From positions 1 to 46,515 of the forward strand of contig JAAWKU010000011.1 in the NCBI GenBank assembly GCA_022797535.1: 46,515 bases of DNA, in the 5' to 3' direction. Below the pieces are notes generated by a model that worked only from the letters and a program-made list of their open reading frames with translations, was not told the origin of the DNA and made no database searches. Both the position numbers and the translations under genes were made by a program. The stretch comes from Lachnospiraceae bacterium (GTDB lineage: Bacteria > Bacillota > Clostridia > Lachnospirales > Lachnospiraceae). Shown here piece after piece: positions 1-46,515 of the stretch (within the stretch, counting starts at the first letter, position 1; every line of letters starts with the position of its first letter).

Positions 1-204
1 ATTTTCTAGCCGTAGCCACCACTACGCCGTCGAAAATCCGCCTTGCAGATGAACAAATATCCTGCGTGATTTACCTACATATAAACGTGTCAGTACACTG
101 GTGTGCTGACTCGATTATATGCAGGCAAACCTCCTTGCCTAAATTCCCATCGGACTGCGTTGTCGTCGGTCAACGATGCCGCCGCATCGAGTCAGCACAC
201 TAGT
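1..204. repeat. Nested inverted-repeat element after the STAS gene
   Basis: An 18-base arm at 97-114 is the inverse of 187-204 with one mismatch. The 72-base interior has smaller hairpins of its own: CGATGC/GCATCG (175-190), GTTG/CAAC (about 161-176) and AGGCAA/TTGCCT near 123-140. A third copy of the arm core, GTCAGTACAC at 89-98, can pair instead with 101-110, so two folds exclude each other. A further hairpin sits at 1-36 (ATTTTC...GAAAAT outside, CGTAG/CTACG inside). The outer arm includes the stop codon of the STAS gene. There is no T-run as in a normal terminator and no coding frame I believe. It could be a structured RNA, a REP/MITE-like repeat or an odd terminator; I do not recognise the family. 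Confidence 0.6.
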
Positions 205-505
205 CCATAACCTCGATCAGCCTGTTCAGTCCCGACACGCACAGGATCCTGCGGATCTGGGGATCCGCATGGATGACGAACACCTTGCCTCCGAAGCAGG
301 CGATCTTCTTGTACCTTCCCATGATAATGCCGATTCCCGAGGAATCCATGAACCGGGTTTCCTCAAAATCAAACACCACATTCTCCACCTCCTCCCGCAG
401 TATATAGCTGTCCGCTTTCTCGCAGATGTAGGCGGATTTGTGATGATCCACCTCCTCCGGAAGCCTGACCATGAGGCAGTTGTCGATAATCTGAAAATCC
501 TCCAT
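200..505 (-). CDS. STAS-domain anti-anti-sigma factor, SpoIIAA-like
   Basis: This is a 101-residue single STAS domain. Such proteins bind a serine kinase/anti-sigma partner and are switched by phosphorylation of a serine. The signature MDSSGIGIIMGRYK (residues 53-66) closely matches the SpoIIAA phosphorylation loop, with Ser55/Ser56 next to Asp54. The start at 505 is chosen because AGGAGG lies 9 bases upstream; the longer open frame to 637 would cross a terminator and has no such site. In a sporulation operon spoIIAB and sigF should follow, but the next 200 bases downstream are non-coding, so this is either an orphan or part of another partner-switching pathway. The family is secure; the sigma factor it controls is unknown. 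Confidence 0.85.
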   Translation of the reverse strand: MEDFQIIDNCLMVRLPEEVDHHKSAYICEKADSYILREEVENVVFDFEETRFMDSSGIGIIMGRYKKIACFGGKVFVIHADPQIRRILCVSGLNRLIEVMD

Positions 506-581
506 TCCTCTTACCCTCCTGTTTATGTCCCGCATAACCCTGCGATGCCTGTCTTTCCGCCTTTTTTCGACATTTTCCGCA

Positions 582-616
582 TAAAAAGAGAACACATCTT
601 TGTCGATATGTTCTCT
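582..616 (-). terminator. Rho-independent terminator of the folC-TPR unit
   Basis: On the minus strand a 12-base-pair stem (AGAGAACATATC against GATGTGTTCTCT, one G-U pair) with a six-base loop runs into TTTTT. It lies just after the TPR gene and before the STAS gene, so the STAS gene probably has its own promoter. Confidence 0.85.
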
Positions 617-652
617 TCCTTGGTAACTTATGCACATTTTTCAGAAGGTATT

Positions 653-2098
653 TTACTGGGCGGCCTGCTCCGCCTTTATCTCCTGGATGATCCGCCTTGC
701 CGTGACGGCGCGGTCTCTCAGAGGTAACATCTCCACAAATTTCTCCAGGGCCGCCAGGGCCTCCTCGTTGCGGCCCACCTCCCGGTAAGAACGCCCCAGA
801 GCGTAATAGGGATCCCCATTTTCCGGGTTATATGCCACTGCTTTTTCCAGAACGGGAATGGCCTCCTGATAGTTTCCGGCCAGGAAAGACGCGTTCCCGG
901 TATTGTAGTAAGTCACACTCATATATGGACCAATGCTTTCAGTCAACAGCTGATACAGATTCCGGAATGGTTCGGACATCTCCTCCAGCGCCACATTGTC
1001 CCTGATCAGATCCAGCATATCCGCCGTCTGCTGGAAATACTGTCCTCTCTCCGCGCTGGCTTCCCCATACTGCATGGCGTTGATATACTGGCCTGCGGCA
1101 GTCAGAAGCTGATCCATGGACTGCAGCGTGCCGTCTGTACCCGCATAGCCATCCAACTCACCCTGCAGTTCCGCCATCTTCTGCTCCAGCCCTTTGATCT
1201 GGTTCTCCAGATCCGTGATAATATTGTTCTTGGCATCGCTCTCATTGGATATCTCATTGATCTTCTGCTGAGACTCGTTAATAACATTGGTGCGCACCGA
1301 GGGCACCACCAGGAAATACATGGCAGCCGCGCCGATAAGCAGTCCCAGCGCTATATTGAGCAGCGTCCCCACACCGCTGCGCCTGGGTTCTTTCACGTTC
1401 ACAGGCTGGATCAGGAGCTCGTTCTCCGTCTGGAAACGCACAGCCTCCTCCTTGCGGCGGCTGATTTTGCCCGCCTCATCCGGGGCCAGCATCCGATCTA
1501 CTTCCCGCATATAAGTGAGAGTCTGGATATTGTTGCGGTCCATGTCCGCACACTTTGCCAGCTCCCGCTTCGCCTTGTCCCACTGCTCGCCGTCCATATA
1601 CAGCAGAGCCAGCAGCTGATGAGCCCGAATGAATTTCGGGTTCAGGGACAGCACCTTGCGAAGCTGAATGATCGCCAGATCCTTGCTGTCCTGCCTGCAA
1701 TATACCAGCGCCTGATTGTATTTTTTGATGGTCTGGTTGATGGCGTCCAGGCGGGATGCGCTGGCCTGAATCATATTGATATAGTCGTCCGCGATATTTT
1801 TTTCCGGGCGGGTATTTTTGCTGATAACCCATTCACTGAGCGCCGCCACGGTCTCTCCCATCTCAAAGTATACCAGGCCCAGCAGATTGCGGGCCTCTAT
1901 GTTGTTTTTGTTGAATTTCAGGCTCTGCCGCAGGCTGGTGACGGCGCCTGTGAGATCCCGCAGACCCGCCCTGGACAGCCCCTCGTTGTAAAACAGGTTG
2001 GACAAAACCATAATCCTTTTATATAAAGCCACATCCGCGCCGCACGAAGTACAATAGTCATGCGCAGACAAGTGGCATCCACAGTTATAACAAAACAT
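653..2098 (-). CDS. Zinc-ribbon, TPR and coiled-coil membrane protein
   Basis: This is a 481-residue protein of unknown function. It begins with a short zinc ribbon (Cys3-x2-Cys6 and Cys16-x2-Cys19). TPR-like helical repeats cover about 35-200, including SLNPKFIRAHQLLALLYM. One membrane segment lies at 244-265, then a coiled coil at about 275-320. A second TPR block at about 395-470 includes AVAYNPENGDPYYALGRSYR. The layout implies a cytoplasmic zinc-ribbon/TPR half and an extracytoplasmic coiled-coil/TPR half acting as a scaffold. It is the last gene of the folC unit, 27 bases after the 49-residue gene, and is followed by a strong terminator. The domain reading is firm; a cell-envelope role is inference. 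Confidence 0.8.
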   Translation of the reverse strand: MFCYNCGCHLSAHDYCTSCGADVALYKRIMVLSNLFYNEGLSRAGLRDLTGAVTSLRQSLKFNKNNIEARNLLGLVYFEMGETVAALSEWVISKNTRPEKNIADDYINMIQASASRLDAINQTIKKYNQALVYCRQDSKDLAIIQLRKVLSLNPKFIRAHQLLALLYMDGEQWDKAKRELAKCADMDRNNIQTLTYMREVDRMLAPDEAGKISRRKEEAVRFQTENELLIQPVNVKEPRRSGVGTLLNIALGLLIGAAAMYFLVVPSVRTNVINESQQKINEISNESDAKNNIITDLENQIKGLEQKMAELQGELDGYAGTDGTLQSMDQLLTAAGQYINAMQYGEASAERGQYFQQTADMLDLIRDNVALEEMSEPFRNLYQLLTESIGPYMSVTYYNTGNASFLAGNYQEAIPVLEKAVAYNPENGDPYYALGRSYREVGRNEEALAALEKFVEMLPLRDRAVTARRIIQEIKAEQAAQ

Positions 2099-2125
2099 TC
2101 TGTACCTCCCGCTTATCTTGCGACA

Positions 2126-2275
2126 TCACTGTTCTTCTGTCTCCTGAACTTCCTGAATCATCCGCACCAACAGATCCGCCATATCGGTCAGGTCCTGGTT
2201 GTATATGGATTCCTCCGCGTCCTCCACCTCCAGGCTGGGACGGAATTTCTTCAGTTCTTCCTCAAAATTAATCAT
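2126..2275 (-). CDS. Small acidic protein, 49 residues
   Basis: A short frame between folC and the TPR gene codes for an acidic helical protein starting MINFEEELKKFRPSLEVED and ending QETEEQ. An AGAAAGG-like ribosome site lies about 9 bases before the ATG. The gaps to its neighbours are 51 bases to folC and 27 bases to the TPR gene, as expected within one operon. The composition is strongly protein-like, with alternating charged and aliphatic residues and no low complexity. I do not recognise the family. It might be a partner of the TPR protein, but only position suggests that. Confidence 0.6.
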   Translation of the reverse strand: MINFEEELKKFRPSLEVEDAEESIYNQDLTDMADLLVRMIQEVQETEEQ

Positions 2276-2326
2276 CGTATTATACCTTTCTATATTAAGC
2301 TCCGCGCCTTGGGCGCAGATGCCGTC

Positions 2327-3721
2327 TCAAGCGCCGCGTCTTCCCTGTTGCAGCGCCGCTTTTACTTCACCCACCAGATACAGGGAGCCGGCGATATAGA
2401 TCCGGCAGGCACCGCAGGACTCCCGCTCCCCCAACATGGCTTCCAGGGCTTCCGGCACAGTCCCATACCGGAACACCGGAACGGTGGAGAGCTCAGAATC
2501 AGCGCAATCCGCCAGCGCCTGTTCCAGACATTCCGGCGCGGCCCCTCTCCGATTCTCCATAGAGGCTATGCAAAGCCGGTCAAACAGACCGCTGTCCACT
2601 ATCCGGCGCAGCATGGCGGGATAGTCCTTGTCCGCCGCCGCAGCAAAGAGCAGATGCCTGCTGCCCACATGACCGTCTGCCGCCACGGACTCCAGAAAAG
2701 CCCTGACGCCGTCTTCGTTGTGCGCGCCGTCCACAAAGACCTCCGGCAGCACTTCCTCCATACGCCCGGGCCAAAAACAGGCAGACACTCCTATCTCCAT
2801 CCGTTCCGGGGTGAGTTCCAGGGGCGCTTCCTGACAGCCTGTTCCATCCGCCGGCCTGTCCCTCTCCCTCTCTGCCAGCACCTCCAGGGCACGCAGCGCC
2901 AGACTGCAGTTCTCCATCTGATATCCGGCAAAAGTAGGGAGCGTTAAGCTGATACTACCATAATAACGGGAAATATAAGAAAAAGCAATGTTTTTATTCC
3001 CGATTTTTGAGAATCTGTAGTCAATTCTCGACACGGGATATGCCTCTGCCGACAAAAACCGCGCCCGCTCCCGGATCACCTGTCCCACTTCCTCACAGGT
3101 TTCCGCATAGACCACGGGAATCCCTTCCCGGATGATCCCGGCCTTCTCCCCGGCTATGGCAGTCAGAGTGTGTCCCAGATATTCCACATGATCCAGACTG
3201 ATATGAGTGATGACGGCCAACTCCTTGCGTACCACGGCATTGGTGGCGTCCAGCCTGCCGCCCAGCCCCGTCTCCAGGACGCAGTAGTCCGGCCCCGCCT
3301 GGGAAAACACCAGCATGGCCATGAAAAACAGGTACTCAAAAAAAGTGGGGTGATAGCCCCCTCCCGCTTCCAGAGTCCGCCAGTCCAATTCCTCATAGAC
3401 CTGCAGAAATGCCTCCAGAAATGCCTCCCGGCTGATCATCTCCCCTCCGATCACAAAACGTTCCCGCACATCCACCAGATGGGGGGAGGTAAACACCGCC
3501 ACCTTTTTTCCCGCCGCCTCCAGCACGCTGCGCAGATAGGCGCAGACCGAGCCTTTGCCATTGGTCCCCGCTACGTGAAGAATACGCAGACCTGCGTCCG
3601 GCTCCCCCAGGCGGCGCAGAAACTGCCGGGTGTCCTCCGGGGTGTTCTTGGTGGTAAACCTGGGAATATTCATAATGTATTCCACCGCCTGCTCATAGGT
3701 GGTGATCTGCTGTCTCTTCAT
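2327..3721 (-). CDS. folC: Folylpolyglutamate / dihydrofolate synthase
   Basis: A 464-residue cytoplasmic Mur-ligase-type enzyme that adds glutamate to folates using ATP. The P-loop VAGTNGKGS is at about 50-58. FTSPHL and VRERF follow, the folate-binding pattern of FolC. ETGLGGRLDATN (about 147-158) and ISLDHVEYLG are the Mg/ATP and catalytic segments, and FVDGAHN begins the C-terminal domain. Length is usual for the family. The ATG at 3721 has TTGGAGAAG upstream. It follows valS, a frequent gene order in Clostridia, and heads a unit with the 49-residue gene and the TPR gene. A stretch of about 15 residues at 283-297 (ERERDRPADGTG) is a variable insert. FolC versus bifunctional DHFS-FPGS cannot be settled by eye. 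Confidence 0.95.
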   Translation of the reverse strand: MKRQQITTYEQAVEYIMNIPRFTTKNTPEDTRQFLRRLGEPDAGLRILHVAGTNGKGSVCAYLRSVLEAAGKKVAVFTSPHLVDVRERFVIGGEMISREAFLEAFLQVYEELDWRTLEAGGGYHPTFFEYLFFMAMLVFSQAGPDYCVLETGLGGRLDATNAVVRKELAVITHISLDHVEYLGHTLTAIAGEKAGIIREGIPVVYAETCEEVGQVIRERARFLSAEAYPVSRIDYRFSKIGNKNIAFSYISRYYGSISLTLPTFAGYQMENCSLALRALEVLAERERDRPADGTGCQEAPLELTPERMEIGVSACFWPGRMEEVLPEVFVDGAHNEDGVRAFLESVAADGHVGSRHLLFAAAADKDYPAMLRRIVDSGLFDRLCIASMENRRGAAPECLEQALADCADSELSTVPVFRYGTVPEALEAMLGERESCGACRIYIAGSLYLVGEVKAALQQGRRGA

Positions 3722-3821
3722 AGACGCTTCTCCAAATAGAACGCTCTTCTATAGAGGTTTCTCCATTGGGATTCATTCACACGCCGGCTGCGTTACTTGA
3801 ATAATCGGCAGCCCATACAGG

Positions 3822-3929
3822 GGGGAGCCCGTAGCTGCGCCGCGAACTCCCCGATTGTACTGCTCTACGCTCTATCCCAACTGCTCTACACTCTACCCCA
3901 ACTGCTCTACACTCTACCCCAACTGCTCC
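3822..3929. repeat. 21-base tandem repeat copying the end of valS, plus a GC hairpin
   Basis: Three 21-base units (3859-3879, 3880-3900, 3901-3921) and a partial fourth to 3929 lie across the valS stop codon. On the minus strand the unit is GAGCAGTTGGGGTAG followed by AGTGTA, so each copy repeats the final codons Glu-Gln-Leu-Gly-stop in the same frame. The copies at 3880 and 3901 are identical; the farthest one has two changes. Beyond the array a GGGGAG/CTCCCC hairpin (3822-3852) has no T-run, so valS to folC read-through is possible. Confidence 0.85.
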
Positions 3930-6598
3930 AGGCGCAGTTTCACCTGCTCCATCATCTGGGTATACTTTGCCAGCTTCTCCTTCTCCTCCTGAATCTTGGC
4001 CTCCGGAGCTTTGGAGAGGAACCTTTCATTGTTCAACATACCGTTCACCCGGGCCAGTTCCCCCTGCAGACGCTTCTCTTCTTTTTTCAGACGCTCCACC
4101 TCCTGGGCTATATCCACCAGTTCTGAAAAAGGCATATACAGGGTAGCGCCGGGAATCACCACGGACACCGCGTCCTCCGGGATGCCGGCCTTATCCTTCT
4201 GCATGGTCACTTCGCTGGCGTAGGCCAGGGAGGCGAAAAACAGTCTGCCTTCGGTGAAGATATCCAGGATATTCTGACTTTCGCTGACCACGAACACGCC
4301 GGCCTTACGGCTGGGTGGCACATTCATGTCACTGCGCACGCCCCGGATGCCCCGCACGGCCTCCTTGATGGTCTCAATAGCCTTCTCCTGGGCCTCAAAG
4401 CAGCGCTCCCGGCTGTATACCGGCCAGCTGCTGATCATGATGGATTCCTCCTCTTCGCCCCCGCTCTGGGAATCATAACTCTGGAGACTGCAATATATCT
4501 CCTCCGTAATAAAGGGCATATAGGGATGCAGAAGTTTCAAGGCGTCCACCAGTACGGTCCGCAGTGTCCACAGCGCCGCGTTCTGGCTGGCGGCATCGTC
4601 CGTATCATACAGCCTGGGTTTCACCATCTCAATATACCAGTCGCAGAACTCATCCCAGATGAAGTCATAAACCTTCTGCACAGCGATCCCCAGTTCAAAG
4701 TTCTCCATATTGTCGGTCACTTCTCTGATCAGGGTGTTCTGCTTTGACAGAATCCATTGATCCACGGGCTCCAGATCCGCCGCCCCGGGCTGCGTCACCT
4801 CCTTGCCTTCCATGTTCATCATGATAAAGCGGGAAGCATTCCACACCTTGTTGGCGAAATTGCGGCTGTTCTCCACTCTTTCATAGTAGAAACGCATGTC
4901 GTTGCCGGGGGCGTTGCCCGTGATCAGCGTCAGGCGCAGGGCATCCGCGCCGTACTGCTCGATGATTTCCAGAGGATCAATGCCGTTGCCCAGGGACTTG
5001 CTCATCTTGCGGCCCTGGCCGTCCCTCACAAGGCCGTGGAACAGCACGGTCTTAAAGGGCTTCTCTCCCATCTGCTCATAACCCGAGAAGATCATCCGGA
5101 TTACCCAGAAAAAGATTATGTCGTAGCCTGTCACCAGCACATCCGTGGGGTAAAAATAGTTCAGATCTTCCGTCTGCTCCGGCCATCCCAGAGTCTCGAA
5201 GGGCCACAGGGCCGAGGAAAACCAGGTGTCCAGAGTATCCGCATCCTGGGTCAGATGCTCATGGCCGCACTTGGGACAGCGCTCCGGCCTCTCCCCGGCC
5301 ACCGTCACCTCGCCGCACTTGTCGCAGTAGTAAGCCGGAATCCGATGCCCCCACCAAAGCTGGCGGCTGATGCACCAGTCCCGGATATTGTCGGTCCAGT
5401 TGTAGTAGGTTTTCTCCATGCGCTCGGGGATCAGTCGGATCTCGCCCTTTTTCACGGCTTCCACGGCGGGCTTGATCAGTTCCTCCATCTTCACAAACCA
5501 CTGCTCTTTTACCAGGGGTTCGATGGTGGTCTTGCAGCGATCGTGGGTACCCACGTTGTGGGAATAATCCTCGATCTTCACCAGCAGGCCCAGCCGCTCC
5601 AGTTCTTCCACAATGGCTTTTCTGGCCTCATAGCGGTCCATCCCTGCATAGGTGCCCCCGTTTTCGTTGATAGTAGCGTCATCGTTCATCACATTGACGG
5701 TGGGCAGATCATGACGCTTGCCCACCTCAAAGTCGTTGGGGTCATGGGCCGGAGTGATCTTCACCACGCCGGTTCCAAACTCCCGGTCCACATAGTTGTC
5801 TGTGACAACAGGAATCACCCGGTTCACAATGGGCAGCAGCACGCTTTTTCCGATCAGATGCCTGTACCGCTCATCCTCGGGATGAATGGCCACCGCCGTA
5901 TCGCCCAGCATGGTCTCGGGACGGGTGGTGGCAAAGGTGAGAAATTCCGTGTCGCTGGGAGTGCCGTCCTGGTTCATCACCGGGTACTTGATATGCCAGA
6001 GATGCCCCGCCTGTTCCTGATATATCACCTCCGCGTCGGAAATGGATGTGTTGCACACCGGGCACCAGTTGATAATCCGGGACCCCTTATAGATATAGCC
6101 TTTCTCATGCATCTTCACAAAAACTTCCGTAACGGCCCTGTTGCACCCTTCGTCCATGGTGAAGCGCTCCCTGTCCCAGTCGCAGGAAGAGCCCATCTTC
6201 TTGAGCTGGGAAACAATACGTCCGCCGTATTCCTTCTTCCATTCCCAGGCCCGCTCCAGAAATTTCTCCCGTCCCAGGTCATGCTTGTCGATGCCCTCCT
6301 CCTTCAGCTTCTCGATGATCTTCACTTCCGTGGCGATGGAAGCATGATCCGTGCCCGGCTGCCACAGGGCGTTATAGCCCTGCATCCGTTTGAAGCGGAT
6401 CAGGATATCCTGCATGGTATTGTCCAGGGCATGACCCATGTGTAACTGTCCGGTGATATTGGGAGGGGGAATCACAATGGTAAACGGCGTCCGGCTGTGA
6501 TCCACCTCCGCATGAAAATATTTCTTCTCCATCCACTTCTGATACAGTCTGTCCTCTATGCCCCTGGGGTCATAGGTCTTGGCCAACTCTTTTCCCAT
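3914..6598 (-). CDS. valS: Valyl-tRNA synthetase
   Basis: An 894-residue class Ia synthetase charging tRNA-Val. [14 protein letters not shown] holds the HIGH motif at 53-56, and KMSKS is at 531-535. The editing domain between them carries [17 protein letters not shown]. Zinc-ribbon cysteines occur in YYCDKCGEV and [10 protein letters not shown] (about 421-440), and a C-terminal coiled-coil arm rich in Lys and Glu (about 825-890) is typical of ValRS. The full length matches the family. GGAGA lies 7-8 bases before the ATG at 6598. Expression is controlled by the T-box leader upstream. The stop codon falls inside a 21-base tandem array. Confidence 0.98.
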
Positions 6599-6667
6599 AA
6601 AGTTTCTCCTTTCTACTTTCGTTTGCCGTTTTTAATTCCGCATATTTCCTGCCGGAACAATAAGCCG

Positions 6668-6685
6668 GTGGCAGGGGCCTGCCAC
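6668..6685 (-). repeat. Perfect hairpin between the T-box terminator and valS
   Basis: GTGGCAGG and CCTGCCAC flank a two-base centre, an 18-base perfect inverted repeat beginning about 3 bases after the terminator T-run and 70 bases before the valS start. It would exist only in read-through transcripts. It could protect the 5' end after leader cleavage; no T-run follows it. Confidence 0.55.
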
Positions 6686-6687
6686 AC

Positions 6688-7150
6688 AAAAAAAGCCCCT
6701 GCAGACCTCCCGGCCTGCAAAGGGCGCTGTCGCGCGTTACCACCTTTGTTCACAGGCGCCTCGCGGCGCCTGCCTCCGTGACTTCTTTCAAAGTCCTATC
6801 CGCTAACGGGGATAAACCGTGATTCCCTACTGTTTGTTCGGACCCAGGGGCATGTCTCCGTTCCCAGCCTGTAAAATAACCCTGGCATATGGAACAGTTC
6901 CGATCCCATGGGACAGCCCTGGCATGTGGAACAGTTCAGGCTCATGAAGCAGCCCAGGGCTCATGAAGCAACTCCTGGCTCGTGAAGCAGCCCGTTTTCT
7001 GCCAGCACGCCCTGGTGTCGAACGCCGTACTTTCAGGAACCGGCTCGGAAGCTACCTTCAGAATGCCTTCCTTCAGGCGGCCTTCCAGCATACAGCCGCC
7101 CTCTCTGGCAAGGGGTCATCCCTACTCCTCTTCGTCATCGCCTTTGTCTG
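6688..7150 (-). ncRNA. T-box leader (valine) of valS
   Basis: This is a tRNA-sensing leader. Uncharged tRNA-Val stabilises an antiterminator so that valS is transcribed. On the minus strand the order is: stem I with GAAGAGGAGTAG near 7134; the AGAGAGGGCGGC / GCTGGAAGGCCGCC distal loop (about 7107-7075); and a specifier loop GAAGGTAGCTTCC, where GTA at 7055-7053 is a valine codon. The T-box AGGTGGTAACGCG is at 6745-6733. The intrinsic terminator is CCCTTTGCAGGCC paired with GGTCTGCAGGGG, then T7 (6725-6688). The linker between stem I and the antiterminator is unusually long and made of degenerate repeats of about 19 bases (6881-6993). Confidence 0.9.
6881..6993 (-). repeat. Degenerate tandem array of about 19 bases inside the T-box linker
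   Basis: On the plus strand GGCTCATGAAGCA occurs at 6939-6951 and 6958-6970 and, with one change, at 6977-6989, an exact 19-base period. CCTGGCATATGGAACAGTTC at 6881-6900 recurs at 6918-6937 with one change, with a related CATGGGACAGC segment between. The whole stretch reads as six diverged copies of one unit with a CATG-A-CAG core. It lies outside the conserved T-box helices. Confidence 0.7.
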
Positions 7151-7156
7151 CGTATT

Positions 7157-7186
7157 ATCTTAAATCAGGGGAAAGGCTTTTGTCAA
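7157..7186 (-). promoter_or_regulatory. Promoter of the valS T-box transcript
   Basis: The minus strand shows TTGACA (7186-7181), an 18-base spacer and TAAGAT (7162-7157). It sits directly before the T-box stem I and at the very end of the preceding HTH gene. Confidence 0.75.
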
Positions 7187-7193
7187 GGGGGTC

Positions 7194-8324
7194 TTATGAT
7201 TTCTTACCATTTTTCCAGGAGCCGCCGCAGGCGAAAGAGGCAAATGCCAATATGAGCAGTACAAAGACTGTCAGCAGATCCCACACATCCAAAATCGGTT
7301 CCCCTATCATTTTCCGCAGCGCCCCGTTGACGATAAACAAAAAAGGAACAGCCAGCAGAAAATTGACTCCCAGCGCCGCCGGTATCCGGCTCTTTCCCAT
7401 GCGACGGAACACCGCCGCCACAATCCACATAAACGCGATTGCAATCACCGCCATCACACTGCCAATGGAAAATACCTCCTCCGCTCCCAGGATGCGGCTC
7501 AGCAGAAACAGATAGGGAACCGTAAAAGCGCTCAGAGATATCAGGCTGATCAACATGCCCTTTCTCCCAAGTATAATGCCCGGAAAGGAAACAACCCATG
7601 CAAAAGCAATAGAGCCGGTGGGAATCAGGGACCACGTCAAACTGCCCGTAATGGCAAGATCGCAGATCATACATACCATGATCCCAATCAGAAGAGCTGC
7701 CGAGAAAACAGCGGCAATCAGCATATTTTTTGTTCTGCCGTTCTCATATTTTTTCTTTAGGGCAATCAGATTTTCCTCCGCCTTTTTCTCATAATTCTCC
7801 CTATTCTTTTCCAGGTTCATTTTCTCACCCTTCTCTCCGTTCATTTGCTCTCCCTCCCTGTTCATTTGTTTTCCCGCTCCATCCGTTTGTTCTCCCTCTC
7901 CATTCGTTTGTTCTCCCTCTCCGTTCATTTGCTCCCCCGCTCCGTTCATTTGCCCTCCTGCTCCATTCATTTGCTCCCCCGCTCCGTTCATTTGCCCTCC
8001 TGCTCCATTCATTTGCTCCCCCGCTCCGTTCATTTGCCCTCCTGCTCCATTCGTTTGTTCTCCCTCTCCGTTCATTCGCTCCCCCGCTCCATTTATTTTC
8101 TCTCCCCCCATATTCAATACCTCCCCGCTCAGTAGCTCGTTTACGGTTATTCCCAGGATATGGCAGAGTTCCAACATGACGGATGAGTCCGGCATGCTTT
8201 TCCCCCTCTCCCATTTAGACACGGCTCTGTCTGTAATGTTCAGTTTTTCCGCCAGCTGCGCCTGCGTCAGATTCTTCTCTTTCCGGCGCCTGGCAATAAA
8301 TTTTCCGATATCTGTCTGATTCAT
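7194..8324 (-). CDS. XRE-family HTH regulator with heptapeptide repeats and a membrane domain
   Basis: This 376-residue protein has three parts. Residues 1-65 form a Cro/C1-type HTH (KEKNLTQAQLAEKLNITDRA and WERGKSMPDSS). Residues about 70-167 form about 13 seven-residue repeats of the type GAGEQMN. After a charged helix (170-200), residues about 205-370 hold five or six membrane segments. The start at 8324 has AAAGGAGAAGATACG before it; the longer frame to 8588 would add 88 residues with no ribosome site and cross operator-like repeats. HTH proteins with membrane tails are common in Clostridia and probably sense the envelope. The repeat linker is glycine-rich, so it is unlikely to be a coiled coil. 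Its repeat number may vary between strains. Confidence 0.8.
   Translation of the reverse strand: MNQTDIGKFIARRRKEKNLTQAQLAEKLNITDRAVSKWERGKSMPDSSVMLELCHILGITVNELLSGEVLNMGGEKINGAGERMNGEGEQTNGAGGQMNGAGEQMNGAGGQMNGAGEQMNGAGGQMNGAGEQMNGEGEQTNGEGEQTDGAGKQMNREGEQMNGEKGEKMNLEKNRENYEKKAEENLIALKKKYENGRTKNMLIAAVFSAALLIGIMVCMICDLAITGSLTWSLIPTGSIAFAWVVSFPGIILGRKGMLISLISLSAFTVPYLFLLSRILGAEEVFSIGSVMAVIAIAFMWIVAAVFRRMGKSRIPAALGVNFLLAVPFLFIVNGALRKMIGEPILDVWDLLTVFVLLILAFASFACGGSWKNGKKS
7822..8118 (-). repeat. 21-base tandem repeats in the HTH gene
   Basis: About 13 units of 21 bases code for the heptad G-(A/E)-G-(E/G)-Q-(M/T)-N. Central units alternate between two versions (GAGEQMN and GAGGQMN), so the true duplication unit there is 42 bases. 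Outer units are more diverged, the usual sign of growth from the middle. The frame is kept throughout. Confidence 0.9.
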
Positions 8325-8643
8325 CGTATCTTCTCCTTTCCCCCTGACGATATATCTGATCGCATGTTTTGTACACAGACCATTGGTTGAATTACTCGCA
8401 CAAACCATTGGTTGAGTCAGAAGTTCTCCATGGCATTTTATCATATGGAAACGGATTTTTCCATGTTTCTGTTCTACGGTATTGTCCAGGCAGATGTTCC
8501 TCTTAATTTGCAGGCAAAAACTGGACTGGTAAAAAAGTTTCATTTTGGCACTTTTAGAATATCCACTTTTGTGTAAAATAGAGAGCAATCCATCTGATCA
8601 GGGAAAAAATGCCGCCCGTCGGCAGAATGTGAGGAAATAATCA
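8325..8643. promoter_or_regulatory. Divergent region between the HTH and ECF genes, with direct repeats
   Basis: ACCATTGGTTGA occurs exactly twice, at 8379-8390 and 8404-8415, 25 bases apart and in the same direction. Both copies lie in the leader of the HTH gene. A possible minus-strand promoter for that gene is TGGAAA (8463-8458), 17 bases, TAAAAT (8440-8435). The repeats are good candidates for an operator used in self-regulation. For the ECF gene on the plus strand there is a TAAAAT at 8574-8579 but no convincing -35. I see no riboswitch I can name. Confidence 0.5.
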
Positions 8644-9600
8644 ATGAGAAAAGAACAAAACCGGAATATGTCCGAAACGAGGAAGAAAAGTTACCTGCTG
8701 CTGATCCTGGGAGCGGTACTGCTGGCCGCGGCCATCGCCTTCGCCATATATGCCCACGGCAGCAGCTATGCCGCCTCTCTGGAAACCGGGAGCGAACTGT
8801 CCGAAGTGAAGGCCTTGATCAAATCCGTGGAGGCCGGGGAAACCGCCGGTGATCTGGAAGCCCTGAAAACGCGACAGACAAAGCTCACCGACTTAAAGCT
8901 AAGCCAGGAAAGGCCTTACTCCTACAGTCTTACCCTCCTGTTTTTCGCCTTACTGCTGGTAGCAAAGGGACTGTATAACTCACTGATCGGCACGGTAAAA
9001 AGCCAGGAAAACATAAAACGTCTGGCCATGGCGGGTCTGATGGCGGCCCTCTGTTACATCGGCTTCGCCGTGTTCAAAATCGACATCCCTGTGGGCCCCG
9101 GAAAAACGGCGTTCCATTTCGGCAATGTGTTCTGTGTGCTGGCGGCTCTGCTGCTGGGCGGTTTCTGGGGCGGCCTGGCAGGCGCCATAGGCATGACCAT
9201 CGGCGACCTGACCACCGCCTATGTGACCAGCGCCCCCAAGACCTTTCTGCTGAAGCTATGCATCGGCCTCATTGTAGGTTTGGTAGCACACGTTATTTTT
9301 CGTCTGAGTCGAACCCATTCCAGAAAATATATAACAGGCGTTACTGTACTTGCCTGTCTTTGCGGCATGGGCTTTAATATGGCAGCTGACCCGCTGGTGG
9401 GATATTTCTACAAGATGTACCTGTTGGGAATTCCTCAGGAATTGTCTGCCACCCTGGCAAAGATGGCCACCGTCACCACTGCCGTGAACGCGGTGGTAGC
9501 CGTCATCGCCGCCAGCATCTTTTATCTGGCTCTGCGTCCCGCTCTGAGAAAAGCCGGGCTGTTTATTCAGGTGACTCCGGAAAGGCCGGATATGGAGTGA
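8644..9600 (+). CDS. ECF transporter S component with N-terminal extension
   Basis: This 318-residue membrane protein has a C-terminal part (about 120-305) that matches ECF substrate-binding (S) components. It has LAMAGLMAALCYIGFAVFK, then FHFGNVFCVLAALLLGG and GAIGMTIGDLTTAY, followed by several membrane helices. S components bind a vitamin-like substrate and use a shared EcfT/EcfA energy module, which is not in this window. The first 110 residues are an addition: two membrane segments (about 15-33 and 92-108) around a charged helical loop. AGGA lies about 9 bases before the ATG. The substrate cannot be told from sequence. It is a lone plus-strand gene ending at a shared terminator. Confidence 0.8.
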   Translation: MRKEQNRNMSETRKKSYLLLILGAVLLAAAIAFAIYAHGSSYAASLETGSELSEVKALIKSVEAGETAGDLEALKTRQTKLTDLKLSQERPYSYSLTLLFFALLLVAKGLYNSLIGTVKSQENIKRLAMAGLMAALCYIGFAVFKIDIPVGPGKTAFHFGNVFCVLAALLLGGFWGGLAGAIGMTIGDLTTAYVTSAPKTFLLKLCIGLIVGLVAHVIFRLSRTHSRKYITGVTVLACLCGMGFNMAADPLVGYFYKMYLLGIPQELSATLAKMATVTTAVNAVVAVIAASIFYLALRPALRKAGLFIQVTPERPDME

Positions 9601-9680
9601 GGGAGCGGCGCGCCGCCCCTGTCCGTTCAGAAGTATTTGCGTCGGCCAAAACCAATTCTTTTTGCCTGATCCGGGCAAGC

Positions 9681-9735
9681 AAAAATACGCCCTGAGACTG
9701 GATTGTACCCTGGTCTCCTGGGCGTACTTTTATAT
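9681..9735. terminator. Bidirectional terminator between the ECF and DUF4097 genes
   Basis: TACGCCC (9686-9692) pairs with GGGCGTA (9720-9726), with an inner GAGAC/GTCTC helix. There is an A-run on the left (T-run for the minus strand) and CTTTTATATTT on the right. Converging genes on each side fit a two-way terminator. Confidence 0.8.
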
Positions 9736-9745
9736 TTGCACATTT

Positions 9746-10672
9746 TTATTGGAAATCAACCTCCACATTGCCCATGGAACAGCTAATCTGCATATATTTG
9801 TCCGCGCCGTTGTCAATATCACGGTCCACTGCCGCCCCGCCAAAGACGTCCCCGTCCACCTTCATACTGCCTGCCACACAACTCAGCTGATAGTTAAAAT
9901 CCTGTTTATTCCCGGTCAGGCTCATGTTCACATTCCCCATGTTGCAGCTGATCTCCGCACTCTCGTTGACAGCGCCGGTAAAGTCCATATTGCCTGCGCC
10001 GATGGATGCGGCCAGGGTCTGCACCGTCACGTCCTGAGTGCGCAATTCTCCCGCTCCCAAGGAAACATCCAGCGCGCCCAGCGTCACATTTGTCATCAGC
10101 AGCTGACCTGCGCCGACAGATGCCGTCATATCCTGCACCACCATATCTCCCAGCTTTAACTGCCCCGCCCCCAGAGACAGATCCAGTCGTTCCAGAGTAC
10201 AGTCCTCCGGCAGGTACAGCGTAATCGAACTGTTTTTAATCTCCTCCATCAGATTGGCCGGGCGGACGGACTTGACATACAACACGCCTTCCTCCACATA
10301 AGCCTGCATCTTGCCCAGGCTGCTGCCTTCGATATAGATATTTCCGTCCTGGGAGTTTTTGACTTCCACCATGCTGCCGCCGATCTCCAGATTCAGTTCT
10401 TCAACGTTCCCCTGGTAGATCATCTGTTTTTCCACATCCCCTTTCCATATGGTATAGCTTTCATGGAACATGGAGACATCGTCAATATCATAGCCTGTGA
10501 ACCCAATGTTGTAATCCTCCCAGTCAAAATCCACCCAGCCTCCGCCGATTTCCGTCAACAATTCATCCATTTCCTGTCTGCCGCCTGCCCGCCTGCCAAT
10601 CATGTAAAACAAGCCTCCCACGACAATCAGCACCAAAGCCAGCACAAAACAGAACTTCATAAATTTTTTCAT
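9746..10672 (-). CDS. DUF4097-family membrane-anchored beta-repeat protein
   Basis: This 308-residue protein has an N-terminal membrane anchor (residues 5-23, FCFVLALVLIVVGGLFYMIG) and then a beta-rich body. The C-terminal 180 residues are short beta repeats of the LSLGAGQLKLGDM / ASVGAGQLLMTN / VSLGAGELRTQD kind, typical of the DUF4097 beta-solenoid fold. It is the last gene of the PadR-DUF1700-DUF4097 operon, a widespread Firmicute set linked to envelope stress. The start at 10672 has AAGGAGATT directly upstream; the frame to 10762 would overlap the spacer for no gain. The biochemical function is unknown. Confidence 0.85.
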   Translation of the reverse strand: MKKFMKFCFVLALVLIVVGGLFYMIGRRAGGRQEMDELLTEIGGGWVDFDWEDYNIGFTGYDIDDVSMFHESYTIWKGDVEKQMIYQGNVEELNLEIGGSMVEVKNSQDGNIYIEGSSLGKMQAYVEEGVLYVKSVRPANLMEEIKNSSITLYLPEDCTLERLDLSLGAGQLKLGDMVVQDMTASVGAGQLLMTNVTLGALDVSLGAGELRTQDVTVQTLAASIGAGNMDFTGAVNESAEISCNMGNVNMSLTGNKQDFNYQLSCVAGSMKVDGDVFGGAAVDRDIDNGADKYMQISCSMGNVEVDFQ

Positions 10673-10796
10673 AATCTCCTTGCCTTTCTGTATTGAATCG
10701 CACATCTGCCCTTCCAGTTCCAGACATTTCCACACACCCGTTATGTGTCGCTGGTCTGACAAATGCAGTTTTTATTTTAAAATGAGTATTCTCCAT

Positions 10797-12074
10797 TTAC
10801 GCTCTCTTCTTTTTACGGGAAAACAATCGGCCTATCCCACGGAAAATAGCCGGAGTAGCCATGCCTGCCATGGCCACTGTCAAGAGCAGGAAAAATATTC
10901 CGATTCCCACTACCAATAATCCTCCTCCTATCAGCCCCAGGGCGGCCATGGGATGGAAGCCCAGTCCCACGATACCCACAACGGCAAGAAAGAAGCCTAC
11001 GATAATGCATATCAGAGCTGTAATGCCAAATCCCAGGATCATGCAGAACCAGGCGGCCAGCAGGCCCAGTACGACCCCCACTGCTCCGGCGAGCAGTCCC
11101 ACCAGTCCCCCCAACAGACCTGCAGCCACCGGCAGACAGAATATGCACAGGACTATGATCAGTGCGATGATGCCTCCGGACAACGGTTCCTTTTTGGCTT
11201 TCTCTGACTTGCTCCGGGAATCCTGCCCTCCATAGTTCCAGGGAGCCGCCGGCTGGGAAACACCCTGCCAGGGCGCCGCAGCGGCCACCCCTGCCCCGGA
11301 GGCTGTTCCGGGAATTCCATGAGATGAAATGTCATATGCCGCCGTCCCCTGTGCTTCCATACCTGGTGCTGCGTTGTTCTGGGCTGCTGTGCCCTGTGCT
11401 GCAGTATTCTGTGTCGCAGCGCCCTGAGGCATAGTGCTCTGTGCCGCAGTATTCTGTGCTGTGGTTCCCTGAGGCATAGTGCTCTGTGCCGCAGTATTCT
11501 GTGCTGCGGCTCCCTGAGGCATAGTGCTCTGTGCCGCAGTATTCTGTGCTGTGGTTCCCTGAGGTATAGTGCTCTGTGCTGCAGTATTCTGTGCCGCGGC
11601 TCCCTGAGGTATAGTGCTCTGTGCTGCGGCGCCCTGTGGTGCAACATTCTCTGCCGCGCCTTGCGTTACCGCACCTTGTGATACCGTGTCCCAGGCCGCC
11701 ATCCCCTGTACTGCTGCGTCCTGTGCCGTTGTCTCTCGTGATACTGCACTCTGCGCCGCGGCGCCCTGCCCTGTCCCATTCTGGTCGGCGTCCTCCGCAG
11801 ACTCTTCCATATTCGTGCCATACTCTGTCAATTCCCTGCCGGTGACCGGCTTACGCGCCTTATCGCCGTCCCCATAGCCTGCGCCGTACAGATCCCTCTT
11901 AATGTTTTCCGCCACCCGCGCCGGATTGCCCAAAGCCTCTATTACCGCCTGCTCGTTCTCCGGGCCAGCATCGTCAAAATAATCCCCATAGTATTGCAGG
12001 GCTTCCTGCCGCTCCTGTTCGGATATGTTTTGCAGCAAACGCTCCAACTGCCTCATAAAATCAATCTTGTTCAT
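10797..12074 (-). CDS. DUF1700 (HAAS) membrane protein with Ala/Gln repeats
   Basis: This 425-residue protein has an N-terminal HAAS/DUF1700 domain (1-65; FMRQLERLLQNISEQERQEA, YYGDYFDDAGPE and ALGNPARVAENIKRDL). HAAS domains are thought to meet PadR-type regulators. Residues about 95-270 are low complexity, rich in Ala, Gln, Thr and Pro, with five 15-residue repeats at about 149-229. Residues about 290-410 contain three or four glycine-rich membrane helices, and the end is basic (FSRKKKRA). The usual protein of this family has a short linker, so this one is greatly expanded. The start at 12074 has GGAAGGA upstream. It lies between padR (61 bases) and the DUF4097 gene. Confidence 0.85.
   Translation of the reverse strand: MNKIDFMRQLERLLQNISEQERQEALQYYGDYFDDAGPENEQAVIEALGNPARVAENIKRDLYGAGYGDGDKARKPVTGRELTEYGTNMEESAEDADQNGTGQGAAAQSAVSRETTAQDAAVQGMAAWDTVSQGAVTQGAAENVAPQGAAAQSTIPQGAAAQNTAAQSTIPQGTTAQNTAAQSTMPQGAAAQNTAAQSTMPQGTTAQNTAAQSTMPQGAATQNTAAQGTAAQNNAAPGMEAQGTAAYDISSHGIPGTASGAGVAAAAPWQGVSQPAAPWNYGGQDSRSKSEKAKKEPLSGGIIALIIVLCIFCLPVAAGLLGGLVGLLAGAVGVVLGLLAAWFCMILGFGITALICIIVGFFLAVVGIVGLGFHPMAALGLIGGGLLVVGIGIFFLLLTVAMAGMATPAIFRGIGRLFSRKKKRA
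11390..11640 (-). repeat. 45-base tandem repeats in the DUF1700 gene
   Basis: Five units of 45 bases encode AAQST(I/M)PQG(AA/TT)AQNT, flanked by decayed copies. Alternate units carry the GCA-GCA or ACC-ACA version, giving a 90-base higher-order period, as in the alternating repeats of the HTH gene. The frame is preserved. Confidence 0.9.
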
Positions 12075-12135
12075 ATTCGTCCTTCCTGCCCCACTGTGCC
12101 GGGGGCTTCTCATATAATAAAAACCGCCTTTTTAT

Positions 12136-12453
12136 TCAGCCCTTTCCTTCAAACAGCGAAGTGATTTTGTCCGAATAGCTGCGCCACTCTCCCTCATACA
12201 ATCGCAACTGGGCCCAGCCACTGCTGGTTACTTTATAATAACGCCTGTTACGTCCTGCGCATTCCCTGTCATATACCTCCAGGCAATCGTCTTTTTGCAG
12301 ACGGCGAAGCACCGGATACAACGTGGATTCTGACAGATCTATTACCTGCCGCACATCCTGGGTGATCTTATACCCATATGTTCCCTCTGGCTCCTTGGAG
12401 ACCACCGCCAGCACGATGGCGTCCAACAGAGCAGCACCTGTATTAAATATCAT
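12136..12453 (-). CDS. PadR-family transcriptional regulator
   Basis: This 105-residue winged-helix repressor of the short PadR type starts MIFNTGAALLDAIVLAVVSK. It has GTYGYKITQDV (recognition of the family) and ESTLYPVLRRLQKDDCLEVY (wing), then the short dimer helix QLRLYEGEWRSYSDKI. The start at 12453 has GGAAAGGAAAAGAGC upstream; the frame to 12597 adds 48 unlikely residues. It leads the operon with DUF1700 and DUF4097 genes. Two palindromes over its promoter are very probably its own operators, so it should repress itself and the operon. The inducer is unknown. Confidence 0.92.
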   Translation of the reverse strand: MIFNTGAALLDAIVLAVVSKEPEGTYGYKITQDVRQVIDLSESTLYPVLRRLQKDDCLEVYDRECAGRNRRYYKVTSSGWAQLRLYEGEWRSYSDKITSLFEGKG

Positions 12454-12595
12454 GCTCTTTTCCTTTCCTATCTTTAAGTTCCGCATACCTCCCCCAACAC
12501 AATTTTCCGCGGATATGGGTTTGGACGCTCCCTCACCCGGATTTACATCATTGGGGGTGTGGGTATGCTGTTTTAAGTTCTCTGCTCTGAATTCC

Positions 12596-12615
12596 ACTTC
12601 CGCCCCGGCGGAAGT
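12596..12615 (-). repeat. Perfect hairpin in the padR leader
   Basis: ACTTCCGCC and GGCGGAAGT surround a two-base centre, a 20-base inverted repeat near the start of a leader about 200 bases long before padR. No T-run follows, so it is a stability or processing element rather than a terminator. Confidence 0.6.
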
Positions 12616-12633
12616 ATGTTTGGGGTTTATACA

Positions 12634-12696
12634 ATATTATATGACGTATAATATTGCTTCTGAACATACTATACGACATATAATATGCTTTGTCAA
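12634..12696 (-). promoter_or_regulatory. padR operon promoter with two PadR operators
   Basis: A sigma-A promoter reads TTGACA (12696-12691), 17 bases, TATAGT (12673-12668). One palindrome has halves ATATTATA and TATAATAT around five bases (12634-12654, perfect). A second at 12666-12686 covers the -10 with one half-site change. The centres are 32 bases apart, about three helical turns, so two dimers would bind the same face. Binding would block polymerase. Confidence 0.85.
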
Positions 12697-12921
12697 TCCT
12701 TTTTTACCATTAATAAGTAATTTAAAATATTATAAGTAGTTTTAAATAAGAAACAAATAAGTAGCTTAAATAAGAATATTATATTTTTCATTCTGATCAA
12801 AAAAAGATCCCTCCTATTTTTCATGAGAGATCTCTTCTTAACTATTTATTTTATAATAAAATTTACTTCGTTTTAACATCATTTAATCATATCGCTTTAT
12901 CATGTATCTGCCAGGCGCTTA
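12697..12921. other. AT-rich gap between padR promoter and plsY end
   Basis: It holds three copies of an ATAAGTA-(A/G)-(T/C)TTTAAA-like motif at 12713-12726, 12732-12746 and 12757-12770, upstream of the padR -35, and the plsY terminator at 12799-12833. The A/T tracts could act as an UP element. No gene is seen. Confidence 0.5.
12799..12833 (-). terminator. Rho-independent terminator of plsY
   Basis: AGATCTCTC pairs with GAGGGATCT on the minus strand (12833-12825 with 12813-12805, one mismatch), followed by a run of T. It closes the glycosyltransferase-plsY unit. Confidence 0.8.
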
Positions 12922-13581
12922 CTACGCGGAAACCGTAGTGGTTTTCTCTGTGCCTTGTGCCGCCTGCTGTTCCAAGACCTGCTGCCGAAGGCTGTTCTTG
13001 TGCACCACTACGCAGGAAAGCATCAATATTCCGCCACAGATCTGCCAGGGAATCCATCGAGCATACAGCATGTACAGGGAACTCAGAGCCAACAGGCTGT
13101 AAGTCACCCGCGTCCTTCGGGTATGAGGCCGGATACGCACCACCAGGGAAAAGAACAGGTAGATACTGCACAAAGCAAATATGGGTTCCGTATGAATGGG
13201 CATCAGGCCGATCAGCACTCCGAAAGATACAGCAATGGCTTTTCCTCCCCTGCCTCTGTGAAAAAGGGAATACGCATGTCCCAGCACCGGCCCGGTCATG
13301 ATCAGGGGAAACAGACAGCCGCTCTCCAGCCCAAGCCGCAGCGCCAGGTGCATGGGAAGCACACCCTTGAGAATGTCTCCCAGCAGACACAGAATTCCCA
13401 CAGGGATCCCCGCATGCTGCATGGCATTGGCCGTGCCCGGGTTGTGGTCATCGCTGAGCGCCACCACATCCACTTTCTTAATCCATTTGGGAAGATACCT
13501 GCTGAACAAAACGCTGCCGCACAGAACTCCCACGATCACCATTATAATCTGATGTCCCATTATCGTTTCCTCTTTCCGCAT
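12922..13581 (-). CDS. plsY: PlsY-family glycerol-3-phosphate acyltransferase
   Basis: This 219-residue integral membrane enzyme transfers acyl groups from acyl-phosphate to glycerol-3-phosphate, the first step of phospholipid synthesis. Seen motifs are HNPGTANAMQHAG (loop 1; the usual form is SGNPGATN), LLGDILKGVLP, GHAYSLFHRGRGGKAIAVSFG (loop 2) and several membrane helices. The start at 13581 is preceded by GGAGG at 7 bases; an alternative ATG at 13560 would drop seven residues. It lies 28 bases after the GT28 gene, suggesting a membrane-lipid pair. His replaces the usual Ser/Gly in the first motif, so an accessory paralogue rather than the main PlsY is possible. Confidence 0.85.
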   Translation of the reverse strand: MRKEETIMGHQIIMVIVGVLCGSVLFSRYLPKWIKKVDVVALSDDHNPGTANAMQHAGIPVGILCLLGDILKGVLPMHLALRLGLESGCLFPLIMTGPVLGHAYSLFHRGRGGKAIAVSFGVLIGLMPIHTEPIFALCSIYLFFSLVVRIRPHTRRTRVTYSLLALSSLYMLYARWIPWQICGGILMLSCVVVHKNSLRQQVLEQQAAQGTEKTTTVSA

Positions 13582-13609
13582 ATCCGAACCTCCGGCCGCA
13601 TATCCGCCG

Positions 13610-14746
13610 TCAGCCCGCCACCTCGTCCTCCGAGCCATGCCGGAGAATAAAATCGCAGATATCCTTCGCAGCATTCCCGTTAATCACCTGGTGTTGTCTC
13701 TCTATCATCTTTCTGCATGCCTCCGGACGCGCCAGAAGCTCCATGGCAGCCTCCACCAGCCGCTCCTCGGAATCCGCGCTGACGGAAATACCATGGGCAT
13801 TATAAAATGCCTGATTACAGTCCTCGCACCCCGGTATGGGCCTGGTATGAGCCAGGGGAATCCCGGCTACCGCTGCTTCCGTGGATGTCAATCCTCCAGG
13901 CTTTGTGAACAGCAGATCGGATGCTGCCAGATATTCTGCCGTCTTGTCCGTGTAATCCAGAACCTGCACCCGGAGATCCTCCCGGTATGCCTCCCGCAGC
14001 CTGTGCTTCAGCTTTTCGTTGGAGCCTCCCAGAATATAGACATAGTCTTTTTCACCCATACGGAATACCAGCGTCCGCACCAGATTCTCGATTTTACCAT
14101 AGCCCATGCTGCCTGTCATAACCAGGATACAATGCCCCTCAAGATTCATTCCCAGGGCCTTTCTGGCCTCCTCCCTGGATGGCAGATTCCGAAATCGGTC
14201 CGACACCGGGATTCCTGTGGGAACCAGCTTCTCCGGGGCAACTCCCTTTTTCACATACTCCTCCATCAATTCCTCATGCGCTATAAAATAGTAGTCTGCT
14301 TCCGTCTCCTCCGTAAAGGGAATACAGGTGTAATCCGTCCCCACGAAATACGTTTGGATATTGGGCCGACACTCGTGTTTGCGAAGCATGTAAGTCAGCG
14401 CTTCCGCTGGGAAAAGATGCGGCATGACAATCGTGTCATAACAATTGTCAACTATATAGCGGTACAGCTTTTCCGCATAGAGCGCATTGGCGTAATACAC
14501 AGGCGACTTCCGCCTGGAAGATGTAATGGCTCTCCCGGCCTTATATGCCCCTTTAAATACTCTTGTGGCCTTTACCGTACTCCAGACATAGATCCTCTTT
14601 CCACAGCTGGCCGCCCTCTCCGACGCAAATTCCAGCGCATCCGCCATATCACAGGGAATTCCTCTCTTTCGGAACTGCTCCAACACCGCCTTGCCCGCCG
14701 AATTATGTCCCTCTCCAGTACCTGTGGACAATATCAGTACTTTCAT
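13610..14746 (-). CDS. GT28-family diacylglycerol glycosyltransferase / MGDG synthase-like
   Basis: A 378-residue membrane-associated glycosyltransferase of the UgtP/MGDG-synthase type. The N-terminus MKVLILSTGTGEGHNSAGKA is the acceptor-binding loop of this family. The C-terminal half has ILVMTGSMGYGKIENLV, VQVLDYTDKTAEYLAASDLLFTKPGGLTSTEAA (sugar-nucleotide pocket) and IPGCEDCNQAFY. Such enzymes make glycolipids from diacylglycerol and UDP-sugar. The start at 14746 has GGAGGTATTA upstream; the frame to 14833 adds 29 residues without support. The gene heads the unit with plsY. The exact sugar donor cannot be read from the sequence. Confidence 0.88.
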   Translation of the reverse strand: MKVLILSTGTGEGHNSAGKAVLEQFRKRGIPCDMADALEFASERAASCGKRIYVWSTVKATRVFKGAYKAGRAITSSRRKSPVYYANALYAEKLYRYIVDNCYDTIVMPHLFPAEALTYMLRKHECRPNIQTYFVGTDYTCIPFTEETEADYYFIAHEELMEEYVKKGVAPEKLVPTGIPVSDRFRNLPSREEARKALGMNLEGHCILVMTGSMGYGKIENLVRTLVFRMGEKDYVYILGGSNEKLKHRLREAYREDLRVQVLDYTDKTAEYLAASDLLFTKPGGLTSTEAAVAGIPLAHTRPIPGCEDCNQAFYNAHGISVSADSEERLVEAAMELLARPEACRKMIERQHQVINGNAAKDICDFILRHGSEDEVAG

Positions 14747-14845
14747 TAATACCTCCAGCTTATCTCTGTATGCATATGACCAGCATTCCCCTGAAGGGAC
14801 GGCCCAATGCGCACAGGAATTGGGAATCTCCATTTATGTATCTAT

Positions 14846-14874
14846 AAAGTATCATGTTTTACCCTGAATTGCAA
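14846..14874 (-). promoter_or_regulatory. Promoter of the glycosyltransferase-plsY unit
   Basis: TTGCAA (14874-14869), a 17-base spacer and TACTTT (14851-14846), with a TGA just before the -10 that may act as an extended element. It lies 100 bases before the start codon. Confidence 0.6.
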
Positions 14875-15243
14875 GATAAGAGATTTTATCCCTTCCACTA
14901 TTTTACATAAAATGGTTGACTACTTTGGTTCTATTTTTTCTTTCTGCAATTTTACATGCAAAAAGGGAGTTCGACATAAAAATTGAAATATTTGTCATAT
15001 TTACGGCATCCTGGGAAATTAATCCACCGTTTCCACATAGTTATCCACATATACACTACTGTCACTCTCCTTTTATAAGGCGTCAAAATTGCAAAAAATA
15101 CATGTCATAATGCTGATTTTCCATTTAACCAAACACCTATTTGGTTTACATAATTTTTACAAAATAGAGAATCCGAAACGGCAAAAAAAGAACCCGACAA
15201 ACACAGAGTTCTTTTTAGCATTTCTATATGTCATAATTTTTAT
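14875..15243. other. AT-rich gap upstream of the glycosyltransferase gene
   Basis: This non-coding stretch holds the helicase terminator at 15185-15216, a hairpin AACCAAA/TTTGGTT near 15127-15145 and one TTATCCACA (15041-15049). No believable gene is seen. Confidence 0.5.
15185..15216. terminator. Terminator after the helicase gene
   Basis: AAAAAGAAC pairs with GTTCTTTTT around a 14-base loop. T-runs exist on both strands, so it can stop helicase transcription on the minus strand 28 bases after its stop codon. Confidence 0.65.
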
Positions 15244-18234
15244 CTACAGCCACGAATCCCAAAACCGTTCCACACGTTTGGAAATATTGGTATAGCTTAC
15301 CCGTTCATAATTAGACCATTCCCGTGGGAACATACGAAGATAGGCATACTGTAAAAAGCGCTCGTCCAGCAGGGCCACGATGCCGATATCCTCCACTGTG
15401 CGGATCACCCGTCCAGCTGCCTGCAGCACCTTGTTCATCCCCGGGTAACGGTATGCGTAATCAAAACCGTTCTGCCCGCTTTCCTCAAAGTACTGCTTTA
15501 ACAGCTCCCGTTCATAACACACCTGAGGAATACCGGTTCCCACGATGATGGCGCCGATCAGACTGTCCTCTTTCAAATCTATGCCCTCGCTGAAAATACC
15601 GCCCAGGACACAAAATGCAATCAGCGTCTTTTCTTCTTCGATCTCAATATCCATACAGATGGATGCGCCCAGATCACAATTCTCATTGCCTTCAAACCTG
15701 GCCAGAAAGGCCTCCCGATCTCCCTCGCTCATGTATTCCGACTGCAAAAGGCATTCCTTATTCCCACCCCCGAAACGCTCCAGATACCGTCCATATATTT
15801 CCCGCATAAAGGCATAGGAAGGACAAAACACCATGTAGTTTCCATGCCTGTTTTTCACAATCTCGTCTATATACCCTGCTATTCTGTAAAATTCCTCATC
15901 GGAACGTCTGGTATACTTACTGGTCACATCCTCTGCAATGAACAGCGCCCGTTTCTCGGGATTGAACACCGAGTTGGCATAGACCTCATAATCCGACTCC
16001 TCCCCTCCCAGCAATGCCTTATAGTACTGAATGGGAAGAAAAGTAGCTGAAAAGAGAATCGTACTTCTGCCCCGCTTCATGCACTCTCTCAGGTTGTTGG
16101 AGGGATCCACACAGAAAAGTTTGAGCAGAAACGTGCCGTCCTCACAAAGATGGGTGTATTTCACATATTTTTCGTCCAGCAATTCATAGATTTCCAGGAA
16201 ATGCACCAGATTGAAATAGAAATCCAGAATCTCCTCCCGCTGGGGCAGAGCCTCCTGCTCCTGTTCCTCCAGATAAGACTCAATAGTGCCCTGAAGATGC
16301 AGCAACAGGGAAGTGAAGGTATCAATCTGTTCCACCACCCGACACTCTTCACACTCCCTCTTCATCGCCAACATCTCTTTGTTGCAGTTCTCCAACTGAC
16401 GGATCATCCGGGCGGCAAATCCCCTGGACACCAGCACGCTCCTCCCGGCCCCCGACCGTCGCGCCGCACTCCCGGCTTCCATTATATCTGCGCCTTCCTT
16501 TCCGGGAGACCCGGATTCCATCATCTCCGCAATATCCCTTCCGGGAGACCCGGATTCCATCATCTCTGCAATCTCCCTTCCAGGAGACCCGGATTCCATC
16601 ATCTCTGCAATCTCCCTTCCAGGAGACCCGGATTCCATCATCTCTGCAATCCCCTTTCCGGGAGACCCGGATTCCATCATCTCTTCAATCCCCCTTCCGG
16701 GAGACCCGGATTCCATCATCTCTTCAATCCCCCTTCCGGGAGACCCGGATTCCATATCCCAGGCCAGACAGGAGGGCGCTGGTTCCTCCTCTGGGTGATC
16801 CATGCCACTCGTATAATCCGCCAGGGCAAACAGTTCTACTGATTCCCGGTTCTGCTTTCCAGTGCCCTTTTTCCCACCCTCCGCCATCTGCAGCTTTCGC
16901 AGACTGTTTTTCAGCGCCAATAAATCCTCTTTGACCATGATAGCACTATACATCTCCCGCCCCCGATCCAGCAGATTGTGGGCCTCGTCAATCAGAAACA
17001 GGTAGTTGCCCCTGGTGCCTTCCGCAAAAAAACGCTTCAGATACACATGAGGATCAAAGAGATAATTATAGTCACAGATAATGCCATCTGCAAACAGACT
17101 CATATCCAGGCACATCTCAAAGGGACAGACCTGGTGCTCTTCCGCATATTTCTCCACATTCTCCCGGCTGAAACTTTCCTCATGGGTCAGAAGATCATAG
17201 ATGGCCTCATTGATCCGATCGTAATGCCCCCTGGCATAAGGACAGTATTCCGGGTTGCACTCCGTCTCCTCCATAAAGCAGATTTTTTCCTTGGCAGTCA
17301 AAATCACACTTTTAAAGCATAATCCCCTCTCTCGCAGCAGCGAAAAAGTATTCTCCGCCACCGTCCTGGTGATGGTCTTGGCTGTCAGATAAAACAGCTT
17401 CTGCCCCATGCCCCGCTCTATGGCCTTCACCGCGGGAAACACGGCGGATATGGTCTTACCCACACCAGTGGGAGCCTCCAGGAACAGCTTTTTCTCATGG
17501 TATATGGTCTGGTACACATAGGTCACCAGTTCTTTCTGCCCCTCTCTGTAGGGGAAGGGAAAATCTAGCTGCCGTATGGAGGCGTCTCTGCTTTTCTTCC
17601 ACCTGAATTGATAATCCGCCCATTTCAGATAAGAGCGGATCAATTCACCGAACCACCCCTGGATCTCCCCTGTGGCAAAGCTATAGCGGAAATAACGGAT
17701 TTCCTCAGTCTCCATATGACAGTAGGTCATCTGCACGTGGATTTCTGCCAGTTCCCTGTCCTGAAACGCATGCAGGAACATGGCCGCATAAACTTTGGCC
17801 TGGGCCAGATGTACCGGCACAGGGCCTTTCATATAGGCCAGTTCCCGGTAAGTTCCCTTGATCTCATCCACAGTCACGCCCTCCGGCCGGTCTATAATGC
17901 CGTCGGCCCTGCCCTCCAGCACCAGGCGGTAGTCCTCTGTAGGGCAGGTGTAGCGAAGCGATACCTCGGCATGGTACTCACTGCCCATCCGGCGCTGAAT
18001 CATGCGGTGGATCCGTCCCCCCTCCTGCATGGCCTGATCTGGAGACGCGTGATGCCGATTATCTATATCTCCGCTGCGCAGAATAAATTCCACCAACTCC
18101 CTGACGGAGATTCGGATTTCCTCTGTGAGCTCTCCCTGATTCCCCGTTGCAGTGCCTTCTCTGCCTGCCCTGTCCCTGCCGGGCGTCATGTCTTCGTCAC
18201 GCTGCAGTTGGGAAGTATTATTTTTTTTGCTCAT
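15244..18234 (-). CDS. XPD/DinG-like helicase with N-terminal PD-(D/E)XK domain and 13-residue repeats
   Basis: This 996-residue protein is a superfamily 2 DNA helicase. Residues about 45-210 resemble a RecB/Cas4-type nuclease fold (LEGRADGII, VDEIKGTYRE, HLAQAKVYAAMF supplying D, ExK and QxxxY). Walker A EAPTGVGKT is at about 253-261. Four cysteines (about 319, 326, 331, 370) are placed as in XPD iron-sulfur helicases. DEAH lies at about 416-419. SATFLP, GIDLKEDSLIGAIIVG and QAAGRVIRT supply the C-terminal motifs. An insert at about 494-582 holds seven repeats of MESGSPGRGIEEM type, in the arch region. The start at 18234 is chosen for GTGGGG 8 bases upstream. It overlaps the small upstream frame by 17 bases. 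A DNA-repair role is likely. Confidence 0.88.
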   Translation of the reverse strand: MSKKNNTSQLQRDEDMTPGRDRAGREGTATGNQGELTEEIRISVRELVEFILRSGDIDNRHHASPDQAMQEGGRIHRMIQRRMGSEYHAEVSLRYTCPTEDYRLVLEGRADGIIDRPEGVTVDEIKGTYRELAYMKGPVPVHLAQAKVYAAMFLHAFQDRELAEIHVQMTYCHMETEEIRYFRYSFATGEIQGWFGELIRSYLKWADYQFRWKKSRDASIRQLDFPFPYREGQKELVTYVYQTIYHEKKLFLEAPTGVGKTISAVFPAVKAIERGMGQKLFYLTAKTITRTVAENTFSLLRERGLCFKSVILTAKEKICFMEETECNPEYCPYARGHYDRINEAIYDLLTHEESFSRENVEKYAEEHQVCPFEMCLDMSLFADGIICDYNYLFDPHVYLKRFFAEGTRGNYLFLIDEAHNLLDRGREMYSAIMVKEDLLALKNSLRKLQMAEGGKKGTGKQNRESVELFALADYTSGMDHPEEEPAPSCLAWDMESGSPGRGIEEMMESGSPGRGIEEMMESGSPGKGIAEMMESGSPGREIAEMMESGSPGREIAEMMESGSPGRDIAEMMESGSPGKEGADIMEAGSAARRSGAGRSVLVSRGFAARMIRQLENCNKEMLAMKRECEECRVVEQIDTFTSLLLHLQGTIESYLEEQEQEALPQREEILDFYFNLVHFLEIYELLDEKYVKYTHLCEDGTFLLKLFCVDPSNNLRECMKRGRSTILFSATFLPIQYYKALLGGEESDYEVYANSVFNPEKRALFIAEDVTSKYTRRSDEEFYRIAGYIDEIVKNRHGNYMVFCPSYAFMREIYGRYLERFGGGNKECLLQSEYMSEGDREAFLARFEGNENCDLGASICMDIEIEEEKTLIAFCVLGGIFSEGIDLKEDSLIGAIIVGTGIPQVCYERELLKQYFEESGQNGFDYAYRYPGMNKVLQAAGRVIRTVEDIGIVALLDERFLQYAYLRMFPREWSNYERVSYTNISKRVERFWDSWL
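16490..16760 (-). repeat. 39-base tandem repeats in the helicase gene
   Basis: Seven 39-base units encode M-E-S-G-S-P-G-(R/K)-x-I-x-E-M. Neighbouring units at the 5' end of the gene are nearly identical; the last is diverged (ADIMEAGSAARR). The frame is kept. The insert is acidic and glycine-rich, unlike the rest of the helicase. Confidence 0.92.
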
Positions 18235-18385
18235 ATATTTTCCCCACATAAAACAAGGTTTCCAAAAATCCCCAGTCTATATCCTTGGACATCTTTTGCC
18301 CCAGATTATCATAGTACCTCTCCAGATCTTCCATCCAGGAAGCCACATGCTCCAGATCGAATGAAACATTTGATATTGTCATCAT
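18218..18385 (-). CDS. Small protein of about 55 residues overlapping the helicase start
   Basis: The frame codes for an amphipathic, acidic protein (NVSFDLEHVASWMEDLERYY; WGFLETLFYVGKIYEQKK). Its last codons overlap the helicase start by 17 bases, which would couple their translation. The start is uncertain: ATG at 18385 or 18382 has only a weak GAACGGG upstream, and the frame extends to 18484 over two palindromes. I do not recognise it. It may be a helicase partner or only a leader peptide. Confidence 0.45.
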   Translation of the reverse strand: MMTISNVSFDLEHVASWMEDLERYYDNLGQKMSKDIDWGFLETLFYVGKIYEQKK

Positions 18386-18543
18386 TTTAACCCGTTCCAC
18401 AAATATACCTATGTCCATACCTTGTCTTACCCTATTCCCACATAAACGGGCAGCCCGTATTAAAGGGTATCCCTTATCATTCATTATAATTTATTTAGTC
18501 TGGGAACACAATTCCAAAACGACAGAAAATGCGCCAGGCAGCC

Positions 18544-18577
18544 AAAAAGGGACCATCGCCCCAACGCGACAGTCCCT
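18544..18577 (-). terminator. Terminator of the HPr-like gene
   Basis: On the minus strand AGGGAC pairs with GTCCCT around an inner TCGC/GCGA helix and is followed by TTTTTGG. It lies 40 bases after the HPr-like stop codon. Confidence 0.85.
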
Positions 18578-18616
18578 CCGTTCATAAATCCCTAAGCTAT
18601 CAGACTTTACGGCGTG

Positions 18617-18841
18617 TCAGCAGGCCACTGCCAGATCGCCCAACAACTCCTCCAACTCCTGGTTATATCCCTCATAGGATACCGCCAGCGACTTGGAAAA
18701 GTCCAATCCGTACACTCCAAGGAATGACTTGGCATCCACTATATATCTGTTATAATAGATGTCAATATCGAAATCACATTTCGACGTCACACTGACAAAT
18801 TTCTGAACCTGCTCCTGTGTAAGTTTGATCTGCCTTACCAT
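18617..18841 (-). CDS. HPr-like protein without the catalytic histidine
   Basis: This 74-residue protein aligns along its length with HPr of the phosphotransferase system. KFVSVTSKCDFDIDIYY, VDAKSFLGVYGLDF and the closing EELLGDL match the HPr strands and helices. Ser39 in AKSFLG sits where regulatory Ser46 lies. The position of His15 is held by Thr8 and that of Arg17 by Glu10, so it cannot carry phosphate from enzyme I. By analogy with Crh it may act only through the serine, or bind a partner. GGAGG lies 8 bases before the ATG. It is alone in its transcript, with its own terminator. Confidence 0.82.
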   Translation of the reverse strand: MVRQIKLTQEQVQKFVSVTSKCDFDIDIYYNRYIVDAKSFLGVYGLDFSKSLAVSYEGYNQELEELLGDLAVAC

Positions 18842-18959
18842 ATTGCATCCTCCTTTTCTCGATCATGCCACGCCGCAGGACGTGGGACGGAAACCGTTTT
18901 CATGTTGGATATACAATACTATATGCATCGTAAAATGTAAATTGTCGATTTTAACAATT

Positions 18960-19730
18960 TTAAGGACTGTTGGCAAATTCTATTGTGTATTTTTGGAAAC
19001 GCTTGGGCATCATCTGGTTCTGTAGTCCTATATTCCGCCGTTCCTGGATGGCGATCTTACGGCAGAAATACCGAAAGAGTTCTTCGTATGCCATTTCACA
19101 GGCAGAATAGCCCGCCTGCCCAAGCGCCTGAATCAGCGTCTGGCTGTCCGTAAGATACCAGTCTCCCCCTGCTGGGTGAATGCCAAGCAGGCCCCTGTCA
19201 ATATCCCTTATGGCAAAATCCTCTTGGGGAAAACGGTCCGCAAAATGCACCATCACATATGGCAGCACATGGCTTTTGGGGTTATTCTCCGCATACAGGA
19301 TTCCCCGCTCCAGTTCCCGGAAGCGCAGAAACTGTAATAATCGGCTATATTCCCTGCCCGCCTGTTTGGCCAGCTGAAAAGTTTGAAGCACATAGGAATC
19401 CGTCTGATGATCCAGCAGATGCCCCGGCAGCGGCCTGGTTCGAAGGCCATACACCACCGTCTGATACACGGCCTGGGCCTTTTCCGGGTCAGGCGTGGTA
19501 AGCGCCAGACCCAGGGACTCATAATCCTCCTGTCCAAAGCGCCTGCGCAGGGTCCGCAGCACTTTCTCCGCCCGTTGGATATCCGTCTCCACCGGAATAT
19601 ATTCCCCAAAAAGCATCAGTTCCCGGTCCACTCTGATCCAGGTATCCTCATGCTCCGCATGATCCTCATATGCCCGATATATGGCCGTACAAACCCCCTC
19701 CAGGCTGTCCTCACATTGATAGACACGCAT
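18960..19730 (-). CDS. TIGR03915-family putative DNA repair protein
   Basis: This 256-residue protein matches the family often found beside a radical SAM protein and described as putative DNA repair. Seen features are MRVYQCEDSLEGVCTAIYRA at the start, a central helical region and RFPQEDFAIRDIDRGLLGIH with FRYFCRKIAIQERRN near the end, which resembles DUF4130. The start at 19730 has AAGGAAAGAGG upstream. It is separated from the upstream radical SAM gene by 263 bases filled with 24-base repeats. The molecular activity is not established; a DNA-base repair or modification role rests on the pairing. Confidence 0.85.
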   Translation of the reverse strand: MRVYQCEDSLEGVCTAIYRAYEDHAEHEDTWIRVDRELMLFGEYIPVETDIQRAEKVLRTLRRRFGQEDYESLGLALTTPDPEKAQAVYQTVVYGLRTRPLPGHLLDHQTDSYVLQTFQLAKQAGREYSRLLQFLRFRELERGILYAENNPKSHVLPYVMVHFADRFPQEDFAIRDIDRGLLGIHPAGGDWYLTDSQTLIQALGQAGYSACEMAYEELFRYFCRKIAIQERRNIGLQNQMMPKRFQKYTIEFANSP

Positions 19731-19749
19731 CTTTTCCTCTTTCCTTATG

Positions 19750-19970
19750 CCATTACTTATGCCGCTACTTGCTCCATTACTTACTCTGCCACTTATTCAT
19801 TACTTACTCTGTCACTTATTCCATTACCTACGCTGTCACTTATTCCATTACTTACTCTGCCACTTATTCCATTACCTACGCTGTCACTTATTCCATTACT
19901 TACTCTGCCACTTTTCCATTACTTATTCCGGTTACTGATTCCATTATTCACTCCGTTACATATTCCATTA
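19750..19970. repeat. 24-base tandem array between the two repair genes
   Basis: Nine units of about 24 bases run between the radical SAM stop codon and the TIGR03915 start. The consensus on the plus strand is CCATTACTTACTCTGCCACT plus TATT. Units at 19821 and 19869 are identical and differ from those at 19774 and 19845, giving a 48-base higher-order period. Three units have lost or gained one base. On the minus strand each unit carries ATG-GAA-TAA, so scanning would meet repeated tiny frames. No spacers of the CRISPR kind exist. Confidence 0.92.
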
Positions 19971-19993
19971 TCCGCTAATCTGCCGCCGCATCC

Positions 19994-21427
19994 TTATATC
20001 TGCCCTGTCACCACTCTGTAAGTGTCCCCGGAATCCGGCTGCAGGCTGTACTGCCCGTCATCAAAGAGGCTCATCTGGCGGTAGCTCATACCATCACTGC
20101 CGAACTGCACCCTGTCTTTCTCACTGGTCAGGTTCCGCACGATATAGTCCTCCTCCAACCTGGTGGGGTACATCATCCGTCCGCCGCAGGTAATAAAGTA
20201 GAGCGCCCTTTTCATCACCACGCCGATGCGCTTTAAATCCTCGAAACGCAGCCTGGCGCTGCGGCGGGCTGCCACAATACGCTGCGCGCTGCGCACGCCA
20301 ATCCCCGGAACCCGCAGCAGCCGCTCGTAGGGCGCCCGGTTTACCTCCACCGGAAACTGCTCCAGATGCCGCACCGCCCAATCCTCCTTGGGATCCAGCA
20401 GAATATTGAAAAAAGGCCGCTTCTCGTCCAGTAGTTCCTGGGCCTGGAAGCCATAGAAACGCAGCAGCCAGTCCGCCTGATACAGCCGGTGCTCCCTCTT
20501 CAGGGGCGGTCCCCCAGGCAGCGCCGGCAAGGCTTTGTCCTCATTGACCTTCACAAAAGCAGAATAGAACACCCGCTTTAGGTCAAAACGCTGGTACAGG
20601 CTTTCCGCCACATGCAGGATCTGGTAATCGCTCTCCCCCGTGGCCCCGATGATCATCTGGGTGGACTGTCCTCCTGCCACAAATTTCGGGGCATGTCGAT
20701 ATACCGTAAGGTCGTACTGATTCGCCTGAATCCCGTTCTGGATCTGGCGCATGGGAGCCAGGATGTTCCGCCGATGCTTACTGGGAGCCAGTTCCCGCAG
20801 TCCTTCCGCCGTGGGCAGTTCCAGGTTCACGCTCATGCGGTCCGCCAGAAATCCTGTCATCTGGATCAGTTCGGGAGGAGCGCCGGGAATTGCCTTCACA
20901 TGCACATATCCGTTGAACCGATATTTGTTTCGCAGCAGATACAATGTACGGTAAAGCAGTTCCATGGTCCGCATGGGACTCTCAAAAATACCGGAACTCA
21001 GGAAGAGACCCTCTATATAATTGCGCCGATAGAATTCTATCGTCAACTTGCATATTTCATCCGGCGTAAAGGTGGCCCGGGGCACATCATTGGATTTCCT
21101 GTTGATGCAATATTTGCAGTCATAGACACACTCGTTGGTCATCAGGATCTTCAGCAAGGAGATGCATCTGCCATCGCTGGAAAAGCTGTGGCATATCCCG
21201 GCCTTAACACAATTCCCCAGATCCCGGCCATTGCCCCTGCGGTCCACGCCGCTGCTGGTGCAGGCCACGTCATATTTGGCACTGTCTGTCAGTATCCCCA
21301 GTTTTTCCATAAGCCCCATGGAATTGCCGTCTATCACCGCCCCTGGCGCACGGATAGACCCACTCTCTCTCCCTTGACCGAAATCCGGCGTATGTAATTT
21401 TTCCCCTATAACTTTCAACATCTCCAT
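19994..21427 (-). CDS. Putative DNA modification/repair radical SAM protein
   Basis: This 477-residue cytoplasmic enzyme carries CVYDCKYC, a Cys-x3-Cys-x2-Cys site for the radical SAM iron-sulfur cluster. It has the usual barrel segments (GLFLSSGIF; YVHVKAIPGAPPELI) and a helix-hairpin-helix LLRVPGIGVRSAQRIVAARR for DNA binding near the end. The layout is that of the TIGR03916 family, the known partner of TIGR03915 encoded next. The start at 21427 is taken because GAGGGAG lies about 12 bases upstream; the frame to 21499 would run through the promoter. Its promoter carries two LexA-like boxes, which suggests damage induction. The substrate is unknown. Confidence 0.9.
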   Translation of the reverse strand: MEMLKVIGEKLHTPDFGQGRESGSIRAPGAVIDGNSMGLMEKLGILTDSAKYDVACTSSGVDRRGNGRDLGNCVKAGICHSFSSDGRCISLLKILMTNECVYDCKYCINRKSNDVPRATFTPDEICKLTIEFYRRNYIEGLFLSSGIFESPMRTMELLYRTLYLLRNKYRFNGYVHVKAIPGAPPELIQMTGFLADRMSVNLELPTAEGLRELAPSKHRRNILAPMRQIQNGIQANQYDLTVYRHAPKFVAGGQSTQMIIGATGESDYQILHVAESLYQRFDLKRVFYSAFVKVNEDKALPALPGGPPLKREHRLYQADWLLRFYGFQAQELLDEKRPFFNILLDPKEDWAVRHLEQFPVEVNRAPYERLLRVPGIGVRSAQRIVAARRSARLRFEDLKRIGVVMKRALYFITCGGRMMYPTRLEEDYIVRNLTSEKDRVQFGSDGMSYRQMSLFDDGQYSLQPDSGDTYRVVTGQI

Positions 21428-21452
21428 AAGGCTTGTTCTCCCTCGCAGCAAG

Positions 21453-21499
21453 GAACGTATGTTTGGTATTAATATAGCACATATGTTCTGGTATTGCAA
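21453..21499 (-). promoter_or_regulatory. Promoter of the repair cassette with two LexA-like boxes
   Basis: The promoter is TTGCAA (21499-21494), 17 bases, TATATT (21476-21471). GCACATATGTTC (21477-21488) fills the spacer next to the -10, and GAACGTATGTTT (21453-21464) lies just downstream near the transcription start. Each differs by one base from the Gram-positive LexA core GAAC-N4-GTTC, and both fit the R-N-R-Y centre. Their centres are 24 bases apart. Confidence 0.65.
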
Positions 21500-21513
21500 G
21501 AGGGAAAATTACT

Positions 21514-21564
21514 ATAAAAAAATTTCATGCCCCCTGTCTGATACAGCACCAGCCAGGGGGCATG
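21514..21564 (-). terminator. Terminator of phosphofructokinase
   Basis: CATGCCCCCTG pairs perfectly with CAGGGGGCATG (21564-21554 with 21536-21526) and is followed by AAATTTTTTT on the minus strand. Confidence 0.9.
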
Positions 21565-21631
21565 ACCTAAAATCCCATGTTTTTAAATCCCATGTACAAA
21601 ATCTAATAATTCAAAATCCCATAATATGAAA

Positions 21632-22876
21632 TTACTTCTTCTTAAGCACCAGATGCTGAGGCAGGCCGTTTACCATAAACGGCTGATAGTCCCCCTGAAT
21701 CAGAGGCTCAATATAATTGATGAACTCCTCAGTCACATAGTTCCCTTCCCGGTTCATCCAGGAGCGGGGCACCAGCTTTTCATTGTTGGCGATGCGGTGT
21801 ACGTCATAGATGCCGGCGGCGCTCATATAGGGATCGTCCGCTACACGGTCGATTACCACCATCTTGCCGGTGTCTCCTTCGTCCGCCGCCTTTACCGCCG
21901 CGCCGCCCACCATGAACGCCTCGTCCACGTCCACGCGGGAAGCCATATGGGAAGCGCTTCTCTGCAGAGTGGAATACTCAATGCTGCGGGTCTTGCAGCC
22001 GATCTCCGCCCCCAGATAACCCGCCAGATACGCAGCCGTGCCCTGGAGCTGCTTATGTCCGAAGGCATCCACATAGCCCGCGCCGCCCGACAATTCGCAG
22101 ACATATCTGCCGTCGGCCAGCTTGATCCCCTCGGATACCGCTATCACCACGGATTTCTTTTTCCTGAGCAGTTCCGCAGTGGTCTTGTGGAACTTGTCAA
22201 TGTCAAATACCACCTCCGGCAGATAGATCAGGTCAGGGCCTTCGCATTCCTCCGTTCTGGCGAGAGCGGTGGCGCCGGTAAGCCATCCCGCGTTGCGCCC
22301 CATAATCTCCAGGATTGTGATGGTAGACCTGTCATTGTAGGTCAGCCCCAGAGCGTCCCGTATGATCTCCTTGGTGGAAGCGGCGATATATTTGGCGGCG
22401 CTTCCAAAGCCCGGCGTATGATCTGTCAAAGCCAGATCATTGTCAATGGTCTTGGGCACGCCCAGAAACTTCTGACTATGTCCTTTCACGATTGCGTAAT
22501 CGGAAAGTTTCTTGATGGTGTCCATGGAATCGTTGCCGCCGATGTAAATAAACGCTTCGATCTCCAGCTTATCCAATATCTGAAATATCTTCTCATATAT
22601 TTGGGAATTCTCATGAATTTCCGGCAGCTTATACCGGCAGGAGCCCAGAAATGCCGAGGGCGTCCTCTTCAGAAGTTCAATGTCCATGTCTGAGTGAATC
22701 TGGGTGGACAGGTCCACGTACTGCTCATCCAGGAATCCCTGGATGCCGTGAAGCATCCCATAAACTTTGTGAAAACCTCTCTCCCGGGCCGTCTTATAGA
22801 CGCCCGCCAGGCTGGAATTGATAACTGCCGTGGGGCCGCCTGACTGCCCTACAATGATGTTGCGCTTTTTTGCCAT
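21632..22876 (-). CDS. 6-phosphofructokinase, PPi-type residues
   Basis: A 414-residue glycolytic enzyme converting fructose 6-phosphate to the 1,6-bisphosphate. IIVGQSGGPTAVINSSL opens the phosphate-donor site. GGNDS (113-117) has Asp where ATP-dependent enzymes have Gly, and PKTIDND (141-147) has Lys where they have Gly. Both point to pyrophosphate rather than ATP as donor. EIMGRNAGWL is the fructose 6-phosphate loop. Length fits the long PPi-PFK group. The start at 22876 has AAAGGAGAAAA upstream; the frame to 22957 is not supported. It is a single-gene transcript with its own promoter and terminator. Confidence 0.93.
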   Translation of the reverse strand: MAKKRNIIVGQSGGPTAVINSSLAGVYKTARERGFHKVYGMLHGIQGFLDEQYVDLSTQIHSDMDIELLKRTPSAFLGSCRYKLPEIHENSQIYEKIFQILDKLEIEAFIYIGGNDSMDTIKKLSDYAIVKGHSQKFLGVPKTIDNDLALTDHTPGFGSAAKYIAASTKEIIRDALGLTYNDRSTITILEIMGRNAGWLTGATALARTEECEGPDLIYLPEVVFDIDKFHKTTAELLRKKKSVVIAVSEGIKLADGRYVCELSGGAGYVDAFGHKQLQGTAAYLAGYLGAEIGCKTRSIEYSTLQRSASHMASRVDVDEAFMVGGAAVKAADEGDTGKMVVIDRVADDPYMSAAGIYDVHRIANNEKLVPRSWMNREGNYVTEEFINYIEPLIQGDYQPFMVNGLPQHLVLKKK

Positions 22877-22970
22877 TTTTTCTCCTTTCCCGCGCGTCGC
22901 AATCCCATTTGCGCTGCGCTTCGGTATACCCTCCAATAAACTGTTCGCCGGCCACAATACCGCTGTTTAA

Positions 22971-22999
22971 ATCATATCAAATATGGGAAAGAAAGACAA
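22971..22999 (-). promoter_or_regulatory. Promoter of phosphofructokinase
   Basis: TTGTCT (22999-22994), 17 bases, TATGAT (22976-22971), about 95 bases before the start codon. Confidence 0.75.
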
Positions 23000-23030
23000 C
23001 CAGATTATAAAATTTTTGTAAAAAAAGCAC

Positions 23031-23059
23031 TTGCTTCTACTTATTTCATATGATAAACT
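23031..23059 (+). promoter_or_regulatory. Promoter of the FliD-like gene
   Basis: TTGCTT (23031-23036), 17 bases, TAAACT (23054-23059). It leaves a leader of about 115 bases before the start at 23181. It diverges from the phosphofructokinase promoter 32 bases away. Confidence 0.55.
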
Positions 23060-23180
23060 AGACACATGAAAGTGGGAAACTGTATGCCTTATCAATAAAC
23101 GGATTTGTTGATAATACACTAATTTCCCCGAAGATCGAATAAATGTCTGGCTTATTTCACGGAAGAAAGGGGGCGGGACA

Positions 23181-24476
23181 ATGAGTGCTATTCTGAATAC
23201 CACGCACAATCACTATATGACTGCGTATGCGCCGTCCAATGTATCCCGCTTTGACACGCACAAGCGGAGTGAACTTCGTGCTGTTTACAACTCCATTGTA
23301 AAGCTGAATAAAGACGCGCCCTGGTACCTTCCCATCAAGAGGCAGGATATACAGCAGTTTGCCGTAGGACTCAAGGAAGGCGCCCGGGATTTGCACAATA
23401 CCATCGCATCCCTGGGGGGGCTGGAGGAAGCTGATCTGCTGAGTAAAAAAACCGCTTTTTCCTCAGATCCCGATATCGCCTCCGCCACTTTTGTGGGCGA
23501 TTGCTCCCCCGGAGAAGAAAGTTCCTCCATCTCGCTGGAGATTCAGGAACTGGCTGTCCCGCAGGAAAACATGGGCAATTTTCTGCCCACGGGAAAGGTG
23601 GGCCTGTCCCCTGATACTTACTCCTTCGATGTGAGCATCAACGATATGAACTATGAGTTTCAGTTCACTCTGGGGGACGGAGAAACCAATCGAGACCTAC
23701 AGGAGCGGCTGGCACGCCTGATCAACAATTCCGATATCGGTCTCAGGGCCAGGGTACAGGATGCCACCGGACGCAGTTCCCTGGTGCTGGAGTCCGAAGT
23801 CACGGGCCTTGCCTCCGGCAGGACAGAAATTTTCCGCATCAGCGACGAACATACCAGCAAGGCCAAGGGCGCCGTAAATTACCTGGGGATTGACTATGTC
23901 AGCCGTCCGGCGTCCAATGCGCGTTTCACCATCAACGGAGAAGCCTGTTCCACGGCCTCCAATATTTTTACCTACGAGAAGAAATACGATATTGCCCTGA
24001 AAAGTGTGAGCCCTGAGGGCCGGCCCGTGACCATCGGCCTCAAGACCAATGTGGAATCCCTGACGGACAATGTGGTACAACTGACAGAGGGCTACAATCG
24101 GTTTTTGAAGGGAGCCGGCAGCCGACTGGATTTCCAGCCCCGCACCAAACATGTGGTACGGGAGATGAACAAAATCATCGCCATGTACCAGGATTCCCTC
24201 AGAGCCATGGGCGTGACCAGCCAGGAGGACGGCACGCTGGCCGTTGACCGATCCAAACTGGGCAGCACTGCGATCAGTTCAGAGGATGTGACTGATACCT
24301 TCCACACCCTGAAGGATTTCTCCAATATGTTGCTGCGCAAAAGCAGCCAGATTTCCTTAAATCCCATGCAGTATGTGGATCAGACCATAGTAGCCTACAA
24401 GAACCCGGGACATAATTACGCCAATCCCTATATGTCCAGCGCGTACAGCGGCATGATCTTCAATGGTTACTGCTGA
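23181..24476 (+). CDS. Orphan FliD-like (flagellar cap-like) protein
   Basis: This 431-residue protein has no signal peptide. The region at about 240-395 resembles the C-terminal part of FliD, the flagellar filament cap. NARFTINGEACSTASNIF matches the x-x-x-ING-x5-N-x-F beta-hairpin, DIALKSVSPEGRPVTIGL the following strand, VVQLTEGYNRFL the YN helix and MGVTSQEDGTLAVDRSKL the MGI-x6-G-x-L-x-D-x-x-K-L end. Residues 90-235 are beta-rich as in FliD D2/D3. The long N-terminal coiled coil and the final heptads of real FliD are missing. AAAGGGGGC precedes the ATG. No flagellar gene is near. The same fold in a secreted or structural role is possible; function is unknown. Confidence 0.65.
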   Translation: MSAILNTTHNHYMTAYAPSNVSRFDTHKRSELRAVYNSIVKLNKDAPWYLPIKRQDIQQFAVGLKEGARDLHNTIASLGGLEEADLLSKKTAFSSDPDIASATFVGDCSPGEESSSISLEIQELAVPQENMGNFLPTGKVGLSPDTYSFDVSINDMNYEFQFTLGDGETNRDLQERLARLINNSDIGLRARVQDATGRSSLVLESEVTGLASGRTEIFRISDEHTSKAKGAVNYLGIDYVSRPASNARFTINGEACSTASNIFTYEKKYDIALKSVSPEGRPVTIGLKTNVESLTDNVVQLTEGYNRFLKGAGSRLDFQPRTKHVVREMNKIIAMYQDSLRAMGVTSQEDGTLAVDRSKLGSTAISSEDVTDTFHTLKDFSNMLLRKSSQISLNPMQYVDQTIVAYKNPGHNYANPYMSSAYSGMIFNGYC

Positions 24477-24482
24477 AAATAA

Positions 24483-24523
24483 GGCAGGTGATTTACATTC
24501 GTAAACCGCCTGCCTGCTTTTAT
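24483..24523 (+). terminator. Terminator of the FliD-like gene
   Basis: GGCAGG pairs with CCTGCC around an inner TTTAC/GTAAA helix, followed by TGCTTTTAT. It may also serve the converging HTH gene. Confidence 0.75.
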
Positions 24524-24530
24524 CTCTTAC

Positions 24531-24881
24531 TCATGGCTTTTTCTTGCTCTTCTGTCTATACTTATCAATCTGGACAAAATCATCCATCAACTCCAGCACC
24601 TTATCCCGGCCTGTCTGATTCAGCTTTACATAGTACTGCATCACCCTGTTTTCCAGCAGCTGCGCACCCAGAGAAGCGTCCCTCTCCAGTGAAGTGAAAT
24701 CCACGGGGTTCAAACTCAGCTTGTCACACATCTTGATCACAGTTCCATAAGCCATTCCTTCAATGCCACGTTCCAATGCTGTTACAAGTGTACTATACGG
24801 GATATTCATCTCCAAGGCGAACTGACGCACACTGCGATACTGTCTCAAAATTTCCCTCTTCAAAATCTCAGCTTTTGTCAT
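24531..24881 (-). CDS. Small HTH (XRE-like) regulator
   Basis: A 116-residue protein with an N-terminal helix-turn-helix (SVRQFALEMNIPYSTLVTALERG then MAYGTVIKMCDKLSLNPVDF) of the Cro/C1 kind. A C-terminal helical tail (LNQTGRDKVLELMDDFVQ) ends in a basic stretch KYRQKSKKKP. The start at 24881 has GGGAGGAAGAATC upstream. It converges on the FliD-like gene and has its own strong promoter. Targets are unknown. The common RDKVLELMDDF tail is typical of clostridial chromosomal HTH proteins. Confidence 0.82.
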   Translation of the reverse strand: MTKAEILKREILRQYRSVRQFALEMNIPYSTLVTALERGIEGMAYGTVIKMCDKLSLNPVDFTSLERDASLGAQLLENRVMQYYVKLNQTGRDKVLELMDDFVQIDKYRQKSKKKP

Positions 24882-24925
24882 GATTCTTCCTCCCAAATCT
24901 CATGTGTTCACTACCCCCTAACTCT

Positions 24926-24954
24926 ACTATACGATAAACCCAGAAATTTGACAA
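24926..24954 (-). promoter_or_regulatory. Promoter of the small HTH gene
   Basis: TTGTCA (24954-24949), 17 bases, TATAGT (24931-24926). It lies 18 bases after the stop of the upstream U32-like gene. Confidence 0.8.
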
Positions 24955-24971
24955 GAGGTTCCTCTTGGATT

Positions 24972-25895
24972 TTACATGAATTTTTTGTGACCCACACCCT
25001 GCTGCGCCGCCATAAACTGGGCCAGCAGGCCGTCAATTTTACCACGGATAAAATCCCGCTCTTCTTCCTTAACCAGGAAATAGAGGTAGGATTCCTTCAC
25101 ATAGTCCAACGGCATGCCCCGCCCCGCAATCTTAAAGTTACAAAAGCCTCTGTTGATGTAACCGCCGATCTGCTCATTGGTGATAAAAGCCGGTCTTTCC
25201 ATACATTCCGCAAAGCTGCGCGGAGTCGACTGGTTGGGACAGGGAAAGCCGGTGTGAATGTCAAACGCAAGCTGCAACTCGGACTGCTGGCGATAATGCT
25301 CCGCCCGCATGACGCACCCGGGATAGCACACCTCGTTGACCAGGATCTCCACCCGCCCGGCCGAGGGCGCGATGGCATCCAGCACGCCCTCGGCATGGTT
25401 TAAGTCATAATCCAGCACCACCAGATAGTAGTCTCTGTCCAGTTCCGCCTGCAGACTCTCCAAGTCTGTAATCCGTTTGGTGGTGGAGGAAATCAGCGGA
25501 TACCGGGGATACTCCCTGCGAATATATTCCTCCAGCACCGGCGTGTTGACCAGCACCTGATTCAACCCGTTGTCCGCCAACTCCATGATCAGGTTACAGT
25601 AAGTATCGTATACATGCTTTTCCTCCAGCAGGGAATTGGTCCAGGTAAAACGCACAGGAATTCCCCTGCTGTTATAAAGATTCAGGATTTTCTCCATATC
25701 CCGTTTACAGGTCAAGCCAAAGGAAACCCTGCCTCCGTTCCAGATTGCGCCGGGAAAAGTCCCGTACACAGAACCGATGCGGTATCCCTCACGGAATCTG
25801 TCAGGATAGTCCTTCATCATGTTTATAATAACCTGGTTTAAAAGCCTGAAATAACAAAAACCAGGCAGATGCCAGTATACTTCTTTTGCCGCCAT
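24972..25895 (-). CDS. U32-like TIM-barrel protein, paralogue B
   Basis: A 307-residue cytoplasmic protein clearly related to the next gene upstream. Shared segments are IWNGGR / LWNGGR, RGIPVRFTWTN / QGVPVRYTYTN, VLEEYIR-x-x-YPRY, DYYLVVLDY and GFCNFKIAGRG / GFSHFKIEGRT. The last resembles the FKIEGR end of peptidase U32 proteins. EVCYPGCVMRAEHYRQ matches their cysteine-rich segment. U32 members of this size, such as UbiU, UbiV and TrhP, bind an iron-sulfur cluster and act in hydroxylation of RNA or quinones, usually as pairs. The start at 25895 has AAAGGAGACAGAAC upstream. Membership is probable; the reaction is unknown. Confidence 0.65.
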   Translation of the reverse strand: MAAKEVYWHLPGFCYFRLLNQVIINMMKDYPDRFREGYRIGSVYGTFPGAIWNGGRVSFGLTCKRDMEKILNLYNSRGIPVRFTWTNSLLEEKHVYDTYCNLIMELADNGLNQVLVNTPVLEEYIRREYPRYPLISSTTKRITDLESLQAELDRDYYLVVLDYDLNHAEGVLDAIAPSAGRVEILVNEVCYPGCVMRAEHYRQQSELQLAFDIHTGFPCPNQSTPRSFAECMERPAFITNEQIGGYINRGFCNFKIAGRGMPLDYVKESYLYFLVKEEERDFIRGKIDGLLAQFMAAQQGVGHKKFM

Positions 25896-26007
25896 GTTCT
25901 GTCTCCTTTTGAATTGCGCCCTCGATCCGCCCACCGCTTCACGCCCGGTCTGCCCGCCTTCCCCGGCGCGTCCGCAAGCCTGCCGTCCCTTCAGGGTACC
26001 GATTACA

Positions 26008-26958
26008 TCAGGGCCAACGGCCTGGCCGAGGATGGTTTACGGTAAGGACTTTGCTGCTCACCAGATTGTTCAGCAGCAGGATCCTCACCTCCCCCTGCTT
26101 TTCCGGGCGGATCAGGTAGTGGACATAGGTCTCCACAAGAGAAAACAGATTGGCAGTTCTTCCCTCAATCTTAAAATGACTGAATCCCATGGGCACATAT
26201 TTTTCCCAGATATCCTCCGGGGAAACATAGGTGCTGTAATTCTTGATCGTATGGATACAGTTATACTCTCCGTACTCACAGTACCAGTGTTCCAGAGGCT
26301 TTTGCTGCTCCCTGGGCAGTCCCCGGTTCTCCAGCAGCGTGCGCTGATTTCTGGCCACATTCCGATAATGTTCCCCTCTTCTGGGGCAGTCAGGCGTACA
26401 CACGGGATTCACCAGGATTTCACAGCGGGCCTTATCCCGGATCCCGGCCAGTTTCTCAAACTGATTATTGAAGTTATAATCCAGCACCACCAGATAATAA
26501 TCCTTTTCCAGTTCTTCATTGACCTGCGCAATATCACGGATCTCCTTGCAGGTGGAGCTGTTCAGCTTATATCGAGGATATTTCTCCCGAATATATTCCT
26601 CCAAAACAGGGGAAAAGACCATCACTTCATTCATGCCGTTGTCCGCCACCTGCATGCAGAAATTACAGTAAGGATCCGAAAGATCCTCCCGAGTAAGCAG
26701 CATATTGGTATAAGTATACCTCACCGGAACGCCCTGAGCATTGATATTTTTTACCACATTTCGAACAAAGGCAGCATCGCACTGGTCATAATTGGAGGGC
26801 CGTCCACCGTTCCACAGAGATGTGGGGAACTCCCCAAAGAAGGAAGCAATCTTAACCCCTTCCCGAAACCATTCGGGCTTTTGCTTCAGCATGCTGAGAA
26901 CCAACATATTCAAAGGATAATTCTGGCGCAGGCCAGGCAGGTGAAATTTAACTTCCAT
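26008..26958 (-). CDS. U32-like TIM-barrel protein, paralogue A
   Basis: This 316-residue protein is the first of the paralogous pair. Cysteines cluster in DPYCNFCMQ, VNPVCTPDCPRRGEHYR and YCEYGEYNCIHT, more than in paralogue B, enough to hold an iron-sulfur cluster. The end GFSHFKIEGRTANLFSLVETYVHYL is the U32-type closing helix. Two ATG codons are adjacent; the second (26958) is 6 bases from GGAGG and is preferred. The gene lies 90 bases after GH43 and 112 bases before paralogue B, probably one transcript. Length and pairing resemble UbiU/UbiV, but an anaerobe of this kind should not make ubiquinone. Confidence 0.65.
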   Translation of the reverse strand: MEVKFHLPGLRQNYPLNMLVLSMLKQKPEWFREGVKIASFFGEFPTSLWNGGRPSNYDQCDAAFVRNVVKNINAQGVPVRYTYTNMLLTREDLSDPYCNFCMQVADNGMNEVMVFSPVLEEYIREKYPRYKLNSSTCKEIRDIAQVNEELEKDYYLVVLDYNFNNQFEKLAGIRDKARCEILVNPVCTPDCPRRGEHYRNVARNQRTLLENRGLPREQQKPLEHWYCEYGEYNCIHTIKNYSTYVSPEDIWEKYVPMGFSHFKIEGRTANLFSLVETYVHYLIRPEKQGEVRILLLNNLVSSKVLTVNHPRPGRWP

Positions 26959-27048
26959 CATTTACCTCCATCCCAGGTTCGGCATAAAGCAGCCCTGCGG
27001 CGTCCGTGCAGTCGCCGCTTAATTTAATATGCCGCTCTACAGTCCGTC

Positions 27049-28659
27049 TTACAATTCCATATGCCGGTATGACAAACCGGTGAACAGCACACGGCTCTCC
27101 TTCACGCCTTCCGCGTTTACAGCGTATATTCCGACGGTGCATCCCACAAAGCCTCCCGCCACCTCCGTAGAAAGGCTTCGGATGTCCACATCCTCCGCCA
27201 CAGGGAAGTCCGCGTTGCCGCAGGTGTAACCCACCGTGGCCCTGAGCCCCACAATCTGCAGATAGAGCGTAACAGCCTCACCCTGCTGCACTGCCGACAA
27301 CGGCACGGAACCCACCACGGTATCCTCTCCCTTCTGGCACAGCACAGCCTGCAGCTTTCCCTGTTCCACTTCCAACCGCATGTGATAGGAATTGCTCTGA
27401 AGCAATACCAAGCCAGCGCTGCAGCCATCCTCTCTTTCCTGCCCTCTCTCCAGGATCAGAGAGGCTTCCACATGAAAGGCATGATGCTGCTGGCGGATTC
27501 CCACAAAGCTGGGGCTTCCCTGTTCTTTCAGTGTAACAGATGTTGATGTGAGATACAAGCCCTTTCCGGATTCCAAAACATAGCGAGACAGGTCAGGGTT
27601 ACGCAGATAGAGAAATTCGTCCCCCAACGCTTCCATCCCGGCAAAATCATAATGCCTGTCGCTGCCCGGCGCCGCGTTCCGCCCTCTGCTGCGGCTGGTA
27701 TAGCTGTGGGGATCCCGCTCCGGCCGCCATTCCGGCAGAGACACTTCCACCTGATCCGTCAGCTGTCCCTCTCCCACATTGACCACCGGCCAGTCATTTT
27801 CCCAGGTCACTTTCGCCAGAAAAGTCTCTCTGCCCATGGTGGTATAACTCTCCAGGGGCCGCACGGCCAGCATGGTCATATACCACTCCCCTGCCGGAGT
27901 CTCAAATAAATCCCCATGGCCCACATACTTTACCGGATATGCCTGCCCCAGGTGCCTGTGGGTCAGAATGGGATTGCAGAAATTATTCTCGTAAGGGCCC
28001 CAGATATCCCTGCTCCGGCATACACTCACCGCATGTTCCGGCCCGGTGCCTCCCTCTGCGTGGAGAATATAGTAGTACTCACCGATCCTGTACAAATGGG
28101 GTCCTTCCGGCCAATGCACGCCCCGCATGGCGCCATTCCACACATCTTTGGGCTCTCCCGTCAGTTTCCAGGTTTTCAGATCCAGTTCCTGGATCCAGAT
28201 ATACCAGTCCCCATCGTATCTGCAGCCCTTCGGATTGGGATGGGTGCCGATATAATAGCATTTGCCGTCTGTGTCAAAGAAGAGGCTGGGATCGATACCA
28301 CCCGCCCCCTCCAGATAATGGGGCTCAGACCAGGGACCCTCGGGATTTTCCGCTGTAACCACATAGTTGCCGCCATAAGAAACATTGGTACAGATCACAT
28401 AAAAAGTACCCGCATGATAGCGGATCGTGGGAGCAAATAATCCCTGGGAATGTCCCGCGTGGGCAAGAGGCAGCTGGGAAGCCCGGTCCATCACGTTTCC
28501 AATCTGCTCCCAATGCACCAGATCCTTGCTGTGCAGCACCGGCAGGCCGGGGAAGTAGGCAAATGTGGAATTCACCAAATAGTAGTCCTCCCCTACCGCA
28601 CAGATGGAAGGATCCGGGTAAAATCCCGGCATAATCGGATTTATTACATATTGTGTCAT
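27049..28659 (-). CDS. Glycoside hydrolase family 43 (xylosidase/arabinofuranosidase type)
   Basis: A 536-residue enzyme without a signal peptide, so it acts on imported oligosaccharides in the cytoplasm. An N-terminal five-bladed propeller carries the three GH43 acids: Asp16 in PGFYPDPS, Asp123 in GGIDPSLFFD and Glu185 in HWPEGPHLY. A C-terminal beta-sandwich (about 350-536) has HHAFHVEASLILERG and the usual AGLVLLQSNSYHMRLEV. Subfamily and linkage (beta-xylose or alpha-arabinose) cannot be fixed by eye. GAGGAGGAAAG lies before the ATG at 28659. It follows the importer operon across a terminator and precedes the U32-like pair. Confidence 0.92.
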   Translation of the reverse strand: MTQYVINPIMPGFYPDPSICAVGEDYYLVNSTFAYFPGLPVLHSKDLVHWEQIGNVMDRASQLPLAHAGHSQGLFAPTIRYHAGTFYVICTNVSYGGNYVVTAENPEGPWSEPHYLEGAGGIDPSLFFDTDGKCYYIGTHPNPKGCRYDGDWYIWIQELDLKTWKLTGEPKDVWNGAMRGVHWPEGPHLYRIGEYYYILHAEGGTGPEHAVSVCRSRDIWGPYENNFCNPILTHRHLGQAYPVKYVGHGDLFETPAGEWYMTMLAVRPLESYTTMGRETFLAKVTWENDWPVVNVGEGQLTDQVEVSLPEWRPERDPHSYTSRSRGRNAAPGSDRHYDFAGMEALGDEFLYLRNPDLSRYVLESGKGLYLTSTSVTLKEQGSPSFVGIRQQHHAFHVEASLILERGQEREDGCSAGLVLLQSNSYHMRLEVEQGKLQAVLCQKGEDTVVGSVPLSAVQQGEAVTLYLQIVGLRATVGYTCGNADFPVAEDVDIRSLSTEVAGGFVGCTVGIYAVNAEGVKESRVLFTGLSYRHMEL

Positions 28660-28837
28660 AATATCTTTCCTCCTCTTAACAATAGCATCTAAGCTCTGCT
28701 AAAATTCTATTGGTTCCTGCAAATCTCATTTCCACACAGCCAATGCACCTGTTTGCCTTCTACTGCCTGCAATTACATGATATCTCCCCGCACCATGCAG
28801 AAATCAAATTTGTTTTTCTACCGCATTTTGAAAAAAA

Positions 28838-28870
28838 AGGGCGATGCCCGGAAAAACACCACCCTTTTAT
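28838..28870 (-). terminator. Terminator between the importer operon and GH43
   Basis: AAGGGTGGTG pairs with CATCGCCCTT (two G-U pairs) and is followed by T8 on the minus strand. It lies 42 bases after the binding-protein gene. GH43 therefore needs read-through or its own promoter; I found no clear one. Confidence 0.8.
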
Positions 28871-28911
28871 CACTACTTAGTTGTTTTCAGTTGTAGACTG
28901 TCATGCCAAAA

Positions 28912-30393
28912 CTATTTGCTGTTGCTCTCAGCAATGTAAGTCTGCCAGGTATCTCTGATCTTCTCAATGTGCTCGGATACGCTGGTGCCATCCAACAGGC
29001 TCCAAAGCAGATCATTACCGATATCCAGGTTGGCGATCAGTCCATGATAGGTCAGACGGCCATTGGTCATCATGCGGGTAATAGTGTAGTCCACAGACTC
29101 AGTATCGCGGAAATTCTTGTTGTAGCCGGGTTTCCATGCCTCGTAATCTTCATAGCCAGGAACGGGATCGGTCCACAGGTTGTAAACAAACGCCAGCTTC
29201 CAGGCCTTTTCAGCGTCATAGCAGGCAGGGATAACCACCGGGTTGTTGCTGTAAACATTCATGTAATCGGAAGCCTTGGGTCCCTTGGGGAAGCATACAA
29301 AACCAAAGTCATCTTCCATGGTGGAGAAGGCACCGCCGGCCTTATAAGCATCCTCAGTACAGAATACGGCTTCACCGTTCAGGAACGCCTGCTCAAAGTA
29401 GTTCCACTCAGCCCCCTCGGGATAAGGCAGCTTATACTGGTTCAGAGTATCCACCGCCCAGGTCAGAGCCTCCACGGTCTCATCGCTCTCCAACTTATAT
29501 ACATACTCGCCATTCTCCATGCCTACGAAATCGCCATAGTTGGAATATACAGCATAGCTGAGGAATTGTCCGTCATTCTGGGTCAGGGCGTATACATCAA
29601 TCACGCCGTCATTGTCTATATCTCTCTGCACCTGAGCGCACATATCAACCAGAGCTTCCCATGTCCACTCTCCGGCCTCCTGCAGTTCATAGGGCTTGTT
29701 GGGATCAATACCGGCCTCCTCCAGCAGTCTCTTGTTGAAAAAAATACCGGATCTGGGCTCGGTGTCACCCGCATACATAGCATAAACGGAATCCCCTCTG
29801 CTCATCAGCTTGTGTACGCCGGCGTCGCCCAGCCACTTCGCCTCGGAGAAATCCAGGCAGTCCAGGGTTGACAGATCATACATCAGACCGGAATCTATAG
29901 CAGCGGTGGTGGGAGCAGCCTCACGTACAATGAAGATATAGTTCTCATCGCCGCCGGTGGAAGCATAGTCTACAAAATCCTGAGGAGCGCTGCCCCAGTC
30001 AGAGATAGCCTTCTGCGTTAAAGTAAAGTTATAGGTCTCCTGAAGCCACTCGCGGTACTCGTCGCGGGCTTCCTCATAATCGTTGGCAGGCTCTACGGGA
30101 TCACCGGACCACCAGTCACGAATGATAACCTCCATGCCACCCAGATCATATACATTGCCATTCTCATCAGTCAGAACGGTGTAAGGGCTGACCTCCTCCT
30201 CGGAAGAAGATTCCTCGGGAGCGGACTGCTCCTCGGAAGAAGACTCCTCGGGAGCGGACTGCTCCTCGGGACTGCTGCTGGGAGTGTCGCTGCCAGTTGT
30301 AGGCGCGGGCTCATTGCCACATGCTGCCAGGCCCACGGTCATTACCGTTGCCAGAGACGCAGCGATTACTTTCTTTGCGATTCTACTTTTCAT
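28912..30393 (-). CDS. Sugar ABC transporter binding lipoprotein
   Basis: This 493-residue extracellular binding protein has a signal sequence ending in the lipobox VGLAACG, so it is anchored as a lipoprotein. An acidic Ser/Glu/Pro linker (about 35-68) contains 11-residue repeats (EEQSAPEESSS). The body shows the family 1 pattern: GIFFNKRLLEEAGIDPNKPYE, TWEALVDMCAQ and AVFCTEDAYKAGG. The start at 30393 is the second ATG, 8 bases from GGAGG. It is the last gene of the locus and follows a stem-loop of the kind that raises binding-protein expression. The ligand is presumably an oligosaccharide, judged by the GH43 next door. Confidence 0.9.
   Translation of the reverse strand: MKSRIAKKVIAASLATVMTVGLAACGNEPAPTTGSDTPSSSPEEQSAPEESSSEEQSAPEESSSEEEVSPYTVLTDENGNVYDLGGMEVIIRDWWSGDPVEPANDYEEARDEYREWLQETYNFTLTQKAISDWGSAPQDFVDYASTGGDENYIFIVREAAPTTAAIDSGLMYDLSTLDCLDFSEAKWLGDAGVHKLMSRGDSVYAMYAGDTEPRSGIFFNKRLLEEAGIDPNKPYELQEAGEWTWEALVDMCAQVQRDIDNDGVIDVYALTQNDGQFLSYAVYSNYGDFVGMENGEYVYKLESDETVEALTWAVDTLNQYKLPYPEGAEWNYFEQAFLNGEAVFCTEDAYKAGGAFSTMEDDFGFVCFPKGPKASDYMNVYSNNPVVIPACYDAEKAWKLAFVYNLWTDPVPGYEDYEAWKPGYNKNFRDTESVDYTITRMMTNGRLTYHGLIANLDIGNDLLWSLLDGTSVSEHIEKIRDTWQTYIAESNSK
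30196..30270 (-). repeat. 33-base repeats in the lipoprotein linker
   Basis: Two 33-base units (30196-30228 and 30229-30261) differ at one base and are followed by the start of a third. They encode an acidic spacer between the lipid anchor and the binding domain. Confidence 0.85.
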
Positions 30394-30422
30394 TTTCATA
30401 TCCTCCTTTAATCTATATAGAA

Positions 30423-30479
30423 TTCCAGGCTGGCTCCGATGCCACAATATCTTTTCCGGGATGGCAGCGAAACCTGGAA
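30423..30479 (-). other. Intercistronic stem-loop before the binding lipoprotein gene
   Basis: TTCCAGG (30423-30429) pairs with CCTGGAA (30473-30479), with an inner TGCCA/TGGCA helix and no T-run. It sits between the permease stop and the ribosome site, where such hairpins often shield the binding-protein message from decay. Confidence 0.6.
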
Positions 30480-30497
30480 AGCTATAACAACGTAAAC

Positions 30498-31502
30498 TTA
30501 CATCTTGATACCGGAACTGCTGAGACTCTCCACAAATCCCTTCTGGGCAAACAGATACAATACCAGCACCGGCACTATAATCATCAACGTACCTGTGGAG
30601 GAAATGCAGTTGGCATATCCCACCGAAGGTACCTGAGACACACCCAGCAGCCTCTGCAGGTATGCCCCCAGGCCGTCAATAATGGTGGACAGCGAGGTGC
30701 TGACCAGTCCGATCTTCCCCAGGAATAACCGGGAGTAGAAACCATCTGTCCACTGCCATACAAAGGCAAACAGGAAACAGGATGTAAGGATGGGTTTTGC
30801 GTCCGGCAGCATGATTCGAACAAAGGTCTTTAAAGTGCCGCAGCCGTCCACATAAGCCGCTTCTTCCAATTCTTTGGGTATGTTTCGGAAGAACTGGCGT
30901 ATCATGTATATGTACAGTCCGTTTTTCAGCCCCATACAGCCTGCACTCATCAAATAATAGGGCAAAATCGATCCTCTCAGGTTAATAGTGCTGCCTGTGA
31001 CCGCCTTGAAAATACCCAGGATGTCGAAAAAGCGAAAGTGGAGATGCAGCGAAGTGGAAATAGTCTGCGGAGGCACCAGCACCACCATAAGCACACAGGC
31101 AAACCAGAACTTCTTAAGCGGGAAATCAAACCGGGCAAACCCATATCCCACCAGGGTGCAGACCGTAATCTGCAGTACGGCAATTGTCAAAGAGATCACC
31201 AGAGAGTTCACAACGCTGTGGCTGTAATCCATAATCTGCGCCGCAAGAGCATAGTTTTCAGTGGTAAAATGCTCCGGAATGGCCACCACAACAGGATTAT
31301 ACAAGTCCTGTTCTTCCATGAAGCTGACAGAGATCTTGTTAAAGATCGGCTGCAGGATCATAAAGCACATGCCAAAGAGTAAAACAAACCGGCACACTTT
31401 CCCCAGAAAACTCAGGATCACCTTTTTCAACAGATAACCGTCCGACTTCCTGTTTCTCTCCCAGAAGTTACTATTTTTACGTTTTACAGCCGTCTTAGTC
31501 AT
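30498..31502 (-). CDS. Sugar ABC transporter permease (MalG-like)
   Basis: This 334-residue inner-membrane permease has six or so membrane helices and the EAA loop EEAAYVDGCGTLKTFVRIMLP, which contacts the ATPase. Its start overlaps the end of the preceding permease by eight bases (ATGACTAA), so the pair is translationally coupled. No ATPase is encoded nearby. An N-terminal basic stretch of about 30 residues precedes the first helix. Confidence 0.93.
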   Translation of the reverse strand: MTKTAVKRKNSNFWERNRKSDGYLLKKVILSFLGKVCRFVLLFGMCFMILQPIFNKISVSFMEEQDLYNPVVVAIPEHFTTENYALAAQIMDYSHSVVNSLVISLTIAVLQITVCTLVGYGFARFDFPLKKFWFACVLMVVLVPPQTISTSLHLHFRFFDILGIFKAVTGSTINLRGSILPYYLMSAGCMGLKNGLYIYMIRQFFRNIPKELEEAAYVDGCGTLKTFVRIMLPDAKPILTSCFLFAFVWQWTDGFYSRLFLGKIGLVSTSLSTIIDGLGAYLQRLLGVSQVPSVGYANCISSTGTLMIIVPVLVLYLFAQKGFVESLSSSGIKM

Positions 31503-32403
31503 AATAGTAAACCCCCTTTGAAATAATCAGCGAACTTATACCCACACCGGCAATCACTATCAGGAAGTAGATCCATGTCATAGCCGATGAGAAGCCGTAA
31601 TCAATCTGATCCACCATGACCTTGGTGATTTTCTTAATCACCTCGTTGTCTGATCTCATGCAGAAGTCGATTACGGTGTAAATCCAGTTGACCAGGAACA
31701 TGGAACTGATCATGGGGAAAGTAATCTTCCACAGGCTCTCCCACTTGGTACAGCCCTCGATATCCGCCGCCTCATACATGCTGGCGGATATGGTCTGCAG
31801 ACCGGACAGGAAGATAATGATCTGGATACCTGACGCAATCGCGATATCATAGATCTTGTCAATGATCTCAAACACCTTTTCAAAAGCTCTCACACCTACA
31901 CCCGCGGTTCGAAGGATCTCCTCCACGGCCCCTGTGATACTGACACCGCTGGTGGTCTCTTCAATCGCCACCTGAAGCTGAGCCATCAACGCATTGTTTG
32001 TCTCCAATCCCAGTATAACACCGGAAGAGAGGATAACGGGCAGGAAAAATATGGCTCTTACCAGCGCTCTCCCCTTGAACTTCTGGTTCAGGATCAGCGC
32101 CACAAAGAAACTGAACACCATAATCGCCACAGAGTCCACGGCCATACGGGACAATTCCTCCACCAGCAGCCTGCTGAACTGAGGATCAATGGTAAAGGCC
32201 CTTGTATAGTTGTCAATCCCCTGAAAAACAGGATTAAAACTGCCTGCGCCCACTTCCACATTGCAGAAACTCATATACAGAGACTGGAAGAAAGGCTTCA
32301 CCATAAACACCAGGAATCCCAGTATGAAAGGCGCTATGAAGATGTATCCCGCTATTGCCTTGCGTCTCTGAAGACCCGCTAACTTATTCTTCTGTTTCCT
32401 CAT
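31495..32403 (-). CDS. Sugar ABC transporter permease (MalF-like)
   Basis: This 302-residue permease has GYIFIAPFILGFLVFMVKP as first helix and the EAA loop YEAADIEGCTKWESLWKITFPM. A stretch at about 135-195 (AQLQVAIEETTSGVSITGAVEEILRTAG and on) is an unusual insert between helices, not seen in typical MalF-like sugar permeases and probably outside the membrane. A weak AGGG is upstream, and a 26-base hairpin lies in the 80-base gap before it. Confidence 0.93.
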   Translation of the reverse strand: MRKQKNKLAGLQRRKAIAGYIFIAPFILGFLVFMVKPFFQSLYMSFCNVEVGAGSFNPVFQGIDNYTRAFTIDPQFSRLLVEELSRMAVDSVAIMVFSFFVALILNQKFKGRALVRAIFFLPVILSSGVILGLETNNALMAQLQVAIEETTSGVSITGAVEEILRTAGVGVRAFEKVFEIIDKIYDIAIASGIQIIIFLSGLQTISASMYEAADIEGCTKWESLWKITFPMISSMFLVNWIYTVIDFCMRSDNEVIKKITKVMVDQIDYGFSSAMTWIYFLIVIAGVGISSLIISKGVYYYD

Positions 32404-32432
32404 CTCTTACAACCCTTTCTATTTTGAATTCC

Positions 32433-32458
32433 GCATCCACTCTCTGAAGAGCGGATGC
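32433..32458 (-). other. Intercistronic hairpin after the DUF5696 gene
   Basis: GCATCC pairs with GGATGC and inner CTCT with AGAG. There is no T-run. It may be a processing or stability point separating the upstream genes from the second permease pair. Confidence 0.55.
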
Positions 32459-32483
32459 CGATATATTCTTAACTGACTCGTTC

Positions 32484-35078
32484 CTACCGAACCACCCTGT
32501 AATCTCTGGCAGGAACCACGGTTCCATCCTCCGCCGTAAGATCCAGATACCCATAATTGACATAGACTCTGGTGCCGTCCTCGTACATGGTGCAGGACAG
32601 ATCCGCAGTGATCTGCTCATGTCCTGTCATCTTCTGGTTAAAGATGTGTCCCAGTTCCGCATTGTATCTGGTATAGATTTCCACCAATCTGTCATGCCAT
32701 GCATTATAGTCGGAACCGTAGTATTCCGTGTAAAGGGTCTTTTGAAGAATAAATGCCGTCTCCTTCATCAAATTAAACTGTAATCCCGCGCCGTACTCCG
32801 CGCTCCGCAACAGCTCATCCTGGGTGTCTCCCGCCAAATTCAGGGGCGCGCCGGAATAATTCACATATCCGTGCAATGCCATCTGATAGAAAGGCACATA
32901 GACATCAAGAATGGTATACTCACTGCCCTGCAGTTCCATGTTGGTAATCATATCGCAGTAAGGCGCAGCATAGTCATTTCCCATGTTGATCATGACCTTC
33001 TGGCCGCTGTCCGCCAGCTCCTTGAATTCTCCTGCCTGCTGTTCCAGCACCTCCTGCCTGCTGCGCATATCTTTGAGGTAATAGTCCCCTGACAGATCCC
33101 TGCCGTTCTCCCGGAAAGCAACTCCTGCCCCATATTTGCCGGCCGCCTCCACCAGGTTCTGTGTCATTTCAGAAGCCACATCCGGATGCAGCAGATAGAA
33201 TTTCCCCTTCCATTCCGACTGTCCAAAGGAAACCGGGTTATATTCGTACAGTTCCGCCTTCTCCTTGCTGATAAAGCGGGCCGCGTCCGAGTAGACGAAA
33301 AATCCGTTAAAAATATTGCTGTCAAAAGCATACTGGGTCACACCGTCCAGATAAACATCCACGCCCAGCCCCTTGGCCGTGTCGATCATATTCTGCAGAT
33401 CTTTCTTACCGCCAAGTTCGGAGAGGGGTTTCACCCGGTTCAACATCTTCTGCTGATAACCACCGTTGGCCCATCCTACCAGCTTCACAGCCATATTGTT
33501 CAGGCCATCACCCTTCAACTGCTGGATGATCTCAGAAGCCTCCTTAAAGGTGGTCAGCTCCAGAGGTCTCGACATGGGAATACCCATAACCTGTTTCACC
33601 TTGTCCAGAGCACCCATGATTTCCACCGACACAGGAGTCTCCGTATCATCGTTCATGGTCAAATAGCCTTCATACCGATCCAGCAGATAAGACTGGTAAT
33701 CTTTTGCCATATCCACATAGCTGCCGCTGTCGATAAAGCTGTACCGCTGTACCAGACTTCCCTCGGGAAGATCCTGCAGATAGACATAGATACTGCTGTC
33801 CGCAATTTCACCCACATCATACTTCTCCCGAAGGGCCATACTGTATACAGGATAAACATAATTGTAATTGTTCTTCCTGCCGGCGATATCCGCATTGATG
33901 GAAGCGTAAGCCGCCCCATCCTCCAGGATGCAGATAAAGGAATCCTCTCCCTGGCTGATGCCAAACACATTGAAATAGTTCCTGGTGCTGTGTACCATGG
34001 CCACACGGTTCAAAGCCATATCCCAGCCATACACATTGGCATAATAATCGTTCTGAGCGCTCTTTCCATTGTTAAAGTTAATCAACGCGCCGCCGCCCTC
34101 CGGCACCAGCATGAATCCCTGATCCTGGGTGCCGCCTGCGCCAAAGAAGGGCAGAACCGACAGATTGTAAAGCGGGTATTTCTCTCTGTATTCGATCTCC
34201 CCAAGCGGCACCTCCACCAGCAGGTCACCACCATCCAGACGGTAGATCACATTCACATTAAATATGGGTTTGTCAAAGCTGGACTCTGCCTGATTCAACT
34301 CTTTGTCCGCCTGATAATCCTCCATCGTATAGCCGACTGCCTCAAAATATTCCTCAAAACGCTTTTTCATATGGTCCTTGATTCCGTCCCGCAGCACCCA
34401 AATTACTTCGTCCGCCAGAATCGGATAATTGGCCAGCAGTTGCTCCTTGTCATCCTTCTTGCCCAGCTTGTTGATATCATACTTCTTGTAGTACTCCTTC
34501 ACCATGCCGGCATCCTGCTGACTCATAAGACCCAGCCACTTTTGGAAATTCTCATCTACAATTACAGGCGGAATGATGTACTCCTTCTGAGTATCGCCGA
34601 TGGAGTAGTATACTTTTACGTAATCCTCACCCATCTCAATATCGTACACTTTCTTCTCGATACTGTAATTATAATTATTGTAGGGGGCGTCCACACCAGT
34701 CCTGTTACTCCAGGTCAACGCCAGAGTGGACTGCAGCCTGCCTTTTTCACTGCTCTGCGCCAAAGCATCCGAGGCGGCCCCTTCCGGATTGGAGCTCCAT
34801 ACTTTACCGCTGGACTTTACCTCCAGAGTAAACTGAGTGGTGTCAGAGTCCATCACAAACCGAAGTTCTTCATTTTCCAACACTATTTCAGTGGATTCAC
34901 CCTCCCAGCCGTTAAGCCGGATGATCTCTTCCTCCTCTTCTTCTCCTTTGTAGTTGATGATAAACAGCACACCGGCCAAAATAATCAATGCGATAATGCT
35001 GGGAGCGATCAGGCTCTTCAGCTGCCGGACCAGTGCCCTCTTTAATTCTGCTTTTCTTGCCGCTTTGTCTCTATACAT
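32484..35078 (-). CDS. DUF5696 membrane-anchored, glycosidase-like protein
   Basis: This 864-residue protein has one N-terminal membrane segment (about 22-42, LIAPSIIALIILAGVLFIIN) followed by an acidic GEEEEEE, so the bulk lies outside. A beta-sandwich-rich first half (about 50-440) is followed by a region at about 480-800 with TIM-barrel rhythm (LNNMAVKLVGWANGGYQQKM; LGVDVYLDGVTQYAFD; YCDMITNMELQGSEY) as in glycosidases. It matches the DUF5696 family. No catalytic residues have been established that I know of; acids in VYLDGVT and ITNMELQG are candidates. The start at 35078 has GGGAG 9 bases upstream. It may trim glycans at the surface for the adjacent importers. Confidence 0.8.
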   Translation of the reverse strand: MYRDKAARKAELKRALVRQLKSLIAPSIIALIILAGVLFIINYKGEEEEEEIIRLNGWEGESTEIVLENEELRFVMDSDTTQFTLEVKSSGKVWSSNPEGAASDALAQSSEKGRLQSTLALTWSNRTGVDAPYNNYNYSIEKKVYDIEMGEDYVKVYYSIGDTQKEYIIPPVIVDENFQKWLGLMSQQDAGMVKEYYKKYDINKLGKKDDKEQLLANYPILADEVIWVLRDGIKDHMKKRFEEYFEAVGYTMEDYQADKELNQAESSFDKPIFNVNVIYRLDGGDLLVEVPLGEIEYREKYPLYNLSVLPFFGAGGTQDQGFMLVPEGGGALINFNNGKSAQNDYYANVYGWDMALNRVAMVHSTRNYFNVFGISQGEDSFICILEDGAAYASINADIAGRKNNYNYVYPVYSMALREKYDVGEIADSSIYVYLQDLPEGSLVQRYSFIDSGSYVDMAKDYQSYLLDRYEGYLTMNDDTETPVSVEIMGALDKVKQVMGIPMSRPLELTTFKEASEIIQQLKGDGLNNMAVKLVGWANGGYQQKMLNRVKPLSELGGKKDLQNMIDTAKGLGVDVYLDGVTQYAFDSNIFNGFFVYSDAARFISKEKAELYEYNPVSFGQSEWKGKFYLLHPDVASEMTQNLVEAAGKYGAGVAFRENGRDLSGDYYLKDMRSRQEVLEQQAGEFKELADSGQKVMINMGNDYAAPYCDMITNMELQGSEYTILDVYVPFYQMALHGYVNYSGAPLNLAGDTQDELLRSAEYGAGLQFNLMKETAFILQKTLYTEYYGSDYNAWHDRLVEIYTRYNAELGHIFNQKMTGHEQITADLSCTMYEDGTRVYVNYGYLDLTAEDGTVVPARDYRVVR

Positions 35079-35160
35079 GGTTTGATTCTCCCATCTGCCC
35101 ATCAAAGTAAGCACATATCCTCTATCCGCTTCTGGCGGCAGGATTGCCGCCGCCCTTCCG

Positions 35161-35817
35161 TCACAATCGGAACATGATCTCCCTTCCCAGAGATATGAAA
35201 TATGAGACACCCTGCGAGATCATGCTGAAAAACAGCAACAGGATAAACACCATCACCAGCATCGCGAACAGAGATGCAATGGTAAACAGGAAATTCTTGC
35301 CCAGGGAGTACTCATGAATCTGCATCATGGCCGCAAAGATCAGCGCCATGGCCCAAACCAGCGACAGGCCGCTGATCACCATGTAGAACTCCGCCTCATC
35401 CACCGTCACAAAATTGCTGAATATCATCAGCGGAAACTGAATCAGCGGATAAGGAGTCAGGGCGTAACAGGAAGCCATATACACCTGTCCCAGTCTGCCC
35501 TTGCCGTCAAACAGCGTAGTCAACGCCCAGTTTCCTACCACCCACAACGCCAGAGGAAAAAGTATGCTGGCCAGATACAGGAAGATATTAAGGGTTTCCC
35601 AATATACCGTCATAAAGATAAAACTGGTATATCGCAGTTTCATCACTCGAAGGAGCAGGGTAAGCGCCAAAATCGTGTTCGCTGCTGCATAGGATCCTCT
35701 CTTCTCATGGGTCAGATCCCAGAAGCCATCCAGAGGATGGGTAATGCAGTACAGGGCAAACTTTAAGGTTGCAAGATAATGCGTAAAAGTTTCTTTCTTT
35801 TTCAATGAAGCTATCAT
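35161..35817 (-). CDS. Yip1-like multi-pass membrane protein
   Basis: A 218-residue protein with five membrane helices and a Yip1-domain pattern. YWETLNIFLYLASILFPLALWVVGNWAL and GKGRLGQVYMASCYALTPYPLI are the conserved helix-loop-helix of bacterial Yip1 proteins. GGAGG precedes the ATG. It lies 12 bases after the NHL gene and 82 bases before the DUF5696 gene. Bacterial Yip1 proteins have no settled function. Its constant position here suggests a membrane partner of one or both. Confidence 0.82.
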   Translation of the reverse strand: MIASLKKKETFTHYLATLKFALYCITHPLDGFWDLTHEKRGSYAAANTILALTLLLRVMKLRYTSFIFMTVYWETLNIFLYLASILFPLALWVVGNWALTTLFDGKGRLGQVYMASCYALTPYPLIQFPLMIFSNFVTVDEAEFYMVISGLSLVWAMALIFAAMMQIHEYSLGKNFLFTIASLFAMLVMVFILLLFFSMISQGVSYFISLGREIMFRL

Positions 35818-35829
35818 AACGGCCTCCGT

Positions 35830-37338
35830 CTACATTCTAAAGATATCAGCAGTATCTATCTCATGCTTAAGGTTCCTGACCTTGCCTATGACCAGGGGAA
35901 TAACCAGCACTGCGAACACCACGATGAAAATAACCAGTATATTTTCCTCCACCCACTCCTTGCGGTACTGCTTATAGGCTTTGGAATAATTGTCAGCGTC
36001 ATATTTCAGTTCAAAATACTCCATAGCCTCATGGTAACGCTCCTGTCGCAACAGAGAACGCCCGATGCCGATATAGGCCAAATCATAGTTGCCGTTGATC
36101 TTCATGACCTCCTGCCAGGTCTTTCCAGATTCCTCGTACAGACCACTGTCAAACTGGTCGATGGCCTGGTAGACCAGGCTGCCAAACTCCGTAGGACTAA
36201 ACAGGGTAATGGCACAATCCAGACTGTCCAGCACCAACAGGTCATAGCCCATATGGTCAATGGCGACGGGATAGCGGAAATAGCCGTCCATATTGCCGGG
36301 ACCACCAAAGGCGAATACCATGCGGCCCTGGTCATTGTAACCGAAAAGACGATCTCTGTTCCGATCCAATACCACATAGATGTCGTTGTCAAACACCGTC
36401 ACGTCCGTAAAACGGGAGGGGCCGTCATATCCTGCATTATTGCCCCAGTATAGATCGCCGACTACAAACCACTCTCCATTGCGCACCAGAATGTCATTAC
36501 CCATCAGATTCAGCTTCCGCACAGGATCCGCGGTCCCGGCGTCGACATCCTCCTCTTTCACATTACTGGTGCAGGCGTAGATAAAGCCCTCATAATCCAT
36601 ATAGATATTGTCATACTCTGTGGGAACGAAGGACTCCAGCTTTGCCTTCTGTTCCTCGGTGGCAATGCGTTTCCAGATATAATCCGCAAAATCATAGGTA
36701 ACTTTGGTGGCCCCTACGAAACCGGAGAACACGCCGTCACTTTCGTATTTGATAAGACCCTTATTGATACCCTGGGCCACACAGTATACCCTGCCCGCCG
36801 TGTCAATAACAATCTTGCTGGGGGAAAAAGTAAGTTCCGGATCCAGAGTATTGTCAACAGGCTTATCAAACTGCATCAGATAATTCAAATCCTCGTCCAG
36901 TTTCAGGATACGGCCATTACCCTTGTCAGCAATGTACAGTTCCCCTTCCTGGGACACGGCGATGTCTGTGGGACCGCTTAATGTCCTGACTTCCACATCG
37001 CCCTTGAACTCCTCTATGATCCGCTTCAGCTTAAAGCCTTCCGCATCCACCCGTTCCACCACCACAATCCGATTGTTGCCCGTATCGCAGATATAGACGG
37101 TATTGCCCTGGACAAACAATCCCTGGGGGTTAGACAGGTTCTTATCCAACCCCAAATCCACGGAAGTATACACACCAGCCACGGCGTAGGCATCGGGAGA
37201 GCCCTGCACATCTCCCCAGTAATCATAGTTGTAGCTATATCGTCCGCCGTCAGTGGATGCGCACACCGCCATGGAGGACCCCAACAGCATCACCGCGCTT
37301 GCCAGCAGGACGCCGACTCTCTTTATTATCTTTCTCAT
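35830..37338 (-). CDS. NHL-propeller protein with TPR-like helices and C-terminal membrane anchor
   Basis: A 502-residue exported protein. It has a signal peptide (1-27, ending MAVCAS), then NHL repeats over about 50-370: LSNPQGLFVQGNTVYICDTG, LSGPTDIAVSQEGELYIADKG, LTFSPSKIVIDTAGRVYCVAQ and YFRYPVAIDHMGYDLLVLDS. A TPR-like helical pair follows (about 395-450, YDLAYIGIGRSLLRQERYHEAMEY). A membrane segment (about 463-483) and a short basic tail end the protein. The propeller is therefore on the outer face. GAGGTGG lies before the ATG. It could be a sensor or a docking platform for the glycan-handling proteins around it. Confidence 0.88.
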   Translation of the reverse strand: MRKIIKRVGVLLASAVMLLGSSMAVCASTDGGRYSYNYDYWGDVQGSPDAYAVAGVYTSVDLGLDKNLSNPQGLFVQGNTVYICDTGNNRIVVVERVDAEGFKLKRIIEEFKGDVEVRTLSGPTDIAVSQEGELYIADKGNGRILKLDEDLNYLMQFDKPVDNTLDPELTFSPSKIVIDTAGRVYCVAQGINKGLIKYESDGVFSGFVGATKVTYDFADYIWKRIATEEQKAKLESFVPTEYDNIYMDYEGFIYACTSNVKEEDVDAGTADPVRKLNLMGNDILVRNGEWFVVGDLYWGNNAGYDGPSRFTDVTVFDNDIYVVLDRNRDRLFGYNDQGRMVFAFGGPGNMDGYFRYPVAIDHMGYDLLVLDSLDCAITLFSPTEFGSLVYQAIDQFDSGLYEESGKTWQEVMKINGNYDLAYIGIGRSLLRQERYHEAMEYFELKYDADNYSKAYKQYRKEWVEENILVIFIVVFAVLVIPLVIGKVRNLKHEIDTADIFRM

Positions 37339-37395
37339 ACGCCACCTCGTTCCTATCTCTATTCCCCTGCATGCCGCAGCTTCGATTATGCCCGA

Positions 37396-38298
37396 TTAAT
37401 CCTTCAAGCCGGAACTTGCCATTGTCTCCAGGATCTGGCTCTCGGACAGGATGAATATACAGATCGGCACCGCCATTACGATAACCTGTACCGCAGCCGA
37501 CTGACCGGTTCTGGCGATACCGCCGCTCTGAATCTGCTGCAGCGCGTATACCAGCGTCTTTTTCTCCTCAGAGTAGATGAAAGTTGCCGCCCTGTTGTTC
37601 CAGAGACCCTGCACGGAGAAAATGATCAGCGTCAGCCAGGCAGGCTTAACATTGGGCATCACGATACCTGTGAACACTCTCCACTCGTTGGCCCCGTCAA
37701 TTTTGGCCGCCTCAATCAGCGAGGTGGGCAGCCCCTCCATGAACTGCTTCATCAGGAACAGTCCGGTGGGCAGCGCAAAGGCTGGAATAATGATGGCCCA
37801 GTAGGTATCAATCCACCCCATGGAATTGATAATCAGGTAGTTGGGGATCTGAGTCACATAACCGCTGAACATCAGGGCTACCGTAACCAGCTTGAAGAAA
37901 GTCTGTCCTCCGGGAAACTCATACTTGGCCAGAACGAAAGCGCCCATGGATGCCACAATCAAATGACCAAATGTTCCCACTGCCGTGATGAACACCGTAT
38001 TGAATATGTATCTGGAGAATGTCACCCAGGACTTGCCCATGGTTACAAACAGGTCCGAGAAGTTATCCAGCGTCGGATTCTGCGCAAAAACGGTAGGAGG
38101 AAACTTGAACAGTTCGTCCAGCGGCTTCAACGCGGATTCAATCGCGTACACCAACGGGAATACCATGGCCACGGCCATAAGCAGCAGAAAGAGATATACA
38201 AAGAAATCTCCTACCCTTGAACGGTTGGGCTGCCTTCTCTTTAAAATTCTGATTCTGGGTTGCTTTGCTATTGTCGCTACTTTTCTCGATTTGCTCAT
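37396..38298 (-). CDS. Sugar ABC transporter permease (MalG-like)
   Basis: A 300-residue permease with six helices and the EAA loop IEAAKIDGANEWRVFTGIVMP. AGGAACC lies before the ATG, and only one base separates it from the stop of the upstream permease, so the two are coupled. Residues 1-28 are strongly basic. Confidence 0.95.
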   Translation of the reverse strand: MSKSRKVATIAKQPRIRILKRRQPNRSRVGDFFVYLFLLLMAVAMVFPLVYAIESALKPLDELFKFPPTVFAQNPTLDNFSDLFVTMGKSWVTFSRYIFNTVFITAVGTFGHLIVASMGAFVLAKYEFPGGQTFFKLVTVALMFSGYVTQIPNYLIINSMGWIDTYWAIIIPAFALPTGLFLMKQFMEGLPTSLIEAAKIDGANEWRVFTGIVMPNVKPAWLTLIIFSVQGLWNNRAATFIYSEEKKTLVYALQQIQSGGIARTGQSAAVQVIVMAVPICIFILSESQILETMASSGLKD

Positions 38299-38299
38299 A

Positions 38300-39238
38300 T
38301 CAGGTTCCTACTCTTCTCAACAGACTTTGAATTGCTTTGTTACACAGCATCATCACCAGGAACAGCATGGTTGCGATAGCCGATGCATATCCCATCTCAA
38401 ATCTGGAAAAACCATAGTCAAACAGGTGGGTCACGACGGTACGGGCCGCGTAGTCCGTACTGGGGTAGCCACAGAGGGCCATGGTCACATCGCACACCCC
38501 AAAGGACTGGGTAATAGCCATAACGGCGCCGAACATCAGCATGGGCTTCATGTTGGGCAGAGTGATAAACCACAATTCCTGCCAACGGTTCTTCACACCG
38601 TCTATACAGCCTGCCTCATATTGAGAGCGATCCACACCCTGAAGGCCTGCCACGAAAGACAGGAAGCCCATTCCCAAACTCATCCACAGAATGACTACCA
38701 TACAGATCGGCAGCATGTAAGCCGGGTTGGTCAGCCACAGGATGGGGGCATCAATCAGGCCCATGTCGATCAGCAGTGAATTCACCTGTCCGTAAGCGTC
38801 ACCACGGAACAGCACGGAGAAGATAACGAACACATTGCCGGCAATGGACGGCGCATAGAACACCACCACCGCGATCGTCCTGATCCACCGGGGCAACTCA
38901 TTGATCAACCACGCAAACAGAAATGACATGATGTAGCCCAGGGGGCCGGTAATCACCGCAATCATGAATGTGTTCTTTACGCCCTGCAGGAAGATATCAT
39001 CTGACAGGATCAGGTTGATATAGTTCTGCACCCCGATAAACCTTGGGGATTCCAAAATATTATAGTAGGTAAAGCTGAAAAAAATGGAACTGCATACCGG
39101 TAATATGTAAAATATGGTAAACAGGATTGCATAGGGGGCCAGGAACGCGTAACACATCTTTGCCCGCTTTGCCTTTTTGACCGCCACCCGAAAATTGTGT
39201 TTTCGAAGGGTGACATATTTCTGTAAATATTCTTTCAT
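38300..39238 (-). CDS. Sugar ABC transporter permease (MalF-like)
   Basis: A 312-residue permease. MCYAFLAPYAILFTIFYILP is the first helix, and YEAGCIDGVKNRWQELWFITLP is the EAA loop. It is placed 18 bases after the membrane-anchored binding protein and forms a heterodimer with the next permease. The partner ATPase is absent from the window. Confidence 0.95.
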   Translation of the reverse strand: MKEYLQKYVTLRKHNFRVAVKKAKRAKMCYAFLAPYAILFTIFYILPVCSSIFFSFTYYNILESPRFIGVQNYINLILSDDIFLQGVKNTFMIAVITGPLGYIMSFLFAWLINELPRWIRTIAVVVFYAPSIAGNVFVIFSVLFRGDAYGQVNSLLIDMGLIDAPILWLTNPAYMLPICMVVILWMSLGMGFLSFVAGLQGVDRSQYEAGCIDGVKNRWQELWFITLPNMKPMLMFGAVMAITQSFGVCDVTMALCGYPSTDYAARTVVTHLFDYGFSRFEMGYASAIATMLFLVMMLCNKAIQSLLRRVGT

Positions 39239-39256
39239 CCTACCTTCTCCCCCTCC

Positions 39257-42106
39257 TTATTCCAGCGGTAAGCCAAATTCTTTTCGCTTCTTGGCCAACT
39301 CTTCGTTGATCGTGATCGCGTAATCTATAAGGGTCTCGCGCGCGTCTTCCTTCTTATTGATAACCCTGCGGATCGCATTGGTGATATGCCGTCCTGTGTA
39401 GTAGCCGCCCGGCACCTCCCGGATGCCCACGGTCTGCTGCCACTGATCCAGCAACACTTCTATATCATCCGCGCCCCAGGCCAACTGGGAGAAAGCATTG
39501 ATATTGGCTGTGGCATATCTTGCGGAGGAACCCAGCAGAGCCTCGATCTCCCGTCCGAAACGGATCTGGGTATCAACCTGGGACCACCATTTCATAAACT
39601 CCCAGGCATTCTGTTTTCTGCCCTCATCGGTCTGTTTAATCATCATGGTGGCGCTGCCGGAGATGAAGTCTGACCGATCGATATAGGTCTGGCCGTTTTC
39701 ATCCACCCTTTCCGTGCCGGGAATCAGTGTGAAATCCCACAGGCCCCGAATCTCAGGTGCCGACACCATCAGGGTGTTGTAAGTGGCATAATTGGCCACA
39801 CCGATGGGCATCTCGCCCGAACGGAAACGGCTCACAAAGTCAAAGAATACAGGAATGCCGTAATCATTAAAGTACTTGATATAGTCCGCCATGGCCTCCA
39901 CACCGGCCTCTTCGTCCACTGTGGTTCTGGTCCCCTTTTCATTATACAGTTCACCGCCATACTGGAACAGCAGGCTGAAATACATACTCAGGTCAGCTGC
40001 GTTGGAAGCGATCTGGGTAGTGGCTGCCGCGCTGCCGCTGGAACCGCCCGCGCTGGGGATGCCAATGGACATGTTGTTGCCCTGTATGGTGGGCAGCATC
40101 TCGATCAGTTCCTGCCAGGTGTTGGGCACTTCCAGTTCCAACTGCTCCAGAATGTCCTTACGGTAGAATAATACATTGAAGGTCTGAGTCTCCGGCACCG
40201 CATAAATATGTCCGTCCAAAGTGTACTGGGTATAGGAACTGGGGGTGTAGTTGGCAAGCACCTCCTGGTAATCAGAAAACTGGGTAATATCCTCCACGGA
40301 ATTACGCAGTGCGTAATTAACCGGCTGATCCGCGCCCACAGACAGTACCACATCAGGGCCTCTGCCTGCCACCACCGCCGTCAGCAGGGCATCCGCGCCA
40401 ACGATCTCTACGTTGGCCTTGATACCGGTCTGGGGAGTAAATGTATCATCCACCATGGACTTCAGAATTGTACCCTGATCACGTCCAGTCAACACCCACA
40501 CCTTGATCACATCGTCGCCGTTGTCCTCGTATACGTCACCCACCGCATCGTAATCCACGATGAAGGATGCCACAAAAGAACGAACCTCATGAGCCAGCTT
40601 CTGGAAGAAGTTGGAAGTATCTTTCTCCGGCTTGGTCTCTGTGCCGCTGACTACAATATAGTCAATGTCCAGCTTAGACTCGCTCATATTTAATATGGCG
40701 GTACCCAGGGCCGTAATATTGTCTTTAAAAGGGATAAACTCCGTAGTGATTTTTCCCGGCTTCTCCACAAATCTCTCCAGCTGCTGGGCAATGGTCTGGG
40801 CAGTGGCGATCTTATCCGCCTTCTGTCCACTGTAAGCCACCACCTCGTCTACAATCTTGTAAAGTCTCATGCGTTCCAGATCCATGGCTGCCATGACCTC
40901 GGGATAGTTGCTGTCAATATGGTAATCCCTGTATCGGTCAGGAGTTGCGCCGGTATACACCAGAATAGTCCTGTAGATCTGATTCAGGCGGAAGGTGCAA
41001 TCCTCCAGTTCCTCCATAATGGGCCCCATCTCTCCCAAGGTGGCTTCCAGCCGCAGAGTATGCGTGCCGGCAGTCAGGTAGAACTCATAGGGGTTGCCTT
41101 CCTTATCCGCCAGGGTCTTGCAGTCCCAGTCATTTTTATACTCAAAGGAAATGCTCTTGGCTTCCTCGAAGGGGATCTCGCCGTCTATGTACAGGGTGCG
41201 GTTGGACACGCTGCCCCGGGAATAATTCTGCCGCCCTTTGACTGTGATATTGTAGTAACCGTCCTCAGGAACCTCAATGTCCCACTGGATCCACTGGCCG
41301 GCGCTTCTCCATGCATCGCCGCCCACATAATTCAATACGGTATGCATTACCGTGTAGGGCTGAGAAGCTGGACTCCCGGTCTGATTGGCTCTGTACTCTG
41401 CGTAAGTCTGCGTCTCCGTCACCGGAAGGATATGCACGCCTTTTAACACCATGGGCTCATTGACTGCCTCCAGACCGATGGTGTTGGTTCCTTTTTCCAG
41501 ATAAAACATATAGGGATCAGAAATGTAGCCCATACTGTCCTCGCAGTAGGCGCTCTGCCATTCAAATACTTCCACCTGAGTGGGACGGATCTCATTGCCC
41601 TGATTATCCACGCGGACATCGCCGCCATCAGTCCAGATCCGGGTAAATTCCATATTGCCGGCATCGTCAAAAGGCAGTTCCCCGTTAATATAGAGAGCCC
41701 TCTCCGCAGCCACGCCCCTGGACTCAGGCACCAGATAATCCAGTACCACATTATAGAATCCCGCTTCGGCCACTTCTACCTCCCAGGTCACTGTGGACTT
41801 GGTATCCGTAAACAGGGATTTGGCCTCGCCTTCATAATCATTATAAATCTCCACACCGCCGTCAGCAGTATACGCGAAGAGATCCAAAGCCACCTCCGCC
41901 TGAGGACGCGCAGCGTCCGCATGGGCATTCAAATAACGGGTATACGTCCCCTCTCGCACTGCACCCTCGGTGTCAGCAGTCAGGTCATGGCCTGCATACT
42001 TATCCTCAAAGGTCTCTACCTCTCTCAGGTTCAGCAGCAAACAAAATACCACAAACACTGCGACCACACCTATGAGCATGAGTAATTTCTTGACAGTCTT
42101 ATTCAT
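39257..42106 (-). CDS. Membrane-anchored binding protein with two sugar-binding-like modules
   Basis: This 949-residue protein combines three parts. An uncleaved-looking N-terminal membrane segment (6-27, LLMLIGVVAVFVVFCLLLNL) has no lipobox. Two related beta-sandwich modules follow at about 95-215 and 260-370, each with VTWEVEVAEAGFYNVVLDY / IQWDIEVPEDGYYNITVKG and a NRTLYIDGEIPF-type strand, like carbohydrate-binding or galactose-binding folds. A helical spacer covers about 375-520. The C-terminal part (about 530-949) is a family 1 solute-binding domain (GPDVVLSVGADQPVNYALR; FNVLFYRKDILEQLELEVPNTWQEL). The start at 42106 has GGGAGG upstream. It heads the importer operon. This layout is much larger than a normal binding protein. 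Confidence 0.88.
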   Translation of the reverse strand: MNKTVKKLLMLIGVVAVFVVFCLLLNLREVETFEDKYAGHDLTADTEGAVREGTYTRYLNAHADAARPQAEVALDLFAYTADGGVEIYNDYEGEAKSLFTDTKSTVTWEVEVAEAGFYNVVLDYLVPESRGVAAERALYINGELPFDDAGNMEFTRIWTDGGDVRVDNQGNEIRPTQVEVFEWQSAYCEDSMGYISDPYMFYLEKGTNTIGLEAVNEPMVLKGVHILPVTETQTYAEYRANQTGSPASQPYTVMHTVLNYVGGDAWRSAGQWIQWDIEVPEDGYYNITVKGRQNYSRGSVSNRTLYIDGEIPFEEAKSISFEYKNDWDCKTLADKEGNPYEFYLTAGTHTLRLEATLGEMGPIMEELEDCTFRLNQIYRTILVYTGATPDRYRDYHIDSNYPEVMAAMDLERMRLYKIVDEVVAYSGQKADKIATAQTIAQQLERFVEKPGKITTEFIPFKDNITALGTAILNMSESKLDIDYIVVSGTETKPEKDTSNFFQKLAHEVRSFVASFIVDYDAVGDVYEDNGDDVIKVWVLTGRDQGTILKSMVDDTFTPQTGIKANVEIVGADALLTAVVAGRGPDVVLSVGADQPVNYALRNSVEDITQFSDYQEVLANYTPSSYTQYTLDGHIYAVPETQTFNVLFYRKDILEQLELEVPNTWQELIEMLPTIQGNNMSIGIPSAGGSSGSAAATTQIASNAADLSMYFSLLFQYGGELYNEKGTRTTVDEEAGVEAMADYIKYFNDYGIPVFFDFVSRFRSGEMPIGVANYATYNTLMVSAPEIRGLWDFTLIPGTERVDENGQTYIDRSDFISGSATMMIKQTDEGRKQNAWEFMKWWSQVDTQIRFGREIEALLGSSARYATANINAFSQLAWGADDIEVLLDQWQQTVGIREVPGGYYTGRHITNAIRRVINKKEDARETLIDYAITINEELAKKRKEFGLPLE

Positions 42107-42523
42107 ACATGCCTCCCTGTGTACATAACAAGATAAAAAATAGAGAAAAACCATCATGCGGACTTCGCACTTTATGCTCACTATTATAGTATAGGGAATC
42201 TGAATTTGTCTCCTTATATTTTGCTATTTACTCTTCACACATTGCTTATTTTTTTAGAAAAATCAAAAAAAATATTGTGCAATATTTACTTTTAAGGTTA
42301 TTGATGCTAAAATATACATATAGAAAATCCCCCTGTTTTCGGGCTTTTTCAGCAGTTTTACAGCAGAACTGCCATTTGACTCTCAGAAAGAGAAAGCAAC
42401 TTTTGGGGTAAATAGCAATATCTGCATATCAGTACAAGGATTCCATGGACGATACATAGATTCAGGCCAATGCCGGAATTCAGACCGGCTGGACCTCAAA
42501 AGATTAATAAGGAGGCACTGAGA
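42107..42523. promoter_or_regulatory. Divergent control region between the importer operon and araC-type gene
   Basis: GTAAATAGCAA occurs twice, once on each strand: 42231-42221 reading toward the importer operon and 42408-42418 reading toward the regulator. The same site thus stands upstream of both units in the same relative direction, as AraC-family sites do. The operon promoter is probably GAGACA, 18 bases, TATAAT (42188-42183). An 18-base palindrome AAATATTG-TG-CAATATTT lies at 42270-42287 between them and may bind a different repressor. I see no convincing promoter for the regulator. Confidence 0.65.
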
Positions 42524-43474
42524 ATGGCAGACTTGGAGATAAACGGTAATTTCTTAGACTTTTACGGAATCAACCACGATTTTCCCGGCATCCGGGATGT
42601 CCAGGATTCCCTGGAAACCGTTTCCTTCCATAATAATACCACGATACGGATCTGGCCCAACACCGAGACGGACAGTTTTGAGGCCCACTGGCATGCCGCT
42701 CTTGAAATCATCATGCCCGTGGAGAACTACTATGACGTGCATACAGGAGGCGCCACCTACCATGTGCAGCCCGGGGAGATCATGGTGATCCCGCCGGGAG
42801 AGTTGCATGAACTGTTGGCGCCGGACAGCGGCAGCCGTTTCATCTTCATGTTTGACATCTCTCTGATCGCCAGACTGAAAAGTTTTGTGGGCATCCAGTC
42901 CATCCTGTCCCAGCCGCTGTATGTAACCAAGGACACCTTTCCCCAGATCTATGAGGATGTGTACCGGCTTCTAATCCAGATGCGAAACGAATATTTCAAC
43001 AAAAATGAATATGCGGAACTGACCATCTTTGCATTGTTGCTGCAATTTTTCACTAAATTTGGCTACAACCATATCAATGCCAGCAACCTGTTCCCCAATG
43101 TGCGGCTGTACAAACAGAAGGAGTACATTCAGAAGTTCAACAGTCTCATGGAGTACATAGACGACCACTACATGGACGACCTGAACCTGGAAGAGATCGC
43201 CGAATCCACCGGCTTCAGCAAATACCATTTCTCCCGACTTTTCAAGCAGTACACGGGGTTTACTTTCTGTGACTACCTTTGCCACCGGCGCATTAAGGTG
43301 GCGGAGGAGCTGCTGGCCAGACCGGATCTGTCCATCACCGAAGTAGCCCTGCAGGCCGGTTTCCCCAGCATCTCCACCTTCAACCGGCTGTTCAAGCAGT
43401 ACAAGAACTGCACGCCCAGCGAATATCGGTCCCGGAACACCAAGACCCTGCTGGACGGCAACCCTTATTCGTGA
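42524..43474 (+). CDS. AraC-family regulator of the carbohydrate locus
   Basis: This 316-residue activator-type regulator has an N-terminal cupin-like ligand domain (HWHAALEIIMPVENYY; YHVQPGEIMVIPPGELHE). Two C-terminal helix-turn-helix motifs follow: LNLEEIAESTGFSKYHFSRL and ITEVALQAGFPSISTFNRLF, closing with PSEYR. The start at 42524 is 8 bases after AGGAGG. It is divergent from the importer operon, with paired sites between them, so it very probably controls that operon in response to a sugar. Its stop overlaps the stop of the second GH43 gene by ten bases in opposite orientation. Confidence 0.92.
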   Translation: MADLEINGNFLDFYGINHDFPGIRDVQDSLETVSFHNNTTIRIWPNTETDSFEAHWHAALEIIMPVENYYDVHTGGATYHVQPGEIMVIPPGELHELLAPDSGSRFIFMFDISLIARLKSFVGIQSILSQPLYVTKDTFPQIYEDVYRLLIQMRNEYFNKNEYAELTIFALLLQFFTKFGYNHINASNLFPNVRLYKQKEYIQKFNSLMEYIDDHYMDDLNLEEIAESTGFSKYHFSRLFKQYTGFTFCDYLCHRRIKVAEELLARPDLSITEVALQAGFPSISTFNRLFKQYKNCTPSEYRSRNTKTLLDGNPYS

Positions 43475-45003
43475 TAGACAAAGTCCGTAAACACAGCTTC
43501 CCCTCCGGTTTCCTGGGTGGCATACAGAGCCAGTCCAAAGCGGCAGCCTGTGAAATGGTCCAGCTGGAAATACAGCTTATGTCTCTCTCCCACCGTTTCC
43601 CAGCGTTTGCCATTCTTCCAGGAAAATTCCGCCGTATCCGCCATATCCGTGAAATTCACAGAGATCCTGACCCGGACCACCGGCCCGGGCAGGGCGATCC
43701 GGTCCATCACCTTGCCCGGCAGATAGTCCTGAGCAGTCCCGCCGCCCAGCAGCTTTCTGGCAATCACCACCAGGTAATAGCTGCTGAGAGTTCTGGTGAT
43801 ACCGATCATGCCATAGCAGCCCTGCAGGGCGCACAATCCGGCACAATCCCCCTCCCGCAGGCCGGAGCCGTCCACTGTCACCTCGCCTCTGCAGTGGGGA
43901 TAGAGCATCCGCTGGGTCAGGGTGTTCTTAGCCTGCAGTACATTGCTGCAGATCTTATCCGTGCGGATCCAGAGACCGCCGCCCTCCCGGATCCCCCAGA
44001 GCCGGGGATCGGGATCATGGTTCCACTGCCATTGTTTCTTCAATTCGTATTTTCCCTGCCAATCCCGCAGACAGAGAAAACGATCCGAGGTATAAAGCGG
44101 TTCATATCGGTAGTCCGGCCTGGTTCCCCTGACCGGCGTTACAGGAGGCACTCTCCCCTCCCGACCAAACACCGGCAGGCCGTCCCGCCAGATTACAGGC
44201 ACCAGCACGGGCATTCGGCCCACGGCGCCATGATCCTGAAACAGCAGCGCATACCATCTGCCCTCCGGGGTATCCACCACGCCGCCCTGAGCCACTCCCT
44301 GGTTGCGGAAGCCCATATCATCGCTCAGCACCTCATGTTCTGTAAATTCTCCTTCCAGGGAATCCGCCGCAAAGCATACCTGCGTACGCCGGTTCCGCCC
44401 TTCCTCTTTGGGCCAGTGTATGGTAAACAGGTAGTATTTTCCATTGATTTTATACAGATGAGAACCTTCATGTCCCAGATAGACCTGCTCCCGCTCTTTC
44501 ACAATCACCCGGTCCAGCCCTCCTTCCCTGGGGCCGGAGAAATCAGGCTCCCACTCCGTCAGCCGGATCTCGGACTGTCCATAGGCAATATAAACCCGGC
44601 CGTCGTCATCGAACAGCAGAGAAGGGTCATGAAGATAGCCCTGGGGACTCTCCAGCCTTCTTTTGTTCCAGGGACCTCCAATCTCGGAAGCCGTATACAG
44701 GTAGCTGCTTCTCCCCGGAATGCCCAGCAACACGAAAAAACGGCCTTCATGATAGCGCAGGCAGCCTGCCCACATCCCTTTGCCATAGATGCTGCTCTCA
44801 CCCTCCATCCTCTCCTGGGGTGTGTCTTCCAGGGTGTCGTAGACATAGCCGGCAATCTCCCAGTTTCTCAGATCATAGGAACGCAGAATCACCCCGCCGG
44901 GCATGAAGTGCAGGGTGGCGCTGATCATATAATAGGCATCCTCCACCCGTATGACATCCGGGTCAGGGTAGTCCATTTTTATAATGGGTGCCGGTCTGTT
45001 CAT
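43465..45003 (-). CDS. Glycoside hydrolase family 43, second copy
   Basis: A 512-residue cytoplasmic enzyme (no signal peptide). The GH43 acids are Asp14 in YPDPD, Asp126 in LHDPSLLFDDDG and Glu179 in LGHEGSHLYK. The propeller is followed by a beta-sandwich (about 310-512) with NTLTQRMLYPHCRGEV and the closing FGLALYATQETGGEAVFTDF. This resembles bifunctional xylosidase/arabinofuranosidase subgroups. It is only moderately similar to the other GH43. GGAGGGA precedes the ATG. It lies 34 bases after the ABC ATPase stop, in the same direction, and converges on the AraC gene with a ten-base overlap. Confidence 0.92.
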   Translation of the reverse strand: MNRPAPIIKMDYPDPDVIRVEDAYYMISATLHFMPGGVILRSYDLRNWEIAGYVYDTLEDTPQERMEGESSIYGKGMWAGCLRYHEGRFFVLLGIPGRSSYLYTASEIGGPWNKRRLESPQGYLHDPSLLFDDDGRVYIAYGQSEIRLTEWEPDFSGPREGGLDRVIVKEREQVYLGHEGSHLYKINGKYYLFTIHWPKEEGRNRRTQVCFAADSLEGEFTEHEVLSDDMGFRNQGVAQGGVVDTPEGRWYALLFQDHGAVGRMPVLVPVIWRDGLPVFGREGRVPPVTPVRGTRPDYRYEPLYTSDRFLCLRDWQGKYELKKQWQWNHDPDPRLWGIREGGGLWIRTDKICSNVLQAKNTLTQRMLYPHCRGEVTVDGSGLREGDCAGLCALQGCYGMIGITRTLSSYYLVVIARKLLGGGTAQDYLPGKVMDRIALPGPVVRVRISVNFTDMADTAEFSWKNGKRWETVGERHKLYFQLDHFTGCRFGLALYATQETGGEAVFTDFVYHE

Positions 45004-45037
45004 AAAAATCCCTCCGATTAAAGTTTCACATGCTGCC

Positions 45038-45928
45038 TTAGAGTTCCGCCGGAGGACCGCTGATAATGACTTTGCCCTCCGATAATTCCAGTTTTACTTT
45101 GTTGTCCTGCAGATTCATGGAAGAAAGGATGTCCCTGGGAATCTGCACTCTGCCTGCCTTGTCCACGATGGCGTACTCCTCCTGGGTATCCTCGTTGCGC
45201 CAGTCAATAGCCGCCTCCCTGATGCGGTCGGCATAGGATTCCTTCAGGATGCGCTCGCTGCTGATCTTCCCGTCCCGGATCGCCACCACCCGCTTCACCT
45301 TTTTGGAAAGCGCCACATCGTGGGTGACGATCAGAATGGTCTGTCCCTGGCGGTTCAGCTCCGTAAACACATCAAAGATATAGTTGGCGGTACGGGGATC
45401 CACACTGCCGGTAGGTTCGTCCGCCAGAAGAAGCCTGGGAGAATTGGCCAGGGCGATGGCAATGGCGATACGTTGCTGCTCGCCACCGGAAAGCATGTTC
45501 AGCCGGCTGTGTTTCTTGGCAGACATCCCCACCAGTTCCAGCAGTTCCTGGGCCCTGGCCTTCTTCTTTCGCACATCCGCCAGGTACATGGGCAGCATTA
45601 CATTCTCCAGGGCCGACAGATAGGGAAGAAGGTTTCTGGCATTGTTCTGCCAGACAAATCCCACCGTATCCCGTTTATAGACCACCAGTTCCCGCTCCGT
45701 CATGGTGAACAGGTTCTTGCCTCCCACCACCAGGGAACCGGCGCTGGGTCTGTCCAGGCCGCCGATCATATTCAGGAAGGTGGATTTACCACTGCCGCTG
45801 TTGCCGATCAGGGCTGTCAGTTCCCCTTCCTCCACTGTCAGGTCCAAACCCTGCAGGGCCAGCACCTCTGTCTGTTTCGTCTTGTATATCTTCACCAGGC
45901 CGTCCGCCTGTATCATTACTTCAGCCAT
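45038..45928 (-). CDS. MacB/LolD-type ABC ATPase with AbrB-like tail
   Basis: This 296-residue ATPase has Walker [11 protein letters not shown] (41-50), a Q-loop in VGFVWQNN, signature LSGGEQQR and Walker [13 protein letters not shown], then VTHD. Residues about 249-292 ([20 protein letters not shown] and the [14 protein letters not shown] end) match an AbrB/SpoVT swapped-hairpin domain, which normally binds DNA. Such ATPases serve FtsX-like permeases in efflux or lipoprotein handling, not sugar import. The upstream partner is the other ATPase, 30 bases away. The AbrB-like part might only dimerise the protein. Confidence 0.88.
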
Positions 45929-45958
45929 GTTTTAATGTCCTTATATACATCATCAAAG

Positions 45959-46515
45959 TTACGCGGATTCTTCATCCGCCAGCACCTGCCGCCCGTTCTC
46001 CAGTTCGATCACCATGTCTCCCGCATCCATCAGCCCCGTGTCGTGGGTGGTCATAACAATGGTGACATGCTCCCGGCGGGTCATCTCCTGGAACAGCCGG
46101 GCCACCTCCGCCGCCATGGCGCTGTCCAGTTCCGCCGTAGGTTCATCCGCCAGAATGATCCGGGGCCTGTGAGCGATGGCCCTGGCGATGGCCACTCTCT
46201 GCTGCTCACCGCCGGACATCTCCGCCGGCATATGCTGCATTCTGTTACCCAGGCCCACCATTTTCAGGCATTCCTCCACCCGCTCTCTGCGGCCCTTTTT
46301 CACCCCCGCAAGGCGCAGGGAGAATTCCACGTTCTGAAACGCATTCATGGTGGGGATCAGGGACACGGACTGGAATACGAATCCCACCTGGGTCCGGCGC
46401 AGATTCTCCCTGGCCCGGTCGGACAGCCTGCACACATCCCGGCCGCCGATCATTACACTGCCCGAAGTGGGCAGATCCAATGCTCCCACGATGTTCAGCA
46501 GCGTAGTCTTGCCGG
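45959..46515 (-). CDS. MacB/LolD-type ABC ATPase, cut by the window edge
   Basis: The last 185 residues of a second ATPase are present; the start lies beyond 46515. The window begins inside Walker A (GKTTLLNIVGALD). The Q-loop VGFVFQSV, signature MSGGEQQR, Walker B IILADEPTAELD and TTHD are all seen. It ends ADEESA without an AbrB-like tail. Two adjacent ATPases of this kind usually go with a FtsX-like permease, expected beyond the edge. ABC ATPase is certain; the transported molecule is unknown. Confidence 0.92.
   Translation of the reverse strand, partial: GKTTLLNIVGALDLPTSGSVMIGGRDVCRLSDRARENLRRTQVGFVFQSVSLIPTMNAFQNVEFSLRLAGVKKGRRERVEECLKMVGLGNRMQHMPAEMSGGEQQRVAIARAIAHRPRIILADEPTAELDSAMAAEVARLFQEMTRREHVTIVMTTHDTGLMDAGDMVIELENGRQVLADEESA

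Follow-up and report, generated by a model that had tools for sequence, protein, structure and literature searches.

An NHL–Yip1–DUF5696 gene set accompanies a putative CUT1-like glycan importer in Bacillota

Here, we describe a gene set, conserved among distantly related Bacillota, in which an NHL propeller protein, a Yip1-family membrane protein and a DUF5696 protein (hereafter, the trio) accompany one of two CUT1-like ABC importers. The trio occurs next to many kinds of sugar-degrading enzymes in related bacteria and is probably a component of generalist machinery for glycan uptake. We consider it rather probable that the trio forms a vestibule on this importer (importer B) and captures glycans there, with DUF5696 mainly holding the chain and locus-specific enzymes finishing its breakdown. 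The observations behind this reading are the content and order of the genes, their co-occurrence across genomes, the fusion of two of them, the presence of two co-varying blocks, the variety of the neighbouring enzymes and the expansion in copy number.

The window (the whole stretch of 46,515 nucleotides that was analysed, on contig C11 of an assembly with 206 contigs and 94% completeness) comes from a gut bacterium for which the best named match is Lachnospiraceae bacterium IMSAGC_003 (93% identity between the DUF5696 proteins). As a previous sequence-only reading had described, it carries nine same-strand genes for two binding proteins, four permeases and three membrane proteins placed between the two permease pairs, all present and supported by Pfam. 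They run on the minus strand from 42106 to 28912 in the order SBP1, perm1F, perm1G, NHL, Yip1, DUF5696, perm2F, perm2G and SBP2, and are spaced by 1-98 bp, with an 8-base overlap between perm2F and perm2G (gene starts shorter than the ORFs, as in SBP1, DUF5696 and SBP2, reflect our choice of start codon). Importer A, of type I (CUT1-like), would consist of SBP1 (39257..42106, ORF to 42181), perm1F (38300..39238; BPD_transp_1, E 6.6e-12) and perm1G (37396..38298; E 4e-12). SBP1 is a membrane-anchored solute-binding protein of 949 residues, composed of an N-terminal TM segment, two beta-sandwich regions (possibly CBM35-like), a helical part and a C-terminal solute-binding domain. Since its structural search covered residues 528-945 only, which form a MalE-like binding domain, the N-terminal regions are assigned from secondary structure, a sub-threshold Pfam match and a weak sequence match.

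Between the permease pairs lie the genes for the NHL propeller protein (35830..37338; Pfam NHL, E 2.5e-15), the Yip1-family multi-TM protein (35161..35817; Pfam Yip1, E 1.1e-11) and the DUF5696 protein (32484..35078, ORF to 35210; Pfam E 7e-196). By hydropathy, the NHL protein has TM-like segments at residues 4-29 (N-terminal) and 460-491 (C-terminal), together with a weak TPR-like stretch (TPR_2, below its cut-off), the Yip1 protein has several such segments, and DUF5696, like SBP1, has an N-terminal one, followed by a large ectodomain spanning roughly residues 50-864. Importer B would comprise perm2F (31495..32403; BPD_transp_1, E 6.4e-7), perm2G (30498..31502; E 4.9e-11), SBP2 (28912..30399, ORF to 30447; SBP_bac_1, E 5.4e-9) and the trio as three dedicated accessory subunits. 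SBP2 is probably a lipoprotein, judging from a lipobox read by eye; a 33-bp repeat (30196-30271) lies after this lipobox, in an N-terminal acidic Ser/Glu-rich linker. All four permeases combine the BPD_transp_1 domain with an EAA-type loop.

Accessory genes flank the nine on both sides. Downstream on the minus strand, a GH43 protein with a GH43_C2 domain (27049..28659), matching BoGH43A (5jow, E 1.2e-105) and of the arabinofuranosidase/xylosidase type, is followed by a tandem U32-like pair (24972-26961), with protein b at 26008..26961 and protein a at 24972..25934, both matching PF01136 just under the cut-off. (Separately, the annotation of P0120, a DUF5696 protein of 700 residues, lists PF01136 (U32) alongside PF18952.) Upstream, an AraC-family regulator on the plus strand (42470..43474; HTH_AraC 1.9e-25, AraC_binding 4.4e-9) is divergent from the nine genes and probably governs the locus. 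Beyond it, and beyond the 25000..42523 range of the sequence-only reading, lies a second minus-strand GH43 plus GH43_C2 gene (43465..45003; Pfam GH43, 3e-37), nearest to 6mly (a GH43-CE protein, 2.9e-109), with HiAXHd3 (3zxj) at 1.1e-48. A cytoplasmic location had been proposed for GH43 enzymes, and it agrees with the lack of TM-like segments (by hydropathy) in either protein, their nearest relatives being arabinofuranosidases and xylosidases. Given these matches to BoGH43A, 6mly and HiAXHd3, arabinoxylan-type sugars are the likely substrate at this locus. Scans of the whole window for tRNAs and Rfam families returned no matches, the terminator scan gave a count at the shuffled level, and promoter-like sites numbered 35 versus 21.7 in shuffled sequence (sd 4.6), but fell on both strands and provide no usable operon evidence. 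Elsewhere in the window, tandem repeats at 7835-8107, 11389-11624 and 16471-16755 have periods of 21, 45 and 39 bp, all divisible by three, and sit in unrelated predicted genes (ORFs 7194-8588, 10797-12113 and 15244-18249), while a 24-bp array of ~10 copies occupies 19737-19970, between two minus-strand genes.

The conservation of this arrangement was followed in two sets of loci: a near set (the best 80 of 160 confirmed related loci) and a distant set of 60 loci, found in 38 further genomes of this phylum and on two other contigs of the same assembly. The latter was drawn from 65 other strong PF18952 places, leaving out five (in G124, G077, G037, G314 and G187), and includes one close relative from the window's own family (L132); its DUF5696 proteins share 22-32% identity with that of the window (20 proteins aligned). 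Yip1 stands directly upstream of DUF5696 in 80/80 near and 60/60 distant loci (58 of the latter by rule, L116 and L157 by hand, next to an overextended DUF5696 frame). NHL is present in 79 of the 80 near and 59 of the 60 distant loci, both misses being contig ends (L028, with 511 bp upstream, and L151), and it is fused with Yip1 into one gene in 38 distant loci and in none of the near ones. The expectation that DUF5696 neighbours elsewhere would carry NHL and Yip1 is thus borne out in both sets, and we take the association to be real. Butyrivibrio hungatei DSM 14810 (locus L062) is one of the strains that carry the module.

The permeases downstream of DUF5696 are nearly as constant. Near loci have a permease directly after it in 78/80 cases (the exceptions being a contig end, L073, and a split DUF5696 frame, L030) and a second one in 77/80 (L008, L024 and L073 are contig ends), and the corresponding distant counts are 56/60 and 54/60. 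Of the distant misses, L170-L172 are explained by contig ends and L153 and L157 by overlapping frames; the remaining three (L138, L160, L161) are genuine exceptions, with no second permease at the usual position. SBP1 was found in 69/80 near loci, the remaining 11 having <3.5 kb of contig upstream, and in 41/60 distant ones (32 upstream, 9 downstream); several of the 19 distant loci without a detected SBP1 are cut by contig ends. Among the accessories, relatives of AraC occur in 47/80 near loci and those of the U32-like proteins in 32/80, those of the first and second GH43 in just 7 and 16. GH43 enzymes were accordingly rejected as core members.

At the genome scale, 398 genomes were drawn from the window's phylum (taken as Bacillota). 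PF18952 matched at E 0.001 in 52 of them, over the cut-off in 43 and strongly (best E <1e-120) in 41, which span 18 family labels. A profile of the module Yip1, scored on up to 7 candidates per genome, matched in some way in 70 genomes of the same draw, and strongly in exactly the 41 with strong DUF5696. Its scores were bimodal (151-294 bits versus at most ~42 for other proteins), and DUF5696 lay within 3 kb of 86 of the 87 strong Yip1 places, the remaining one ending 539 bp before its contig end. Because this profile was built partly from these same loci, strong matches there are expected, and the informative point is their absence from every other genome of the draw; Fisher's test for the co-occurrence gives 7e-57, a value that ignores the relatedness of the genomes. 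Weakly matching genomes (11 of the 52 for PF18952, two of them just above the cut-off) and two control genomes with matches below the cut-off were not counted as members. Our guess is that these weak matches are other glycosidase barrels; the one in G297 is a GH129 protein, the PF11308 match among the 398 genomes. Copy numbers vary widely, with 3-22 PF18952 matches per genome in seven genomes mostly picked for many candidates (contig-end fragments included).

Distance correlations separated the genes into two blocks. Calculated over 42-60 distant loci for each gene, pairwise rho values, which are not independent observations, were 0.86-0.88 within SBP1, perm1F and perm1G (0.88 for perm1F with each of the others) and 0.72-0.82 within NHL, Yip1, DUF5696, perm2F and perm2G, as against 0.53-0.70 between the blocks; SBP2, the least conserved of the nine, reached 0.34-0.55 with all other genes. 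With SBP2 set aside and the comparison restricted to the 39 loci shared by the remaining eight genes, DUF5696 tracked perm2F and perm2G (0.76, 0.74) more closely than perm1F and perm1G (0.56, 0.51), as did Yip1 (0.75 and 0.76 versus 0.62 and 0.63); the values for NHL were 0.70 and 0.69 versus 0.68 and 0.62 (A-block range 0.62-0.69). One genome (G058) illustrates the pattern, as the trio and the perm2 pair are present in 10/10 of its loci and SBP1 in 3/10, with NHL and Yip1 fused in all ten and the fused gene placed after perm2G in one. Such results, along with the distant loci without SBP1, leave the earlier proposal that the trio feeds both importers in doubt. Equal service to importers A and B was rejected on the distance correlations, although NHL is ambiguous; most likely the trio is a component of importer B and makes up its surface portion, a unit that is often, though not invariably, joined by importer A and the enzymes. 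As a separate observation, several consecutive solute-binding protein genes follow perm2G at L118 (10500-17300) and L123 (13100-19900), as if more than one of them served a single permease pair.

The same co-variation with the permeases speaks against a purely sensory trio, one that would detect glycans at the surface and either gate importer B or signal to a regulator, without being a structural part of uptake. Sensing would be a plausible task for a glycosidase fold with partly lost catalytic acids together with a propeller and a multi-TM protein, and the divergent AraC regulator, with its relatives in near loci, would fit too. We nevertheless judge a sensor improbable, as the Pfam scan of the trio revealed no DNA-binding, kinase or anti-sigma domain, and as AraC and LacI regulators both occur near the distant loci.

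The enzymes beside the distant loci are diverse. From 230 non-core ORFs of at least 200 residues, 152 lay on the module strand with at least 280 residues and 151 of these were scanned (49+43+59; all but L162:5544-7073, a relative of GH43b), and the families considered were the 25 commonest per alignment (of 58, 63 and 84). They included GH42, GH26, GH43, GH10, GH3, GH28, GH95, GH2 and GH130, the pectate-lyase, alginate-lyase and chondroitinase-B families, and housekeeping genes. In G058, for which one neighbour was taken at each of the ten loci, four match GH106, GH31, a rhamnogalacturonan-lyase-like and an arabinofuranosidase family; the other six (F5/8 type C, DUF3604, HEAT, laminin G, a chemotaxis receptor and one with no match) match no family that we recognise as glycan-degrading. 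Catabolic enzymes adjoining the block, together with type I permeases that carry EAA-type loops and are paired with solute-binding proteins, make it very improbable that the block exports or assembles a cell-surface glycan, a reading that would draw on the fact that we know of no established role for Yip1-family proteins in sugar uptake.

The DUF5696 ectodomain is predicted to adopt a complete GH129 glycosidase fold. The suggested comparison of this protein with glycosidase barrels thereby returned a glycosidase fold, in a predicted structure, and the overall fold is common to the GH129 glycosidases (NagBb, and the Zobellia 3,6-anhydro-D-galactosidase ZgGH129). DUF5696 differs from them in its N-terminal TM segment, in the lack of a PF11308 match and in having its catalytic acids kept only partly. 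PF11308 (GH129) does not match the DUF5696 protein of the window, for which hmmscan at E 0.1 gives PF18952 only, and we therefore do not file it as a GH129 member. Residues 620-864 searched alone against the PDB gave chance matches, none to GH129. PF11308 itself had 0 matches in G000 and 60 relatives (61 genomes), a result that shows no absence as the controls were silent too, and 1 match across the 398 genomes; when a GH129 protein was used as query in 9 genomes of that match's order, 2 matched. An hhalign comparison of DUF5696 with that Bacillota GH129 protein aligned only the C-terminal cap.

The candidate catalytic residues of DUF5696 were assessed for conservation in an alignment of 101 rows (60 distant, 40 near and the window). 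If D486 of ZgGH129 is the GH129 nucleophile, as we take it to be on the strength of the 8rzk entry title, its putative counterpart in DUF5696 is D665, which three MAFFT modes align with an Asp of a GH129 protein from Bacillota, a mapping based on sequence. D665 is Asp in 41/41 near and 52/60 distant sequences, six of the eight losses falling in two clusters of three closely related sequences each and the other two at isolated loci. The acid/base of GH129 is presumably a Glu near beta-strand 5; in the corresponding stretch (694-714) no column is at least 50% acidic among the distant sequences, with 709 (29/60) and 698 (27/60) coming closest, and position 702 is D in 38/41 near sequences versus A in 31/60 distant ones. 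D725 (D or E) and E761 (acidic), which we assume could provide the acid/base in a GH36-like layout, are each kept in 53/60 distant sequences. With possible catalytic acids retained, DUF5696 could be an active surface enzyme that works with NHL and Yip1 to capture a glycan, trim it and supply both importers, leaving cytoplasmic GH43s to finish. The complete predicted fold, the aligned D665, the near-set Asp at 702 and the retained D725 and E761 all favour such an enzyme, and we still hold it to be unlikely in view of the lost nucleophile counterpart, the poorly acidic beta-5 stretch, the absent PF11308 match and the varied neighbouring enzymes. The idea that DUF5696 trims a glycan, advanced in the sequence-only reading, consequently appears doubtful.

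Among carbohydrate ABC importers, CUT1 systems of the MalFGK2/MalE type with a shared MsmX/MsmK-like ATPase come closest. The present locus resembles them in its permease pairs with EAA-type loops, its MalE-like binding domain and extracellular solute-binding protein, and its lack of an ATPase gene. It differs in the conserved trio that accompanies one permease pair, in the presence of two importers in one gene set, and in an anchored SBP1 with extra N-terminal domains. The statement that no importer ATPase is encoded in the locus holds: two ABC ATPase genes on the same strand (45038-46513), just past the second GH43 and the second of them cut by the window end, resemble LolD/FtsE-type families most, with every listed family scoring below its cut-off, and they were rejected as the power source of the importers on this family assignment. 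In the assembly, the one OB_MalK match lies on contig C64, beside CUT1-like permeases, and contig C50 holds a 502-residue frame with two TOBE_2 matches. We infer that a MalK-type ATPase encoded elsewhere drives the importer.

We picture the vestibule on importer B as a physical complex working in uptake. The NHL propeller would be tethered to the Yip1 membrane protein (often as one polypeptide), and NHL and DUF5696 would together form a surface vestibule in which oligosaccharide or polysaccharide chains are captured and oriented; the part of DUF5696, as a glycosidase relative, would mainly be to hold the glycan. The sugar would then pass perm2F/perm2G, powered by the MalK-type ATPase from elsewhere in the genome, and locus-specific enzymes (here the GH43s, probably on arabinoxylan-type sugars) would complete its breakdown. 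A bolder version, which we put forward tentatively as possible but doubtful, is that of a widespread, undescribed and ATP-driven Bacillota machine for glycan uptake, with an obligatory vestibule of NHL-Yip1 and a non-catalytic GH129-fold protein on an ABC pair, threading long oligosaccharides or polymers, re-tooled with different enzymes in the ~ten copies of some genomes, and serving as a single-membrane counterpart of SusC/SusD.

SusC/SusD is the glycan uptake system of Bacteroidota, in which SusC is TonB-dependent. The likeness lies in a conserved core that recurs as paralogous copies within a genome (10 loci in G058) and has different enzymes beside it, and it is a comparison of logic only, not of membership, as ABC permeases in a single membrane are used here and none of the 14 window proteins scanned has a SusC or SusD domain. 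The clustering of an AraC regulator, an ABC importer and glycoside hydrolases also recalls gpPULs, from which the core reported here, two importers with NHL, Yip1 and DUF5696, differs; a limited literature search found neither this core described nor any report on DUF5696 or on NHL, Yip1 and ABC transporter systems, and an earlier description is possible. The uptake of large glycans in single-membrane gut and soil bacteria is understood less than SusC/SusD, and the accessory genes conserved alongside an ABC importer in 41 of the 398 sampled genomes are concrete candidates for testing. They suggest roles for DUF5696 and for one clade of bacterial Yip1 proteins, and the NHL-Yip1-DUF5696 combination may serve as a marker for locating glycan-use loci.
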